Of a stretch of DNA of 64,000 bases, positions 1-64,000 are shown piece after piece. Position 1 is the first letter of the stretch. Every line of letters starts with the position of its first letter. Made by a program: the position numbers and the translations under genes. Source of the stretch: Sipunculus nudus (Eukaryota > Annelida > Sipuncula > Golfingiida > Sipunculidae); contig CM049317.1 of NCBI GenBank assembly GCA_026874595.1, forward strand, positions 56,020,118 through 56,084,117, written 5' to 3'. The notes under the pieces were generated by a model. It saw only the letters and a list, made by a program, of their open reading frames with translations. It had not been told where the DNA came from and made no database searches.

Positions 1-411
1 ATTGATCATAATTCATTTTTATAATAGTTTTATTAAATCTCCCATCGCATTGTCTTTCTATGTACCATAGGACCTAGCCCCATATCGGCCCTCTGACATT
101 AGAATCTACGACCAGCGTACTTACCATAGCCCAATATGAAATGCCAACCGAGTCGTGTGTTCACGACTACATAGGACAGTCAGGGTATAAATAAAATATA
201 GTAATTCTCAAAAGTCGTTAATAGGTTGGAAATTCATAACAGTAGCATGTTAACCTAGTCACCTTAAGGTAAATATTATAGCAGAGAAAATTAGATTTTT
301 TTATGAAGAAGAATATATTTGAATTGGATGAAAAAAAGAATTCGAAACAGCACCGCATGATGTTTATAAGTAATATATACAGAATTAAGACTTTTAATTA
401 AAGTGGCCACT

Positions 412-417
412 TTTATT
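412..417 (-). terminator. Candidate polyadenylation signal of gene 1
   Basis: AATAAA on the minus strand about 630 nt after the stop codon. No closer canonical hexamer is visible between 418 and 1044. The assignment is tentative. Confidence 0.3.
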
Positions 418-829
418 TTTACTAATTCATTTCTTAATGTCAGACATCTTGTTCCCCAAAGCGCCCCATTGGCACCCGTTGTTTGATGACGTTACTCAGT
501 GTAGTTGGTCCCATACTGTACAAATTATTCTCAAACGCCGTTGTAGTTTTGTCTTCAAACGGGTTTTCCGGCGGCCACCGTCTGCTTCTGCAAATATTGC
601 TCAATAAGATACGGAGGAAGAATAAAACAAAGAAGAGGAGAGGAAGAAGAAGGAGAAGATGATGATGAAACAGGAAACGTAGAGGAGAAAATAATAATAA
701 TTTTTCTTTTAAAAAAAATAGTAAGAATCATCATCAACAAAATGCCTTTTTTTCATAATAACAGTAACGGACAGAATTACACTCTTTAGAGCGACGCCTC
801 CGCCAAGAGCAAAATAATCCTACTTGGAA

Positions 830-1036
830 CGCCCCTTAATATGGATCCGCACCAATGGATGGGATCTTCCATAGCCCGCGATCCAACCCTTCAGAAAGTT
901 TCTTGATGAACTAGTACCCTTGGCGTGATCCTGATATATAACAGACACACAAGACTCCGAACAAACAAAGGTGAAAAAAATAACAAACAGACAGATACGG
1001 GTGAAGATATAACCTCCTTGGAGGGGGCAGCAAACA
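830..1036 (+). repeat. SINE-like dispersed repeat in the 3' UTR of gene 1
   Basis: Diverged copy of the family seen at 29600, 32870, 37230 and 39800. Shared pieces are the 'ggatccg..acca' start, 'aaacagacagatacggg' and the terminal 'tataacctcc..ggagg'. It lies just beyond the gene 1 stop and would be part of the 3' UTR. Confidence 0.5.
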
Positions 1037-1044
1037 GACACGGA

Positions 1045-1271
1045 TTAAAACATAACTTCATCGGCGGATGTAATTAAGCCTTTGCCCATTGGAGGGAGAG
1101 ACAGATTTAAGCAGGTATTATGACGTTTTAGAAATTTTACAAACCTTGTTATAATCACGGCAATAATGATGACAATAATAATCACAGCCAAACCGCCGGC
1201 CAATACACCCGCCAGCATCGGCATCTGTTGTCCTGTCAGCGCCCCTGTGTCTCCAGCCCCTCCTCTTGTCG
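1045..1271 (-). CDS. Gene 1 last exon: transmembrane segment and cytoplasmic tail
   Basis: Acceptor TTCTTAATGTAG, phase 1 entry, 227 nt to a TAA at 1045-1047. After a short linker rich in Gly it reads MLAGVLAGGLAVIIIVIIIA and VIIT, a clear single membrane span, followed by the stop-transfer cluster RFVKFLKR. The tail ends TSADEVMF. I see no ITAM, ITIM or SH3-binding motif in the 34 tail residues. The small-residue pattern AGVLAGG could support helix packing. This is too short for the usual ORF length cut-offs but is well supported by phase and by context after a mucin stalk. Confidence 0.8.
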
Positions 1272-4200
1272 CTACATTAAGAAAATATATTTGAAAAGGA
1301 GAAAAGATGTTGTGGTCAATCAGTGTTCAGCTTTACAATACTTCATTAATTACTCATAAATTATTAATTAATTAGCTGTATACCCATACTTTCGACATTC
1401 GATCTCTGTCATCCGGGTTTCGAAAGACTTGGGAGAATTAATCTTTCAAAGTCCGATAAGGCCGAGGGGATGCTACACGGAAGAATATAAATGCGGAGGT
1501 ATTTTGGTGGCAAAGCAAACATGTATCGGCAACGTTTAGAGCGGGATATCTGTTTTACTGACCACGTGAAGATCTTCAAATTAAGATTTTTCAGGCACCG
1601 ATGAATGTAAGAACTCCTAAGGATTGGGTAAATATGCCCTATATTTTTACCTTTGCGAATTGCCTTTGTTTCGTACCCGTCAATGTTTTAAAAGTTATTT
1701 GTGGGAATTTATTTTTTTTTATTTTCTCGCGTCATTTCCTTCAATTCTTTTGTTAAAATACTCTGCTACTTTTCACTTTAGATATGTTTAACAAATTACA
1801 CAGGCCTAATAAAATCCGCAGATTTTAGTATTTTTTAAATCAAATTTTGATCGAAATTAATTCCATCTGTACTGACACTACAAGACTTAAGTCAACTCTT
1901 TTTACTGTTGTTTTGTGAATTAAATAAGGACACAATGTAAAATATATTATTAGATAAAAAAGGAAGCTCTAATTTGATGGACATTATAGCATTATAGCTA
2001 ACCCCCCCCCCCCCCCCCGAAAAGAACCCACAAAAAAACAGGTCTTGAACATGAAAATATCAAGCTTACCCATAAATATTCAAAGAATGACAAGTCCGGC
2101 ATACGAGGCGTATGCACAGTAGAGAGTTGACTCTCCCTTAATTAGGACCATATTTTCATCGCCAACTCACCGGTTTCTGTAGAAGTCGATGCACGCCCTG
2201 AAGATGGCGCCACCTTGGGAGTTGTCGAGGTGACAGGAGTCGGCGTTATTGGCGCATGCGTAGTGCTGCTTCGAGTAGTAGAAGAATCTGACGTCATTTC
2301 ATTTGGCGTCTTTCTCGTTGTGTAAAACGTTTCTTTCTGTGTTGTTCTTTTTGCTGAGGTAGTGACATTTTCAAGCGTTGTTGCAATGGCCGTGGTGAAG
2401 AGCTCGGTTGTCCTCTGCGTAGCAAACTTAATCGCAGGGGTGAGGGTTTCCGGTGTGGTTGGTATTTCCGTTGTCTCTGGCGTGTTTGTTGTCGTAATGA
2501 CAGCTTGCATTGTCACAGGTTTGGTAGTTGATGCAGTTAATTCAATTGTGGTTGTTTGCACAGTGGTGACCGCTCTTTGTGTGGTTTGCGGTGTGGTTGT
2601 TTGTGGCGGTCCTGTGGTCCGTGTGGTAGATTGCAAGGATGTTGTTGTAGGTGCCATGGCTTTTGTCGTTGAAGGTTTTTGGATTGTTGTCGGACTTGTT
2701 GTTGTTGATGTTGTGCGTCTCGTTGTTCTTTTTGATGTTGTTGGTTGCGTGGCCTGAGTTGTCGGTCTGGTTGTGGGCGACGTCTTTTTTTGTGGCGTCG
2801 TCTTTTCTTGTGTTGTTGGTTTGGTGGTCTGGGTAGTGCGTCTGGTTGTGGGCGTCGTCATTTCTGTTGTTGTTGGTTTGGTGGTCTGCGTTGTGGGTCT
2901 GGTTGTGGGCGTCGTCTTTTCTGTTGTTGTTGGTTTTGTGGTCTTTCTTGTACGTATGGTTGTGGGCGTCGTCGCTTTTGGTGTTGTTGGCTTAGTTGTC
3001 GTCGTCCTCCTACGTGTTGTTTTCTTGGTGGTTTGGGTTGTCGTCTTGGCAAGATCTGTGAAGTCAGAAAAACAATACACTGGAGAAAAAAACCTTTAAA
3101 AACACAAAAGGTTTCAATGATGAACTAAACTTAGGTATCAACTCAAAAATATAAGACATACTTCTTCTAATTAGTTCTTATCAATTTTAAGACGCACATA
3201 AACAGAGGGACTAAATTATTGATTTGACTCATTCATTGAGACGCACATACAAAACAGAGGGACTAAATTATTGATTTGGCTCATTCCTCGAATATTCGTG
3301 GTAAATGCAGACCTACCGAATTCACAAACGAATCCGCGTCGTGGTTGATTGCACCTTTGTGAAACCCATTGACCTTGACCTTCTGACGTCATTGACAAAC
3401 ATTGTCCTTCCAAAGGCTCTTTTTCGTCAGTCTCTTCCCAAAAATCTTCTTTGATTTCCATGTCTTCACGCGAAACTGCACAGGGTTTGTAAAATTACTC
3501 AAACAGTTCCTCTATCTCTCTCTCTCTCTCTCACTCTCTCTCTCCCTCTCTCCGATTCATGTGATGTCACTTGTTTCTTTTGATGGACTTGTATGGAGTA
3601 GCGGGTTTTGGAGGTGTTGAACAATAATAATGATAATAACAATAATAATGATGATAAACAAAATAAGAATAAATTAAAAATAAAATTTATAATTTTGTTA
3701 ACTTTCTTTCCTGATACAATAGCCGTGCCTTTCGGGCAACCTTTGATCAAAGCAATATCCTTGTAAACACCCCTATAAACTAGAAATCTGCATTTTAAGG
3801 AAAGAAAGCCTCCGCCATTCGTGTGGGTGTGTTCGGGGGGGGGGGGGGGGCGCAAATATGTGGGATGCAGACAGCCACTCATCTCAGAACCTGGAGCACA
3901 CGTTTCAAAAACGCTCTGCGAACTTTGTGCAGTTTCATTCTTAACTGATAAGGAACAAATGCGTTTGAATACCTGTAACCAAGGGAATTCTTCAGCTAAA
4001 GATAACCCATGCAACAATATATATATATAATATGTTTTTTAAAAGTGATAAGTGATTTATTAATGAATTATAAGGTATTATATCAAGAGAAAACATGGAA
4101 CAGCACCAAGACACAGCCTTCTTTGACCTAAAAAATGCATTCGACACGATCAGCCTAGATGGCCTCTAAAAGAGTATGGGGAAATATGACAGTTTAATAA

Positions 4201-7200
4201 GATCATCACCAATGACAACCACTACCATGAAGCATCCCTCGCATTTTTAATATAAACCACAATAAACGAAAAAAAAAAACTCACCACCAGCCCATACCCA
4301 TCGCCGACTAGTCCCGTGGACCCAGAACTGCATTCCTGCCCAGTGTTCCCTGGTTATAGCTTGTTCAGCCCTGTACATGCGTCGAGTTGAAAATGACACG
4401 GGAGCCGAATTCCTCATGGGGGCCATATTGTAACAGTCGGCCATGACCTCATCCCAATCAACCGCTCGGTCAGTCATTCGAAAGCATTTGCCGATGGTTA
4501 GGTCAATGTACTCATTGTTTCGACACATACCTTCGTTTTGAAGATCTACCAACAAGAATAAAGATATATTAGGCCAAAAAAGGTATGGTTCTCAGGCACT
4601 TTTAACAGAAATCAGTGCTGGCGGGCGGCTTTTTTTATAACCTTTTTTGTATGTTTCGATAAAAAATGTCATATGATCAGGGAAAAGCATGATAATAACA
4701 TATTTTTTTGGTAAACAGGTAAAAGCACTACATAACAAAGGAAAACCTAACAAATTTATTATTTTATTTTGTTGAAAGATGAAAATCAAAATACAATTAT
4801 TTTATGCGGGGGGGGGGGGGGGTTAAAATTGACGCGGGCGACGCCGAGAACCATACCTTTTTCTTGGCCTTACCAATCATCTCTACGGATAAAAGCCGCT
4901 TCTTATCGTAACTGCCACTAAGATTTAGTTTGTTATATGATGAATAATATGTTAAGTATTGCAGACTGGTTTTAGGTATTATATCTCTTTTTTTAATCTT
5001 TGTATAATAGTTTCATACACTAGATACGGCTTGTGCATTTATCTAAAAATTTCGCTTTAAATCTTAAAAATACGCATTTCTTACCCACTTGAGGATAGAA
5101 GATATGAAATGTATAATTAGTCATAAATGCGTTTTTATGAGATTCGGATATGTTTATAATAGTAGCAAGTAAACCTGGGCATTGACCAATTAATAATTTT
5201 AAAATACTTATCGCAATATACTTAACATAATACAAGATACGCACTGAGGAGGTGGATTCTGAAATGGAACTCTGCAGATGCACATACTTGGGTTAAGAAT
5301 TAGATAAGGTATGCAGAAAAGAAATGGAGGCAGCTACCTCCACCCAAAATTAAAAATTGAAAATATGAAAACTAGTAGCCCATGGGCCATGACGCTCAGC
5401 TGAATTCAAGGAATGTTGAACAATGAGCAAAATGACTGCCAGAGTGCATAAAAAAATAATGATTTTTGTGAAGTTTCCCTAGAATTTGGTTTCAGTGGGC
5501 TTTCATTTGAAAGTCTCCTAAATAGAAGAAAAAATGCGTAACAAATTAAAAGAAATACAAATGGTGCCACCAGTCTGAAGGAAATGATGAAACACTCCAT
5601 GATCAATATATATCCAAAGAATCATGGCTATCAAGGCATTAGTTATTCAGAAACGGGAGCTTTGTATCAAATTTTTAATTATACTTGGGGGTACTTACGA
5701 GCCCTATAGCTCTGAGAATATGGGTAACAGAGACCAAATTTCATGTTTCCAAGGAGATTTTTATAGACTTCCCTTGATGTCAAGTAAGAAGATTCCAGGT
5801 CTAGCGGTTACAATTTGTGCCCTGTTAACGGACGGACGGACAGCTGGCCGGCCGGCCGGACGACGGACGAAGAGTGATCGCTATAGCTCAGATGACATTC
5901 AGTCAGCTGAGCAAAAAATCCCACTTTTGGACATTGTGACATTGAAAAGTAGGTCAAGGTCACTTAAACTGGGTAAAATTTATTGGACCATGATAACGTA
6001 TAATGTAAGTAAGCGTCAATGAAATCGGATGAAAAAAGTGGCAGAATAATAATAATAATACATATAAGGAGAAGAAAGAGAATGCCAAAAAAAAAAACAA
6101 ATATCTCAATCTATGTATAGGTGGAGAAAATCAAGAAGAGTGTCGATCATAAATTACTGACCTAGTATGCACATAGCTTTATTTCCAACATCACAGTCCT
6201 CGTTAAACCAGGAAAGCCTGGAATCAAGCATCCGTTCTACTGCTAGCAGACATTGGCTTGTAGACGTTACTTCTTCTGCTCTGCCGTCACGCCAAGAATC
6301 CAACAGATCATTTACTGTAATCAAAAAGAAGGAAGTTGGATATATTCTAAAAAACAGTTTTATTAACTTAAAGGTGCCTATACAGATATGTGGCGCATAT
6401 TAACCAAAGATAATTCATTGAAACGTTTATAAGAATAGGCCAGAAATGTCAGTCCCACCGCACACAAGTTGGTTATGCCTTTCGTTTACATTCATACTGA
6501 TAAAATAATCCAAACACATTCAGCCATATGGCGGCAAGTCAAACGAATTAGAGTCTTGCAAAGGGCGTTTTCAACTAGTGACCATCAAACTTCCGCACAT
6601 GTGCAACCAACTACCTTCGGTTTTTCAGTATTGCTGTGTTTACCTACAGTCTGTAGATAAACAAGTATCTACATACATCTCGTTGGTCTGATTACACTGG
6701 GACACCACTGTCGTTGGTCTGATTTCTGGCCCGGTGTTATCAGACGAACGAGAGCGGGTGTTGCAGGTTAAAATTTTGGAGCTGGATGCACAAGGCGATA
6801 CCACACTATTATTGGTCTGATTGCACTTCTTTGCTCTGTACCCATCCTGGCGGTGGAACCCAGAAAATTTGGCTACAAAGCAGCGATTACAAGAAAGACT
6901 GCAGTGTATAAGGGCTGCGTGATGAGCGTAGCCTGCAAAGGTCAGTCACTGTTACAAGAGGCAGTTTTGACCCAGAATTTGGGGCATCCGATCTTACGTT
7001 GGATCTCCGGAACCGAGCGTCCAATGAGACTTGAAGTGTCACAGACGCTTACCCCTGCGTTCTTGAAAGTCCTGTTATATATAAATGTATATATATAATT
7101 AAGGGAGTAAATTAACATCAAACAGATCCTTCAGTGATGTTCATTATGCTGCTTTTACATATTTAGAACACATGTACGTACCATCTAGAGCGTAAACCGC

Positions 7201-10200
7201 GTTGGCCTCATTATTTCCACACTTGTGTTGTATTGGACACCGGTCGCTGGACCTGCAGTTCTGATGAGGTGGGTCACTGGAGCTGCCGAATGAGTTACCA
7301 CAGCAACACTCGAATGTATCAACATCCTGGAAAGACAATTGTACATTCCTAGAAATATACCAGACGAAAATCATGTGGGCGGTCCTCAATGTGGGATACT
7401 GTGTAACCCATGTTTTAATTCACTCATTGGCCATGGGAGGGAGGTGGGGAGCTGTCGGTTTTGAGGAAGGGCCTGTACTTAAGCTTATGGGGATTTCAGA
7501 TTTTCTGCAGTGCATTTTCTCTTTAATAGACCAACGGTTATATTAATCCTCCGTCAGAGGGAGCACCAGGCGAGAATGAAAGGAAGGGCCTTCGTGTAGC
7601 AAGAAGTTCTCTGAATGCTCCGGTAGGGTGAACCCTCTGGCGGTTAAACACAGAGGGGTCCCCGTATAGCTATTCCGCAAATTGCCGGCAATTCAACAAC
7701 TTTATAGTTCCCTGAATCCCCCGGTAGAGTGAGCTCCCGACGGTCATACACAGAGGGGCTCCCATCCAGCAATTCCGCAAATTGCCGGCAATTTGGCAAA
7801 TTTGTAGTTCCCTGAATGCTCCGGCAGGGTGAGCCCCGGGGATAATACAGTGAGGGGCTCCCTATAGCAATTCCGCAAATTGCCGGCAATTTAGCAACTT
7901 TGTAGTTCTTAGAATCCTCCGATAGGGTGAGCCCACTATGGTTATACACAGAGAGGTCCCCATGTAGCAATTCCGCAAATTGCCGGCAATTTACAACTTT
8001 GTAGTTCCCTGAATCCTCCGGTAGGGTGAGCCCCTGACTTTCATACACAGAGGAGCTCCCACCTAGCAATTCCGCAATTGCCGTCAATTTAGCAACTTTG
8101 TATTTCTTAGAATCCTCCGGTAGGGTGAGCCCCCGCCGGTCATACACAGAGGGGACCCCATCTAGCAATTCAGCAAAATGCCGGCAATTAAGCAACTTTG
8201 TAGTTCCCTGAATGCTCCAGTAGGGAGAGCCGCGGGGTTCATACACTGAGGGGCTCCCATCCAGCAAATCCGCAAATTGCCGGCAATTTAGCAACTTTGT
8301 AGTTCTTAGAATCCTCCGGTAGGGTGAGCCCACTACGGTTATACACAGAGGGGTTCCCATCTAGCAATTTTGCAAATTGCTGGCAATTAAGCAACTTTGT
8401 AGTTCTTAGAATCCTCCGGTAGGGTGAGCCAACTACGGCTATACATAGAGGGGTCCCCATGTAGCAATTCCGCAAATTGCCGGCAATTTAGCAACTTTGC
8501 AGTCTTCTGAACCGACCGGTAGATGGAGCCCGGGCGGTTATACACTGGAGGGGGGGGGGGGGGCCTTCTAGAAAATCCGCAAATTGCCAGCAATTTAGCA
8601 ACTTTACATTATTCTGAATCCACCGGTAGAGGGAGCCCCCGGGGGTCATACACGGAGGGGTCCCCACCTAGCATTCCGCAATTTGCCGGCAATTTAGCAG
8701 CTTTGTAGTTCCCTGTATGCTCCGGTAGGTAGAGCCCCGGGGATCATACACTGAGGGGCTCCCATCCAGCAATTCCGCAAATTGCCGGCAATTTAGCAAC
8801 TTTGTAGTTTTCTAAATCCTACAGTAGGGTGAGCCCCCGCCGGTCAAACACAGAGGGGTCCTCATCTAGCAATTTTGCAAATTGCCGGCAATTTAGCAAC
8901 TTTGTAGTTCCCTGAATGCTCCGGTAGAGTGAGCCCCCGCCGGTCAAAAACAGAGGGGTCCCCATCTAGGAATTCCGCAAATTGCCGGCAATTTAGCAAC
9001 TTTGTAGTTCTCTGAATCCTCCGGTAGAGTGAGCCCCCACCGGTCAAACACAGAAGGGTCCCCATCTAGCAATTCCGCAAATTGCCGCCAATTTAGCAAC
9101 TTTGTAGTTCTTAGAATCCTCCGGTAGGGTGAGCCTATTGCGGTAATACACAGAGGGGTCCCCATCTAGCAATTCCGCAAATTGCCGGCAATTTAGCAAG
9201 TTTGTAGTTCCATGAATGCTCCGGTAGGGTGAGCCCCAGGGATCATACACTGAGGGGCTCCCATCCAGCAATTCCGCAAATTGCCGGCAATTTAGCAACT
9301 TTGTAGTTCTCTGAATCCTCCGGTAGAGTGAGCCCCCGCCGGTCAAAAACAGAGGGGTCCCCATCTAGGAATTCCGCAAATTGCCGGCAATTTAGCAACT
9401 TTGTAGTTCCCTGTATGCTCCGGTAGGTAGAGCCCCGGGGATCATACACTGAGGAGCTCCCATCCAGCAATTCCGCAAATTGCCGGCAATTTAGCAACTT
9501 TGTAGTTCTCTAAATCCTACGGTAGGGTGAGCCCCCGCCGGTCAAATACAGAGGGGTCCCAATCTAGCAATTTTGCAAATTGCCGGAAATTTAGCAACTT
9601 TGTAGTTCCCCGAATGTTCCGGTAGGGTGAGCCCCAGGGATCATACACTGAGGGGTCCCCATCTAGCAATTTTGCAAATTGCCGGCAATTTAGCAACTTT
9701 GTAGTTCTCTGAATCCCCCGGTAGAGTGAGCCCCATCTGGTCAAACACAGAGGGGTCCCCATCTAGTAATTTTGCAAATTGCTGGCAATTAAGCAACTTT
9801 GTAGTTCTTAGAATCCTCCGGTAGGGTGAGCCAAATACGGTTATACATAGAGGAGTCCCCATGTAGCAATTCCGCAAATTGCCGGCAATTTAGCAACTTT
9901 GTAGTTCCCTGAATGCTCCGGTAGGGTGAGCCCCGGGGATCATACACTGAGGAGCTCCCATCCAGCAATTCCGCAAATTGCCGGTAATTTAGCAACTTTG
10001 TAGTTCTCTAAATCCTACGGTAGTGTGAGCCCCCGCCGGTCAAACACAGAGGGGTTCCCATCTAGCAATTTTGCAAATTGCCGGCAATTTAGCAACTTTG
10101 TAGTTCCATGAATGTTCTGGTAGGGTGAGCCCCATCTGGTCAAACACAGAGGGGTCCCCATCTAGCAATTTTGCAAATTGCTGGCAATTAAGCAACTTTG

Positions 10201-13200
10201 TAGTTCTTAGAATCCTCCGGTAGGGTGAGCCAACTACGGCTATACATAGAGGGGTCCCCATGTAGCAATTCTGCAAATTGCCGGCAATTTAGCAACTTTG
10301 TAGTTCCCTGAATGTTCCGGTAGGGTGAGCCCCAGGGATCATACACTGAGGGGTCCCCATCTAGCAATTTTGCAAATTGCCGGCAATTTAGCAACTTTGT
10401 AGTTTCCTGAATGCTCCGGTAGGGTGAGCCCCGGGGATCATACACTGAGGTGATCCCATCCAGCAAATCCGCAAATTGCCGGCAATTTATCAACTTTGTA
10501 GTTCTCTGAATCCCCCGGTATAGTGAGCCCCATCTGGTCAAACACAGAGGGGTCCCCATCTAGCAATTTTGCAAATTGCTGGCAATTAAGCAACTTTGTA
10601 GTTCTTAGAATCCTCTGGTAGGGTGAGCCAACTACGGCTATACATAGAGGGGTCCCCATGTAGCAATTCCGCAAATTGCCGGCAATTTAGCAACTTTGCA
10701 GTCTTCTGAATCGACCGGTAGATGGAGCCCGGGCGGTTATACACTGAGGGGGGGGGGGGGGCCCTTCTAGAAAATCCGCAAATTGCCAGCAATTTAGCAA
10801 CTTTACATTTTTCTGAATCCACCGGTAGAGGGAGCCCCCGGGGGTCATACACAGAGGGGTCCCCACCTAGCATTCCGCAATTTGCCGGCAATTTAGCAAC
10901 TTTGGAGTTCTTTGAATCCTCCGGTAGAGGGAGCCCGGGCGGTCATACACTAAGAGGACCCCTTCTAGCAATTCCGCAAATTGCCGGCAATTAAGCAACT
11001 TTGGAGTTCTTTGAATCCTCCGGTAGAGGGAGCCCGGGCGGTCATACACTGAGGGGACCCCTTCTACCAATTCTGCAAATTGCCGGCAATTTAGCAACTT
11101 TGCAGTTTTCTGAATCCACTGGTAGAGGGAGCCCGGGCGGCCATACACTGAGGGGCCCTCTTCTAGCAATTCCACAATTTGCCGGCAATTAAGCAACCCT
11201 GGTCTGCCTGATTAAATACTTATACGCTGATGCCCAATTGACTGTATACTTGCTTTGGAGCACAAGTCCACTGCCTGTAAGTAGTGTAACCCCCATTGTA
11301 CATGGCCTGTGAAAGTTGTGATGTCGTGAAAAACGTAAAAATCATCATTAAGCCAATTCCTATAAGGATACAAGGCTTACAGGGGTTGATGAGTTTATTA
11401 CTATACCAATATTATTGTTCTATTGTTTGTGTATGGACTTTTTTGTCAGGTTCCCCAGAGTATAAAACCATTTAATAATTTTTTTCTCCTTTTTTGGGGG
11501 TTAGTTTTTTCTGTTTTTCTTTCTTCTGTCATGTTTGTGCTATATCTCACATATGGCTGATTTAAAAAAACAACCTTCTTGCGTAATATTAGTCTGAGGT
11601 GACAGAGTTGCACCTGATATTTACTTTGGACCTTGACCTGATATCCATGGTCATACACTCCATAGCTGATTCAAAATTATCGCTCAGTTGGGCGGGACGC
11701 CAGTGATCCTAAGACTGATAAGAAACATCTAGTTTTTCTTTATTTACGGACATGTAAACCACCATACTTAAAATATTTTGGGAAGATATGATTTTATAAA
11801 ATAAAGAACGGAACAGGCTCTATAAAAACAAAAGTTCATGACTCCAGATTAATTTTTCAAAAGGTTTTATTCTCACAAAATAAAAACATGATGTACGTTT
11901 AACTGAAACATCTTTATCAATTGATGCTGTATATGATTGCTAAAGTTTGGAATCTCACTCACAAATTGACCATTAATCTTTCATAAAACTGTCCAAAGAT
12001 ACTACCTGCTTGGACAGATCATTCCAACCAATCTGGCACCATATCTTAAGATATCCAAAATTAACGTGTGCAACAAATAATAAGATAATCCATGAAATAA
12101 CCATGGAGAAATCGTATGAATATTTACTTGAAATAGACCATGAGAAGGGAAATTTCACATCTGATAGTCTTTTTTATAAGCATTATTTTTCCTAATTTTG
12201 TTAAATCTTTGAATGATGACCAGAAAATGGGTATGCCGGATGAATTTTGTTTTCATAGTAAGACAAATAACTGAGTTATAAATATCAGTTGAATGTTAAA
12301 TGGGAATTTCTACTTAAATTGAAAAGTACTCACTACAAGAAATATTAAATATGTGTGGCTTATATACAAAAGATAAATTTATCTAAGATGGATAAGCATA
12401 GCAAATTTCAAAGCAATGTATGGATTAATTATTGCAAAATGGAATTCCTCATGAACTTCAAATGATAAGATCATTGTAAAACTTGGGTAAATTTTGTTCA
12501 AATGTATGATTAACAACAGGAATGTATGAGTACATGATATTTATTATTTTCAATTTATGACCCTTTAATCAATTTTAATGCAGCAGGGATTATGATTCAG
12601 ATGAGTCTGGCTGTCAAGGTTTTTACAGTCACATATAGCTCATAGAATATAGGTTATTATGACTTAATTTGGGGTTTCCTACATGATTCACCAGGACTTG
12701 TTTGGAAGCATGATCTCCCTCAAGAAACATCTTGTACTGTGACCTAGTGTTTGATGTTGCCATATTTCTTTGCTTAACTTTCTTCAGCTGAAAGAAACAG
12801 ATTATCATTACTTCTTCATAAATATAGAGACTTTCCCACAAACACAACTGGTAAGGGATTTTGTGAGGGAAATACTGTACATTTATTTTATAGTTATAAT
12901 TGAAAAGGTGTTCCCATCTGCAAAAGTATGGCCATCAATCCATATAGGAAAGAAATGTTCCAAAAGGGCGCCCTGAACCTGCGAGTCTTTTCTGTAGCAC
13001 TTAAAGGAAATATTTACAAGCAGAATATATTTTGTGTATTTTTCTGTTTAATATATATTTTGCTATACAGTTGTAAACACATTCACTGGAAGACTAGTCT
13101 ATAGGACAAAAGTGTGGACTAACAAAACCATGTCTTCATAATAAATTTTTACAGGAAGGCATTAATCGTTATATGTTGAGCCCTTTACTTTTCTGACAGC

Positions 13201-16200
13201 ATTTCCAACTTAACACAAGTCCAAAAATATTTAACAGCAGTGTGTTTAACATGTTTTTCATAGTCTGATGTTATAGTCCAGCTTTTAATCAGCAGTATAC
13301 CCTAATATGTTTTGATAATATCAATGTCACATATGACTTAACGGCTATATGTGCGTCATTTCCTCATTTGTATGATTTATTCACATTTTGAGGCAAAGCT
13401 AAGGCCATACACTAATTATATCAATGAACTATGGCTATAATACAATACCAGTTAATATGATCATGTCAGTACATTTGGCACAATTTCAAACAGTTTTAAG
13501 CCCAATTTATAGAGCGGGGGGTGGGATGAAGAATCTATGAGAAAAACTGAGAAAGGATTTTTATATATTTTATGCAAACTTCAGTGGGAAGTACAAGGGG
13601 GTTACACTTGAATGAAAATTTGGAAAAGAATATTTTTCCAAGGTTTTATATGCATAAATTTAGGGGTGAGAGTATCGGATTTCCCAAATTTGTTAGATAA
13701 TACCCACCCCTACTCGTATAGGCCTAAGTAGCAGTAATGGTGTTACCACTTGCTAGTCTACGGATGGAATGACGACCGACAAAGACCATATGTACCTAAA
13801 ATGACTAAGAGTCATCTGAGCTGAAAATGAAAGGTGAAGCACCAAAACAGTGAAAATCGTGGAAATGTGCATTTGTGATGAAGACGGGAAAAACAGTTAT
13901 TAAAAAAAATATGAACACAGTGAGGGAGTTTAGATATTTGCCAGGCACAGTGTGACTCTAGGATGTAAAGGAAAAGTATAGGATCAATGGCTCTTCCTAA
14001 TTATTTAGCTGAAGTTAAATTGGGCGAGGCCGTTTTGGGTAAGGTAGTTTTACATAGGGAACAAGGAGGCCCAAAGGATTAATAATTACCAGTCAAATGA
14101 TGCCTTGCTGTGATAGTGAAATGGAAGTTGGAAAATGAATCATATTCGTTGGATGGAAGCCTCATACTCAGCCGTACAAAAGCCATCAACTATATCGATC
14201 GAATAAAATAACATTTTATTCACTTTATATTCAAATATTATTTATTCATTTGATTCAGACAGGGAGTTAATATGTGCACATGATTGCCCTACTGGGCACC
14301 CTTTGCTTAATGTGGTACATGTATATACCCTAATCCTTGTGCATGAAATACACCAGTGAGTGTTTACTTCAGTAAGTGTTTGTCACTATTAATATACGCA
14401 ATATCCGGGATACGAGTTACCATAACCCTTCTAACGCGAAATACACCAGTATGTGTTTACACTAGTAAGTGTTTATAACTATTAATATATGGCATATCCT
14501 GGATATAACTATTAATATATGCTAAATCCGTATCCAGAGCAAGTGTTAGTCACTATTAATATATGCTATATCCGGGATACGGGTTACCCTAAGCATTCGG
14601 ACATGAGATCCTCCGGTAGGTCTTTGTTACTATTAATATATGCTGAATGCGGGATACGGGTTACACTAACCCTTCGGACATGGAATACTCCAGTAAGTGT
14701 TTGTCACTATTAATATATGCTTTATCCGGGGTAGGGGTTACCTTAACCCTTCGAGCATGAAATACACCAGTAAGTGTTTACTCTAGTAAGTGTTTGTCAC
14801 TTTTAATATATGGTATATACTGGATACGGGTTACCCTTACCCTTCGGGCATGAAATGCCCCATTATGTGTCTGTCCCTATCCGGAGCAAGTGTTAATCTC
14901 TATTAATATATGTTATATCCGGGATACGGGTTACCCTAACCCTTAGGGCGTGAAATACTCCATTAAGTGTTAGTTACTATTAGTAATATGCTATATCAGG
15001 AATACAAGTTACCCTGACACTGTGTACATGAAATACTCCAGTAAGTGTTTGTCACTCTTAATATATGCTATTTCTGGGATACAGGTTACCCTAACCCTTC
15101 GGGCATGAAATATTCCAATAAGTGTTTGTCACATTTAATATATGCTATATCCGGGATACGGGTTAGCCTTACCCTTCGGGAATGAAATACACCAGTAAGT
15201 GTTTGTAACTATTAGTATTTGCTATATCCGGTGTACGAGTTACCCTAACACTTCGAGCATGAAATACTCCATTATGTGTTAGTCACTATTAGTAATATGC
15301 TATATCCGGGTTACGAGTTACCCTGACACTTTGTACATGAAATACTCCAGTTAGTGTTTGTCACTATTAATATATGCTATATCCGGGATACGGGTTACCC
15401 TAACCCATAGGGCATGAAATACTCCATTAAGTGTTAGTCCCTATTAGTAATATGCTATATCAGGGATACGAGTTACCGTGACACATTATACATGAAATAC
15501 TCCAGTAAATGTTTGTCACTATTAATATATGCTATTTCCGGGATACGGGTTACCCTAACCCTTCGGGCATGAAATATTCCAAAAAGTTTTTGTCACATTT
15601 AATATATGCTATATCCGGGATACGGGTTAGCCTAACCCTTCGGGAATGAAATACTCCAGCAAGTGTTAGTCACTATTAGTAATATGCTATATCAGGGATA
15701 CGAATTACCCTGACACTTTGTACATGAAATACTCCAGTAAGTGTTTGTCACTATTAATATATGCTATTTCCGGGATACGGGTTACCCTACCCCTTCGGGC
15801 ATGAAATATTCCAATAAGTTTTTGTCACATTTAATATATGTTATATCCGGGATACGGGTTAGCCTTACCCTTCGGGAATGAAATACTCCAGTAAGTGTTT
15901 GTCACTATTAGTATTTGCTATATCCGGTATACGAGTTACCCTAACACTTCGAGCATGAAATACTCCAGTAAGTGTTTGAATACCTTCGGGCATGAAATAC
16001 TCCAGTAAGTGTTTGTCACTATTGATATATGCTATATCCGGGATACGGGTTCCCCTAACCCTTAGGGCATGAAATACTCCAATAAGTGTTTGTCACTATT
16101 AATATATGCTATATCCGGGATACGGGTTACACTAAGCGTTCGGACATGAGATACTCCAGTAAGTCTTTGTTACTTTTAATATCTGGTGAATGCGGGATAC

Positions 16201-19200
16201 GGGTTACCCTAACCCTTTGGACATGGAATACTTCAGTAAGGGTTTGTCACTATTAATATATGCTTTATCCGGGATACGGGTTACCTTAACCTCCGAGCAT
16301 GAAATACACCAGTAAGTGTTTACTCTAGTAAGTGTTTGTCACTTTTAATATATGATATGTCCTGGATACGGATTATCATAACCCTTCGGGCATGAAATGC
16401 CCCATTATGTGTTTGTAACTATTAATATATGCTATATCCCTATCCTGAGCAAGTGTTAATATCTATTTATATATGTTAAATCCGGGATACGGGTTACCAT
16501 AACCCTTAGGGCATGAATTACTCTATTGTGTGTTAGTCACTATGAGCAAAATGCTATATCCGGGATACGAGTTACCCTGACAATGTGTACATGAAATACT
16601 CCAGTAAGTGTTTGTCACTATTAATATATGCTATTTCCGGGATACGGGTTACCCTTACCTTTCGGGCATAAAATATTCCAAAAAGTGTTTGTCACATTTA
16701 ATATATGCTGTATCCGGGATGCGGGTTAGCCTTACCCTTCGGGAATGAAATATTCCAGTAAGTATTCCAGTAAGTGTTTGTGACGATTAATTTATGCTAT
16801 ATCCGGGTTACGGGTTACCCTAACCCTTCGAGCATGAAATACTCCAGTAAGTATTTGTCACAATAAATATATGGTATATCCCTGATACCGTTTACCCTAA
16901 CCCTTCGAGCATGAAATACACCAGTAAGTGTTTACTCCAGTAAGTGTTTGTCACTATTTATATATTCTATTTCCGGGATATGAGTTACCCTAACCCTTTG
17001 AGCGCGAAATACACCAGTAATTGTTTAGTCCAGTAAGTGTTTATCACTATTAATATATGGCATATCCTGGATAGGGGTGACCCTAAGTCATCGGAAATGA
17101 AATTCTCCTGTTTTTGTAACTATTAATATATTCTAAATCCGTATCCGGAGCAAGTGTTAGTCACTATTAATATATGCTACATCCGAGTTACGGGTTACCC
17201 TAAGGATTCGGACATGAGATACTCCGGTAAGTCTTTGTTACTATTAATATATGCTGAATGAGGGATACGGGTTACCCTAACCCTTCGGACATGAAATACT
17301 CCAGTAAGTGTTTGTCACTATTAATATATGTTTTATCCAGGATACGGGTTACCTTAACCCTTCCAGCATGAAATACACCAGTAAGTGTTTACTCCAGTAG
17401 GTGTTTGTCACTTTTAATATATGGTATATCCTGGATACGGAATACCATAACCCTTCGGGCATGAAATGCCCCATTATGTGTTTGTAACTATTAATATATG
17501 CTATATCCCTATCCGGAGCAAGTGTTAATCTCTATAAATATATGTTATATCCGGGATACGGGTTACCTTAACCAATAGGGCATGAAATACTTCATTATGT
17601 GTTAGTCACTATTAGTAATATGCTATATCCGGGTTACGAGTTACCCTGACACTTTGTACATGAAATACTCCAGTTAGTGTTTGTCACTATTAATATATGC
17701 TATTTCCGGGATACGGGTTACCCTAAACCTTCGGGCATTAAATATTCCAATAAGTGTTTGTCACATTTAATATATGCTATATCCGGGATAGGGGTTAGCC
17801 TTACCCTTAATTCGGGAATGAAATATCCCAGTAAGTGTTTGTCACAATTAATTTATGCTATATCCGGGTTACGGGTTACCCTAACCCTTCGTGCATGATA
17901 TACTCCAGTAAGTATTTGTCACAATAAATATATGGTATATCCCTGATACGGTTTACCCTAACCCTTCGAGCATGAAATACACCAGTAAGTGTTTACTCCA
18001 GTAAGTGTTTGTCACTATTTATATATTCTATTTCCGGGATACGAGTTACCCTAACCCTTTGAGCGCGAAATACACCAGTAAGTGTTTATCACTATTAATA
18101 TATGGCATATCCTAGATACGGGTGACCCTAAGCCATCGGACATGAAATTCTCCTGTGTTTGTAACTATTAATATATGCTTAATTCGTATCCGGAGCAAGT
18201 GTTAGTCACTATTAATATATGCTGTATCCGGGATACGGGTTATCCTAAGCATTCGGACATGAGATACTCCGGTAAGCCTTTGTTACTATTAATATATGCT
18301 GAATGCGGGATACGGGTTACCCTAAACCTTCGGACATGAAATACTCCAATAAGTTTTTGTCACTATTAATATATGCTTTATCAGGAATACGAGTTACCTC
18401 AACCCTTCGAGCATGAAATACACCAGTAAGTATATACTCTAGTAAGTGTTTGTCACTTTTAATATATGGTATATCCTGGATACGGGTTACCATAACCCTT
18501 CGGTCATGAAATACCCAATTAAGTGTTTGTAACTATTAATATATGCTATATCCGTATACGGAGCAAGTGTTAATCTGTATTTATATATGCTATATCCGGG
18601 ATACGGGTTACCCTAACCCTACGGCATGAAATACACCAGTAAGTGTTTGTCACTATTAATATATGGCATATCCTTGATACGGGTGACCCTAAGCCTTCGG
18701 ACATGAAATACTCCATTAAGTGTTTGTAACTATTTATTTATGCTATGTCCGTATCCGGAGCAAGTGTTAGTCTCTATTAATATATGCTATAACCGGGATA
18801 CGGGTTACCTTAAGCCTTCGGACATGAGATACTCCTGTAAGTCTTTGTCACTATAATGACATATTAATATATTAATATATGGGGAATGCGGCATACGGTT
18901 AACCCTAACCCTTCGGACATGAAATAGTCCTGTGTTAGTCACTATGAGTAATATGCTATATCCGGGATACGAGTTACCCTGACAATGTGTACATGAAATA
19001 CTCCAGTAAGTGCTTGTCACTATTAATATATGCTATTTCCGGGATACGGGTTATCCTTACCTTTCGGGCATGAAATATTCCAAAAAGTGTTTGTCACATT
19101 TAATATATGCTATATCCGGGATACGGGTTAGCCTTACCCTTCGGGAATGAAATATTCCAGTAAGTGTTTGTCACGATTAATTTATGCTATATCCGGGATA

Positions 19201-22200
19201 CGGGTTACCCTAACCCTCTGTGCATGAAATACTCAAGTAAGTATTTGTCACAATAAATATATGGTATATCCCTGATACGGTTTACCCTAACCCTTCGAGC
19301 ATGAAATACACCAGAAAGTGTTTACTCGAGTACGTGTTTGTTACTATTAATATATGCAATATCCGGGATACGAGTTACCCTAACCCTTCGAGCGCTAAAT
19401 ACACCAGTGTGTGTTTACACCTGTAAGTGTTTATCACTATTAATATATGGCATATCCTGGATAGGGGTGACCCTAAGCCATCGGAAATGAAATTCTCCTG
19501 TGTTTGTAACCATTAATAAATGCTAAATCCGTATCCGGAGCAAGTGTTAGTCACTATTAATATATGCTACATCCGAGTTACGGGTTACCCTAAGGATTCG
19601 GACATGAGATACTCCGGTAAGTCTTTGTTACTTTTAATATATGCTGAATGAGGGATACGGGTTACCCTAACCCTTCGGACATGAAATACTCCAGTAAGTG
19701 TTTGTCACTATTAATATATGCTTTATTCAGGATACGGGTTACCTTAACCCTTACAGCATGAAATACACCAGTAAGTGTTTACTCCAGTAAGTGTTTGTCA
19801 CTTTTAATATATGGTATATCCTGGATACGGAATACCATAACCCTTCGGGCATGAAATGCCCCATTATGTGTTTGTAACTATTAATATATGCTTAATCCGT
19901 ATTCGGAGCAAGTGTTAATCTCTATAAATATGTTATATCCGGGATACGGGTTACCTTAACCAATAGGGCATGAAATACTCCATTATGTGTTAGTCACTAT
20001 TAGTAATATGCTATATCCGGGTTACGAGTTACCCTGACACTTTGTACATGAAATACTCCAGTTAGTGTTTGTCACTATTAATATATGCTATTTCCGGGAT
20101 ACGGGTTACCCTAACCCTTCGGGCATTAAATATTCCAATAAGTGTTTGTCACATTTAATATATGCTGTATCCGGGATAGGGGTTAGCCTTACCCTTAATT
20201 CGGGAATGAAATATCCCAGTAAGTGTTTGTCACAAATAATTTATGCTATATCCGGGTTACGGGTTACCCTAACCCTTCGTGCATGAAATACTCCAGTAAG
20301 TATTTGTCACAATAAATATATGGTATATCCCTGATACGGTTTACCCTAACCCTTCGAGCATGAAATACACCAGTAAGTGTTTAGTCCAGTAAGTGTTTAT
20401 CATTATTAATATATGGCATATCCTAGATACGGGTGACCCTAAGCCATCGGACATGAAATTCTCCTGTGTTTGTGACTATTAATATATGCTTAATTCGTAT
20501 CCGGAGCAAGTGTTAGTCACTATTAATATATGCTATATCCGTTATACCGGTTATCCTAAGCATTTGGACATGAGATACTCCGGTAAGCCTTTGTTACTAT
20601 TAAAATATGCTGAATGCGGGATACGGGTTACCCTAAACCTTCGGACATGAAATACTCCAATAAGTGTTTGTCACTATTAATATATGGTTTATAAGGGATA
20701 CGAGTTACCTCAACCATGAAATACACCAGTAAGTATTTACTCTAGTAAGTGTTTGTCACTTTTAATATATGGTATATCCTGGATACGGGTTATCATAACC
20801 CTTTGGGCATGTAATACCCCATTAAGTGTTTGTAACTATTAATATATGCTATATCCGTATACGGAGCAAGTGTTAATCTGTATTTATATATGCTATATCC
20901 GGGATACGGGTTACCCTAACCCTACGGCATTAAATACTCCAGTACTCCAGAGATACTCCTGTAAGTGTTTGTCACTATAATGACATATTAATATATTAAT
21001 ATATGGGCAATGCGGAATACGGTTAACCCTAACCCTTCGGACATGAAATAGTCCTGTGTTTGTCACTATTAATATGTGCTATATCCGGGATACGGGTTAC
21101 CCTAACCCTTCTGGCAAGGAATACTCCAGTAAGTGTTTGTCACTATTACTATATGCTATATTTGGGATACGGGTTACCCTAACACTTAGGTCATGAAATA
21201 CTCCAATACAAGTTTGTCACTATTAATATATGGTGTATCCGGGATATGGGTTACCCTAATCCTTCGGACATGAAATACTCCAGTGATTGTTTGTTACAAT
21301 TAATATGTGCTATATCCGGTAAACGTGTTACCCTAACACTTCCGACATGAAAAAACCCAGCAAGTATTTGTCACTAATAATATATGCTATATCCGAGATA
21401 CGGGTTACCCTAACCCTTCGGGCATGAAATACTCCAGTAAGTGTTTTTCACTAATAATAAATGGTATATCCGGGAAACGGGTTACTCTAACCCTTCGAGC
21501 AAGAAATACACCAGTAGATGTTTACTCCAGTAAGTGTTTGTCACTTTTAATATATGGGATATCCTGGGTAGCGGTTACCCTAACCCTTCCGGCATGAAAG
21601 ACTGCAGTCAGTGTTTTTCACTATTAATATATGCTTTATCCGGGATACGGGTTACCCTAACCCTTCGGGCATGAAATACTCCAGTATGTGTTTGTCACTA
21701 CAGTATTTCCTTGAACAGACGCCCGGGCGTATATTTTTTTTCAGACCCTTCTTTGACCCGGCGTCTAAACAAGGCCGGCGTCTATTCAAGGTCGACGTTT
21801 ATAAAAAAAATACATTATCAGGCTAGTCGTACATAACTTAAAAAAATAACAAGTCGAAACAATAAACCTGTCGGTCACTACTTTGAACAATTGAAAACAT
21901 CGCCGGTACACGGATTGTGTTTACGAAATATCCGAAGATGCTATTGGGACACGCGCAATTTCTACAATCACACACCATATAAGAACTTACGGGGAACCAT
22001 AATAAGAGATTTTGCAGCTGTCCACAAGAATCTGTCTCCACCCGCCTCTCGGAACCAGGTACCCTGGTGTTTCATGTGGCTGTTCCATTTATTGGTTACA
22101 TTGTTTCTATTTGAACACGGGGTGGCTCTTCCATTACATATGGACCATGTACAACTTGTAACATTGGTTTCTTCGAAATAAAGGGGGTTGGTATTTATAA

Positions 22201-25200
22201 CGGGACAGCGTAATTCATTTTTATGACACTTACCTCCCATCTTTTAACTGATTCAGCTTAACACGGCGTATTCAAGCGTTTCCGACTTGGTATAAATTAA
22301 ACACGGGGCCGGATGGCTCTTCCATAAACTGTGCACCGCGTACAACCGGTAATATTGGTACCGTCCAAATACGGGGGTTTGTACGTATAACGGCACTGGG
22401 AAGTTCATTTTCATGACACATTCCTTCCGACTTCTAACTGTTTCAGCTTGACAAAGCGTATTCAAGCGTTTTCGACCTTATATATACCGGTATGTGACAT
22501 TTACTGCTGGGAATATTCAATAGATTGTATAGGTGTCGACAAGAGCAAATACTCTTAAAATTGTTTAAGATTATCTCAGAAGCGTGGTTTCAGTAACATT
22601 GGGGACGCGCTTAAAAAATGAAAGCAAAAAGCGTAATTTCGCTTGACAGTAGCTACAAATTATACCGCTTGACACCATCATTTTTTTGTCTTAATACTAC
22701 ACAAGAAATGAGCCCAAACGAATTTTAACAGATCCGTTCAACCATTTGTGAGGCAGACTCTCACCGTACCAAGTTGTACCGCTTGTATCAAGCGGTATTA
22801 GTTTTACCTAACTTGACAGCAGTGATGGTGTTAGTCTTCTCACTGCTATACTATTTGTGAAGCGTTTACTAGAATCGGTGATCGCCTTTAATCATAATGG
22901 GCGAATCGGGAATATTTGGTGTCCCTTATGGAAACAGGCATGCAAATAAGAAAAAAATAAAAAAAGATTTATAGAGGAATAAATGTATTTACACAAACAC
23001 AAACCGGAATTTTAACAAAACTTTCGGGTTAATTTGACCGGTAAATGCACCAATTACAGTGACGGAAAAAAACATCTGGCGGCAAACATGGAAACTACTC
23101 TGACACCCGGCCTCTAAACAAGACCAGCGTCTATTTAAGGCCGGCGTTTATTTTTTTTACGACATTGTTTTGCCCCGGCGTCTAAATAAGACAGGCGACT
23201 ATTTAAGGCTTGGCTTCTGATCAAGGAAATACGGTATTAATATCTGGTATATCCCTGATACGGGTGACCCTAAGCCTTCAGACATGGAATATTCCAGTAA
23301 GTTTTAGTAACTATTAATATATGCTATATCCGTTTCAGAAGTAATACCGCAAAAGCCAGTTACCGAAAAGAGGATGCCAAGGCCTTCTTCACACTTGTAG
23401 CTGGTGCAGGTTTGGATGAGGTAACGGAGGAAATTAACGGCAACCGCCCAATTGTAAAATTCAAAAGAAATTATTTCCTTACAATACGAAAATCACTTTG
23501 TGAAACATTAAACCTTGAAAGTTACTAAACAAGCAAAGAAGCAACAGACAAATGAGACTGTAAAACTGCAAAATCCTCAGAAACATTGAGAGCAAATTGT
23601 CTAAATGGAAACGGCAAAACATGTAATATATTTATTTGTCTTCCAGATTTGCTGCTAATTTGCATTCAAAGCAACATGAAATAATACTATAATGAATCCA
23701 ACTCACATGAAACTGGAAATGATTAATAATAACGAATAGGTATGGATGCATGTGGTATGGTCAACCAAGTTAGCAAGAAATAAATCTTGTCAATCCAGAA
23801 CAATGCTCTTTCAAGTGATAAACCTTATAAACAGTAAGAAAATATACACTTTGGATCTAAATAGAAAGATGTATCCTATTGAGCAGGGAAATACATATGT
23901 TGGATCTAGAAAAGATAAATGTGTACACTTTTAAGGATACCTCAAGATACCAGTGGTTGTATGACTTTGCATATTCAAATTTATAATACAATACTTGTCA
24001 TGGTAGTATTATAATGTATTGGTTGTATTCAGGAATTAGTAATGATCTAGCATGATTCTTATAAACAAAAATTGAGTAATTACCCAGATTATAGTAGTGT
24101 ACTTCTGGATATTATGTTAACACTTTTTGAACTCAAGTAATGAAACAAGTGAATGCTGTTAGAACTCTTTAATTCCTCCTGATGCTGAACCCTGACCCCA
24201 TTTGAACTGTAAACTGAACTGTTCACATATATATAGGCACTGTGAGGCTGACACACTGCTTCCTGTAACCTAAGATGCTGAGGGATGGGCTTAGCCATTG
24301 GCTGCCATGGTGAAGGTACTTGACTAAGTACATGAGGCATTTAGCCAGAGTGATGAAGTCGTGTGTGTGTGTGTGTGTGTGTATATATGATGTGCAGGAA
24401 AAATATATATGATCACAATTTACAACACAATTTGTTTAGTTTCTGACCATTGTTTTTAATAAAAAAAAAATGTTCTATATTTGTGTTCTTGAGGCTTGTC
24501 TGAAATGATTGTGCGCAATATCTCTTTTATGAATGGAATAGATCCTACTTTTTATATATAATTTTTTTTTGCTCAGCTGACTATGTGTCATCTTAGCTAT
24601 AGTCATGGTCCGTCGTCCATCCAACCATCCATCCTTTCGTGAACAGGTCGTGTTTTGGAACCATGGAACCCACAAATCCAACATAATACAAACAGTTGAT
24701 CCGGCCAAAATCTCCTACCATACAGAAAATTTGGTCGGTAGGACTTCATTCCTGTGAGACATCAAGGGGAAACCTCGTTTTCCATTAAGAACCCATGGTT
24801 ACACTTGAAGACTGCCTAATATAAAACCACTGATCTGTTTTTGATCATAATGCATATTCTTATTTGCTTTCGCATACTAGAAATTGGGCAAGAATTGAGT
24901 TATATATGTTGAAGTCACGGCTACAATTATAATGCACTTTTCCAAAATTTAGGAAATATATTTACTCACTTAACTTCAAAATTGCTTTAGCTGGATATTT
25001 TTTTCAGGGATATAAATATATTCAAGTAAGATTCGATTGTTTACCTAAAAAATTAGAACTGAATTTTACAAAATTTTAACTTATCAGCCTAAATGAAATA
25101 TGAATACCTATATATATTTTTTTAATTTAAAAGTTTTCATACACCATGTCAGTGTTGTTCCCATCAAGCCTACCTAGTACAGCCTACACCTGTGTTATGT

Positions 25201-28200
25201 AACCCACTCCAGGCAGCTTGCCTCGGCTCAGCTTGGCCACTACTGGCAGACTTCCCCTCTACCCTGCCAACCCCCCTCCCCCCCCCCCCCCGCCCGGGAT
25301 GTGCATGAACTAGATGAATTTGAAAATTGTATATGTTAAATTAATTCATATTCTTCGCGTTTGCTACATTTTAGATTTCGTGGGGAATAGATCCAAATGT
25401 TCAAGTGGGGAGCTTTGGGGCTGCAGGGCCACGCCCCATGGAAACATTGTTATCTTTTTCAGCTCAGTCCCTCCGTCCGTAGATATGGCACGTTTTGAAT
25501 CCGTAAGACCGAGGAATCCAAAATTCAGGATAATGTTAGATGTCCCCACGATCTCCTACCAAGCCGAAAACAGGGTCTTTGACGCTTCGTTCCTTTGGTA
25601 AATTAAGGAAATACCTCATTTTTAAATTAGAAACCTATTTTCAGACTTCAGGACTGCCTAAGATCAAAACCACTCATATGTTTTTCCACAAATTTACCAT
25701 AAATATTCCTCTATATAGTTCCTATGTACATGCCACAAATTAGGTCTGTATTATATATTATAAAAAAGTAAAGGGCCCAAACATATTGCAGTTTGTAAAA
25801 GTTCTGGAAAAAGATATTTGGTCACTTAACACCAATTAATGTTAAAGCTAGGGACTTTTTTTAGTAATATATCTTTAATTAATTTAATTGTAAATCCAAA
25901 TCTTTTAAATTTTTAAAATATAAGCAAAAATATAAAATAGTTGCCTAAATTTAACCATGGCACGTTATTTTCTCGTAAGTATATTTAACTATTTTACAGC
26001 TGGGATACATGTGAATTTAATCTGTTGAATTCTGAAATTTGAAAGTATAAGCTTACAAATTATTCTAATTATTGCATTTTTTTCAGATGCTCTAATGTAT
26101 TTGCATTTTGTGTATCTAAGACCCCACTCTTGCTCAATAAAGCCTTGCCTAGGTAACCTTATTAGCACTGGCAGAACATCTCTGCTGAGATAAACATACA
26201 TATATTCTCATGGGCCCAACCAAACCCCCCCCCCCCCCCCCCACCCATCCCCACCACCACCATCAACAATTATATTGCAACACATGGTTTGATATTGTCA
26301 ACTGTATTTCTTTAAAAGTAAAGCTGCTTTTGATACAATGTGCACAACTTTTCTTATAATGTTAATTCAAGAAGTGATCCAAAAGATGCCACGTTTTTCT
26401 GATGTAGCATTTTTAAGAAATTATTTCCTTTTAAATAATTAAACAAAATATAATTTTACCCATCAGTAGGCATAATTTGATAATATATGAAACAATTCAT
26501 TGAATAACGGTGCAATTGAAAATTTTGAAATATGGAGTGTTATTTTCATATATTTATTGCTTTGCAAATTTAATAATTAAATTTTTTAGAAAAAGAAATT
26601 TATCTATGTGCAAAATGTGACGTTACCTGACTAAATTAAGTAAAAATGTTAATGCAATTTAGATTTGTGAATCAGTTTAAATCTTCAGATATATATGATA
26701 TACTGTTAATATATAGTAAAATTTATAAACTTAAAAAAAAACTTAACAAATGAAAAAATAGGATATAATGCAAATATTTGTTCATGATTTTCCTGTCTCA
26801 GTAGAATGGATATTAAAATTATTTGTTTTGTTTTACACCTCTCTGCCTGTTTTTAAATATTTCAAAATAATTTATTAAATTAAAATTAAATTTTATTCTT
26901 TATGTATATGCAGAGGTGCTGTTACTCCCACCAGTCCCTGTAAGTACCATTCAATTTAATTCCGTATCCTATATTTATATGCAAAGTCAGTGAGCCCTAG
27001 TTACTGAGCACTGAGAATAGTATTTTCATTGCAACTTCAAAAGTCTATGGTGATGCAGTCATAACTGTCACAATCAGCTGATCGGCGTGACCCAAGGGTC
27101 CCTTGTTTTATCAGAGAAGTAAATCTGTAAATTATTTTCAAATGCTGTCAAATAAATATCACCCTTTCAACAGAAAAAAAAAATAAAGTGGAAAACCTAA
27201 GGAATCTTTAGTAGACACTATAAACGAGGATCATGCATTTTTAATTCAGCTAACTATAAGTCATCTGAGCGATAGTGGTGGTCCATTGTCCGTCTTCTGT
27301 CCGTCCGTCCGTTCGTCCGTTCGTCCGTCCGTCGTCCCGTCTGTCAAAATGGGCCAAATATAATTTAAATAAAAATACTAACAGTATCATCTGAAAATGT
27401 ATTAAAATAATATAATGGAAATGAATGATTAATGTAATAATATTTCATAATTTGATAAGTATTACGGGGTGTGTATATACACATGTGTGTGTATGTTTAT
27501 TTGTGTGTGTGCGCAATTTATATGAATTATCAGTATAGACGTAATCTACTTGCAGCCTATAAAAATAAGAAATATTGTTGGTTTTAGATTACCTATATGT
27601 ATAAAATCTAAAGCCATGTTCGTTTTGGACAGTTAATGACAGGTATACGGCAGAGTTTCTCTCCCATATTTTGAAAAGTTTTCAATATGCAGTGTAAAGA
27701 GGACATTTCGGAGGCACCTTTCACAAAATAGAGTACTAGCTGTTCTCTTAAATGTCTTTGTATAACGTAGTCAAAGATGAATGGGTGGGGGTACCCGTGT
27801 GTGGGGCTATATTATTTATAGTTCCTAAAAATAAGAAAAGAAAACTGTACTGTCTATAAATTAAAATGTATGTAACACGTTGATTTTCGGATGGTGGAAC
27901 TGCGCATGTACGTTCCTAACTTGCCACATATCAATATTTGAATGATCGTTTTTATGTTTTGGGAGATCACAGGACTATACTGAGCACAGGACTATACTGA
28001 GCACAGGAGTATACAGAGTGAGAGTGTCGAAGCGACAAGGAAGAGTACGTGTGTAAGAGATTATTTTCAGACTCTACCCCCCCCCCCCCCCCGCCGAGAT
28101 ATATATGAAACACGGAGATATATCTTCTCTACTGAATGTCCGGCAAATTGCGGAATTGCTCAAAGAATGCCCTTCCTTTCAATCTGGGCTGGGGCTTCCC

Positions 28201-31200
28201 GTATCGGAGGATTAATTTAACTCTAAAGTTGCTAAATTGTCGGCAATTTGCGAGCTTATTAGACAGTGGCCACTCAGTGTAATCTCCTCTGGGCCTCCCC
28301 TATCGGAGGATTCTGAGAACTACAAAATTGCTTAATTGCCGGCAATTTGCGGAGTTGCTAGACGAAGGCCCCTATGTGTATGACCGCAGGGGGGGCTCAC
28401 TCTAGCGGAGAAGTCAGGGAACTACAAAGTTGCTAAATTGCCGGCAATTTGCGGTATTGCTTACTGGGGGCCCTCCATTTCAATCTCGGCTTGGGTTCCT
28501 GCTATTGGATGATTCATATAATTCCATAGTTGCTTAATTGCCGGCAATTTGCGGAATTTGTTGACAGGGACCCCTTGTTTCAATCTTGGCTAGGGCTCCC
28601 CCTATCGGAGGATAAAGAAAACTTCAAAGTTGCAAAATTGCCTGCAATTTGCGGAGCTGCTAGACGAAGGCCCCTATGTGTATGACCGCAGGGGGCTCAC
28701 TCTAGCGGAGGAATCAGGGAACTTCAAAGTTGCTAAATTGCCGGCAATTTGCGGTATTGCTTGATGGGGGGCCCTCCATTTCAATCTCGGCTGGGGTTCC
28801 TCCTATTGGATGATTCATATAACTCCATAGTTGCTTAATTGCCGGCAATTTGCGGAATTGGTAGACAGGGGCCCCTCGTTTCAATCTTTGCTAGGGCTCC
28901 CCCTATCGGAGGATAAAGAGAACTTCAAAGTTGCAAAATTGCTGGCAATTTGCGGAATTGCTAGATGAGGGGTCCCTCAGTGTATGACGCCTGGGCTCAC
29001 TCTACCGGAGCAATGAGTGAACTACAAAGTTGCTAAATTGCCGGCAAATCGCGGAATTGTTAGAGGGGGGTTTCATTTGTTTGCAGCCTTAGCTCCCTCT
29101 AGCGGATGAATAAGATCACTCTGAAATTGCCGGCAATTTTCGGAATTGCTAGCCGGGGCACTTCATTTCATTGTCGCCTGGGACTCCCTCTATCGGAGGA
29201 TTATATGAACTTCGCCAGGAGCTCCCTCTAACGGAGGATTATGAGATCTTCAAAGTTGAAAAATTGCCAGCAAATTGCGTGTATGAGAGACAGGAGGTCT
29301 TCCCTGCCGAATGGCAAAGTTGCTTCCAAAGTTGCTAAATTGCTAGCAATTTGCGCACTAGGATTCAAAATCGCTGGTTACCTGATTGATTGCTGGCAGT
29401 TTGCAAGAGTTGCTGACAATTTGCGAGACTGCTGGGAAAGTTGACGGGCACCACGCAACTTTGCGAGAGAGGCAAACTTCAAATGGAAGAAACCAACGGT
29501 TCCCCACCTATATGCCATATTCCCAGGTTCATTTGCGCATAGCCCCCCCCCCCCCCCTCCCCCCAAAAAAAGTGTTTTAGATTCACGTATTTCAATGTTC
29601 AGTAATCCGTATGTGGCTTCACATTTGTGAATATTCTTGTAAGTCCTTCCTGGGTCCGGATCATTAGCCGGCCCACGCCAAAATCTAATCGATATTTCAT
29701 TGGCAAATTGGCCCATCTTTTGTACAAACACACAAACAAACACAGAAACGGGGATGAAAGCATATCCTCCTGACTGAGGCAAATATCATTTATCATTAAT
29801 CAGGCCACAGCGTGTCTTTCTAATAAACTCTGGGAAAACCAGCCTTGATTAACCCTACTGTTTAGATTATTTTTGATTTCGCAGAAATGCTGACACTCGT
29901 AAAATTTACATTTGGGTGACATAACGCTCACCATTTTGTTCTATATTGTCATATCTGTACCAACTTTGCAACTGTTTTACAGCGAGTATATGTTTTGGGA
30001 TATGGAGAATTCTCAATACTTACTCCAAAGAAAATAAAAAGTATGGTTCTCAGGCACCGCCCGCGTCAATATTAAACCCCCGCATCAAAAATATTTATTT
30101 TGATTTTCACTAGAGACTTACAACTTTGAGCTCCAGCCACTCTGACATTTCTTTCAAGAAGATAAAATCATACAATTTTGACAATATTTCCTTTGTTATG
30201 TAGTGTTTTTACTTGTTTAGCAAAAAAAAAAATGTTATTGTCATGCTTTTCCCTTACCATTTGACATTTTTATCGTAACTAACAAAAAATTTAAAATAAA
30301 AAAAACCGCCTGCCCACATTGATTTCTGAAAAAAAGTGCCTGAGAACCAAAACTAATTTTTTGTTTGACATCAATAAATGTGCATTTTCTTACCTCAGAA
30401 AATGTGAATAAACAAGGGTATTCTTGTTGTCAATATCAGTAGTCCTGAGTGGACCTGTGTCCAAAAACAGGTTTAATAATATTGAATCGTGTGTTCAAGG
30501 CTTATTCTCTATATATATTAAAAAATACCATAAAATACCATAAATTGTGATAATATTCCATACCATTTCATTCATGGCCATGTAGGAGAAGTCTCGCATA
30601 CTGCAGTGCTGCCTACAATCTGAAGCGTCTTTCATATCCAGATTAAAATGTTCGGCAGGCTTCTTCCATTTCGGGCTGGTTCTGACCCTGTGGTACTTTG
30701 TAACAACCCTGATGGTAAACGGCCACGGGCGAATGGTCGGCTGTCAAATTAGGGTTTATTAAAGTTAAGATGAATGGTTAATTCAACCTCGCCTTTACTT
30801 AATCAAAACATGTTGTGTGTTAAATTTGAGGATAGCGTGTGCAATACTTCCGACTTTATGTTGCTCACAAATTCCGCATTTTGGCCATTTTGACATTTAA
30901 GATCAGGTCATGATCATAAGTGTTTGAACCCGTCTAATATTTTGGTAGAAACGGTTTGTGTTTCAAATTTTGCTGATTTAACCATTGAATGATAAATTCT
31001 AAATTTTTATTAATAATATATTATTTAAATTAACCACATGAAAAATATGATATTAAAAAGCTGAAATCAATCTGCGAAAAAACGAAATTATCCCCAAAAT
31101 ATTAATTATAGTTTTAATTATAATTCTACTGACTCGTACACTCAAAACCTAGGAAACATTACATGCAAACATAAGATATACAATGACTCACCCTAATTTG

Positions 31201-34200
31201 AACAATACAGAAGAAGATATTACAAGATCTTTATGTTAAACCATAAGGTAGCAACTAATTTGAAGGGGTAGTCTGAAACCGTGTGGGCCAATCTGAAATC
31301 GACTTCAAGTTCCTCCCGTGAACAACCTGAAATCAAATCCAAGTTACTGCGAGTTATTTGAAATCGACTTCATGTTACTGGTGGTAATCTGAAATCGACT
31401 TCAAGTTTAACTCGTGGCCAATATGAAATCGACTCCAAGTTACTGCGGATAATTTGAAATCGACTTCAAGTTACTGGAGGTAACCTGAAATCGACTTCAT
31501 GTTACTGGAGGTAATCTGAAATCGACTTCAAGTTACTGAAGGTAATTTGAAATCGACTTCAAGTTACTCCCGTGGGCATCTGAAATCAACTGCAAGTTAC
31601 TCCCGTGGGCATCTGAAATCGACTTCGAGGTACTGCGAGTAATCTAAAATCGACTTCAAGTTACTGGTGGTAATCTGAAATCGACTTCAAGTTACTGAAG
31701 GTAATTTGAAATCGACTTCAAGTTACTCCCGTGGGCATCTGAAATCAACTGCAAGTTACTCCCGTGGGCATCTGAAATCGACTTCGAGGTACTGCGAGTA
31801 ATCTAAAATCGACTTTAAGTTACTGTGGGTAATCTGAAATCGCTAACCCAGCACCAAGCTCCAGTCTTATCGCTTATGTTAAAATGGTTTGGAAAGCACT
31901 TGTGTGCATCTTGCGTATCTCCATTCTAAATTGAAACTTAAATTCAGACATGTAAATCTAGAGACTTAAGTTTAGACACATAAATTTACCGTTGATCCAG
32001 TTCCAGTAAAGCGGAGCTGTGCGACCTCCGAGCCAAGCGTTCGGAGTTAAAGTATCCCTCAGTAGTTGTTGTATGGCGCGGTGGGTGGCTGTGTCATTGT
32101 CCACCGCCAATTGACCAAATCTGTTCTCACACTGCCGTCTGGCGCCTTCCCATCCAATAAGAGAATCATATAAACAGTACTCCCGGGAAACTGCAAAGAG
32201 CAAACGGCCATTACCTAACAAAAATAGCAGAAAACTGACTTTGTTACATATAGCACGCAATGATTTAGACATTGGGCATAGGTGTAGAATGAACTTGGCA
32301 GAGGCGTGTATATTTCAGTTTGAAATAGCGTCTTTAAATTGTTGTCTATATTTTATTATTCAAGGTCACATTTTAGCAGTGTCATTGCCTATACTTTTGT
32401 TGTAAGGGTTTCCGGGAAGACATTATAGGTACAAAAGCATGTCGCTTTACATGTTCGATATATCCAATTTAATATAGGTCCGAGTCGGAGAAACCGATTT
32501 TCACATTGTCGAGGTAAACACAAACTATGAAAAATTAAGACACACAAACAAAACTCTCGCTTTACATGTTCGATATATCCAATTTAATATAGGTTCGAGG
32601 CAGAGAAAGCAATTTTAACATTGTCGAGGTAAACACAAAACAATGAAAAATTAACTCACACAAACAAAACTTGGACTTAGATAAACCCTCTGATGCAAAG
32701 GGAATATAGTATATGTATTCACAAAAAATCCTCACAGCAAACTTCCGTATATATCTTAACTTGAAATTTGCAATTCTAATAAATGCAAGCATCTGCCCTT
32801 AACTTATTCGGCCCATATTCCCAGGTACATTCCTGCATAAGTGACTGTAGATTCGTGAATATTCATTGACGACGTTCATGGACCCGGATTATGTGCCGGA
32901 CCTACACCAAAGTCTAATCGATTGTCTCCTAAGTCTTCATTGTCCCATTCCCGTAATACAATGAGAAATTTCATGAGATTCCACTCATGATTGTGTGATG
33001 TATGTTGTGAAGAAACACACGAACGTAAATGAATGTATACCCTCCAGGCGGAGACATAAGAGTTATAAAGCCAGCATGGCATACTAACGCGCAATAAACT
33101 GGATACCCATACGAGCAAAGGTACAAACGATATTATCAACAGTGTATGCAGAAAATCTTACCCTTGAAAACAGAAGCACAGAGTATTTTCTGCTAAGACT
33201 TCGACAAAGAAAAATAAAAGAGAATAAATATATCGTAAACGAGGAACCTGTAATGGGGTTCAAGAACCAAGTACCGGTCCTATAGTAAGGTGATCATGCT
33301 GCCACTGGGACACCCATGCGTTTGTAAGAAAACGTCCTGTAATGCATAGTACCGATACAAATCATATGAATATCCGTGAATATTGAGTTAACAAAATCGA
33401 AAAGAAAATTAAAATTAATTTTAAAAACCTTTTGTCATCAGGCCAGAAGAGGCTGGATTTGTGACATGGATTTATGATACGAGATTTTTTTGAACTAGTG
33501 CAAAGAAAAACTAAAACCACGCGTGATTTAGTAAACGGGATTTGAGAACTCTCTGTATTCAGTGCTGATTTAAAAGAGTACTGCTAATTCAGTAGAGTAT
33601 AACAATTTCAGTGTTGGTATTTCATTCAATTTTTAAAGTAATTAACGAATTTAATACACCAAGAGAGACGCTCCTCATGTGAAAATACTGCGTATTTTAA
33701 CTATTGAAAAATATATATGGACGTTTTTTTCAAATAAGAAGACAGAATATTAATATGTTTAAGATGACAGAATATTTTTAAGTTTAATACAAGAAGAGAA
33801 AGAGTAAAATATCTTTCTCTTAATTATAGACAAGTACTTGAGCATGTTGTATAAGTCTAATATATTGTTAACCATATTATACCATACCTTATAAATAAGA
33901 TTGCAGGTTATGATATTATATTATTATCATTATCATTAAATTAATAAACGTCTATACAATTAAGGTCACAACTGTGAATAGTCGGCTTCAGCGACGAAAT
34001 GTCTCATGACCTGTATGACGGGTCGACTGTCTCGTCGCCTCCCATACATTTTGAGTTAAGTGGTGTTTGGACACGATACGATCGTATTTCTGGAAAAGTG
34101 AGTTGTGTTTTCAGTTCTGTTGACATTGTGGCATTAAAACATTTGCAGAATTTTATAAATATCTTATGTGTAACATAACCGCAACATAGGAAGTGCGTTT

Positions 34201-37200
34201 TACTTCAGTTATTAAGTGTTTTAGTTCATCAAGATATGGCCCATACTATGCACAGCCACCATTACAAAAGCAGTGAGAACGTATTTATAGCCACGTGTCT
34301 TATTGTACTATACCTGCAATAATAAGGCATTATGTGTATTTAAACTAAGAATATATATGCGTATTAGCTTATCACATCTGAATTGTGTTTAAATAAACTA
34401 AGACACCCGAGGTTATTATGGATTTTCATTTTTTTACAGTTCCATGTCTTGAGAGCATATAATATAATCCCACCCAAATGCATAAATGTGGGTCGGTGAC
34501 TAAAATGTACCTTCAGATATATCTAACAGTTAGTGGCTGAACTGTGAACAGTGTTTTACAATATATTCTTCATTACATTTCAATTTAAGAATGCATGGCT
34601 TTAATAAATAAAAAGAGCTTACCTGAGTAAACCTTTGTGCATTCTAGCTCTTCCTGACATATACTGGTCCCCGGCAGTGTGATCAAGGTGAACAGAACAT
34701 AATATACAAAACGTCTCATGTTTCTTTTAACTCCTCTTAGTATTGCAATAGGTAGAAATAAAAAGAAAAATCTTCTCATAAAAGAAAACCCTAATTTGTT
34801 TTGAACACCTATATTATAATATCAGGTAACACGTCAAATCATATAAAGTATATGAACTATTGGCTCGGTTCAGTTGCGAGAATATGTTGCTATCGCAAAA
34901 AATATACATGACAACTATACGTTTAACCGTCACCGATGAAGTGCGCCTATTTTGTGTTATTATGGCACGAGTGTAACCTTGATATTTAGACTGTTATCAA
35001 TATCCAATCAAGGATCTTATCGACAATGTTACAACTGATAATCGAAGACTGACCGGTGTGAAAGTCTGGTTATTGATCGAACAGTGCATCTACATCGTGA
35101 AGGTCAGTATTGTCTGGTCAAGGCTAATGAATAAATATAAACAAATAAGTCACGTTTATATGATATCAGTTTGAACAGCCATTGATGTAGTCTAGTCTAC
35201 AACATCCGAGTCCGTGTGCAAGTCCGAGGTTAGGTCACGCGAGTCCAAGTCCGAGTCCAAGAGAGTCGAGTCCAAGTCCACCTTCTGCGTGTCCAAGTCA
35301 TCTGGAACCCGCGTCCAAGTCCTTGTCGGAGTCCAATACAAATATCCTTTTTAAAAGAAACTGTAAGGCCAAAAAAATAAAAGGTATGGTTCTCAGGCAC
35401 CGCCCGCGTCAATTTTAACTCCCCGTATAAAAAAAATTATTTTGATTTTAATCTTTCAAATAGATAATATAATACAATTTTGATAAGATTTGCTTTGTTC
35501 TGTAGTGCATTTACCTGTTTAGCAAAAGAAATCTGTTTTTTTCATGCTTTTTCCTGATCAAGTCAAACAAAAACCATTGAAAATCAGCTAATTTCTTTGA
35601 CATTCCTGAAGATTTTAGTCCTTTTGACTGATAATCAGCAGAAACAATTTTAGTAAAAAAAATTGATAATTCAAAGATATGATTTTATACTGACAGCACG
35701 GGAACCGAACGCTCTCTGTGGAGCCAGGAGACCTGAAGCCTCTGGTCTTGGACTGAGAAAAATGTATCGCCACCTGTTGGCCAAATTGGTTACTAACATT
35801 TGCCTATACAGCAAACCTGATATGAGTGAGGATAGAAATAAATGTCAAATTTCCCTACACTGTTCATTGTGGTTGCCTTTTTTGTTCCCGAGGGTCTCAT
35901 ATTCACAATATTCACGAAAAGGGGAATTATCGCGAAAATAAAACCCTCCTGAATAACAGGTCCCATCGTCGCTGGCAAGTTGAAAGGTAAAAACAGATTA
36001 ATATTAAGAATAATTTAGATATTGTATGTTCAAATATTGCTATTATAAATTATTATTATCTTTCAAATTATCTTTTATTAACAATAACTCAAGTCGGTCG
36101 ATGTTCGCTTGCGTCCCCGTGGGATTGTTAAGATTTTTCTAACGTATATTTTTAAATATAATTAATTAATATAATAACGGTTATACAATCTGTGTATGTA
36201 TTTTTATAGAGAGATCGCGAAAATGGAACCCTCGCGAACAGATAATTGAAATTCTCGAAATTTTATCCCTGCGAATATGAAGTAAACATCAGTATACATG
36301 TCTTATTATTTTATGCTAGTTTTCACTTAAAACAACCAAAATATTCAAGAATGTCAAAGAAATTATTTGATTTTTAGTGGTTTTCTGTGAAGAGTCCGAT
36401 CCTCCAAAACTGGTCAGGTGCATGCGAGTCCGACAAATACGTTGCCTCGTCCTCGACGCTTTTAAGATCGTGTGTGTGTGTGCGTTTGTGCGTGCGTGGG
36501 TGTGTCATTGACATAGTTCATTCTCTGACAGCTACAAGAAACGATCATATACAGTCGGTCCTGCTTAATTGTATATCGTATATTTGTATATCCGTTTAAT
36601 TGTATAAGGTTACGAAAACCAGAACCTTTTCCAATGTTTTCTTAATAAAATTCACCGTTTTCATGTATATATGATAAATGTATATATCGGTTAATTGTAT
36701 AGTATACTCCGTCAATCATGCACGACAATCCCGGATATTCATGTGCGACAATGATCTCAATTAAGGATGTATTGAAACCTGTGGAACTCCCCAAAAGTGG
36801 TTTTAATTCAGAGGTGGTCTTATAAGACAGGTGAGTTATAACCAATGTGAATGCGATCGGTTCAATCAAGGGAGGTCTTAATAAACTGGTGGTCTTATTG
36901 ACAGATTGTCTTCCAGATAAATTCGACGGTATGTTTTATTGTGATCAAGACATACAAAGAGTTCAATATGTGTGGAAACAAAATATAAAATGGTTTAAGA
37001 GGGCCAACCCTTATGTAAACTTGTAATTCAGAATAATATTTGAAAACCTGCCGATATTAATAAGATCATTCTTTAATTGTTTATATATTAAACATACGAT
37101 TTATTTCTCATCTCGAAGTCTCAAAAGAATTATAGGCATATAATGTAATCCCCAAATCCCCCCACCCCCCTAAAAAGTGTTTTAGATTCACTTATTCGGT

Positions 37201-40200
37201 CTATATTTCAATGTTCAGTCAACCGTATGTGACTTCACATTTGTGAATATTCTTGTAAGTCCTTCCTGGGTCCGGATCATTAGCCGGACCCACACCAAAA
37301 TCCAATCGATATTTCAATTGGCCCATCGTGAGTATAAACACACAAACAAACACACAGATACGGGAATGAGCGGATACCCTCCTAACGAAGGGAAATATCA
37401 TTTATAGGTTAATACAATACATATTTATACATTTACAATATTCCTCTGATATTAATGATTGAGAAAAACAGAGAGAGAGAGAGAGAGAGACAGAGATAAT
37501 AAGAGAGGGACAAAGTAATAAAGATTTATCTTTGAAAAGTCGACATTAATATATCTCTCACTATGTTCTTGTGTAATGTCACATCACGTCCCCATTTATT
37601 CGGTTTGTATGAGCATTATTCAAGTAAGGAGAATTTCCAAGAGTAAATAAATGTGATTTTTTTTTACCTCAGAGAATGTGAGAAAACGAGGGTATTCTTG
37701 TTGTCAATAATAGTACTCCTGAGCGGACCTGTGTTCGAAAAGAAAGGGTTTAATACTACTGGGTCTTGTGTTCACGTCTTGTTCTCTATATTTAAAATTA
37801 CCATAACATACTATAAATTGTCATAACTTATCCATACCATTTCGTTCATGGCCATGAATGAAAAGTCTCGCATAGTGCAGTGCTGCCTACAATCCGAAGC
37901 GTCTTTTATGTAAAGATTAAATGTTCGGCAGGCTTCTTCCATTTCTGGCTGGTTCTGACCCTGTGGTACTTTGTAACAACCCTGATAGTAAACGGCCACG
38001 GGCGAATGGTCGGCTGTCAAATTAAGGATTTATTAAAGTTAAGTTGAATGGTTAATATGTTGTGTGTTAAATATGATGACAACATATGCAAATCTTCCGA
38101 CTTCCGGCTCACAAATTCCATATTTTGTCCGATTTGACATATAAGATCAGGTCAAGGTGAGCAGTGTTTGAACCCGTCTGAGATTTTGGTACAAACGGAA
38201 TGTGTGTCAAATTTATTCGGGGGGGGGGGAAGGGGGGGGGGGGAATTGTTGATTTACCATTGAATGATAAATTCTTAATTTTTACTCATAATATTTTATT
38301 TAAATTAACCACATGGAAAATATGAGATTAAACAGCTGAAATAAATCTATGAAAAAACGACATTATCACAAAAAATGTTAATTATAGTGTTAATTATAAT
38401 TCTACTGATTCTTACACTCAAAAACCCAGGAAACATAACATGCAAACATAAGATATACAAGGACTCGTCCTATTTTGAGCAAAACAGAAAAAGAATTTAA
38501 AAGATCTTTAGGTGATAAACATAAGGTAGCAAATGATTTGTTGGGGTAGTCTGAAACCGTATGGGTTAATCTGAAATCGACTTCAAGTTACTCCTGTGCT
38601 CAATCTGAAATCGACTCCAAATTACTACGAGTTATCTGAAATCGACTTCAAATTACTGTGGGTAATCTGATATCGACTTCAAGTTACCTTGGTCAATCTG
38701 AAATCGACTCCAAGTCTGCGAGTAATCTGAAATCGACACAAGTTACTGGAGGTGATCTGAAATCGACTTCAAGTTATCGGGGGTAATCTGAAATCGCTAC
38801 CCCAGTACCCATGCAGCTCCAGTCTTATGGTTTGGAAAGCACTTGTGTGTATTTTGCATATCTCCATTCTAAATTGAACTTCAATTTAGACACGTAAATC
38901 TAGATACTTAAGTTTAGACACTTTAATTTACCGTTGATCCAGTTCCAGTAAAGCGGAGCTGTGCGACCTCCGAGCCAAGCGTTCGGAGTTAAAGTATCCC
39001 TCAGTAGTTGTTGTATAGCGCGGTGTGTGGCTGTGTCATTGTCCACCGCCAGTTGACCAAATCTGTCCTCACACTGCCGTCTGGCGCCTTCCCATCCAAT
39101 AGGAGAACCATATATACAGTACTCCCGGGAAACTGCAAAGAGCAAACCTAACAAAAATAGCAGAAATCTGACTTTGTTACATATAGCACGCAATGATTTA
39201 GACATTGGGCATAGGTGTAGAATGAGCTTGGCAGAGGCGTGTATATTTCAGTTTGAAATAGCGTCTTTAAATTGTTGTCTATATTTTATTATTCAAGGTC
39301 ACATTTTAGCAGTGTCATTGCCTATACTTTTGTTGTAAGGGTTTCCGGGAAGACATTATACGTAAAAAAGCATGTCGCTTTACATGTTCGATATATCCAA
39401 TTTAATATAGGTACCAGTCGGAGAAACCAATTTTCACATTGTCGAGGTAAACACAAACTATGAAAAATTAAGACACACAAACAAAACTCTCGCTTTACAT
39501 GTTCGATATATCCAATTTAATATAGGTTCGAGGCAGAGAAAGCAATTTTAACATTGTCGAGGTAAACACAAAACAATGAAAAATTAACTCACACAAACAA
39601 ACCTTAGACTTAGATAAACCCTCTTATGCAAAGGAAATATAGTATATGTATTCACAAAAAATCCTCACAGCAAACTTCCGTATATATCTTAACTTGAAAT
39701 TTGCAATTCTAATAAATTCAAGCATCTGCCCTTAACTTATTCGGCCCATATTCTCAGGTACATTCCGGCATAAGTGACTAAACATTCGTGAATATTCCTT
39801 GACAACGTTCATGGATCCGGATTATGTGCCGGACCTATACCAAAGTCTAATCGATTGTCTCCTATGTCTTCATTGTCCCATTCCCGTTATACCATCAGAA
39901 ATTTCATGAGATTCCACTCATGATTGTGTGATGTATGTTGTGAAGAAACACACAAACACACGAACGTAAATGAATGTATACCCTCCAGGCGGAGACATAA
40001 GAGTTATACAGCCAGCATGGCATACTAACGCGCAATAAACTGGATACCGATACGAGCAAAGGTACAAACGGTATTATCAACAGTGTATGCAGAAAATCTT
40101 ACCCTTGAAAACAGAAGCACAGAGTATTTTCTGCTAAGACTTCGACAAAGAAAAATAAAAGAGAATAAATATATCGTAAACGAGGAACCTGTAATGGGGT

Positions 40201-41662
40201 TCAAGAACCAAGTACCGGTCCTATAGTAAGGTGATCATGCTGCCACTGGGACACCCATGCGATTGTAAGAAAACGTCCTGTAATGCATAGTACCGATACG
40301 AATCATATGAATATCCGTGAATATTAAGTTAACAAAATCGAAAAGAAAATTAAAATTAATTTTAAAACCTTTTGTCATCAGGCCAGAAGAGGCTGGATTT
40401 GTGACATGGATTTATGATACGAGATGTTTTTGAACTAGTGCAAAGAAAAACTAAAACCACGCGTGATTTAGTAAACGGGATTTGAGAACTCTCTGTATTC
40501 AGTGCTGATTTAAAAGAGTACTGCTAATTCAGTAGAGTATAATGCAACAATTTCAGTGTTGGTATTTCATTCAATTTTTAAAGTAATTAACGAATTTAAT
40601 ACACCAAGAGAGACAGCTCCTCATGTGAAAATACTGCGTATTTTAACTATTGAAAAATATATATGGACTTTTTTCAAATAAGAAGACGGAATATTAATAT
40701 GTTTAAGATGACAGAATATGTTTAAGTTTAATACAAGAAGAGAAAGAGTAAAATATCTTTTTTCTTAATTATAGACAAGTACTTGAGCGTGTTGTATAAG
40801 TCTAATATATTTTAAACCATATTATACCATACCTTATAAATAAGATTGAAGGTTATGATATTATATTATTATCATTATCATTAAATTAATAAACGTCTAT
40901 ACAATTAAGGTCACAACTGTGAATAGCCGGCTTCAGCGACGATATGTCTCATGACATGTATGACGGGTCGACTGTCTCGTCGCCTCCCATACATTTTGAG
41001 TTAAGTGGTGTTTGGACACGATACGATCGTATTTCTCGAAAAGTGAGCTGTGTTTTCAGTTCTGTTGACATTGTGGCATTAAAACATTTGCAGAATTTTA
41101 TAAGTATCTTATGTGTAACATAACCGCAACATTGGAAGTGCGTTTTACTTCAGTTATTGAGTGTTTTGGTTCACCAAGATACGGCCCATACTATGCACAG
41201 CCACCATTACAAAAGCAGTGAGAACGTATTTATAGCAACGTGTCTTATTGTACTATACCTGCAATAATAAGGCATTATGTGTATTTAAACTAAGAATATA
41301 TATGCGTATTAGCTTATCACATCTGAATTGTGTTTAAATAAACTAAGACACCCGAGGTTATTATGGATTTTCATTTGTTACAGTTCCATGTCTTGAGAGC
41401 ATATAATATAATCCCACCCAAATGCATAAATGTGGGTCGGTGACTAAAATGTACCGTCAGATATATCTAACAGTTAGTGGCTGAAATGTGAACAGTTTTT
41501 ACATTATATTCCTCATTACTATTCAATTTAAGAATGCATGGCTTTAATCAATTTAAAGAGCTTACCTGTGTAAACCTTTGTGCATTCTAGCTCTTCCTGA
41601 CATATAATGGTCTCCGGCAGTGTGATCAAGGTGAACAGAACATAATATACAAAACGTCTCAT
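1045..41662 (-). CDS. Gene 1: type I membrane mucin-like receptor with CTLD, WSC and second CTLD (spliced model, cassette B)
   Basis: Exons in transcript order: 41566-41662, 38932-39132, 37838-38013, 7182-7326, 6162-6314, 4285-4545, 3317-3475, 2171-3055, 1045-1271. They sum to 2304 nt, giving 767 residues plus stop, and every junction is in frame. Order of parts: signal peptide (about 1-21), first half of CTLD1 (33-99), WSC domain (100-206), second half of CTLD1 (207-257), CTLD2 (258-397), Thr-rich stalk (398-692), membrane segment (about 711-733) and a 34-residue cytoplasmic tail. All junctions are phase 1 except the one inside the WSC domain, which is phase 0. CTLD and WSC domains are known carbohydrate or protein binding modules. 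A role as a surface glycan receptor is inference. No transcript evidence is available, so exon joining rests on splice sites, phase and domain continuity. Skipping both WSC exons would give an in-frame 660-residue form. Confidence 0.72.
1272..2170 (-). other. Intron of gene 1 (mucin to membrane exon)
   Basis: GT-AG intron. AT-rich with a run of about 17 C at 2001-2018. No other structure noticed. Confidence 0.6.
2171..3055 (-). CDS. Gene 1 shared exon: Thr/Pro-rich mucin-like stalk
   Basis: One 885-nt exon, acceptor TTCTGACTTCACAG, donor G|GTGAGT, phase 1 at both ends, adding 295 residues. It begins DLAKTTTQTTKK and runs in imperfect repeats such as TTKPTTTEKTTPTTRPTTQ toward a less regular Ser/Thr/Pro-rich end. 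There is no Cys. Such sequence is expected to be densely O-glycosylated and extended, holding the lectin head away from the membrane. Open frames on the plus strand here are antisense shadows of the biased codons. Confidence 0.8.
3317..3475 (-). CDS. Gene 1 shared exon: second half of CTLD2
   Basis: 159 nt, acceptor CCCTGTGCAG, donor G|GTAGGT, phase 1 at both ends. It reads SREDMEIKEDFWEETDEKEP, then GQCLSMTSEGQGQW, then RCNQPRRGFVCEF. This completes CTLD2. Neither an EPN/QPD tripeptide nor a WND motif is present (QWVSQRC instead), so calcium-dependent sugar binding by this domain is unlikely; protein or other ligand binding is an inference. Confidence 0.78.
3476..4284 (-). other. Intron of gene 1 inside CTLD2
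   Basis: GT-AG intron carrying a (CT)n tract at 3511-3552 and a run of about 16 G at 3835-3850. No coding signal on either strand; the 172-residue minus-strand frame here is composed of these low-complexity tracts. Confidence 0.6.
4285..4545 (-). CDS. Gene 1 shared exon: first half of CTLD2
   Basis: 261 nt, acceptor TTGTTGGTAG, donor G|GTGAGT, phase 1 at both ends. It reads DLQNEGMCRNNEYIDL, then GKCFRMTDRAVDWDEVMADC, and ends HGTSRRWVWAG. Cys pattern and the W..V...C helix fit a long-form CTLD. An alternative acceptor 18 nt further in (AACGAAG|GTATG) would also keep phase. A Harbinger-like MITE ends 27 nt upstream of the exon start, close to its branch region. Confidence 0.78.
4572..4869. 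mobile_element. Harbinger-like MITE with TTA target duplication
   Basis: A 298-bp element whose ends are inverted copies of GGCCAA..AAAGGTATGGTTCTC, flanked by TTA at 4569-4571 and 4870-4872. TTA duplications and GG-starting ends are typical of PIF/Harbinger MITEs. It contains a G run at 4807-4822 and no coding capacity. It sits in the intron just upstream of the CTLD2 first-half exon. Confidence 0.8.
5366..5912. repeat. Dispersed repeat ending in GCTCAGCTGA inverted motifs
   Basis: The left end reads 'agcccatgggccatgacgct' then 'cagctga', and the right end 'cattcagtcagctgagc', so GCTCAGCTGA occurs inverted at both ends. The interior has 'cggacggacgga' and 'ggccggccggcc' tracts. The same terminal motif recurs at 24573, 27070 and 63340, so this is a dispersed family, probably a non-autonomous transposon. 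Confidence 0.5.
6162..6314 (-). CDS. Gene 1 shared exon: second half of CTLD1
   Basis: 153 nt, acceptor TTGATTACAG, donor G|GTCAGT, phase 1 at both ends. It reads NDLLDSWRDGRAEE, then TSQCLLAVERMLDS, then WFNEDCDVGNKAMCIL. This is the C-terminal half of a CTLD: QCL, W..(N/D)..C, and a final (F/M)(V/C)C. No first-half exon lies next to it. The nearest compatible partners are the cassette CTLD exons, which end at the equivalent position in phase 1. Canonical EPN/QPD sugar motifs are absent. The W-F-N-E-D-C stretch is a partial WND motif. Confidence 0.78.
6690..7060. repeat. Dispersed repeat shared with 50450-50920
   Basis: Segments such as 'ggtctgatt', 'tggagctggatgcacaaggc', 'ggtggaaccc' and 'aaagcagcg' recur in order at 50450-50920. 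Within an intron of gene 1. Family not recognised. Confidence 0.5.
7182..7326 (-). CDS. Gene 1 shared exon: second half of WSC domain
   Basis: The acceptor is GTCTTTCCAG and the donor G|GTACGT. The 145-nt exon enters in phase 0 and leaves in phase 1. It reads DVDTFECCCGNSFGSSS, then C....C....KCGNNEANAVYALD. The CxCGNSF and CG..NA.AVY signatures are those of the second half of a WSC domain. The phase-0 acceptor pairs with the WSC first-half exons 23 kb and 30 kb upstream. I found no second copy of this exon near either cassette. Confidence 0.8.
7605..11197. repeat. 99-bp tandem satellite, long array
   Basis: About 36 head-to-tail units of 98-100 bp. A unit contains 'gtagggtgagcccc', 'catacactgaggggctccc', 'agcaattccgc' and the palindrome AAATTGCCGGCAATTT, then 'agcaactttgtagtt'. 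As 99 is 33 codons, frames stay open through several units on the minus strand, which explains a 238-residue frame and many shorter ones; these lack start context and are not genes. Two units carry G runs (8549-8562, 10747-10761). It lies in the gene 1 intron between cassette A and the shared exons. Confidence 0.92.
11198..14321. other. AT-rich intronic stretch, no gene
   Basis: About 3.1 kb between two satellites, inside the same intron. AT-rich, with only short frames. A stretch near 12640-12780 reads on the minus strand like a decayed coding fragment (..YKMFLEGDHASKQVLVNH..) but has no domain I recognise. A piece near 13790 (gactaagagtcatctgagctg) resembles the GCTCAGCTGA repeat ends. Confidence 0.5.
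14322..21700. repeat. 77-bp tandem satellite with telomere-like cores
   Basis: Roughly 95 units of about 77 bp, for example 'gtttgtcactattaatatat', 'gctatatccgggatacgggt', 'taccctaacccttcgggcat', 'gaaatactccagtaa'. Some units carry an extra copy of 'agtgtttactccagta'. Each intact unit has TTACCCTAACCC, two near-perfect copies of the (TTAGGG)n telomere motif on the minus strand. Short open frames here repeat along the array and are not genes. Confidence 0.92.
16540..21060. repeat. Higher-order duplication within the 77-bp satellite
   Basis: The variant order of 16540-18930 recurs at 18940-21060 at an offset of about 2390-2400 bp. Landmarks: 'gacaatgtgtacatgaaata' (about 16580 and 18980), 'ggcatatcctggataggggt' (about 17060 and 19450), and the identical stretch at 17677 and 20065. 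The second copy lacks about 270 bp near its end. Confidence 0.8.
21701..23234. mobile_element. 1.5-kb TIR DNA transposon inserted in the 77-bp satellite
   Basis: Left end CAGTATTTCCTTGAACAGAC-GCC and right end (reverse complement) CCGTATTTCCTTGATCAGAA-GCC form terminal inverted repeats. The flanks are satellite sequence broken between 'gtttgtcacta' and 'ttaatat', with TA at both sides (21699-21700, 23235-23236). Subterminal motifs 'ggcgtctaaacaaggccggc' repeat at both ends. Inside is a tandem duplication (about 22100-22290 and 22290-22480). No transposase frame is visible, so it is non-autonomous. TA duplication suggests a Tc1/mariner-related or similar superfamily, not proven. Confidence 0.85.
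22768..22799. repeat. Perfect short hairpin inside the TIR element
   Basis: TACCGCTTG, loop TAT, CAAGCGGTA, with further 'taccgcttga' copies at about 22670. Possibly a binding site or fold of the mobile element. Confidence 0.5.
23237..23335. repeat. Continuation of the 77-bp satellite beyond the transposon
   Basis: About one and a quarter diverged units ('ttaatatctggtatatccct' then 'gatacgggtgaccctaagcc'), continuing the array interrupted at 21700. Confidence 0.85.
23338..23529 (+). pseudogene. Possible coding fragment of unknown origin
   Basis: After 'ccgtttcag' the frame reads SNTAKASYRKEDAKAFFTLV, continues AGAGLDEVTEEINGNRPIVK and ends LCETLNLESY-stop, about 63 codons with a protein-like composition unlike its surroundings. 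It begins exactly where the satellite stops and lacks a start codon. It could be a terminal exon relic, a captured gene fragment or part of a mobile element. I do not recognise the family. Confidence 0.3.
23530..28137. other. Repeat-rich intronic stretch, no gene
   Basis: Part of the long gene 1 intron. It has two diverged copies of one repeat (24573-24850 and 25440-25680; shared 'atctcctacca', 'gactgccta', 'aaaaccact'), a (GT)n tract at 24361-24382, C runs at 25268-25292, 26226-26242 and 28077-28092, a (GTCC)n tract at 27295-27335, and a repeat end at 27070-27105 ('cagctgatcggcgtgaccca'). No convincing frame on either strand. Confidence 0.6.
28138..29440. repeat. 99-bp satellite, short array in inverted orientation
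   Basis: About 12-13 diverged units carrying 'caaagttgctaaattgccgg' and 'caatttgcggaattgct', the reverse complement of the units at 7605-11197. It shares the palindrome AAATTGCCGGCAATTT. It lies immediately next to the left end of cassette A. Confidence 0.88.
29600..29790 (+). repeat. SINE-like repeat, copy at left end of cassette A
   Basis: Reads 'gggtccggatcattagccgg' then 'ccaaaatctaatcgatattt', then 'acacacaaacaaacac' and the 'cctcctgactgagg' end. This is the common arrangement of a dispersed family with a short inverted CCTCC/GGAGG end. The matching copy in cassette B is at 37230-37395. Confidence 0.6.
30022..30362. mobile_element. Harbinger-like MITE present only in cassette A
   Basis: Left part 'gtatggttctcaggcaccgc' and right part 'agtgcctgagaacca' are inverted ends of the same family as 4572-4869. 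It is absent at the equivalent place in cassette B (about 37640), and its length accounts for most of the offset change between the copies on either side. Confidence 0.65.
30564..30740 (-). pseudogene. Gene 1 cassette A, exon 3: frameshifted first half of WSC domain
   Basis: Homologous to 37838-38013 with the same acceptor and donor, but 177 nt rather than 176. One extra A in the run at 30645-30648 (plus strand) shifts the frame and brings a TAA at 30643-30645, just after the residues C-R-T-F. A transcript using this exon would stop after about 131 residues, with no membrane anchor. It is either a real one-base insertion that disables the exon, or a homopolymer error in the assembly. If both WSC exons are skipped, cassette A can still join the shared exons in frame. 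Confidence 0.75.
31270..31850. repeat. 28-30-bp VNTR in cassette A intron
   Basis: About 19 units of 'tctgaaatcgacttcaagtt' plus 'actggaggtaa' variants. The counterpart in cassette B (38550-38800) has about 9 units. It lies between the CTLD and WSC first-half exons. Confidence 0.85.
31990..32190 (-). CDS. Gene 1 cassette A, exon 2: first half of CTLD1
   Basis: 201 nt, phase 1 at both ends, acceptor CTCTTTGCAG and donor GTAAAT as in cassette B. It reads SREYC, W-E-G-A-R-R-Q-C-E-N, NAWLGG and YWNWING. The open frame extends upstream through the acceptor to an ATG. That upstream part (MSKSLRAIC..) is also hydrophobic, so an alternative start with its own leader is possible, but the clean acceptor and the separate signal exon make the spliced reading better. 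Only synonymous changes separate it from cassette B after residue 55. Confidence 0.75.
32870..33060 (+). repeat. SINE-like repeat in cassette A
   Basis: 'cccggattatgtgccggacc', 'ctaatcgattgtctcc', 'ttcatgagattccactcatg' and the end 'taccctccaggcggag'. Copy in cassette B at 39812-40000. A diverged inverted relative is at 59560-59720. Confidence 0.6.
34623..34719 (-). CDS. Gene 1 cassette A, exon 1: signal peptide
   Basis: Duplicate of the cassette B signal exon, with the same 97-nt length and phase 1 exit at donor GTAAGC. It reads MRRFVYYVLFTLITLPGTSI and continues to KVYS. Differences from B are few (GTS for ETI, S for T at the end). An upstream in-frame ATG exists, 60 nt earlier. About 140 bp upstream of the ATG there is a CCAAT-like box on the minus strand (34859-34864) that is altered in cassette B. 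It could start a second transcript of gene 1. Confidence 0.6.
35367..35560. repeat. Half Harbinger-like MITE, cassette A (copy in B at 42357-42570)
   Basis: Begins GGCCAA..AAAGGTATGGTTCTC and 'caggcaccgcccgcgtcaat' after a TAA. The opposite terminal repeat is not visible. It is present in both cassettes, so it predates the duplication. Confidence 0.55.
35650..35865. repeat. Dispersed repeat, also at 42640-42850 and 59960-60140
   Basis: Shares 'atgattttatactgacagca', 'ttgaagcct', 'tatcgccacctgttggccaa' and 'ggttactaacat' with the other copies; the one near 60 kb is diverged. Short open frames here are repeat-derived. Confidence 0.6.
36553..36915. repeat. Possible pogo/Tigger-like MITE relic (copy in B at 43550-43915)
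   Basis: Left part 'acagtcggtcctgcttaatt' and right part 'ggtggtcttattgaca' resemble ends of Tigger-type elements. The inverted repeat is weak, so the family is uncertain. Confidence 0.3.
37230..37395 (+). repeat. SINE-like repeat at left end of cassette B
   Basis: Near-identical to 29600-29790: 'ggtccggatcattagccgga', 'ccaatcgatatttcaattgg', 'acacacaaacaaacacacag', 'ataccctcc'. Followed by a (GA)n tract at 37470-37492. Confidence 0.6.
37838..38013 (-). CDS. Gene 1 cassette B, exon 3: first half of WSC domain
   Basis: The acceptor is AATTTGACAG and the donor ATG|GTATGG. The 176-nt exon enters in phase 1 and leaves in phase 0. It reads VAVYYQGCYKVPQG, then DASDCRQHCTMRDFSFMAMN, matching the N-terminal half of WSC domains (GCY, then the CxxxC region, then Y/F-x-x-M/L). 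The phase-0 exit is unique in this gene and matches only the exon at 7182-7326. It cannot join in frame to the cassette A exons that lie downstream of it, so these must be skipped if cassette B is used. Confidence 0.8.
38550..38800. repeat. 28-30-bp VNTR in cassette B intron
   Basis: About 9 units of 'tctgaaatcgacttcaagtt' plus spacer, the shorter counterpart of 31270-31850. A G-rich run at 38219-38243 lies just upstream. Confidence 0.85.
38932..39132 (-). CDS. Gene 1 cassette B, exon 2: first half of CTLD1
   Basis: The acceptor is CTCTTTGCAG and the donor G|GTAAAT; the exon is 201 nt with phase 1 at both ends. It reads SREYC, then W-E-G-A-R-R-Q-C-E-D-R-F-G-Q-L-A, then NAWLGG and YWNWING. 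This is the usual first half of a CTLD (WxxAxxxC helix, W-x-GG, WxW strand). The first CTLD exon of gene 2 is also 201 nt. The CTLD is completed by the exon at 6162-6314, because the intron falls at the same place after WxWxx as in CTLD2. Compared with cassette A it differs at 7 bases, 4 of them changing residues 39, 41, 43 and 55. Confidence 0.8.
41566..41662 (-). CDS. Gene 1 cassette B, exon 1: signal peptide
   Basis: The exon reads MRRFVYYVLFTLITLPETII followed by CQEELECTKVYT, a typical short basic start and hydrophobic core. It ends ACA-G before donor GTAAGC (phase 1). I chose the second of two in-frame ATGs. The first lies 60 nt upstream, is preserved in both cassettes, but its leader differs between copies while this segment is conserved. 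Cys27 could pair with Cys38 of the next exon as the extra N-terminal disulfide of long-form CTLDs. The near-identical copy is at 34623-34719. Confidence 0.7.
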
Positions 41663-42159
41663 GTTTCTCTTAACTCCTCTTAGTTTGCAATAAGTAGAAA
41701 ATAAAAATAAAAATCTTCTCATAAAAGAAAACCTTAATTTGTTTTGAACACCTATATAATAATATCAGGTAATACGTCAAATCATATAAAGTATATGAAC
41801 TATTCGCTCAGTTCAGTTGCGAGAATATGTTGCTGTCGCAAAATAATATACATGACAACTATACGTTTAACCATCACAGATGAAGTGCGCCTATTTTGTG
41901 ATATTAGTGCACGAGTGTAACCTTGATATATAGACATTTATCAATATCCAATCAAGGATCTTATCGACAAAGTAACATCTGATAATCGATGACTGACCGG
42001 TGTGAAAGTCTGGTTATTGATCGAACAGTTCATCTACATCGTGAAGGTCAGTATTGTCTGGTCAAGACTCATGAATAAATATAAACAAATAAGTCACGTT
42101 TATATGATATCAATTTGAACAGCCATTGATGAAGTCACAACATCCGAGTCCTTGTGCAA

Positions 42160-42262
42160 GTCCGAGGTCAGGCCACACGAGTCCAAGTCCGAGGTCAGGC
42201 CACGCGAGTCCAAGTCCGAGGTCAGGCCACGCGAGTCCAAGTCCGAGGTCAGGCCACGCGAG
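42160..42262. repeat. 27-bp VNTR in cassette B
   Basis: Four units of 'gtccgaggtcaggccacgcg' plus 'agtccaa'. Cassette A has only about one to two diverged units at 35220-35275. Frames on both strands here are repeat-derived. Confidence 0.85.
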
Positions 42263-44153
42263 TCCAAGTCCACCTTCTTCGTGTCTGGGTCATCTGGAAC
42301 CCGCGTCCAAGTCCTTGTCAGAGTCCCATACAAATATCCTTTTTAAAAGAAATTGTAAGGCCAAAAAAAGATAAAGGGTATGGTTCTCAGGCATAGCCCG
42401 CGTCAATTTTAACTCCCCGCATAAAAAAATTATTTTGATTTTAATTTTTCAAATAAATAATATAATGCAATTTTGATAATATTTCCTTTGTTATGTAGTG
42501 CATTAACCTGTTTAGCAAAAGAAATCTGTTTTTTTTTTCATGCTTTTCCCTGATCAAATCAAACAAAAACCACTGAAAATCAACTAATTTCTTTGGCATT
42601 CCTGAATATTTTAGTTCTTTCGACTGGTAATCAGCAGAAACAATTTTATTTTAAAAGAAATTGTATAATTCAAAGATATGATTTTATACTAACAGCACGG
42701 GAACCGAACGCTCTCTGTGGAGCAAGGAGACTTGAAGCCTCTGGTCTTGGACTGAGGAAAATGTATCGCCACCTGTTGGCCAAATTGGTTACTAACATTT
42801 GCCTACAGCAAACTTGATATGAGTGAGGATGGAAATAAATGTCAAATTTCCCTACACTGTTTATTTTTATGCTGTGGGTTGCCTTTTTGTTCCCGAGGGT
42901 CTCATATTTGCGATATTCGCGAAAATATCGCGAAAATAAAACCCTCCTGAATAACAGGTCCCATTGTCGCTGGCAAGTTGAAAGGTAAAAACGATTAATA
43001 TTAAGAATAATAATAAATCTTGTAGGTTCAAATATTGCTATTATAAATTATAATCATATTTCAAGTTATCTTTTATGAACAATAATTAAAGTCGGTCGAT
43101 GTTCGCTTGCGTCCCAGTGGGATTGTTAAGATTTTTCTAACGTATATTTTTAAATATAATTAATTAATATAATAATGGTTATATAATCTGTGTATGTATT
43201 TTTATAGTGAGATCGCGAAAATGGAACCCTCGCGAACAGATAATTGAAATTCTCGAAATTTTGTCCCTACGAATATGAAGTAAACAACAGTATGCATGTC
43301 TTATTATTTTATGCTAGTAATCACTTAAAACAACCAAAATATTCAAGAATGTCAAAGAAATGATTTGATTTTTAGTGGTTTTCTGTGAAGAGTCCGATCC
43401 TCCAAAACTGGTCCGGTGCATGCGAGTCCGACAAATACGTTGCCTCGTCCTCGACGCTTTTAAGATCGTGTGTGTGTGTGCGTTTGTGCGTGCGTGGGTG
43501 TGTCATTGACATAGTTCATTCTCTGACAGCTACAAGAAACGATCATATACAGTCGGTCCTGCTTAATTGTATATCGTATATTTGTATATCCGTTTAATTG
43601 TATAAGGTCACGAAAACCAGAACCTTTTCCAATGTTTTCTTAATAAAATTCACCGTTTTCATGTATATATGATAAATGTATATATCGGTTAATTGTATAG
43701 TATACTCCGTCAATCATGCACGACAATCCTGGCTATTCATGTGCGACAATGATCTCAATTAAGGATGTATTGAAACCTGTGGAACTCCCCAAAGGTGGTT
43801 TTAATTCAGAGGTGGTCTTATAAGACAGGTGAGTTATAACCAATGTGAATGCGTTCGGTTCAATCAAGGGAGGTCTTAATAAACTGGTGGTCTTATTGAC
43901 AGTTTGTCTTCCAGATAAATTCCACGGTATGTTTTATTGTGATCAAGACATACAAAGAGTTCAATACGTGTGGAAACAAAATATAAAATGGTTTAAGAGG
44001 GCCAACCCTTATGTAAACTTATAATTCAGAACAATATTTGAAAACCTGCCGATACTAATAAGATAATTCTTTAATTGTTTATATATTAAACATACGATTT
44101 ATTTCAATCTCATCTCGAAGTCTCAAAAGAGTTATAGGTATATAATGTAATCC

Positions 44154-45615
44154 CTAAAATAAAAATGCTCACATTCGAACAAATAATGATTTTCATCCCC
44201 AACAACACCACGGCTACATAACTGACACTGCTTTCATCTTATGCACGGTAACCACAGGAGGCGTCCAGCCGTAAATACACGACTATGTAAGTTGGCATTC
44301 ATATATAATTGGACTGGTAAGCCTAGTTGCGTCGTTACACAAGTCATTATAAAAAATGCACTTCAACTGGCTACCATCCAACCTATCGGCGTATTGCATC
44401 AATATTGTGTTAAACAGCCGGTAATCTTAACATTAGACCACTCTCCCACTAAAAACGGACCTCTTCCATCTAGGGATTGTGGGACGGCCGGGACCATACC
44501 TGTTTCAACTTCCAATCTTTAAAATCAAAATTAGTCACAAATCAAGAAAAATCCCTCTGTAATACACATGCATACATATCTATAGTTTTAAATTCAGATT
44601 TGCATAATACAAACAATAATATTGGGCCAAAAGGGTCAAAGGTCAAGGTAACATTAAAGGTAAAATGTAGATGGTTATTTCTTATTAACTAATTCAGATA
44701 TCAAGTTTATACTAATTTTGATTTTTTTTATCATTATTTTTAAATAAATTTTTAATTAACAAAGACACCCCATGTTTATATACCATAAACAGTTTTAATT
44801 AGCATTAGTGCCCTACTGCAACACCTAACTTCCGGTCATTTCAGGTTGGCACGCATCTCATGCAAATCTGCAAAACCCAGGTCTTCATAACTCTAGGAAA
44901 AGACATATTTTTCATGGGAGATGAGCCGCAATATATCGGTCTTGGTATCTTTATTACACTAGTACATGTATTAAATAACATGCAAATGTAATTAATAATA
45001 TAACTTTTGCGGCAATTTATTTTAAATAGATTTATCATAGCTTTTAAATCTCGTATTTGCCAGGTGGGTTATTTGAATAAAATATCATGAGTTATAAGGA
45101 TAGGAATTTATCATTTAGTAAAAGCAGCGAGGTGATCGGACCAGTGCTTTGATAACCTGAAATTAGGGTAAAGACTACCCCTGGGGTTTAATCTTAAATC
45201 GATTCATATCAACGGGGGGGGGGGAGGTAACCCCAAGTCTTTACACAGATAAACATCGCACTACGTAGGGCCCGCTTTACTAATTTCAATTCACCTCAGA
45301 AAAATTGATGCTCCACTTGCCGAGTATACAAATACTATGTATGTAAATTTACCTTCATGTGTTTATATATTCACAGGAGTACTAAACCCTCTGCATTTGA
45401 AGGGGGCTTTTATCTGATGTTCACGTGACCATAACAGTGTAGACACATTTGCGTGTGAGTACCTCAGTGATATTATAGTACCACGTGGTCAATTAAATAC
45501 AGTCAATCTTAAAACGAGGTTACGGACGCTTTATCGTCGGAGAACTCGCATGATCTGTCCGAGGTACTAGCCGTATATTTATGTGATGCCATATAGTATC
45601 ACGCATAACATTACC
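44154..45615. other. Spacer between cassette B and gene 2, no gene
   Basis: Unique-looking AT-rich sequence upstream of the gene 1 cassettes and downstream of gene 2. A 93-codon plus-strand frame (44241-44522) has no recognisable domain and no splice context that convinces me. A G run lies at 45213-45222. Confidence 0.5.
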
Positions 45616-45623
45616 ATGAACGG

Positions 45624-45760
45624 CAGTGGCGTCAATTTATCTTCAAGGCTGGTGGGGGGGGGGGGGGTGGGGGATGACTCGCAGGGTGGGGAGATGACTC
45701 TCAAGGGGGGGGGGGTATGACAGGCATAGAGGGTAGTCAAATTAAGATAAAACAGACATG

Positions 45761-45815
<55 letters not shown>

Positions 45816-46092
45816 TATTGTCTGTGTGACACATATCAAATATATATCAATTAAGTATAATATTTATAAAAACAAGGTATATGTTAATTCTAAACCATTC
45901 AGATATAAATATTTCATAGTAAAATCATAAATGGAACCAAAGTCTATAATGATATTTATTTATGTATTTCAAATTCATTTTATAAATATTATTCTCTGAA
46001 TAGTGGGGGGGGGGGGATGATTACATTGACCATCCCCCCTTGCCAAAAAGTGGGGGGATATATACCCCCATCCCCCTGTATTGACGCCCCTG
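45624..46092. mobile_element. hAT-like MITE with perfect 8-bp target duplication
   Basis: Ends CAGTGGCGTCAAT and (reverse complement) CAGGGGCGTCAAT are inverted repeats. The flanks are ATGAACGG at 45616-45623 and again at 46093-46100, an exact 8-bp duplication as made by hAT transposases. The 469-bp body contains several G runs and an (AT)n tract at 45766-45810, and no coding sequence. Confidence 0.88.
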
Positions 46093-46689
46093 ATGAACGG
46101 TCATTATGTCAAGCGTTCACGCGACTGACATTTGTCATCACCTTGTACAATGCAGTGGAGTGACTGCAAACACAAAGCAGAGGAAACTGACCAACGATTT
46201 ATTACATTAAACGATACATGATCAGAGGCCGAGGTTCCAGGGCATATTCTGAGGAAATTCTAGAACTGCATAAAACTGTGACTATTAAAAATCTGCATTC
46301 TAAGGAATGCAAGCCTCCACTCACTGGGGGGGGGGGGGGGTATTTCATTAAACCATACGTCAGCGGAGGAAGAGGTTCTAGATATACCAGGGTTTATTCT
46401 GTTTTAATTGCACAAACTTGTAATTAAATATTCTCAAGTCAGCATGAAACGAAGCTTTTAGTACCCAAATATAAACCCTTTGAAGGCCAAGGTCTATAAA
46501 ACCATCGGAGACAGAGGTCTATTTGTATATTAAAGTTATTATTGATGAATTATGAATGCAAATATGACAAATTGTATGTAATTATAACAGAGATATAACA
46601 ATATTTGCAAACCCCCACCATAGCCGACCATATGGTATATATCCTTGATTTAAGTGTTGATCAAACCGATGGACATAGAACTGTTTTTT

Positions 46690-47617
46690 TTCGGCTTGTG
46701 ACTATAACAAAACTTTAAAGGTATCCATTTACCTGACTAATGAAAAAGAATTTATGTGATTCCTGGCTTACTCTGTGTATAAATTAATGATCTAAGGGTA
46801 ATTTTGGTTTGAAAATTTCTTATAACGCCTCTGTGAAGGGTATATTAACTTGATTATCAACAACGTGTTTGTGAATACAACAATGTCGATAAACGGGAAA
46901 AACCTAAGGTGATAGGTTGCATATATACCGATGTAGAAAAGTCACTTGCTGTAAACGCCATTTGCAAAGCTCTTTTGAGGCAATTTTAACCAAAAAAATG
47001 AGGATTTTCTGTCCCTCAAAAATTGATCTCTTATGTCTTTACGTTATGTAGTCAAACTGTAGAGGGGTTTAATATTTAAAATCTATATTTCTTCAAAATA
47101 AAAATATAAACTTTTTTCGTTATCAACACTCAGTCAATGGAGCAAAAGCGCATTTACGTATATACCTTGCAAAATCTTATCCCTTTTTTATTGTAATGCT
47201 CGGAGTAAAATAACTGATATGTTGAAGCCTTATGTTAAACTTTGCATTTTACCGGGGTCCTTGGTTTCGACAGCACAAAAGACCCTTAAGAGCAAAGATC
47301 GTGATTTCGAGAACCGGTATCATCAGAGGAGCCGTGAGATTGTTGACGGTCGACCCCAACCAGGGCCTGTTGCTCTGCAGTTGTTCTGCAGCTGTCAATA
47401 AATATCCTCATCATCAACTGATGAATATGAAAGTTATAAAGTGCAGATAACTTAAATAAAATCTTAGTGCTAATTAATAAAAATAAATAAAAAAAATGAA
47501 GATGTAAATCACGAAATCGGGAAAATAGATTAAATGAGAGATATTGCAGCTGAACGGGGCGGGGGGAGGGGGGGGGGGGGGGGCGAGCCGAAGGCGCCCC
47601 TCTGGATCCGCCACTGA
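46690..47617. repeat. Dispersed element with hAT-like right end, related copy at 54190-54931
   Basis: The two regions share, in order, 'gaggattttctgt'-like, 'ttgcattttaccg', 'gtgagatt.tt.acggtcga' and a right end 'gcgcccctctggatccgcca'-'ctg' (54931 copy: 'ctatggatgcaccactg'). The end, read inverted, is CAGTGGCGGATCC, like hAT termini. A G run sits at 47566-47583. The left end was not defined. Confidence 0.5.
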
Positions 47618-47790
47618 TATTTATGATATATTAGGGTCCAATATGGATTTGAAACAACTTTTGGATTCATATTAAATTGCCAGGTATTGAACCTCAATAA
47701 ATTAAAATCTTTATCATCAAAAATATTTTTTTATCTATTATGAAGACAAATAAACTACTTAATCTTACAATTCTACAGAAATGTGTACAT

Positions 47791-47796
47791 TTTATT
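47791..47796 (-). terminator. Candidate polyadenylation signal of gene 2
   Basis: AATAAA on the minus strand 12 nt after the stop codon. This is very close, so a more distal signal may be used. Confidence 0.3.
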
Positions 47797-47808
47797 CTGA
47801 GAAACATT

Positions 47809-48080
47809 TTACACTGGTTCTTCAGTGATCTTAATGAGCAGAGTAGATATGGAGTAGGGTGTCTCTTTCTTGTCCTCATCGTACAAATGGCAGTTGTTTT
47901 TACCCGGTACTAAGTGGTGGAAGAACGCGGCCGCTTTACATTCCGGAGAGTAAGAGCAGATTACTGCGCACTCCAGCAGGCTTCCAACGTTGTTACTGTA
48001 TATAACAGAGCTCATGAACATCATAAGCCCGTGACGGAGGGTGAACTTGTGACCCCGGCGAGCGTCCCGAATCAAATCAC
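47809..48080 (-). CDS. Gene 2 exon 4: PAN/apple-like C-terminus
   Basis: Acceptor CTGATGTAATTTTAG, phase 1 entry, 272 nt to TAA at 47809-47811. It reads [13 protein letters not shown], then [20 protein letters not shown], then NNCHLYDE and ends ITEEPV. The spacing of LxxCxxxCxxxxxCxAxxF and the later CxLY is that of PAN/apple modules, which bind proteins or sugars. The usual outer disulfide of full apple domains is not visible. Confidence 0.72.
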
Positions 48081-48350
48081 CTAAAATTACATCAGTGCAT
48101 ATTCTTGAAAACATTAAGAACTGCATAAATTTATAATAAAGTCCGATAATTCACAATAACTGAAAAATAAAAACCGAATTTATTTACAACTGAATGCGCT
48201 TGGCTAGTTATATACTATAGTATGTAACATTTTTTTATATATATACAGTGAAACTCCCCCCGAAGTCAGACAATCAGGAAATTTGTCCGTATCAGTCAGT
48301 AGTCCTGTTTAGAGGAGTGAATTTTTCTATGAATATTACTGATGTCTTCA

Positions 48351-48432
<82 letters not shown>

Positions 48433-51234
48433 GTGGTTTTTATTATAATAACATAACTAGACTGAATCTCTAGCTGACACATTGACAGAAATTGCATGAC
48501 AAAATTTTATGAACGAATAGTGAAATAGAATATAACAAATTATATTTAATAAATACAGAAAAAAAAAACAATTTTATCAACAAAATCCAGTTAGATGTAT
48601 ACAACTCTACAGATTGGGATAAATCGAATTGGTAATGTACCCTGAATTATATGGCCTCATCTTTATCGTAATCGTATTAATCCATACACTGGGCAGGTTT
48701 TTCTCTACCAAACTGGCCCAGTCGATGCATTGGTTAAGACAATTCCTCCCACTCAGAGAGTCATCAAACTTCCGCATGCTTTGGCCCAACGCTTATACAA
48801 GTACTGCCACCTCGCGGCAAATCTTATAACAAATTGACTGCTCCCTGTCCGTTTTATTTTATTGCAAGAGTTTTAACTAAACTTTTGAACTCATTTGATG
48901 TTACATTTCTTGTCAGAACATAGAATTCTCAAGATAGATTCTTTTCAATGGCACAACTGCATTTTAATTGTGCTTTAATCCACAAAAATATATTCTTTGT
49001 GAGGGCTGTAACAAAGATTTTCATCTTGCCTTTTTTGTGACTTTTGTAACATATAATATTAACTTATCAAAAATATGGTTCAATGTCATGACATAAATTG
49101 TTACTTCCCTTGAATTCAATAATAATTTCCGTTTTCGGTACCATAAATGAATGTCTTACCTTCATTTAATTCACAAACAAATTTCTTTTTCAGTTCACAA
49201 TGATCATCGTCCCAGGTTGCCAGAGGTGGGGGAAGGATAACCATGCAGTTCTGACTAGCATCATTTAAATAGGCGTCGTCTGGGTTTCCGGGCTCCCAGT
49301 TCGTCCAGGTAAGACCGCTTCCGCTTTCCCATTCCCAATCTCCTTCTGTTAAAAAGTATAAAGCTGTATTTCCAGAACTTTGATTCGGGGTAAAATGACG
49401 TCACTCCATCACCTTTTAGAGAAAGACCTGCCAGATCCACTGTTAACTTTATACGTCTACCAGTTCATGCATATATACGCATACACATGCAGATAGAAAC
49501 ACAGGTATTTATATTATTCACGTATTTATTCTAACACGCATTAACACGCACATGAAAACACAGTTTGATAAACATTGGCGTTTATACAGGGGGTAGATGA
49601 TAGTTGCCCCCCCCCCCCGCCGCCCCTTTTTTTTTGTAAGGAGGAACCCCTTTGCTATTCATTGAGCAAGATTTATATACTAGAAATTAAAATGTCTATC
49701 AATAAATAGAATGATTGATATTTCTGCCTTTCTGCTTAAAGATACAACACTATAGATGAGTTAGAAATTATTTTACATTACCCCAGCCATACTTTTTTAT
49801 AATACACTTAAGTTTACGAGGGTGAGTTACCAATCAGCCAGTGCAGACAACTGCAAACAACAGTTTACCCGGTGAAACACATCCGGCTTCTATCGTGACA
49901 GGTATAATCAGTGGTTTTACAGTAGCCGGCCTGATAATGAGTATTTCAATGCCAAATTTAACGATATTCACTCTAAAATATATCAAATGTGAGCGTGGAT
50001 TAGATTACTGTGTTGTAAATATTAAGATATATAAGCACATATGTAACACAGTAAAATCTTGCATAACGGCTACCTCAGTTTTGCGACCACTTCAAATAAC
50101 GACCACTTGTTCAAGGACCCAATTCCATTTTGTTCTATATATTAGATATATTATAGATGACCACCTCGAAAATCCCACCACTTCATTAAGGTCCCGTTTT
50201 ATAAATCCATGGAAACTTGCAAAATTAATTCGTTCAGTTATAAATTATGTTTGTAAATCGAATTGGTTTCTCGATATTATAGCTAAGGTGCTTGGCATCT
50301 GCCCCAAAAAAATCAGCGCCTTTTTTTACTTTTTTTTTTGTTTAGTGGTATTGCATGAAAAAGCTGGGATGCTTAGTAATTATATGAATCTGACAGAGGG
50401 GAGAGATGATAATATGAACGCGATTGGCAAAGCGAAAGCTATGTAAGTACACGGGGCCGACTGAGAGCTACGCTCCACACGCAGCGGTTATACACTGTAG
50501 TCAGCCCAGATCTCCCTTGCTATAACCGCTGCTTTGCGTATCAAGGTTCTCTGCGTCTTACCACTAGACCTGGCACAGAACAAAGAATTGTAATCAGACC
50601 AATGGGAGCTTAGTATCGCATTTTGCATCCAGCTCCGACTTTCAAACAGGCGACACATGCTCTGGGCTCTGTGCTAGCCCTGGTGTGGAACCCGAAGAAT
50701 CCTTGATGGACAAAGCAGCGGTTAACTGGTGAACTGGTGTTATCAGACTAAAGGATTTAAGATTTGCAGCTGTATGCACAATGCGATACCATGCTCTCAT
50801 CGGTAGTCAGGCCTAAAGTACCTTGCGATACAAATAAGCGGTTATACTATGGCCAGGATGATCTGCGACGACTGCGGTGTATAAGCGCTGCGTCACGGTG
50901 ATGAGCGTAACTGTAGGCAGGTGCCTGGCGTTTTTTTCTGTGAATTTGTCAAATCGTGAATTGAGCCCTACAACACTGTTGCGAATAATAATAAAAAAAA
51001 TATAACTCGCCATTGCTGTGGTCGTTCCCAGAGAGCCAGGCTGGACCAAAAGGGGCAAGAAATGTGTTCTTGTCCAAAGAATCAGCTTTAGCCAGCACGG
51101 CATTGAAGGACCAACATTTACCCTGAGCCTCTTGCCATGGCAACGGATCAGCGTTTCCATAGTAACAGCTTCCTTGAAAATAATGCCAGCGTGGTGGACA
51201 TGCACTGCTACCTGGAAATAATAATAATAGTAAT

Positions 51235-51289
<55 letters not shown>

Positions 51290-52154
51290 TAAACAAAACA
51301 AATACAAGTACAATAATAAGGACTCTGATATATAAATATAACTGCGTGTATATAAGTGTATAAAATTATATTTATTGTTACAGGTGCTCTTTTTATTGTG
51401 TGGCACGGGCGTAACTCATGTTGTAGCGCTCTTGCCTGGCCGCTTGTTACATTCTGTGTTTGATCCGTACCGGTTGAACTCTTGTTGTCCTGCTGGCTTG
51501 GTCGTGAGTCACGTGTACACCATGGTGTGTGGAGACACGCAGCGCTGTTTTTCTAGAGAATTCCTGAAACGTGTGTTGTGCAAGACGTTATAGACTGTTC
51601 GAGAAGTGGAAAATTTTCGACTTGGGGTGTAAAGGTATATAAAGGGGCTGTTTATTAGAACCAGAGAGAACAGCAGAGGAGATTCCAGCGGACGCAGAAG
51701 CGTGTGTCAGGACCTTGTCCGACGAATGCGGCAATTATAGATTTTCAAAGACTTTCTCCTGGATTTTATACATTTGGACTTCAGTTTACTTTCTGGGTTG
51801 TTGCAAGAACTTTCCACTGGACTGTCATTCTCCGAGAGTTTACATTTAAAGGACTTATCGTGGTGACGGTATTGGTATCCAGGTACTGTACCATTATCTT
51901 TCTATGTGATTGTATTGACTTGTTGCTATACCGCTGTTTTACTGTATAATTGTATTGATTTAGTGTATTGTATTGTTAGGGTTGTTTTAAGAATAAATTA
52001 TAGTTATTTGTTAACAAAGAACCACTGACTTCTTTATTCATTCCCCAAGACATTTCTCGCTGCCAAGTGTTACAGAATCTGATTTTTTTTAATCTCCGTT
52101 ACAGAATTTGTGTTCATCACGCATACCTGATCTGTTTATATTAGGTTCCGTAAC

Positions 52155-52203
<49 letters not shown>

Positions 52204-52288
52204 GTGTATTAATACGAATGTGTGCGTGTGCATATGTGGAATGAATCTGCGAGGTGCGAATAATATACATAACCCACGCACACACCCT

Positions 52289-52359
<71 letters not shown>

Positions 52360-55300
52360 AAGAAAGAGAGATAGAGTAAGAGAAATTTCCATTCTCTACG
52401 TATGTGGATATGTGGATGTTGATGAAAGAAAATTACCCTTTTTTTCTCGTATGGAATTCACTTTATCAGATGCATACGCCACTTAAAAAACCGAGTCATT
52501 AGTAGAAATTATTATATCTTAGAACTACGACATTACCTTTTATCCTTTAATTCTTTGAAGCAAATGCCTTGGCTCATGCGGGTAAATAAGCTCGTGCGGG
52601 AATATAACCTCGTGCGGAAAAGTAAGCTCGTGCGGGAAAGTAAGCTCGTGCGGGAAAGTAAGCTCGATGAATAATAGAATTATTCCAACATTTTCTCAGA
52701 CAGGAAAATAAGCATGTACATATAAATGATTGAAAATATGGATAAAATTTGTTTGCTTCATGATTTGTTTGCATATAACAGTGAATAATATCACAACTAT
52801 CTTGTATAGAAAGGTGTCCTCTTTAAAATGTATCCTATGCTTTGCCTATGTCAGTCACAATAAGTTTACAAATGATCAGTGTTAGAATATAAGAACCCCT
52901 GTCAAAGACCACACCAAAATAATGAAATCTGGGGGGAAATAGGAATTGAGTTTTAAACTGTTTTTGTATTACTTTTGAGAATAATTTGGTAATTTTTTCT
53001 AAGCTGTCTATAGCAAAACTTTAGAAAATTCAGAAATGGGGCATATGAAGAACACAAAATTTGGTTTTAACCGGACGAAAATATTTAAAACGATCAAGGC
53101 AACGGCACCAATAAGCAACATTACCGTAAACCCCTCTTCCTCCATTCATTATTCTTTATATTATTTTCCTCATAAAACATAGTTTACAGGACACATTGAC
53201 CGACAGCCAGGGATAATGTCCAAACTGTTCGTCATTTTTTTAGACTATACGATAAAAAAAATTAAGATACAGAGCAGGGAACAAATCTAAGGGACAAAGG
53301 TGACCATTATGAGGGTACATATTATCTTCTTCCATGATAAAACATATTAGCCATGACAACATGACACTCAGGCCTTCGGAAATAAACTGATAGGGCCTGG
53401 AGTCATGATGGCAGTCACAACAGAACGCCCATTCTAAGGGTCGGATCAAAATATTTACTGTCTGGTATTATTTGGCATCACAGGCTTATAAAGTCGTATT
53501 AGTTGTGCTTACTATCGAAGAAGAAATGTTGTTACACAAAAATGATTACATTTATTACCTCTTTCATCACTGTGACACCGATTCACGTGAAGCGGTACTT
53601 CTCATTCAAAACTAAATGTGTCATGGCGCGGTCGTGTATGTAAACTTGGAAGTCGGAAGCCGGAAGCCGGAAACCAAGGAATTGTCTTATAAATAAAGCA
53701 GTTTAAAGCATGTACAAAATGCTAACGCTTCAATACCGTTTTGTTTTTCCCCGATAGAATAAGATCTTCATTATCATTCTGTGAAGAATAATAGTGATCC
53801 ATTCTTTAATCTGAAAGTTATGGATGATTTTGTGCTCGGAAGCCATCTCGGAAGTCAGTCAGAAGTGCTGGGATGTGATCCAATGTGTATAACTCGGAAG
53901 TCACAGAGACGCACTGGTTAACTTGTGGTCAGTTAAGAGCCACAGCCCAAATGCAGTTACATTATAATTATAGTTGCATGCATATATTAAAATTGTTTAT
54001 GCATGATTCAACTTTTAATGAGTGTATAATACAATATACATGATACATAATTGAAAACCTATAACTTCTTATTTTTTTTATTTGTAAATTTAATATATAT
54101 ATATATATATATATACATATGTGTGGGTGTATTTTCACGTTATATATTTCGCCCCATCTAGAGCTATGTTTTTGTTGAAGATATTTATATTTACATGGGG
54201 AATGTATGGGAAGGGATTAATTTTTAAAATATGCAATGTAAAGAGGACATTTTGAGGCACCTTAAACAAATGATTATGTGGATTTTCTGTTTTCCGCAAC
54301 TATTCTCCTACATGTTTTTGAACAATTTATTCAAACTTGAGGTTGTTGGGCTTTAATATTTATATTTCTATAAAATTACGGTATAAACTGTAAAGTCCAA
54401 ATATTCAAAAGTTAATTCGTAACATGTTAATGTCAATGATGAAATGCCCGTCTATACATTTATAACTTGCAAAATGTCACTATTTAAAGGTAGTACTCAT
54501 TGTAAAATAATTGATTTGTTTAAGTCTTATGACAATCTTTGCATTTTACCGACTTTTGTGATCTGTGAGCGCCCAGGCTCACAGTGCGTGAGTCTGAGTA
54601 TCAGCCGAGGAGGCGTGAGATTTTTCACGGTCGATCCCACCCCGAGCTGAGCTCTGTGTGGAGACCGTGCATGACTGGCACGGTAATGCGATGGGGGGGG
54701 GGGGGGGGAGGGGGATTCTTCAATATACTAGTATATATTTGGATGCTCTCATAGTGGAGTAAATCACCAACTTATGAATTGGAAAGTAAAAAATATAATA
54801 ATGAATTGCTGGGGAATAAAAAAGTAATCTGAAAAAGAAATGAAAATTGATTACGAATTTATTGGAAAAGAACTCGATAAAATGAGAGATATTACGTCTG
54901 AATGGGCTTGCGCCCTCTATGGATGCACCACTGAATAATAAATATGGTATAATAAACCCTAATACGGCATTAAAAATAGTTATGAATTACGATGTCATTC
55001 AAAATGAAAACAGTAATATATTTCCCATACGTTAAACAAATATGAAAATTCAATATATTTTGATCTTTATAAAAATCCATGCATCTGAATATTCCGTGTA
55101 TACTCACTATTTTTATTTTATCCTTATATTTTTATCCTCAGAAAACAAAATTAACCGGACTATAGTCGGAATTCTCGATACAGTATAGTACCGTGCGCTT
55201 TCGGACATCCTTCTCTCTGTACTTAATAGTTGCTGGTATCAGATTCTATAATTAAATAGAATTTTTTATATCTATAACATTTGCTCTGTAACAATTTATT

Positions 55301-56279
55301 TTAAACATTTACTGAACTTTTCCCCCAACATAAAATACGGTAACAGCGTAAAATATTGATGAGTTAATATAATCTTGTTTTACAAAATGAAATAAAATAT
55401 CAATATAATATATTATAAAAAAAACAGCATCATGAATGTTAAAAAACAGATTGAGTTTATGAAAAATATGTCATATTGAAATAATTGAAAATGCTTGACA
55501 CGTTTGCTGACGATATGATGACCAGTGCATTAGCCATTACTGGCTTCCGAGTTTTACACATATGGACCATAACCGGGCATTTCCGAGAAAAAAATAGTCT
55601 ATAACTTGGGATGGACAACTTTGATTTTTGCATTATGATAGAAAAAACCTTATTCTATCAATAAAAATAAAATGGTACATTCCATTGATGTAGTAGCATT
55701 TTAATTATGCTTCGATCATTGCTTTATTTTAAAAAATCCTTGCTTCCGACTTCGGACTTCCGAGTTTTACACATAGCCGTTTGGGAATCCCCTACCGGAA
55801 TTTATGGTTCTCCCGCTAACAGACGTGGAGACGAGTTTTTCGAGTAAAACCAGCCTCGGTATTAAAAACTGCTGCACGAATACACGTAAGTCAACCGTTG
55901 ATGTAATAATTATTATTTTCCCCAACAGAATAACGTCACTTTTTGTCTTAACTCAGGAAAATGACAGCTCGAGAAGTAGATGAAGATGAAAAAGTAGTGT
56001 CAGAAATGGCGTTCACATCTGCACATACTAGAAGTGATGCGAACCCAATAGCTTGTACTGTCACCCCATCGTCTTCAGTATATCTAAAATCGACGTTTGG
56101 AGTGACAAGCTGTCGCTAATAACATATTAGATAAACGAAGATAATTACATTTATAAATAAATGCTACATTTAGGTTTAAAACTAATTTATAAAGTTCACG
56201 AACCTGTAGAGAGTGTCAGGCCGAGCCCAGCAATTAAAAGTGGTGACAACAGTCGTACTTTCTTCATCTTACTGCGCAT
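47809..56279 (-). CDS. Gene 2: secreted CTLD plus PAN/apple-like protein (spliced model)
   Basis: Exons in transcript order: 56204-56279, 51011-51211, 49160-49345, 47809-48080. They sum to 735 nt, giving 244 residues plus stop, all junctions phase 1. Parts: signal peptide (1-about 25), long-form CTLD (30-150) with all six expected cysteines, and a C-terminal PAN/apple-like module (155-244). No membrane segment, so secretion is expected. The CTLD has EPG where mannose-type lectins have EPN, and WDD where they have WND, so calcium and sugar binding is possible but altered. CTLD plus PAN secreted proteins would suit adhesion or recognition; the role is inference. The donor of the second intron is GC in this model. 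Confidence 0.72.
48352..48436. repeat. (AT)n followed by (GT)n microsatellite
   Basis: About 50 bp of AT repeat running directly into about 34 bp of GT repeat, in the last intron of gene 2. Confidence 0.95.
49160..49345 (-). CDS. Gene 2 exon 3: second half of CTLD
   Basis: Acceptor TTTTTAACAG (a second AG 3 nt later also works), donor G|GTAAGA, phase 1 at both ends, 186 nt. It reads [20 protein letters not shown], then [20 protein letters not shown] and [13 protein letters not shown] and WDD stand at the positions of the EPN and WND calcium-site motifs. Cysteines 4, 5 and 6 of the fold are present. Confidence 0.8.
49346..51010 (-). other. Gene 2 intron inside the CTLD, proposed GC-AG
   Basis: Contains a C run at 49610-49622, a region at 50040-50210 with motifs like Tigger-type MITE ends ('gcataacggctacctcagtt', 'gcgaccacttc'), and a repeat at 50450-50920 shared with 6690-7060. 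A 201-codon plus-strand frame (49841-50446) overlaps these repeats and is not supported as a gene. Confidence 0.55.
50450..50920. repeat. Dispersed repeat shared with 6690-7060
   Basis: The minus strand contains 'ggtctagtggtaagacgc', like a tRNA-type A box, so a tRNA-derived SINE is possible; no clear B box was found. Lies in a gene 2 intron. Confidence 0.4.
51011..51211 (-). CDS. Gene 2 exon 2: first half of CTLD
   Basis: Acceptor TTATTATTTCCAG, phase 1 entry. It reads [17 protein letters not shown], then W-Q-E-A-Q-G-K-C-W, then [11 protein letters not shown]. The long-form N-terminal Cys pair and the WxxAxxxC helix are clear. With a GC donor at 51010-51009 (AATG|GCGAGT) the exon is 201 nt, phase 1, and the protein continues [10 protein letters not shown], the usual CTLD core. 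The nearest GT donor, 4 nt on, breaks the frame. Just upstream is a long (TAA)n tract (51217-51290). Confidence 0.78.
51217..51290. repeat. (TAA)n microsatellite next to a splice acceptor
   Basis: About 24 trinucleotide repeats starting 6 nt beyond the exon 2 boundary of gene 2, so on the minus strand a TTA repeat forms the polypyrimidine region before TTTCCAG. Confidence 0.92.
51376..52155 (+). mobile_element. Solo LTR of a retrotransposon
   Basis: 780 bp, starts TGTTACAG and ends CCGTAACA, flanked by TTAT on both sides (51372-51375, 52156-52159; weak evidence because of nearby AT repeats). It contains 'ggtatataaagggg' as a promoter-like TATA and 'agaataaatt' as a late polyadenylation signal. 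A related copy in the opposite orientation is at 57031-57913. No internal retroviral-type coding region is present. Confidence 0.75.
52156..56203 (-). other. Remainder of gene 2 first intron, no exon seen
   Basis: Holds (AT)n tracts at 52157-52200, 52294-52355 and 54093-54120, a 17-18-bp repeat ('cgtgcgggaaagtaagct') at 52575-52665, the dispersed element at 54190-54931 with a G run at 54692-54709, and AT-rich sequence. No domain-bearing frame. Confidence 0.55.
56204..56279 (-). CDS. Gene 2 exon 1: signal peptide
   Basis: ATG at 56277-56279 reads [20 protein letters not shown] and LTLSTG, a basic start then a hydrophobic core and a small-residue cleavage region. Donor ACAG|GTTCGT, phase 1. 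A second ATG four codons in (MKKVRLL) is equally plausible as a start. The exon is too short for normal ORF cut-offs but its phase matches the next exon exactly. Confidence 0.65.
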
Positions 56280-57030
56280 GATAGTAATGCTGGTTTAAGA
56301 GTTGATTACGGTAGCTATAGTTGCAATGGTTTTGGGTTGATTACGGTAGCACGTGACTTCTGTCGATTAACGGTTCGAGTACATTAGACATTCTTTGATG
56401 ATGCACGTTTACACGCAAAATTCATCTAAATTTCTCATTTACAAAGAAATTTAACCGGCCCGTTACAAAGGCTTGTCGACTATAACTATCTAGCTAATAG
56501 TGACACCCGCCAGTAATTTCCGTTTAGAACTGTATGCAATGGAAGAGGGGGTTAACAATGCTGCCAATTCAATATACATATGAATGTTCAAATCAATTCA
56601 GTCAGCGTCAAACTAACAAACAGCAAACGAGGCCCGGTATACATGCAATATGGTTTTAAAGCATGCTTTGATACCTTTCTGTTTAGGTCCATTCTGGCTG
56701 TCTGAAAATCACATCGACAATAACAGGGTTTGAAATAAGGTCTAAACCACCGGAATTTATCGGTAGTCTAAACAAGTTTATTATATAAAGGTTTGATTCA
56801 CATCGATTTTCGCGGGGAAATATTTTATTTGATGGGCAGTTAAAGATGATTGCGTCGTCTAGTTAATTTCTTCTTGAGCGATGCGACAAAACAGGAAAAA
56901 GTTCATTCTTCAAAGCGTTTTAATGACAATCCAATAAACCCAGTGCACATGAATAAACAAAAACTAATAATATGAAAGTGTATACATCTATAAATGTTAA
57001 CTGATGCACAATACATTTAAAATTATATAT

Positions 57031-57909
57031 TGTTACGGAACCTAATATCAACAGATCACGTAGTCGTGACGAGCCTAAATTTTGTTATGGAGATAAAAAA
57101 AATCAGATTCTGTAACACTAGGCAGTGTGAAATGTCTAGGGAAATGAATAAAGAAGTCAGTGTTTTGTTAACAAATAACTTTAATTTATTCTTAAAACAA
57201 CCCTAACATTACAATACACTAAATCAATACAAGTACACAGTACAACAACAGTATAACAGCAAATCAATACAATCACACAGCCTTATAAACAAAGTGCACA
57301 GTACCTGGCTCCACCACTGTCACAGCGACAAGTCCTTTAAAATGTATAAGCCGGATGAACAGTTCACACAAATCTTCTCAGAGAATAACAGTCCAATGTA
57401 ATCACAAAATCAATCTTCTGTAATCCAAAAGTGAAATCCTGGCAGTGATCCGAAAGGCAAACTGAAGACTATATAAAATCCATAATAAATTCCAAAGAAA
57501 ACCCATAACTGCTGCATGTATCGAAAAAGGTCCCACAAACTGACACACACTCTTCCGTGCCCGCTGGAATATTTCTCACCTCTCCCACGGCTCTAAAACA
57601 CAGCCCCCTAATTATAACCTTTCATCCGAAAACTCTTGAAAATTCGCTTTCACGAACAATCGAAAAGAACAATACACGTGCACAGACGTAAACATTCGCG
57701 GCAGGCACGGCAGCGAGCTGTTACACTCCCTGAGAGTTCAACCAGTACGGATTAAACCGAGCCCGCAACACCCGGCCAGGCGAGAAAGCCCCAGACTATA
57801 GCATGACCGCTGTGTACACGTCAGACCCCACGCGTTGGCCGGGCTATGCCGTCACAGGAACGGCCAATGCTAGCGCTGCACATACACATACAATAAAAGA
57901 GACATCTGT

Positions 57910-57913
<4 letters not shown>
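57031..57913 (-). mobile_element. Solo LTR, inverted relative of 51376-52155
   Basis: Starts TGTTACGGAACCTAATATCA, the reverse complement of the end of the other LTR, and stays alignable ('cagtgttttgttaacaaata', 'cttaaaacaaccctaaca') to about 57913, where it meets an (AT)n tract. About 100 bp longer than the first. It lies upstream of gene 2 exon 1, with its own direction the same as gene 2. Confidence 0.7.

Positions 57914-57974
<61 letters not shown>
57913..57974. repeat. (AT)n microsatellite at LTR border
   Basis: About 60 bp of AT repeat. The first LTR also ends in an AT repeat. Confidence 0.95.
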
Positions 57975-57975
<1 letters not shown>

Positions 57976-60900
57976 CACATTTTTATGCTCTCTTATTTTA
58001 TTTTTAATCTGGGTATGTAGATCTGCAGAGATCCATTTCGGTTTGGAACTCCGTGACAGGACGGTAGCACTCGCTTCCTATCATATTATATTTGTATCAT
58101 TGAGTCACCCAGGCCCGGTGTCTACCGCACCTGTGGGATCTGGCTTTGTAATCATCCCCATTGCTGGGTCATCACACCGAGGGACCACCTATAATCAAGC
58201 ACTTGTTTGTGAGTGATACATGGCTCTGGGGCACAGCCTTCCTATTAAGCCTCACCCTGGTTAGGGGTCGACCGTTAACATCACGGCCCTAAGTTATCAT
58301 TAATATTATTATTTTTTCATATAACACCTTATTCAAGGAATTGCTTTATGGTGCTTTACAATAAAATAATAGTAGCAAATTTAGCATATGATATATAACC
58401 TACAATGCACACATATATAACCTATACATGCACACTTAACCTATATTTTATTTTTATATCTTTTCCAATTACCTAACATTTACATTATTAAAATCTTCAG
58501 TACATATTATATTACATAAATAATTATAAATGTGTCCCATTGGTGGTACATACATTACACAAAAGAATCATATTTATAAATTAATTGCTATATTACACAT
58601 ATGTTATTTCACTTTCCTTTACAAAACATTAATAGTTCCAGCACACTTTATAACCTCGGGTATATTTTCCCACAGAAGTGCAGCAGATCCATTGAAACAC
58701 TTTATATCCCCGTAAGTGACAGTTCGTACTTGTTTCACCGTCAGTTGGCAGTGATGTTGTGAGCAGAGCGTTCTAGGTGGTTGATCCCTCTGAGGTTTAT
58801 CGCTAAGACACACTGGCATTAACCATGTGTAGTGCCATATGCATATATCAGGATCCTATAGTTCAGCATGCCAAGCAGTCACGTTTTCAACATATAAGGT
58901 AAAGGACACTCACTAAGCCTAACCATTCATGTCAGTGTTAGCAAAGGCTTTCACTTAAAATCAACACATGCATAACGCTTACAAAATATTTATTATCCTG
59001 TGAACACCTTACAACTGAAAACATGTTTATGTAATTTGCCTCGAATCAATTCTTTTCCAACATATGTGAACGGACTACAATATCCTCTTTACCATATTAA
59101 ATCACCTTCGCCGCTGCTTCAGTTAGAAACCCCAGTGCATTGTGGGGAATCCCACAATCCCAACCAGCAAAGTAGTCCTCTTGAAGACCTACGAATCTTC
59201 GCAGTGTGAGTCGGATTCTGCGCAGTGTGAGTCCGGTTTTGCGCAGTGTGATACTCTCACTACTGGTGACCATCCTGGGTTAAAGATACTGATACTGATG
59301 AAAAAATCCAGCAATCAAATAAACCAAGCAGTGCTACACACACGTCAAGAGAACTTTGAATGAAACACTAACATATAAGTATTCCATAATATTACTTCTA
59401 CCTATACGTATATGAAAAAAAATGGATTATTAGTTAAATATTGCACAAGGCTTTTAACTATTCATTCACATTTCTGTTCGCTGCACAATATTTCGGATCC
59501 CATTTGCTCTGAGTAATAAATGTAATATAAATAATGATTGGGCATGCACCACTTAAAGGTCGAGCCTCCTTTGATCAATAGCGGGAATGCGTTCCTGCCC
59601 GTCCGTGTGTGTGTGTGTTGTTCACAACATAACTCCTGCAATCTTGACTGGAATCTCATGAAATTGTCAGGGCATTTTGGGAATGGGCCAATGAAGAACC
59701 GATTAGATTTTTTTGTGGATAAGCCACTTGCACTCGCTCATCTTGTATATGAAACTTGACTTCATTCTGTGAAATTGTCATTTTTCTACTGTTTTCTTTA
59801 ATGAGTGGACTTCCTGGGGTATCTTCTAACAAAATGTTGTCGGACTCTCCAAATACACAGAAACCCACTGAAAATCAACAAAAACACTGGAAATCTACCA
59901 AATTCTTTAACATTCCTGAATGTTTGCGTTCTTGTGACTGAATATTCGGAGGAATAAAATGTAGTCAAATGAAATTTATAATTTAAAGATGATTTTTATA
60001 CTGACCGCATGAAAACCTGATGCTGACTTGAAGCCTTTGTCTGAGGGAGAAGTGTCGCCACCTTTTGTCAAAATCGGTTACTAACACTGCTGACAGCTTG
60101 AGAGGAGTAAAGATTGAAATAAATTTATGTAAAATTTCAGTAATTTATTCATTTATACTTCGTATAATTTTACGCTATTTATCAGGAATGTAAAAGAAAT
60201 TAGTAGATTTCTGGTAGTTCTTGGTATTTTTTGTTTCCTTTTTCGATAAACTGCCTGTAGTCTGCCCATTTGGTGCCATGATGTAACCATAATTAATCAC
60301 TGGTGTAGGCCTATTTATTATCCTGACTAAATTTTATTCACTGTCATTCAGTAGTATATGTACATTTTTTCATGTCTGTCTAAATGTGCAATAACTGCAA
60401 AAATATGTTATGTGAATTCATTTTTCTCTTGATTTATTCATATATGCTTTATCTTATTCTCTAAATCTGTTAATGTCTCTCATTACTTTTACATCTAGTG
60501 GGGTCCACAGACACCTGATGTGTAAATTTAGAATAAATCAGGATTTATTCTGAACATAAACGATATATGCATCCTACGAATAACATAATATATATGTGTG
60601 TGCACTTTGGTTACTCGGTTACTTTAGCGTGTATGTTTGAAAAAAAATACTGATTTATTCTGAATTTACACGTCAGGTGCTTGTAAGTGGTAAACTGTAT
60701 AATCTTTCAATGTCCAGTGTTAACAGCTCTATGTCAATGAAAAACCTAAAAATTAAATAAAAAAATCAGCCACCATATAAATATTTTATATATTTATATA
60801 CGCTATTATTCCTGGATATGTTCATATTCTGGAGGTGACTAGCACACGAGAGTCCGGTCCATTTCTTCTTAGACTCAGTCCATGACATGACTTGGGCATG

Positions 60901-61779
60901 TTTGTTTTAGCCCTCGCTTCAGTTCTTGAAAATCACTTTTCTATTGGTATCGGATTAACACGAATTAAGGCACGCGGGGTCAGCGGGCTTTTGTTGGAAG
61001 AGACACCTAGCGTCAAGTGGAAACAAAATTCATTCTTCCCGCGACAGCCAAGGTGGTTACAAGGAGATGACTACAGCTGAAAAAAAGCACAATAATGACA
61101 TGGCAGCCCTGACAGCGTAAAGAATCTTGACTATGGAGAACCCAGTAAAGGTTTGTATACCCTTTTATCAAAATACAGCGTGTCATATTGTGAGAACTTG
61201 ATAGTTTAAACCATAGGCGTAAATAGGGGGAATATGAGCGCCTTAAGAACTTATGCATCGTAGAAGTAATTAATCGCCGTTATCAGCATGTTTTCGGTTT
61301 GATTGGAAGGAGATAGTCTCATAGAAAGGCAATATGACGAAACTACTGGTTCCTCTTATGTTTTCAACAAAATAAGTACCAATCTTTTAATTTGAAATTG
61401 TACTCATATTATCCCACTGTTTAGGTAATATGAGCATATGTGCTCATATTCCCCTAAAATGTAAAATATTCAGTTTACACTGTTGTTTTAGTTTTAAATA
61501 GTCTACTATAGTGTACTATGTTTCATAAAATTACAAATAAATGATTAAATATGATGGTATACTTTATCTTTATAAATATTTAATGTAAAAACTAAAGGTC
61601 ATCTGCATGTACATGACAAAGTTCGACTATCATAAAGTCAAAAATAGCATTTGAATATATTCTACAAGCCATCAGCGCCCTTTCCTTGTGTGTGCATATA
61701 CAGAACATACAACTGTGGAATGTTAATATCCTGAGGATTTTATTTTTACTATTTGCCATGAAAGTATCATGCCTTTCTC
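57975..61779. other. Region upstream of gene 2, no gene seen
   Basis: Contains a diverged SINE-like copy in minus orientation (59560-59720), three short units 'tgcgcagtgtgagtc' at 59198-59250, the dispersed repeat at 59960-60140, and repeated 'gctcatattcccc' motifs from 61227. Short frames (for example 57803-58216 and 61013-61258) have no domain I recognise. Confidence 0.5.
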
Positions 61780-62230
61780 CTCTACAGGATACCATGACCA
61801 TAGATCAGATTTTCTGCTGTCAGAGTATGCCTCTGTGGCAACCGGGTACCATGACCATAGACCAGTTTCTGCTGAAAGAGTATGCCTCTGTGACCATCGG
61901 GTACCATGACCATGTATTAGAGTATCTGCTGTCAGAGTATGCCTCTGTGACCATCGAGTTCCATGACCATAGTTCAGTTTCTGCTGACAGAGTATGCCTC
62001 TGTGACCATCGGGTACCATGACCATAGATCAGTTTCTGCTGACAGAGTATGCCTCTGTGACCATCGGGTACCATGACCATAGATTAGAGTTTCTGCTGTC
62101 TGAGTATGCCTCTGTGACCACCAGATAGCATGGCCATAGATTAGAGTATCTGCTGCCAGAGTATGCTTCTGTGACCATCGGGTACCAAGACCATAGATTA
62201 GAGTTTCTGCTGGCAGAGTATGCCTGTCAG
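61780..62230. repeat. 54-bp minisatellite
   Basis: About 8 units of 'ggtaccatgaccatagatca', 'gtttctgctgacagagtatg', 'cctctgtgaccatc'. As 54 is a multiple of 3, frames stay open on both strands (up to 115 codons) but are repeat-derived. It is followed by an (AT)n tract at 62257-62307. Confidence 0.9.
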
Positions 62231-62245
62231 AGTGCGAATATATAA

Positions 62246-62310
<65 letters not shown>

Positions 62311-62789
62311 CAATATGTCACACAAACAATAAAAGGTTGCTCCAGAACCTGCCTCCCTCTCCCTTATCTACCCTTGGGGATAAATTGACCCCCCCCCCAC
62401 CCAATACGTACCCTTGGAGATATATTGATGCCACTGATGTGGTATATATGCAACTGGTGAAGATAAAATGCAGTCTACCCCCCCCCCCCCCCCCCACAAA
62501 AAAAGGAACATGTTAGAAATATAAGCAACGCACATTTTTGCCTACATATACTTACATGTAGGCCAACCTATGTATTTCTTTAATTTTTTATACAGATGAA
62601 AGTATACGTGCATTATCGGAGGATTAACTTTCCATAGGTAGAGTTCGAAGTCGTTCCAGTGCATTCTGCTATACCGGTACTATATAGAATGATATGACAA
62701 TATACCAGTATTTATAATATGCTGGTGCATATCAAGGAACTGAGGTTCCCTTCGATCCTTATCTTGATTGATGACCTGTGTGTAAATAC

Positions 62790-63372
62790 CCGTAATCCGT
62801 AACCGTTATACCTAAAAACTTCTAACTGTACATCCAGGGAAGTCCTAGACAAATCTCCTTGGGGAAACTGAAATTAGGTCATGGGGACCTATGTTTTTTC
62901 GAATAACGGGCCGGAAACATGATTCTGAGCACAATGAAAGTCAGATCGGTACCAATTGTATCAGCAAGCCCTTGCATCTTCGAATGTAACACCTAGGGAA
63001 GTCTTGGGCAAGTCTCCATAGAAACCTGAACTCAAGTCATGTTGACCTATATTCTGCGAGCTACTAGTAAAAAAATTATTTTATGCTCCCAGACAGTCCG
63101 GCAGGGCACATTACTTTACCGTTGCCCCTATAATGTTTAAACCTGACATCCAGGGAGGTCGTATTAAATTCTTCTTGGAAACCCTAAATTAGGTGACTGT
63201 AACCAATATTCCAAGGACGATGGACAAAAAGTATGAGTCTGAGTACTGGAATTCATTCTACCCATATGTTCAAATCATTTTATCCAGCTCATAACATTAA
63301 TAATTAATGCAGGCTTCATCAACTGTATGTCAATTAAACTGAGCGTCATAACCCATGGGCCACTTGTTTTGA
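62790..63372. repeat. Three diverged 158-bp repeats ending in a dispersed-repeat terminus
   Basis: 'catccagggaagtc' or its variants recur at about 62831, 62990 and 63147, each followed by 'ctcc/cttctt ggaaac' and 'ttaggt'. The block ends 'actgagcgtcataacccatg' then 'ggccacttgttttgac', inverted relative to the left end at 5366. Confidence 0.6.
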
Positions 63373-64000
63373 CATTTAACCTACATCTGTTCTAGATAAA
63401 CAGTTACTGTTTTATCTGGTCAAACACAATCCTTCGTTAAAGTACCCGTGACATTAACTTTATTTCCACCGCCCCTTGTAAACATATTTCATACCTTCCA
63501 CAGTCACTAACTGAATCTAACAGGATGTGATTTTATCAAACCATTTATCAAGTGACATGAAATGGTCTGAACTGTGCACTCAAAGCATGTATATATATAT
63601 ATATGGTCGTTCCTTATACGACGGGAGAGGGGTCTAATCCACAAGAGGTGCCAGTTCACCACAGATTGTCTCTCAAACAGACACTCTATTTCTCCTGTGC
63701 TTTATCGGTTTTTTTTTAAACTCCCTTAAGTTAAGAATTAAAGCGACTGTGAAAATATAGGAGGCCTTATGTATATCTTTAACATAAATATTCAACCTAA
63801 CTCAGCAGTTCCCTACCCTTTATTTGCATATAAACTGCTAATACCTGTGGCAAGGGAAATATGGGCACCCACTTAGGCATATGCTCATATTACCCCATGC
63901 CAGGCATGCTCATATTCCCCAAAGCGACACGTTTCACATTTATGTGAAGGCTTAATCATGATACGATATGTTCCTTCACTATAACCCTTTAAAACAAGCA
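63373..64000. other. Window end, nothing identified
   Basis: AT-rich, with a short (AT)n tract at 63590-63604 and two 'tgctcatatt.cccc' motifs at 63872-63921 like those near 61430. Confidence 0.4.

What the first reader, a model, noticed from the sequence alone, without database searches (positions are those of the whole stretch)
1045..44153. Two tandem 5' cassettes share one set of 3' exons: a cluster that may choose alternative lectin heads
Seen: signal peptide, CTLD-first-half and WSC-first-half exons occur twice in ~7-kb tandem duplicates, while WSC-second-half, CTLD, mucin and membrane exons occur once. The WSC first-half exons leave in phase 0 and fit only the exon at 7182-7326, so cassette B cannot splice through cassette A exons in frame. 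Known: UGT1A and clustered protocadherin genes use variable 5' exons on constant 3' exons. Inference: gene 1 has or is evolving the same layout for a lectin receptor, with a promoter per cassette.
Basis: partly seen in the sequence, partly recalled or inferred. Interest (0 to 1): 0.85.

Follow-up and report, generated by a model that had tools for sequence, protein, structure and literature searches.

The report
Lectin gene with WSC-split lectin domain
A membrane-lectin gene in what looks like a mollusc genome has a duplicated front end of which one copy is damaged, and it belongs to a large gene family in which a second small domain (WSC) is encoded in the middle of a lectin domain.

Summary
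The layout is real: on the minus strand, three 5' exons (signal peptide, first half of a C-type lectin domain, first half of a WSC-like domain) occur twice in a clean head-to-tail duplication (A about 29543-37156, B about 37157-44158), upstream of one set of 3' exons ending at 440. The inference of alternative lectin heads is weak. Cassette A's WSC exon carries a one-base length change that shifts the frame into a stop, and a Y-to-H change at a conserved aromatic site. The two lectin half-exons differ at only 4 of 67 residues. Most likely B makes the protein and A is a decaying duplicate.

The more unusual feature was missed. The cassette's lectin half is completed by the shared exon 6162-6314, and the WSC exon pair, a phase-1/phase-1 module, lies between the halves, inside the lectin domain. 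This order is a family trait: a WSC1 exon follows the first half in 23 of 24 genes examined (not a random sample), and all four pieces in this order were read in 12 of 24, some degenerate. 86 of 122 genome matches are such half-exons. Whether mature proteins keep the WSC nested needs transcripts.

The parts
41566..41662 (-). Cassette B: signal-peptide exon (from ATG), phase 1 out
   Evidence: donor gtaagc; 94 of 97 nt identical to A
38932..39132 (-). Cassette B: first half of CTLD1, phase 1 in and out
   Evidence: 194 of 201 nt identical to A; Lectin_C when joined to the shared half
37838..38013 (-). Cassette B: WSC1 exon, phase 1 in, phase 0 out, intact (176 nt)
34623..34719 (-). Cassette A: signal-peptide exon
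31990..32190 (-). Cassette A: first half of CTLD1
30564..30740 (-). Cassette A: WSC1 exon, frameshifted (177 nt) with TAA; conserved aromatic before QGCY changed to H
29543..37156 (.). Tandem unit A (ends to within some 15 bp)
   Evidence: self-alignment and junction sequence
37157..44158 (.). Tandem unit B (ends to within some 15 bp)
7182..7326 (-). Shared WSC2 exon, phase 0 in, phase 1 out; no close second copy found in the genome
6162..6314 (-). Shared second half of CTLD1 (completes the cassette CTLD half), phase 1 in and out
   Evidence: Lectin_C profile positions 4-105 when joined
4285..4545 (-). First half of the second CTLD; its intron is at the same place and phase as in CTLD1
3317..3475 (-). 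Second half of the second CTLD
2171..3055 (-). Thr-rich mucin-like stalk exon
1145..1271 (-). Transmembrane exon, phase 2 out
440..587 (-).

Best explanation
Gene 1 encodes a type I membrane receptor: signal peptide, CTLD1, CTLD2, Thr-rich stalk, transmembrane helix, short tail. A WSC-like domain is encoded in the phase-1 intron inside CTLD1, so the mature protein most likely carries the WSC domain nested at the start of the CTLD's long loop. This is the shared plan of a large paralogous family in this genome. In this one gene the three 5' exons, with about 2.4 kb upstream of the signal peptide, were duplicated head-to-tail. The 5' parts of the copies are similar (2.5-5% divergence, perhaps kept so by gene conversion), the 3' parts diverged (13-15%), and the copy nearer the 3' exons (A) took a frameshift in WSC1. 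Transcripts that start at B and join WSC1-B to WSC2 over cassette A make the full protein; A is most likely a decaying duplicate that at best feeds a WSC-less form. Shown: exons, phases, frameshift, family-wide order in the genes read, constraint on WSC1. Inferred: transcription, splicing choice, nested fold, silence of A.
For: Uninterrupted chains of 2031 nt (A or B without WSC) and 2352 nt (B with WSC); A with WSC breaks. Joining the CTLD halves restores a nearly full-length Lectin_C match in 4 of 4 members tested, and scores above the same halves with WSC between them: 50 v 38, 37.3 v 27.9, 23.2 v 19.1, 42.8 v 32.8 bits. The joined profile aligns across its length with a PLA2 receptor CTLD (7qsr_A, E 8.1e-19 for the whole chain, profile 3-120 of 123). 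A WSC1 exon lies downstream of the CTLD half on the same strand in 23 of 24 genes read; all four pieces in order in 12 of 24, of which L055 is degenerate, L033's CTLD half has a stop and L044/L046 lacks two inner Cys. Splice phases 1/1, 1/0, 0/1, 1/1 in the 7 genes whose borders were read by eye (for L033 without the CTLD half). In one member the run from first CTLD half to second CTLD lies within 3 kb. WSC1-A/B: nonsynonymous 5 of 137.5 sites against flanking noncoding 97 of 694 (Fisher p = 0.0003) and against synonymous 7 of 30.5 (p = 0.0016). P1 v P2 dN/dS: WSC1 0.50, WSC2 0.13.
Against: No transcript was seen, so WSC skipping in mature mRNA is not excluded; the module is symmetric and skipping keeps the frame. 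The window's WSC scores 20.4 bits, below Pfam's cut-off of 27.8; only P1 (28.3) passes, and P3 and L032 give no WSC hit. One of 24 loci (L057) showed no WSC1 within 5.2 kb, and in 12 of 24 the full order was not read; the 24 are not a random sample. L033's CTLD half, L036's and L038's WSC1 stretches show stops or breaks. P1 v P2 dN/dS for the CTLD second half is 0.64 and for WSC1 0.50, so constraint there is weak. The frameshift is one base in a short T run and could be polymorphic or an assembly error. CTLD1-A itself reads intact.
Confidence: 0.68

Rival explanations
1. Two working alternative 5' ends: B makes the WSC-containing form, and A, whose WSC exon is broken, makes a WSC-less form by splicing its CTLD half straight to the shared second half; each has its own promoter because the upstream region was copied too.
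For: SP-A/CTLD-A/shared exons give one uninterrupted 2031-nt frame; about 2.4 kb upstream of the signal peptide is in the duplication.
Against: No transcript or promoter data. SP plus CTLD show no constraint beyond the intron between them, though power is low. In the family genes read, the WSC exons look like standard parts of the gene, so routine skipping would be special to A.
Confidence: 0.17
2. The WSC pair is a facultative cassette in the family: plain CTLD when skipped, interrupted CTLD when included. (This overlaps with the best explanation; the odds are not exclusive.)
For: Symmetric phases keep the frame both ways.
Against: Short introns and ordinary borders in a compact member; no positive evidence.
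Confidence: 0.2
3. The duplication is an assembly artefact of two haplotypes laid end to end.
Against: No N, junction at one poly-C tract, divergence from about 0.4% to 15% and more along the unit, one copy frameshifted, and the shared exons are not doubled. Reads were not available.
Confidence: 0.06

Closest known systems
Bivalve C-type-lectin-domain proteins with extra domains (CTLDcps), survey PMC10140915
   Same: WSC is named there among domains in unique bivalve CTLD architectures (Discussion passage); large lineage-specific expansions.
   Different: The abstract, section 2.4, figure legends and passages that I read say nothing on WSC lying inside the CTLD; the find call gave no hit for 'split' or 'exon'. 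Figures and supplements were not seen.
UGT1A and clustered protocadherin loci (recalled)
   Same: Several 5' units upstream of one 3' set.
   Different: Two units only, nearly identical, one frameshifted, no evidence of separate promoters.
Polycystin-1 family (recalled; PMC1934368 seen only as a search listing)
   Same: WSC and C-type lectin domains in one protein.
   Different: There the domains are recalled as separate and sequential; here WSC exons interrupt the CTLD. PKD and REJ domains were not among the hits for the parts scanned (stalk and tail were not scanned).
Mannose-receptor family CTLDs (PLA2R, MRC2, LY75)
   Same: Among the best sequence matches of the joined CTLD1 to solved structures.
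   Different: No inserted domain shows at the WSC place in the three alignments printed.

Membership tests
UGT1A/protocadherin-like variable-first-exon cluster | One constant 3' exon set | tested here: met
   No close second copy of WSC2, CTLD1 second half or CTLD2 exons in the genome searches; the membrane and tail query did not complete
UGT1A/protocadherin-like variable-first-exon cluster | Each variable 5' unit intact and in frame with the constant exons | tested here: not met
   WSC1-A is frameshifted; A is in frame only if WSC is skipped
UGT1A/protocadherin-like variable-first-exon cluster | Own promoter and transcripts for each unit | not testable with these tools
   No RNA data; upstream DNA is duplicated but promoter activity is unknown
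C-type lectin domain (Pfam Lectin_C) | Near full-length profile match with the conserved Cys | tested here: met
   50 bits against cut-off 22.6 for the scanned chain, best stretch profile 4-105, halves joined; alignment
C-type lectin domain, calcium-dependent sugar binder | EPN/QPD and WND motifs (recalled) | tested here: not met
   Absent from CTLD1 and CTLD2 in the translations, by eye; WFNEDC is the nearest
WSC domain (Pfam PF01822) | Score above the gathering cut-off of 27.8 bits | tested here: inconclusive
   Window 20.4 bits; paralogue P1 28.3 bits; P3 and L032 no hit; homology by alignment
Bivalve CTLD-WSC proteins (PMC10140915) | CTLD and WSC in one transcript | not testable with these tools
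   Gene order and phases only

The most novel reading that the evidence does not exclude
A large receptor family in this lineage folds a WSC domain nested inside a C-type lectin domain, created by exon shuffling of a phase-1-symmetric WSC module into the phase-1 intron at the start of the CTLD long loop, giving one composite head that may bind two ligands. In this member a duplicated 5' cassette with a broken WSC exon would let the cell also make the un-nested form.
Probability: 0.55. Interest if true: 0.68.

Novelty: new variant of a known kind. Interest (0 to 1): 0.52.

Why it matters
CTLDs are usually strung side by side with other domains (general knowledge). A family of dozens of genes in which another domain is encoded inside the CTLD would show that the long-loop entrance tolerates a whole domain, would give a clean case of exon shuffling into a domain-internal intron, and would mean that domain counters list such proteins as partial lectins. 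For the question as posed, the locus shows how a partial 5' duplication over shared 3' exons starts and, here, seems to decay rather than become a choice of heads.

Tried and rejected
Separate 3' exon set for cassette A: none found. A CTLD second half inside each cassette: none seen among the minus-strand ORFs of 38 aa or more listed between 31990 and 30740 or between 38932 and 38013; that stretch is largely a 31-bp minisatellite. Gene 2 as a third cassette: rejected, since its PAN exon reaches a stop at 47812. ORF 6945-6640 and the open stretch near 7060 as further exons: no Pfam hit and, by eye, phases that do not fit. RNA families and tRNAs: none. A tandem 12.7-kb array at C12:25.64 Mb as a possible cassette array: rejected, the first unit holds all six CTLD and WSC exons. 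Genome-wide pairing of WSC exons with CTLD halves: planned, never answered. A genome search with the membrane and tail exons: not completed. Structure prediction was not used: the tool takes proteins that the DNA gives letter for letter, and a spliced protein is not clearly that.
Full report
What is there. Gene 1 runs on the minus strand. Exons were placed by open frames, AG/GT borders and phases: signal peptide 41662-41566 (B) and 34719-34623 (A), counted from the ATG; first half of CTLD1 39132-38932 (B) and 32190-31990 (A); WSC1 38013-37838 (B) and 30740-30564 (A); then, once each, WSC2 7326-7182, second half of CTLD1 6314-6162, CTLD2 4545-4285 and 3475-3317, a Thr-rich stalk 3055-2171, a membrane exon 1271-1145 and a tail exon with stop 587-440. 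All junctions are phase 1 except WSC1/WSC2 (phase 0) and membrane/tail (phase 2).

The duplication. Unit A (about 29543-37156) and unit B (about 37157-44158) abut in a poly-C tract with no unique DNA between them. Divergence is uneven: 5.0% upstream of the signal peptide, 2.5% in the signal-peptide/CTLD intron, 13.5-15.4% on either side of WSC1, with 250-column windows from about 0.4% upward. This patchwork suggests gene conversion in the 5' part, which is inference. The genome searches found WSC1 at two places, WSC2 at one and CTLD1 first halves at two places at high identity, so no second 3' set was found, and the haplotype-artefact reading is unlikely.

Cassette A is damaged. WSC1-A is one base longer than WSC1-B and the frame closes at TAA. 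It also has H where the residue before QGCY is aromatic in 12 of 12 aligned WSC1 sequences (the A sequence itself is). WSC1 shows constraint between the copies: nonsynonymous 5 of 137.5 sites against 97 of 694 flanking noncoding sites (p = 0.0003) and against 7 of 30.5 synonymous sites (p = 0.0016). Signal peptide plus CTLD half show 7 of 228 nonsynonymous changes against 61 of 2418 in the intron between them (p = 0.66), so nothing shows that the second copy of these exons is being kept or diversified; at this low divergence the test is weak. A-started transcripts keep a full frame only if both WSC exons are skipped.

A WSC domain inside a lectin domain. The cassette CTLD exon ends in ..YWNWIN and holds the first of the four core cysteines plus an extra one near its start; the shared exon 6314-6162 supplies the other three. 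Joined, they match Lectin_C from profile position 4 to 105; the scanned chain scores 50 bits joined and 38 with WSC between the halves. The same holds for three paralogues: 37.3 v 27.9, 23.2 v 19.1 and 42.8 v 32.8. A five-row profile of joined CTLD1s (window B and A, P1, P2, P3; the A row has the same second half as B) matches PLA2 receptor 7qsr_A at E 8.1e-19 for the whole chain, best stretch profile 3-120 of 123; in that alignment the WSC position falls just after the segment aligned to FEWSN, before the long loop (the structural name of that place is recalled). CTLD2 has its intron at the matching place and in the same phase, without an insert.

It is a family trait. The genome search with the joined CTLDs listed 122 matches, with only the best candidates scored; 86 are first-half exons, 80 of these ending at query position 64-73, on C12, C7, C13, C15, C9, C6, C1 and C2. 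I read downstream sequence for 24 genes: the window gene; P1, P2 and P3 on C12 at 34.05, 33.98 and 33.72 Mb; 14 of the best hits, those given loci (L031-L038, L040-L045); one tandem-array unit (L052); and five lower-ranked hits that I chose by hand (L054-L058). They are not a random sample. A WSC1 exon follows on the same strand in 23 of 24, all but L057, which showed none in 5.2 kb; in L033, L034, L041 and L042 it lies about 3 to 5 kb away. L055's is degenerate, L036 shows a stop next to the match and L038 loses the match after its first part. All four pieces in order were read in 12 of 24: window, P1, P2, P3, L032/L047, L033/L048, L044/L046, L052, L054, L055, L056, L058; of these L033's CTLD half carries a stop, L044/L046's second half lacks two inner cysteines, and splice borders of L044, L054, L055, L056 and L058 were not checked. 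In the other 12 the downstream reach was short or the pieces were not recognised. Borders were read for 7 genes (for L033 without its CTLD half) and agree in phase; P3's WSC1 uses a GC donor. In the three 30-kb paralogue regions one CTLD1 first half per gene was found; the other loci are too short on the 5' side to show whether they have a second 5' cassette.

Mechanism and rivals. Most likely a phase-1-symmetric WSC module was shuffled into the phase-1 intron of the first CTLD before the family expanded, and the proteins carry a nested WSC. Skipping would keep the frame, so an optional WSC is possible. P1/P2 dN/dS is 0.10 (CTLD first half), 0.50 (WSC1), 0.13 (WSC2), 0.64 (CTLD second half) and 0.20 (second half of CTLD2); with the short introns of a compact member this argues that the WSC exons are used, though WSC1 and the CTLD second half are only weakly constrained. 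For the window gene, B with WSC is the only full-length WSC-containing reading, and A is most likely decaying.

Literature. Ten searches of the held library were made. PMC10140915 (abstract, section 2.4, figure legends and passages read) names WSC among additional domains in unique bivalve CTLD architectures and says nothing, in what I read, on nesting. PMC4581086 (passages only) lists a WSC protein and lectins separately. PMC1934368 was seen only in a listing. I found no paper describing a WSC domain within a CTLD in those searches; most subscription papers are not in the library.

Noticed in passing
for example C5:66538719, C7:25357254, C7:29985589-29988791 of the genome: Dozens of nearly equal-scoring Lectin_C matches in uninterrupted frames of about 360-382 aa lie on most of the numbered large contigs, some two or three in a row; this looks like a lectin domain carried by a dispersed, perhaps mobile, element.
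   Followed up: no
47812-51233, minus strand: A second gene: an exon like a CTLD first half (no Lectin_C hit), a CTLD second half (Lectin_C 33.2 bits) and a PAN exon (PAN_1 34.6 bits) that ends in its own stop.
   Followed up: partly
31290-31842 and 38567-38796: The same 31-bp minisatellite in the CTLD/WSC1 intron of both cassettes, about 17 copies in A and 7 in B.
   Followed up: no
7605-11197, 14326-21700 and 28140-29070: Large 100-bp and 77-bp minisatellites lie in the long intron; a related 100-bp array lies in the opposite orientation at 28140-29070.
   Followed up: no
6640-6945 and about 6980-7075, minus strand: Open stretches with splice-like borders and Cys between WSC2 and the CTLD second half, no Pfam match, phases that do not fit the gene.
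   Followed up: partly
L052+L053 (C12:25636500-25650000): A family gene with its CTLD and WSC exons in 3 kb, followed 12.7 kb on by the same CTLD half again; one search lists three CTLD-half hits of equal score at that spacing.
   Followed up: partly
L049, 1891-4051 of the reverse complement: A long Pro/Ser/Cys-rich repeat open in several frames just downstream of a WSC1 exon.
   Followed up: no
29588-29793, 37204-37405, about 32880-33020, 39867-39966, 59600-59697 and L015: A dispersed repeat with a similar open stretch (DFG.G.A...PGRT..NIHKC) sits at the ends of the duplicated units, inside them, and near a paralogue; the link between all these copies was judged by eye.
   Followed up: no
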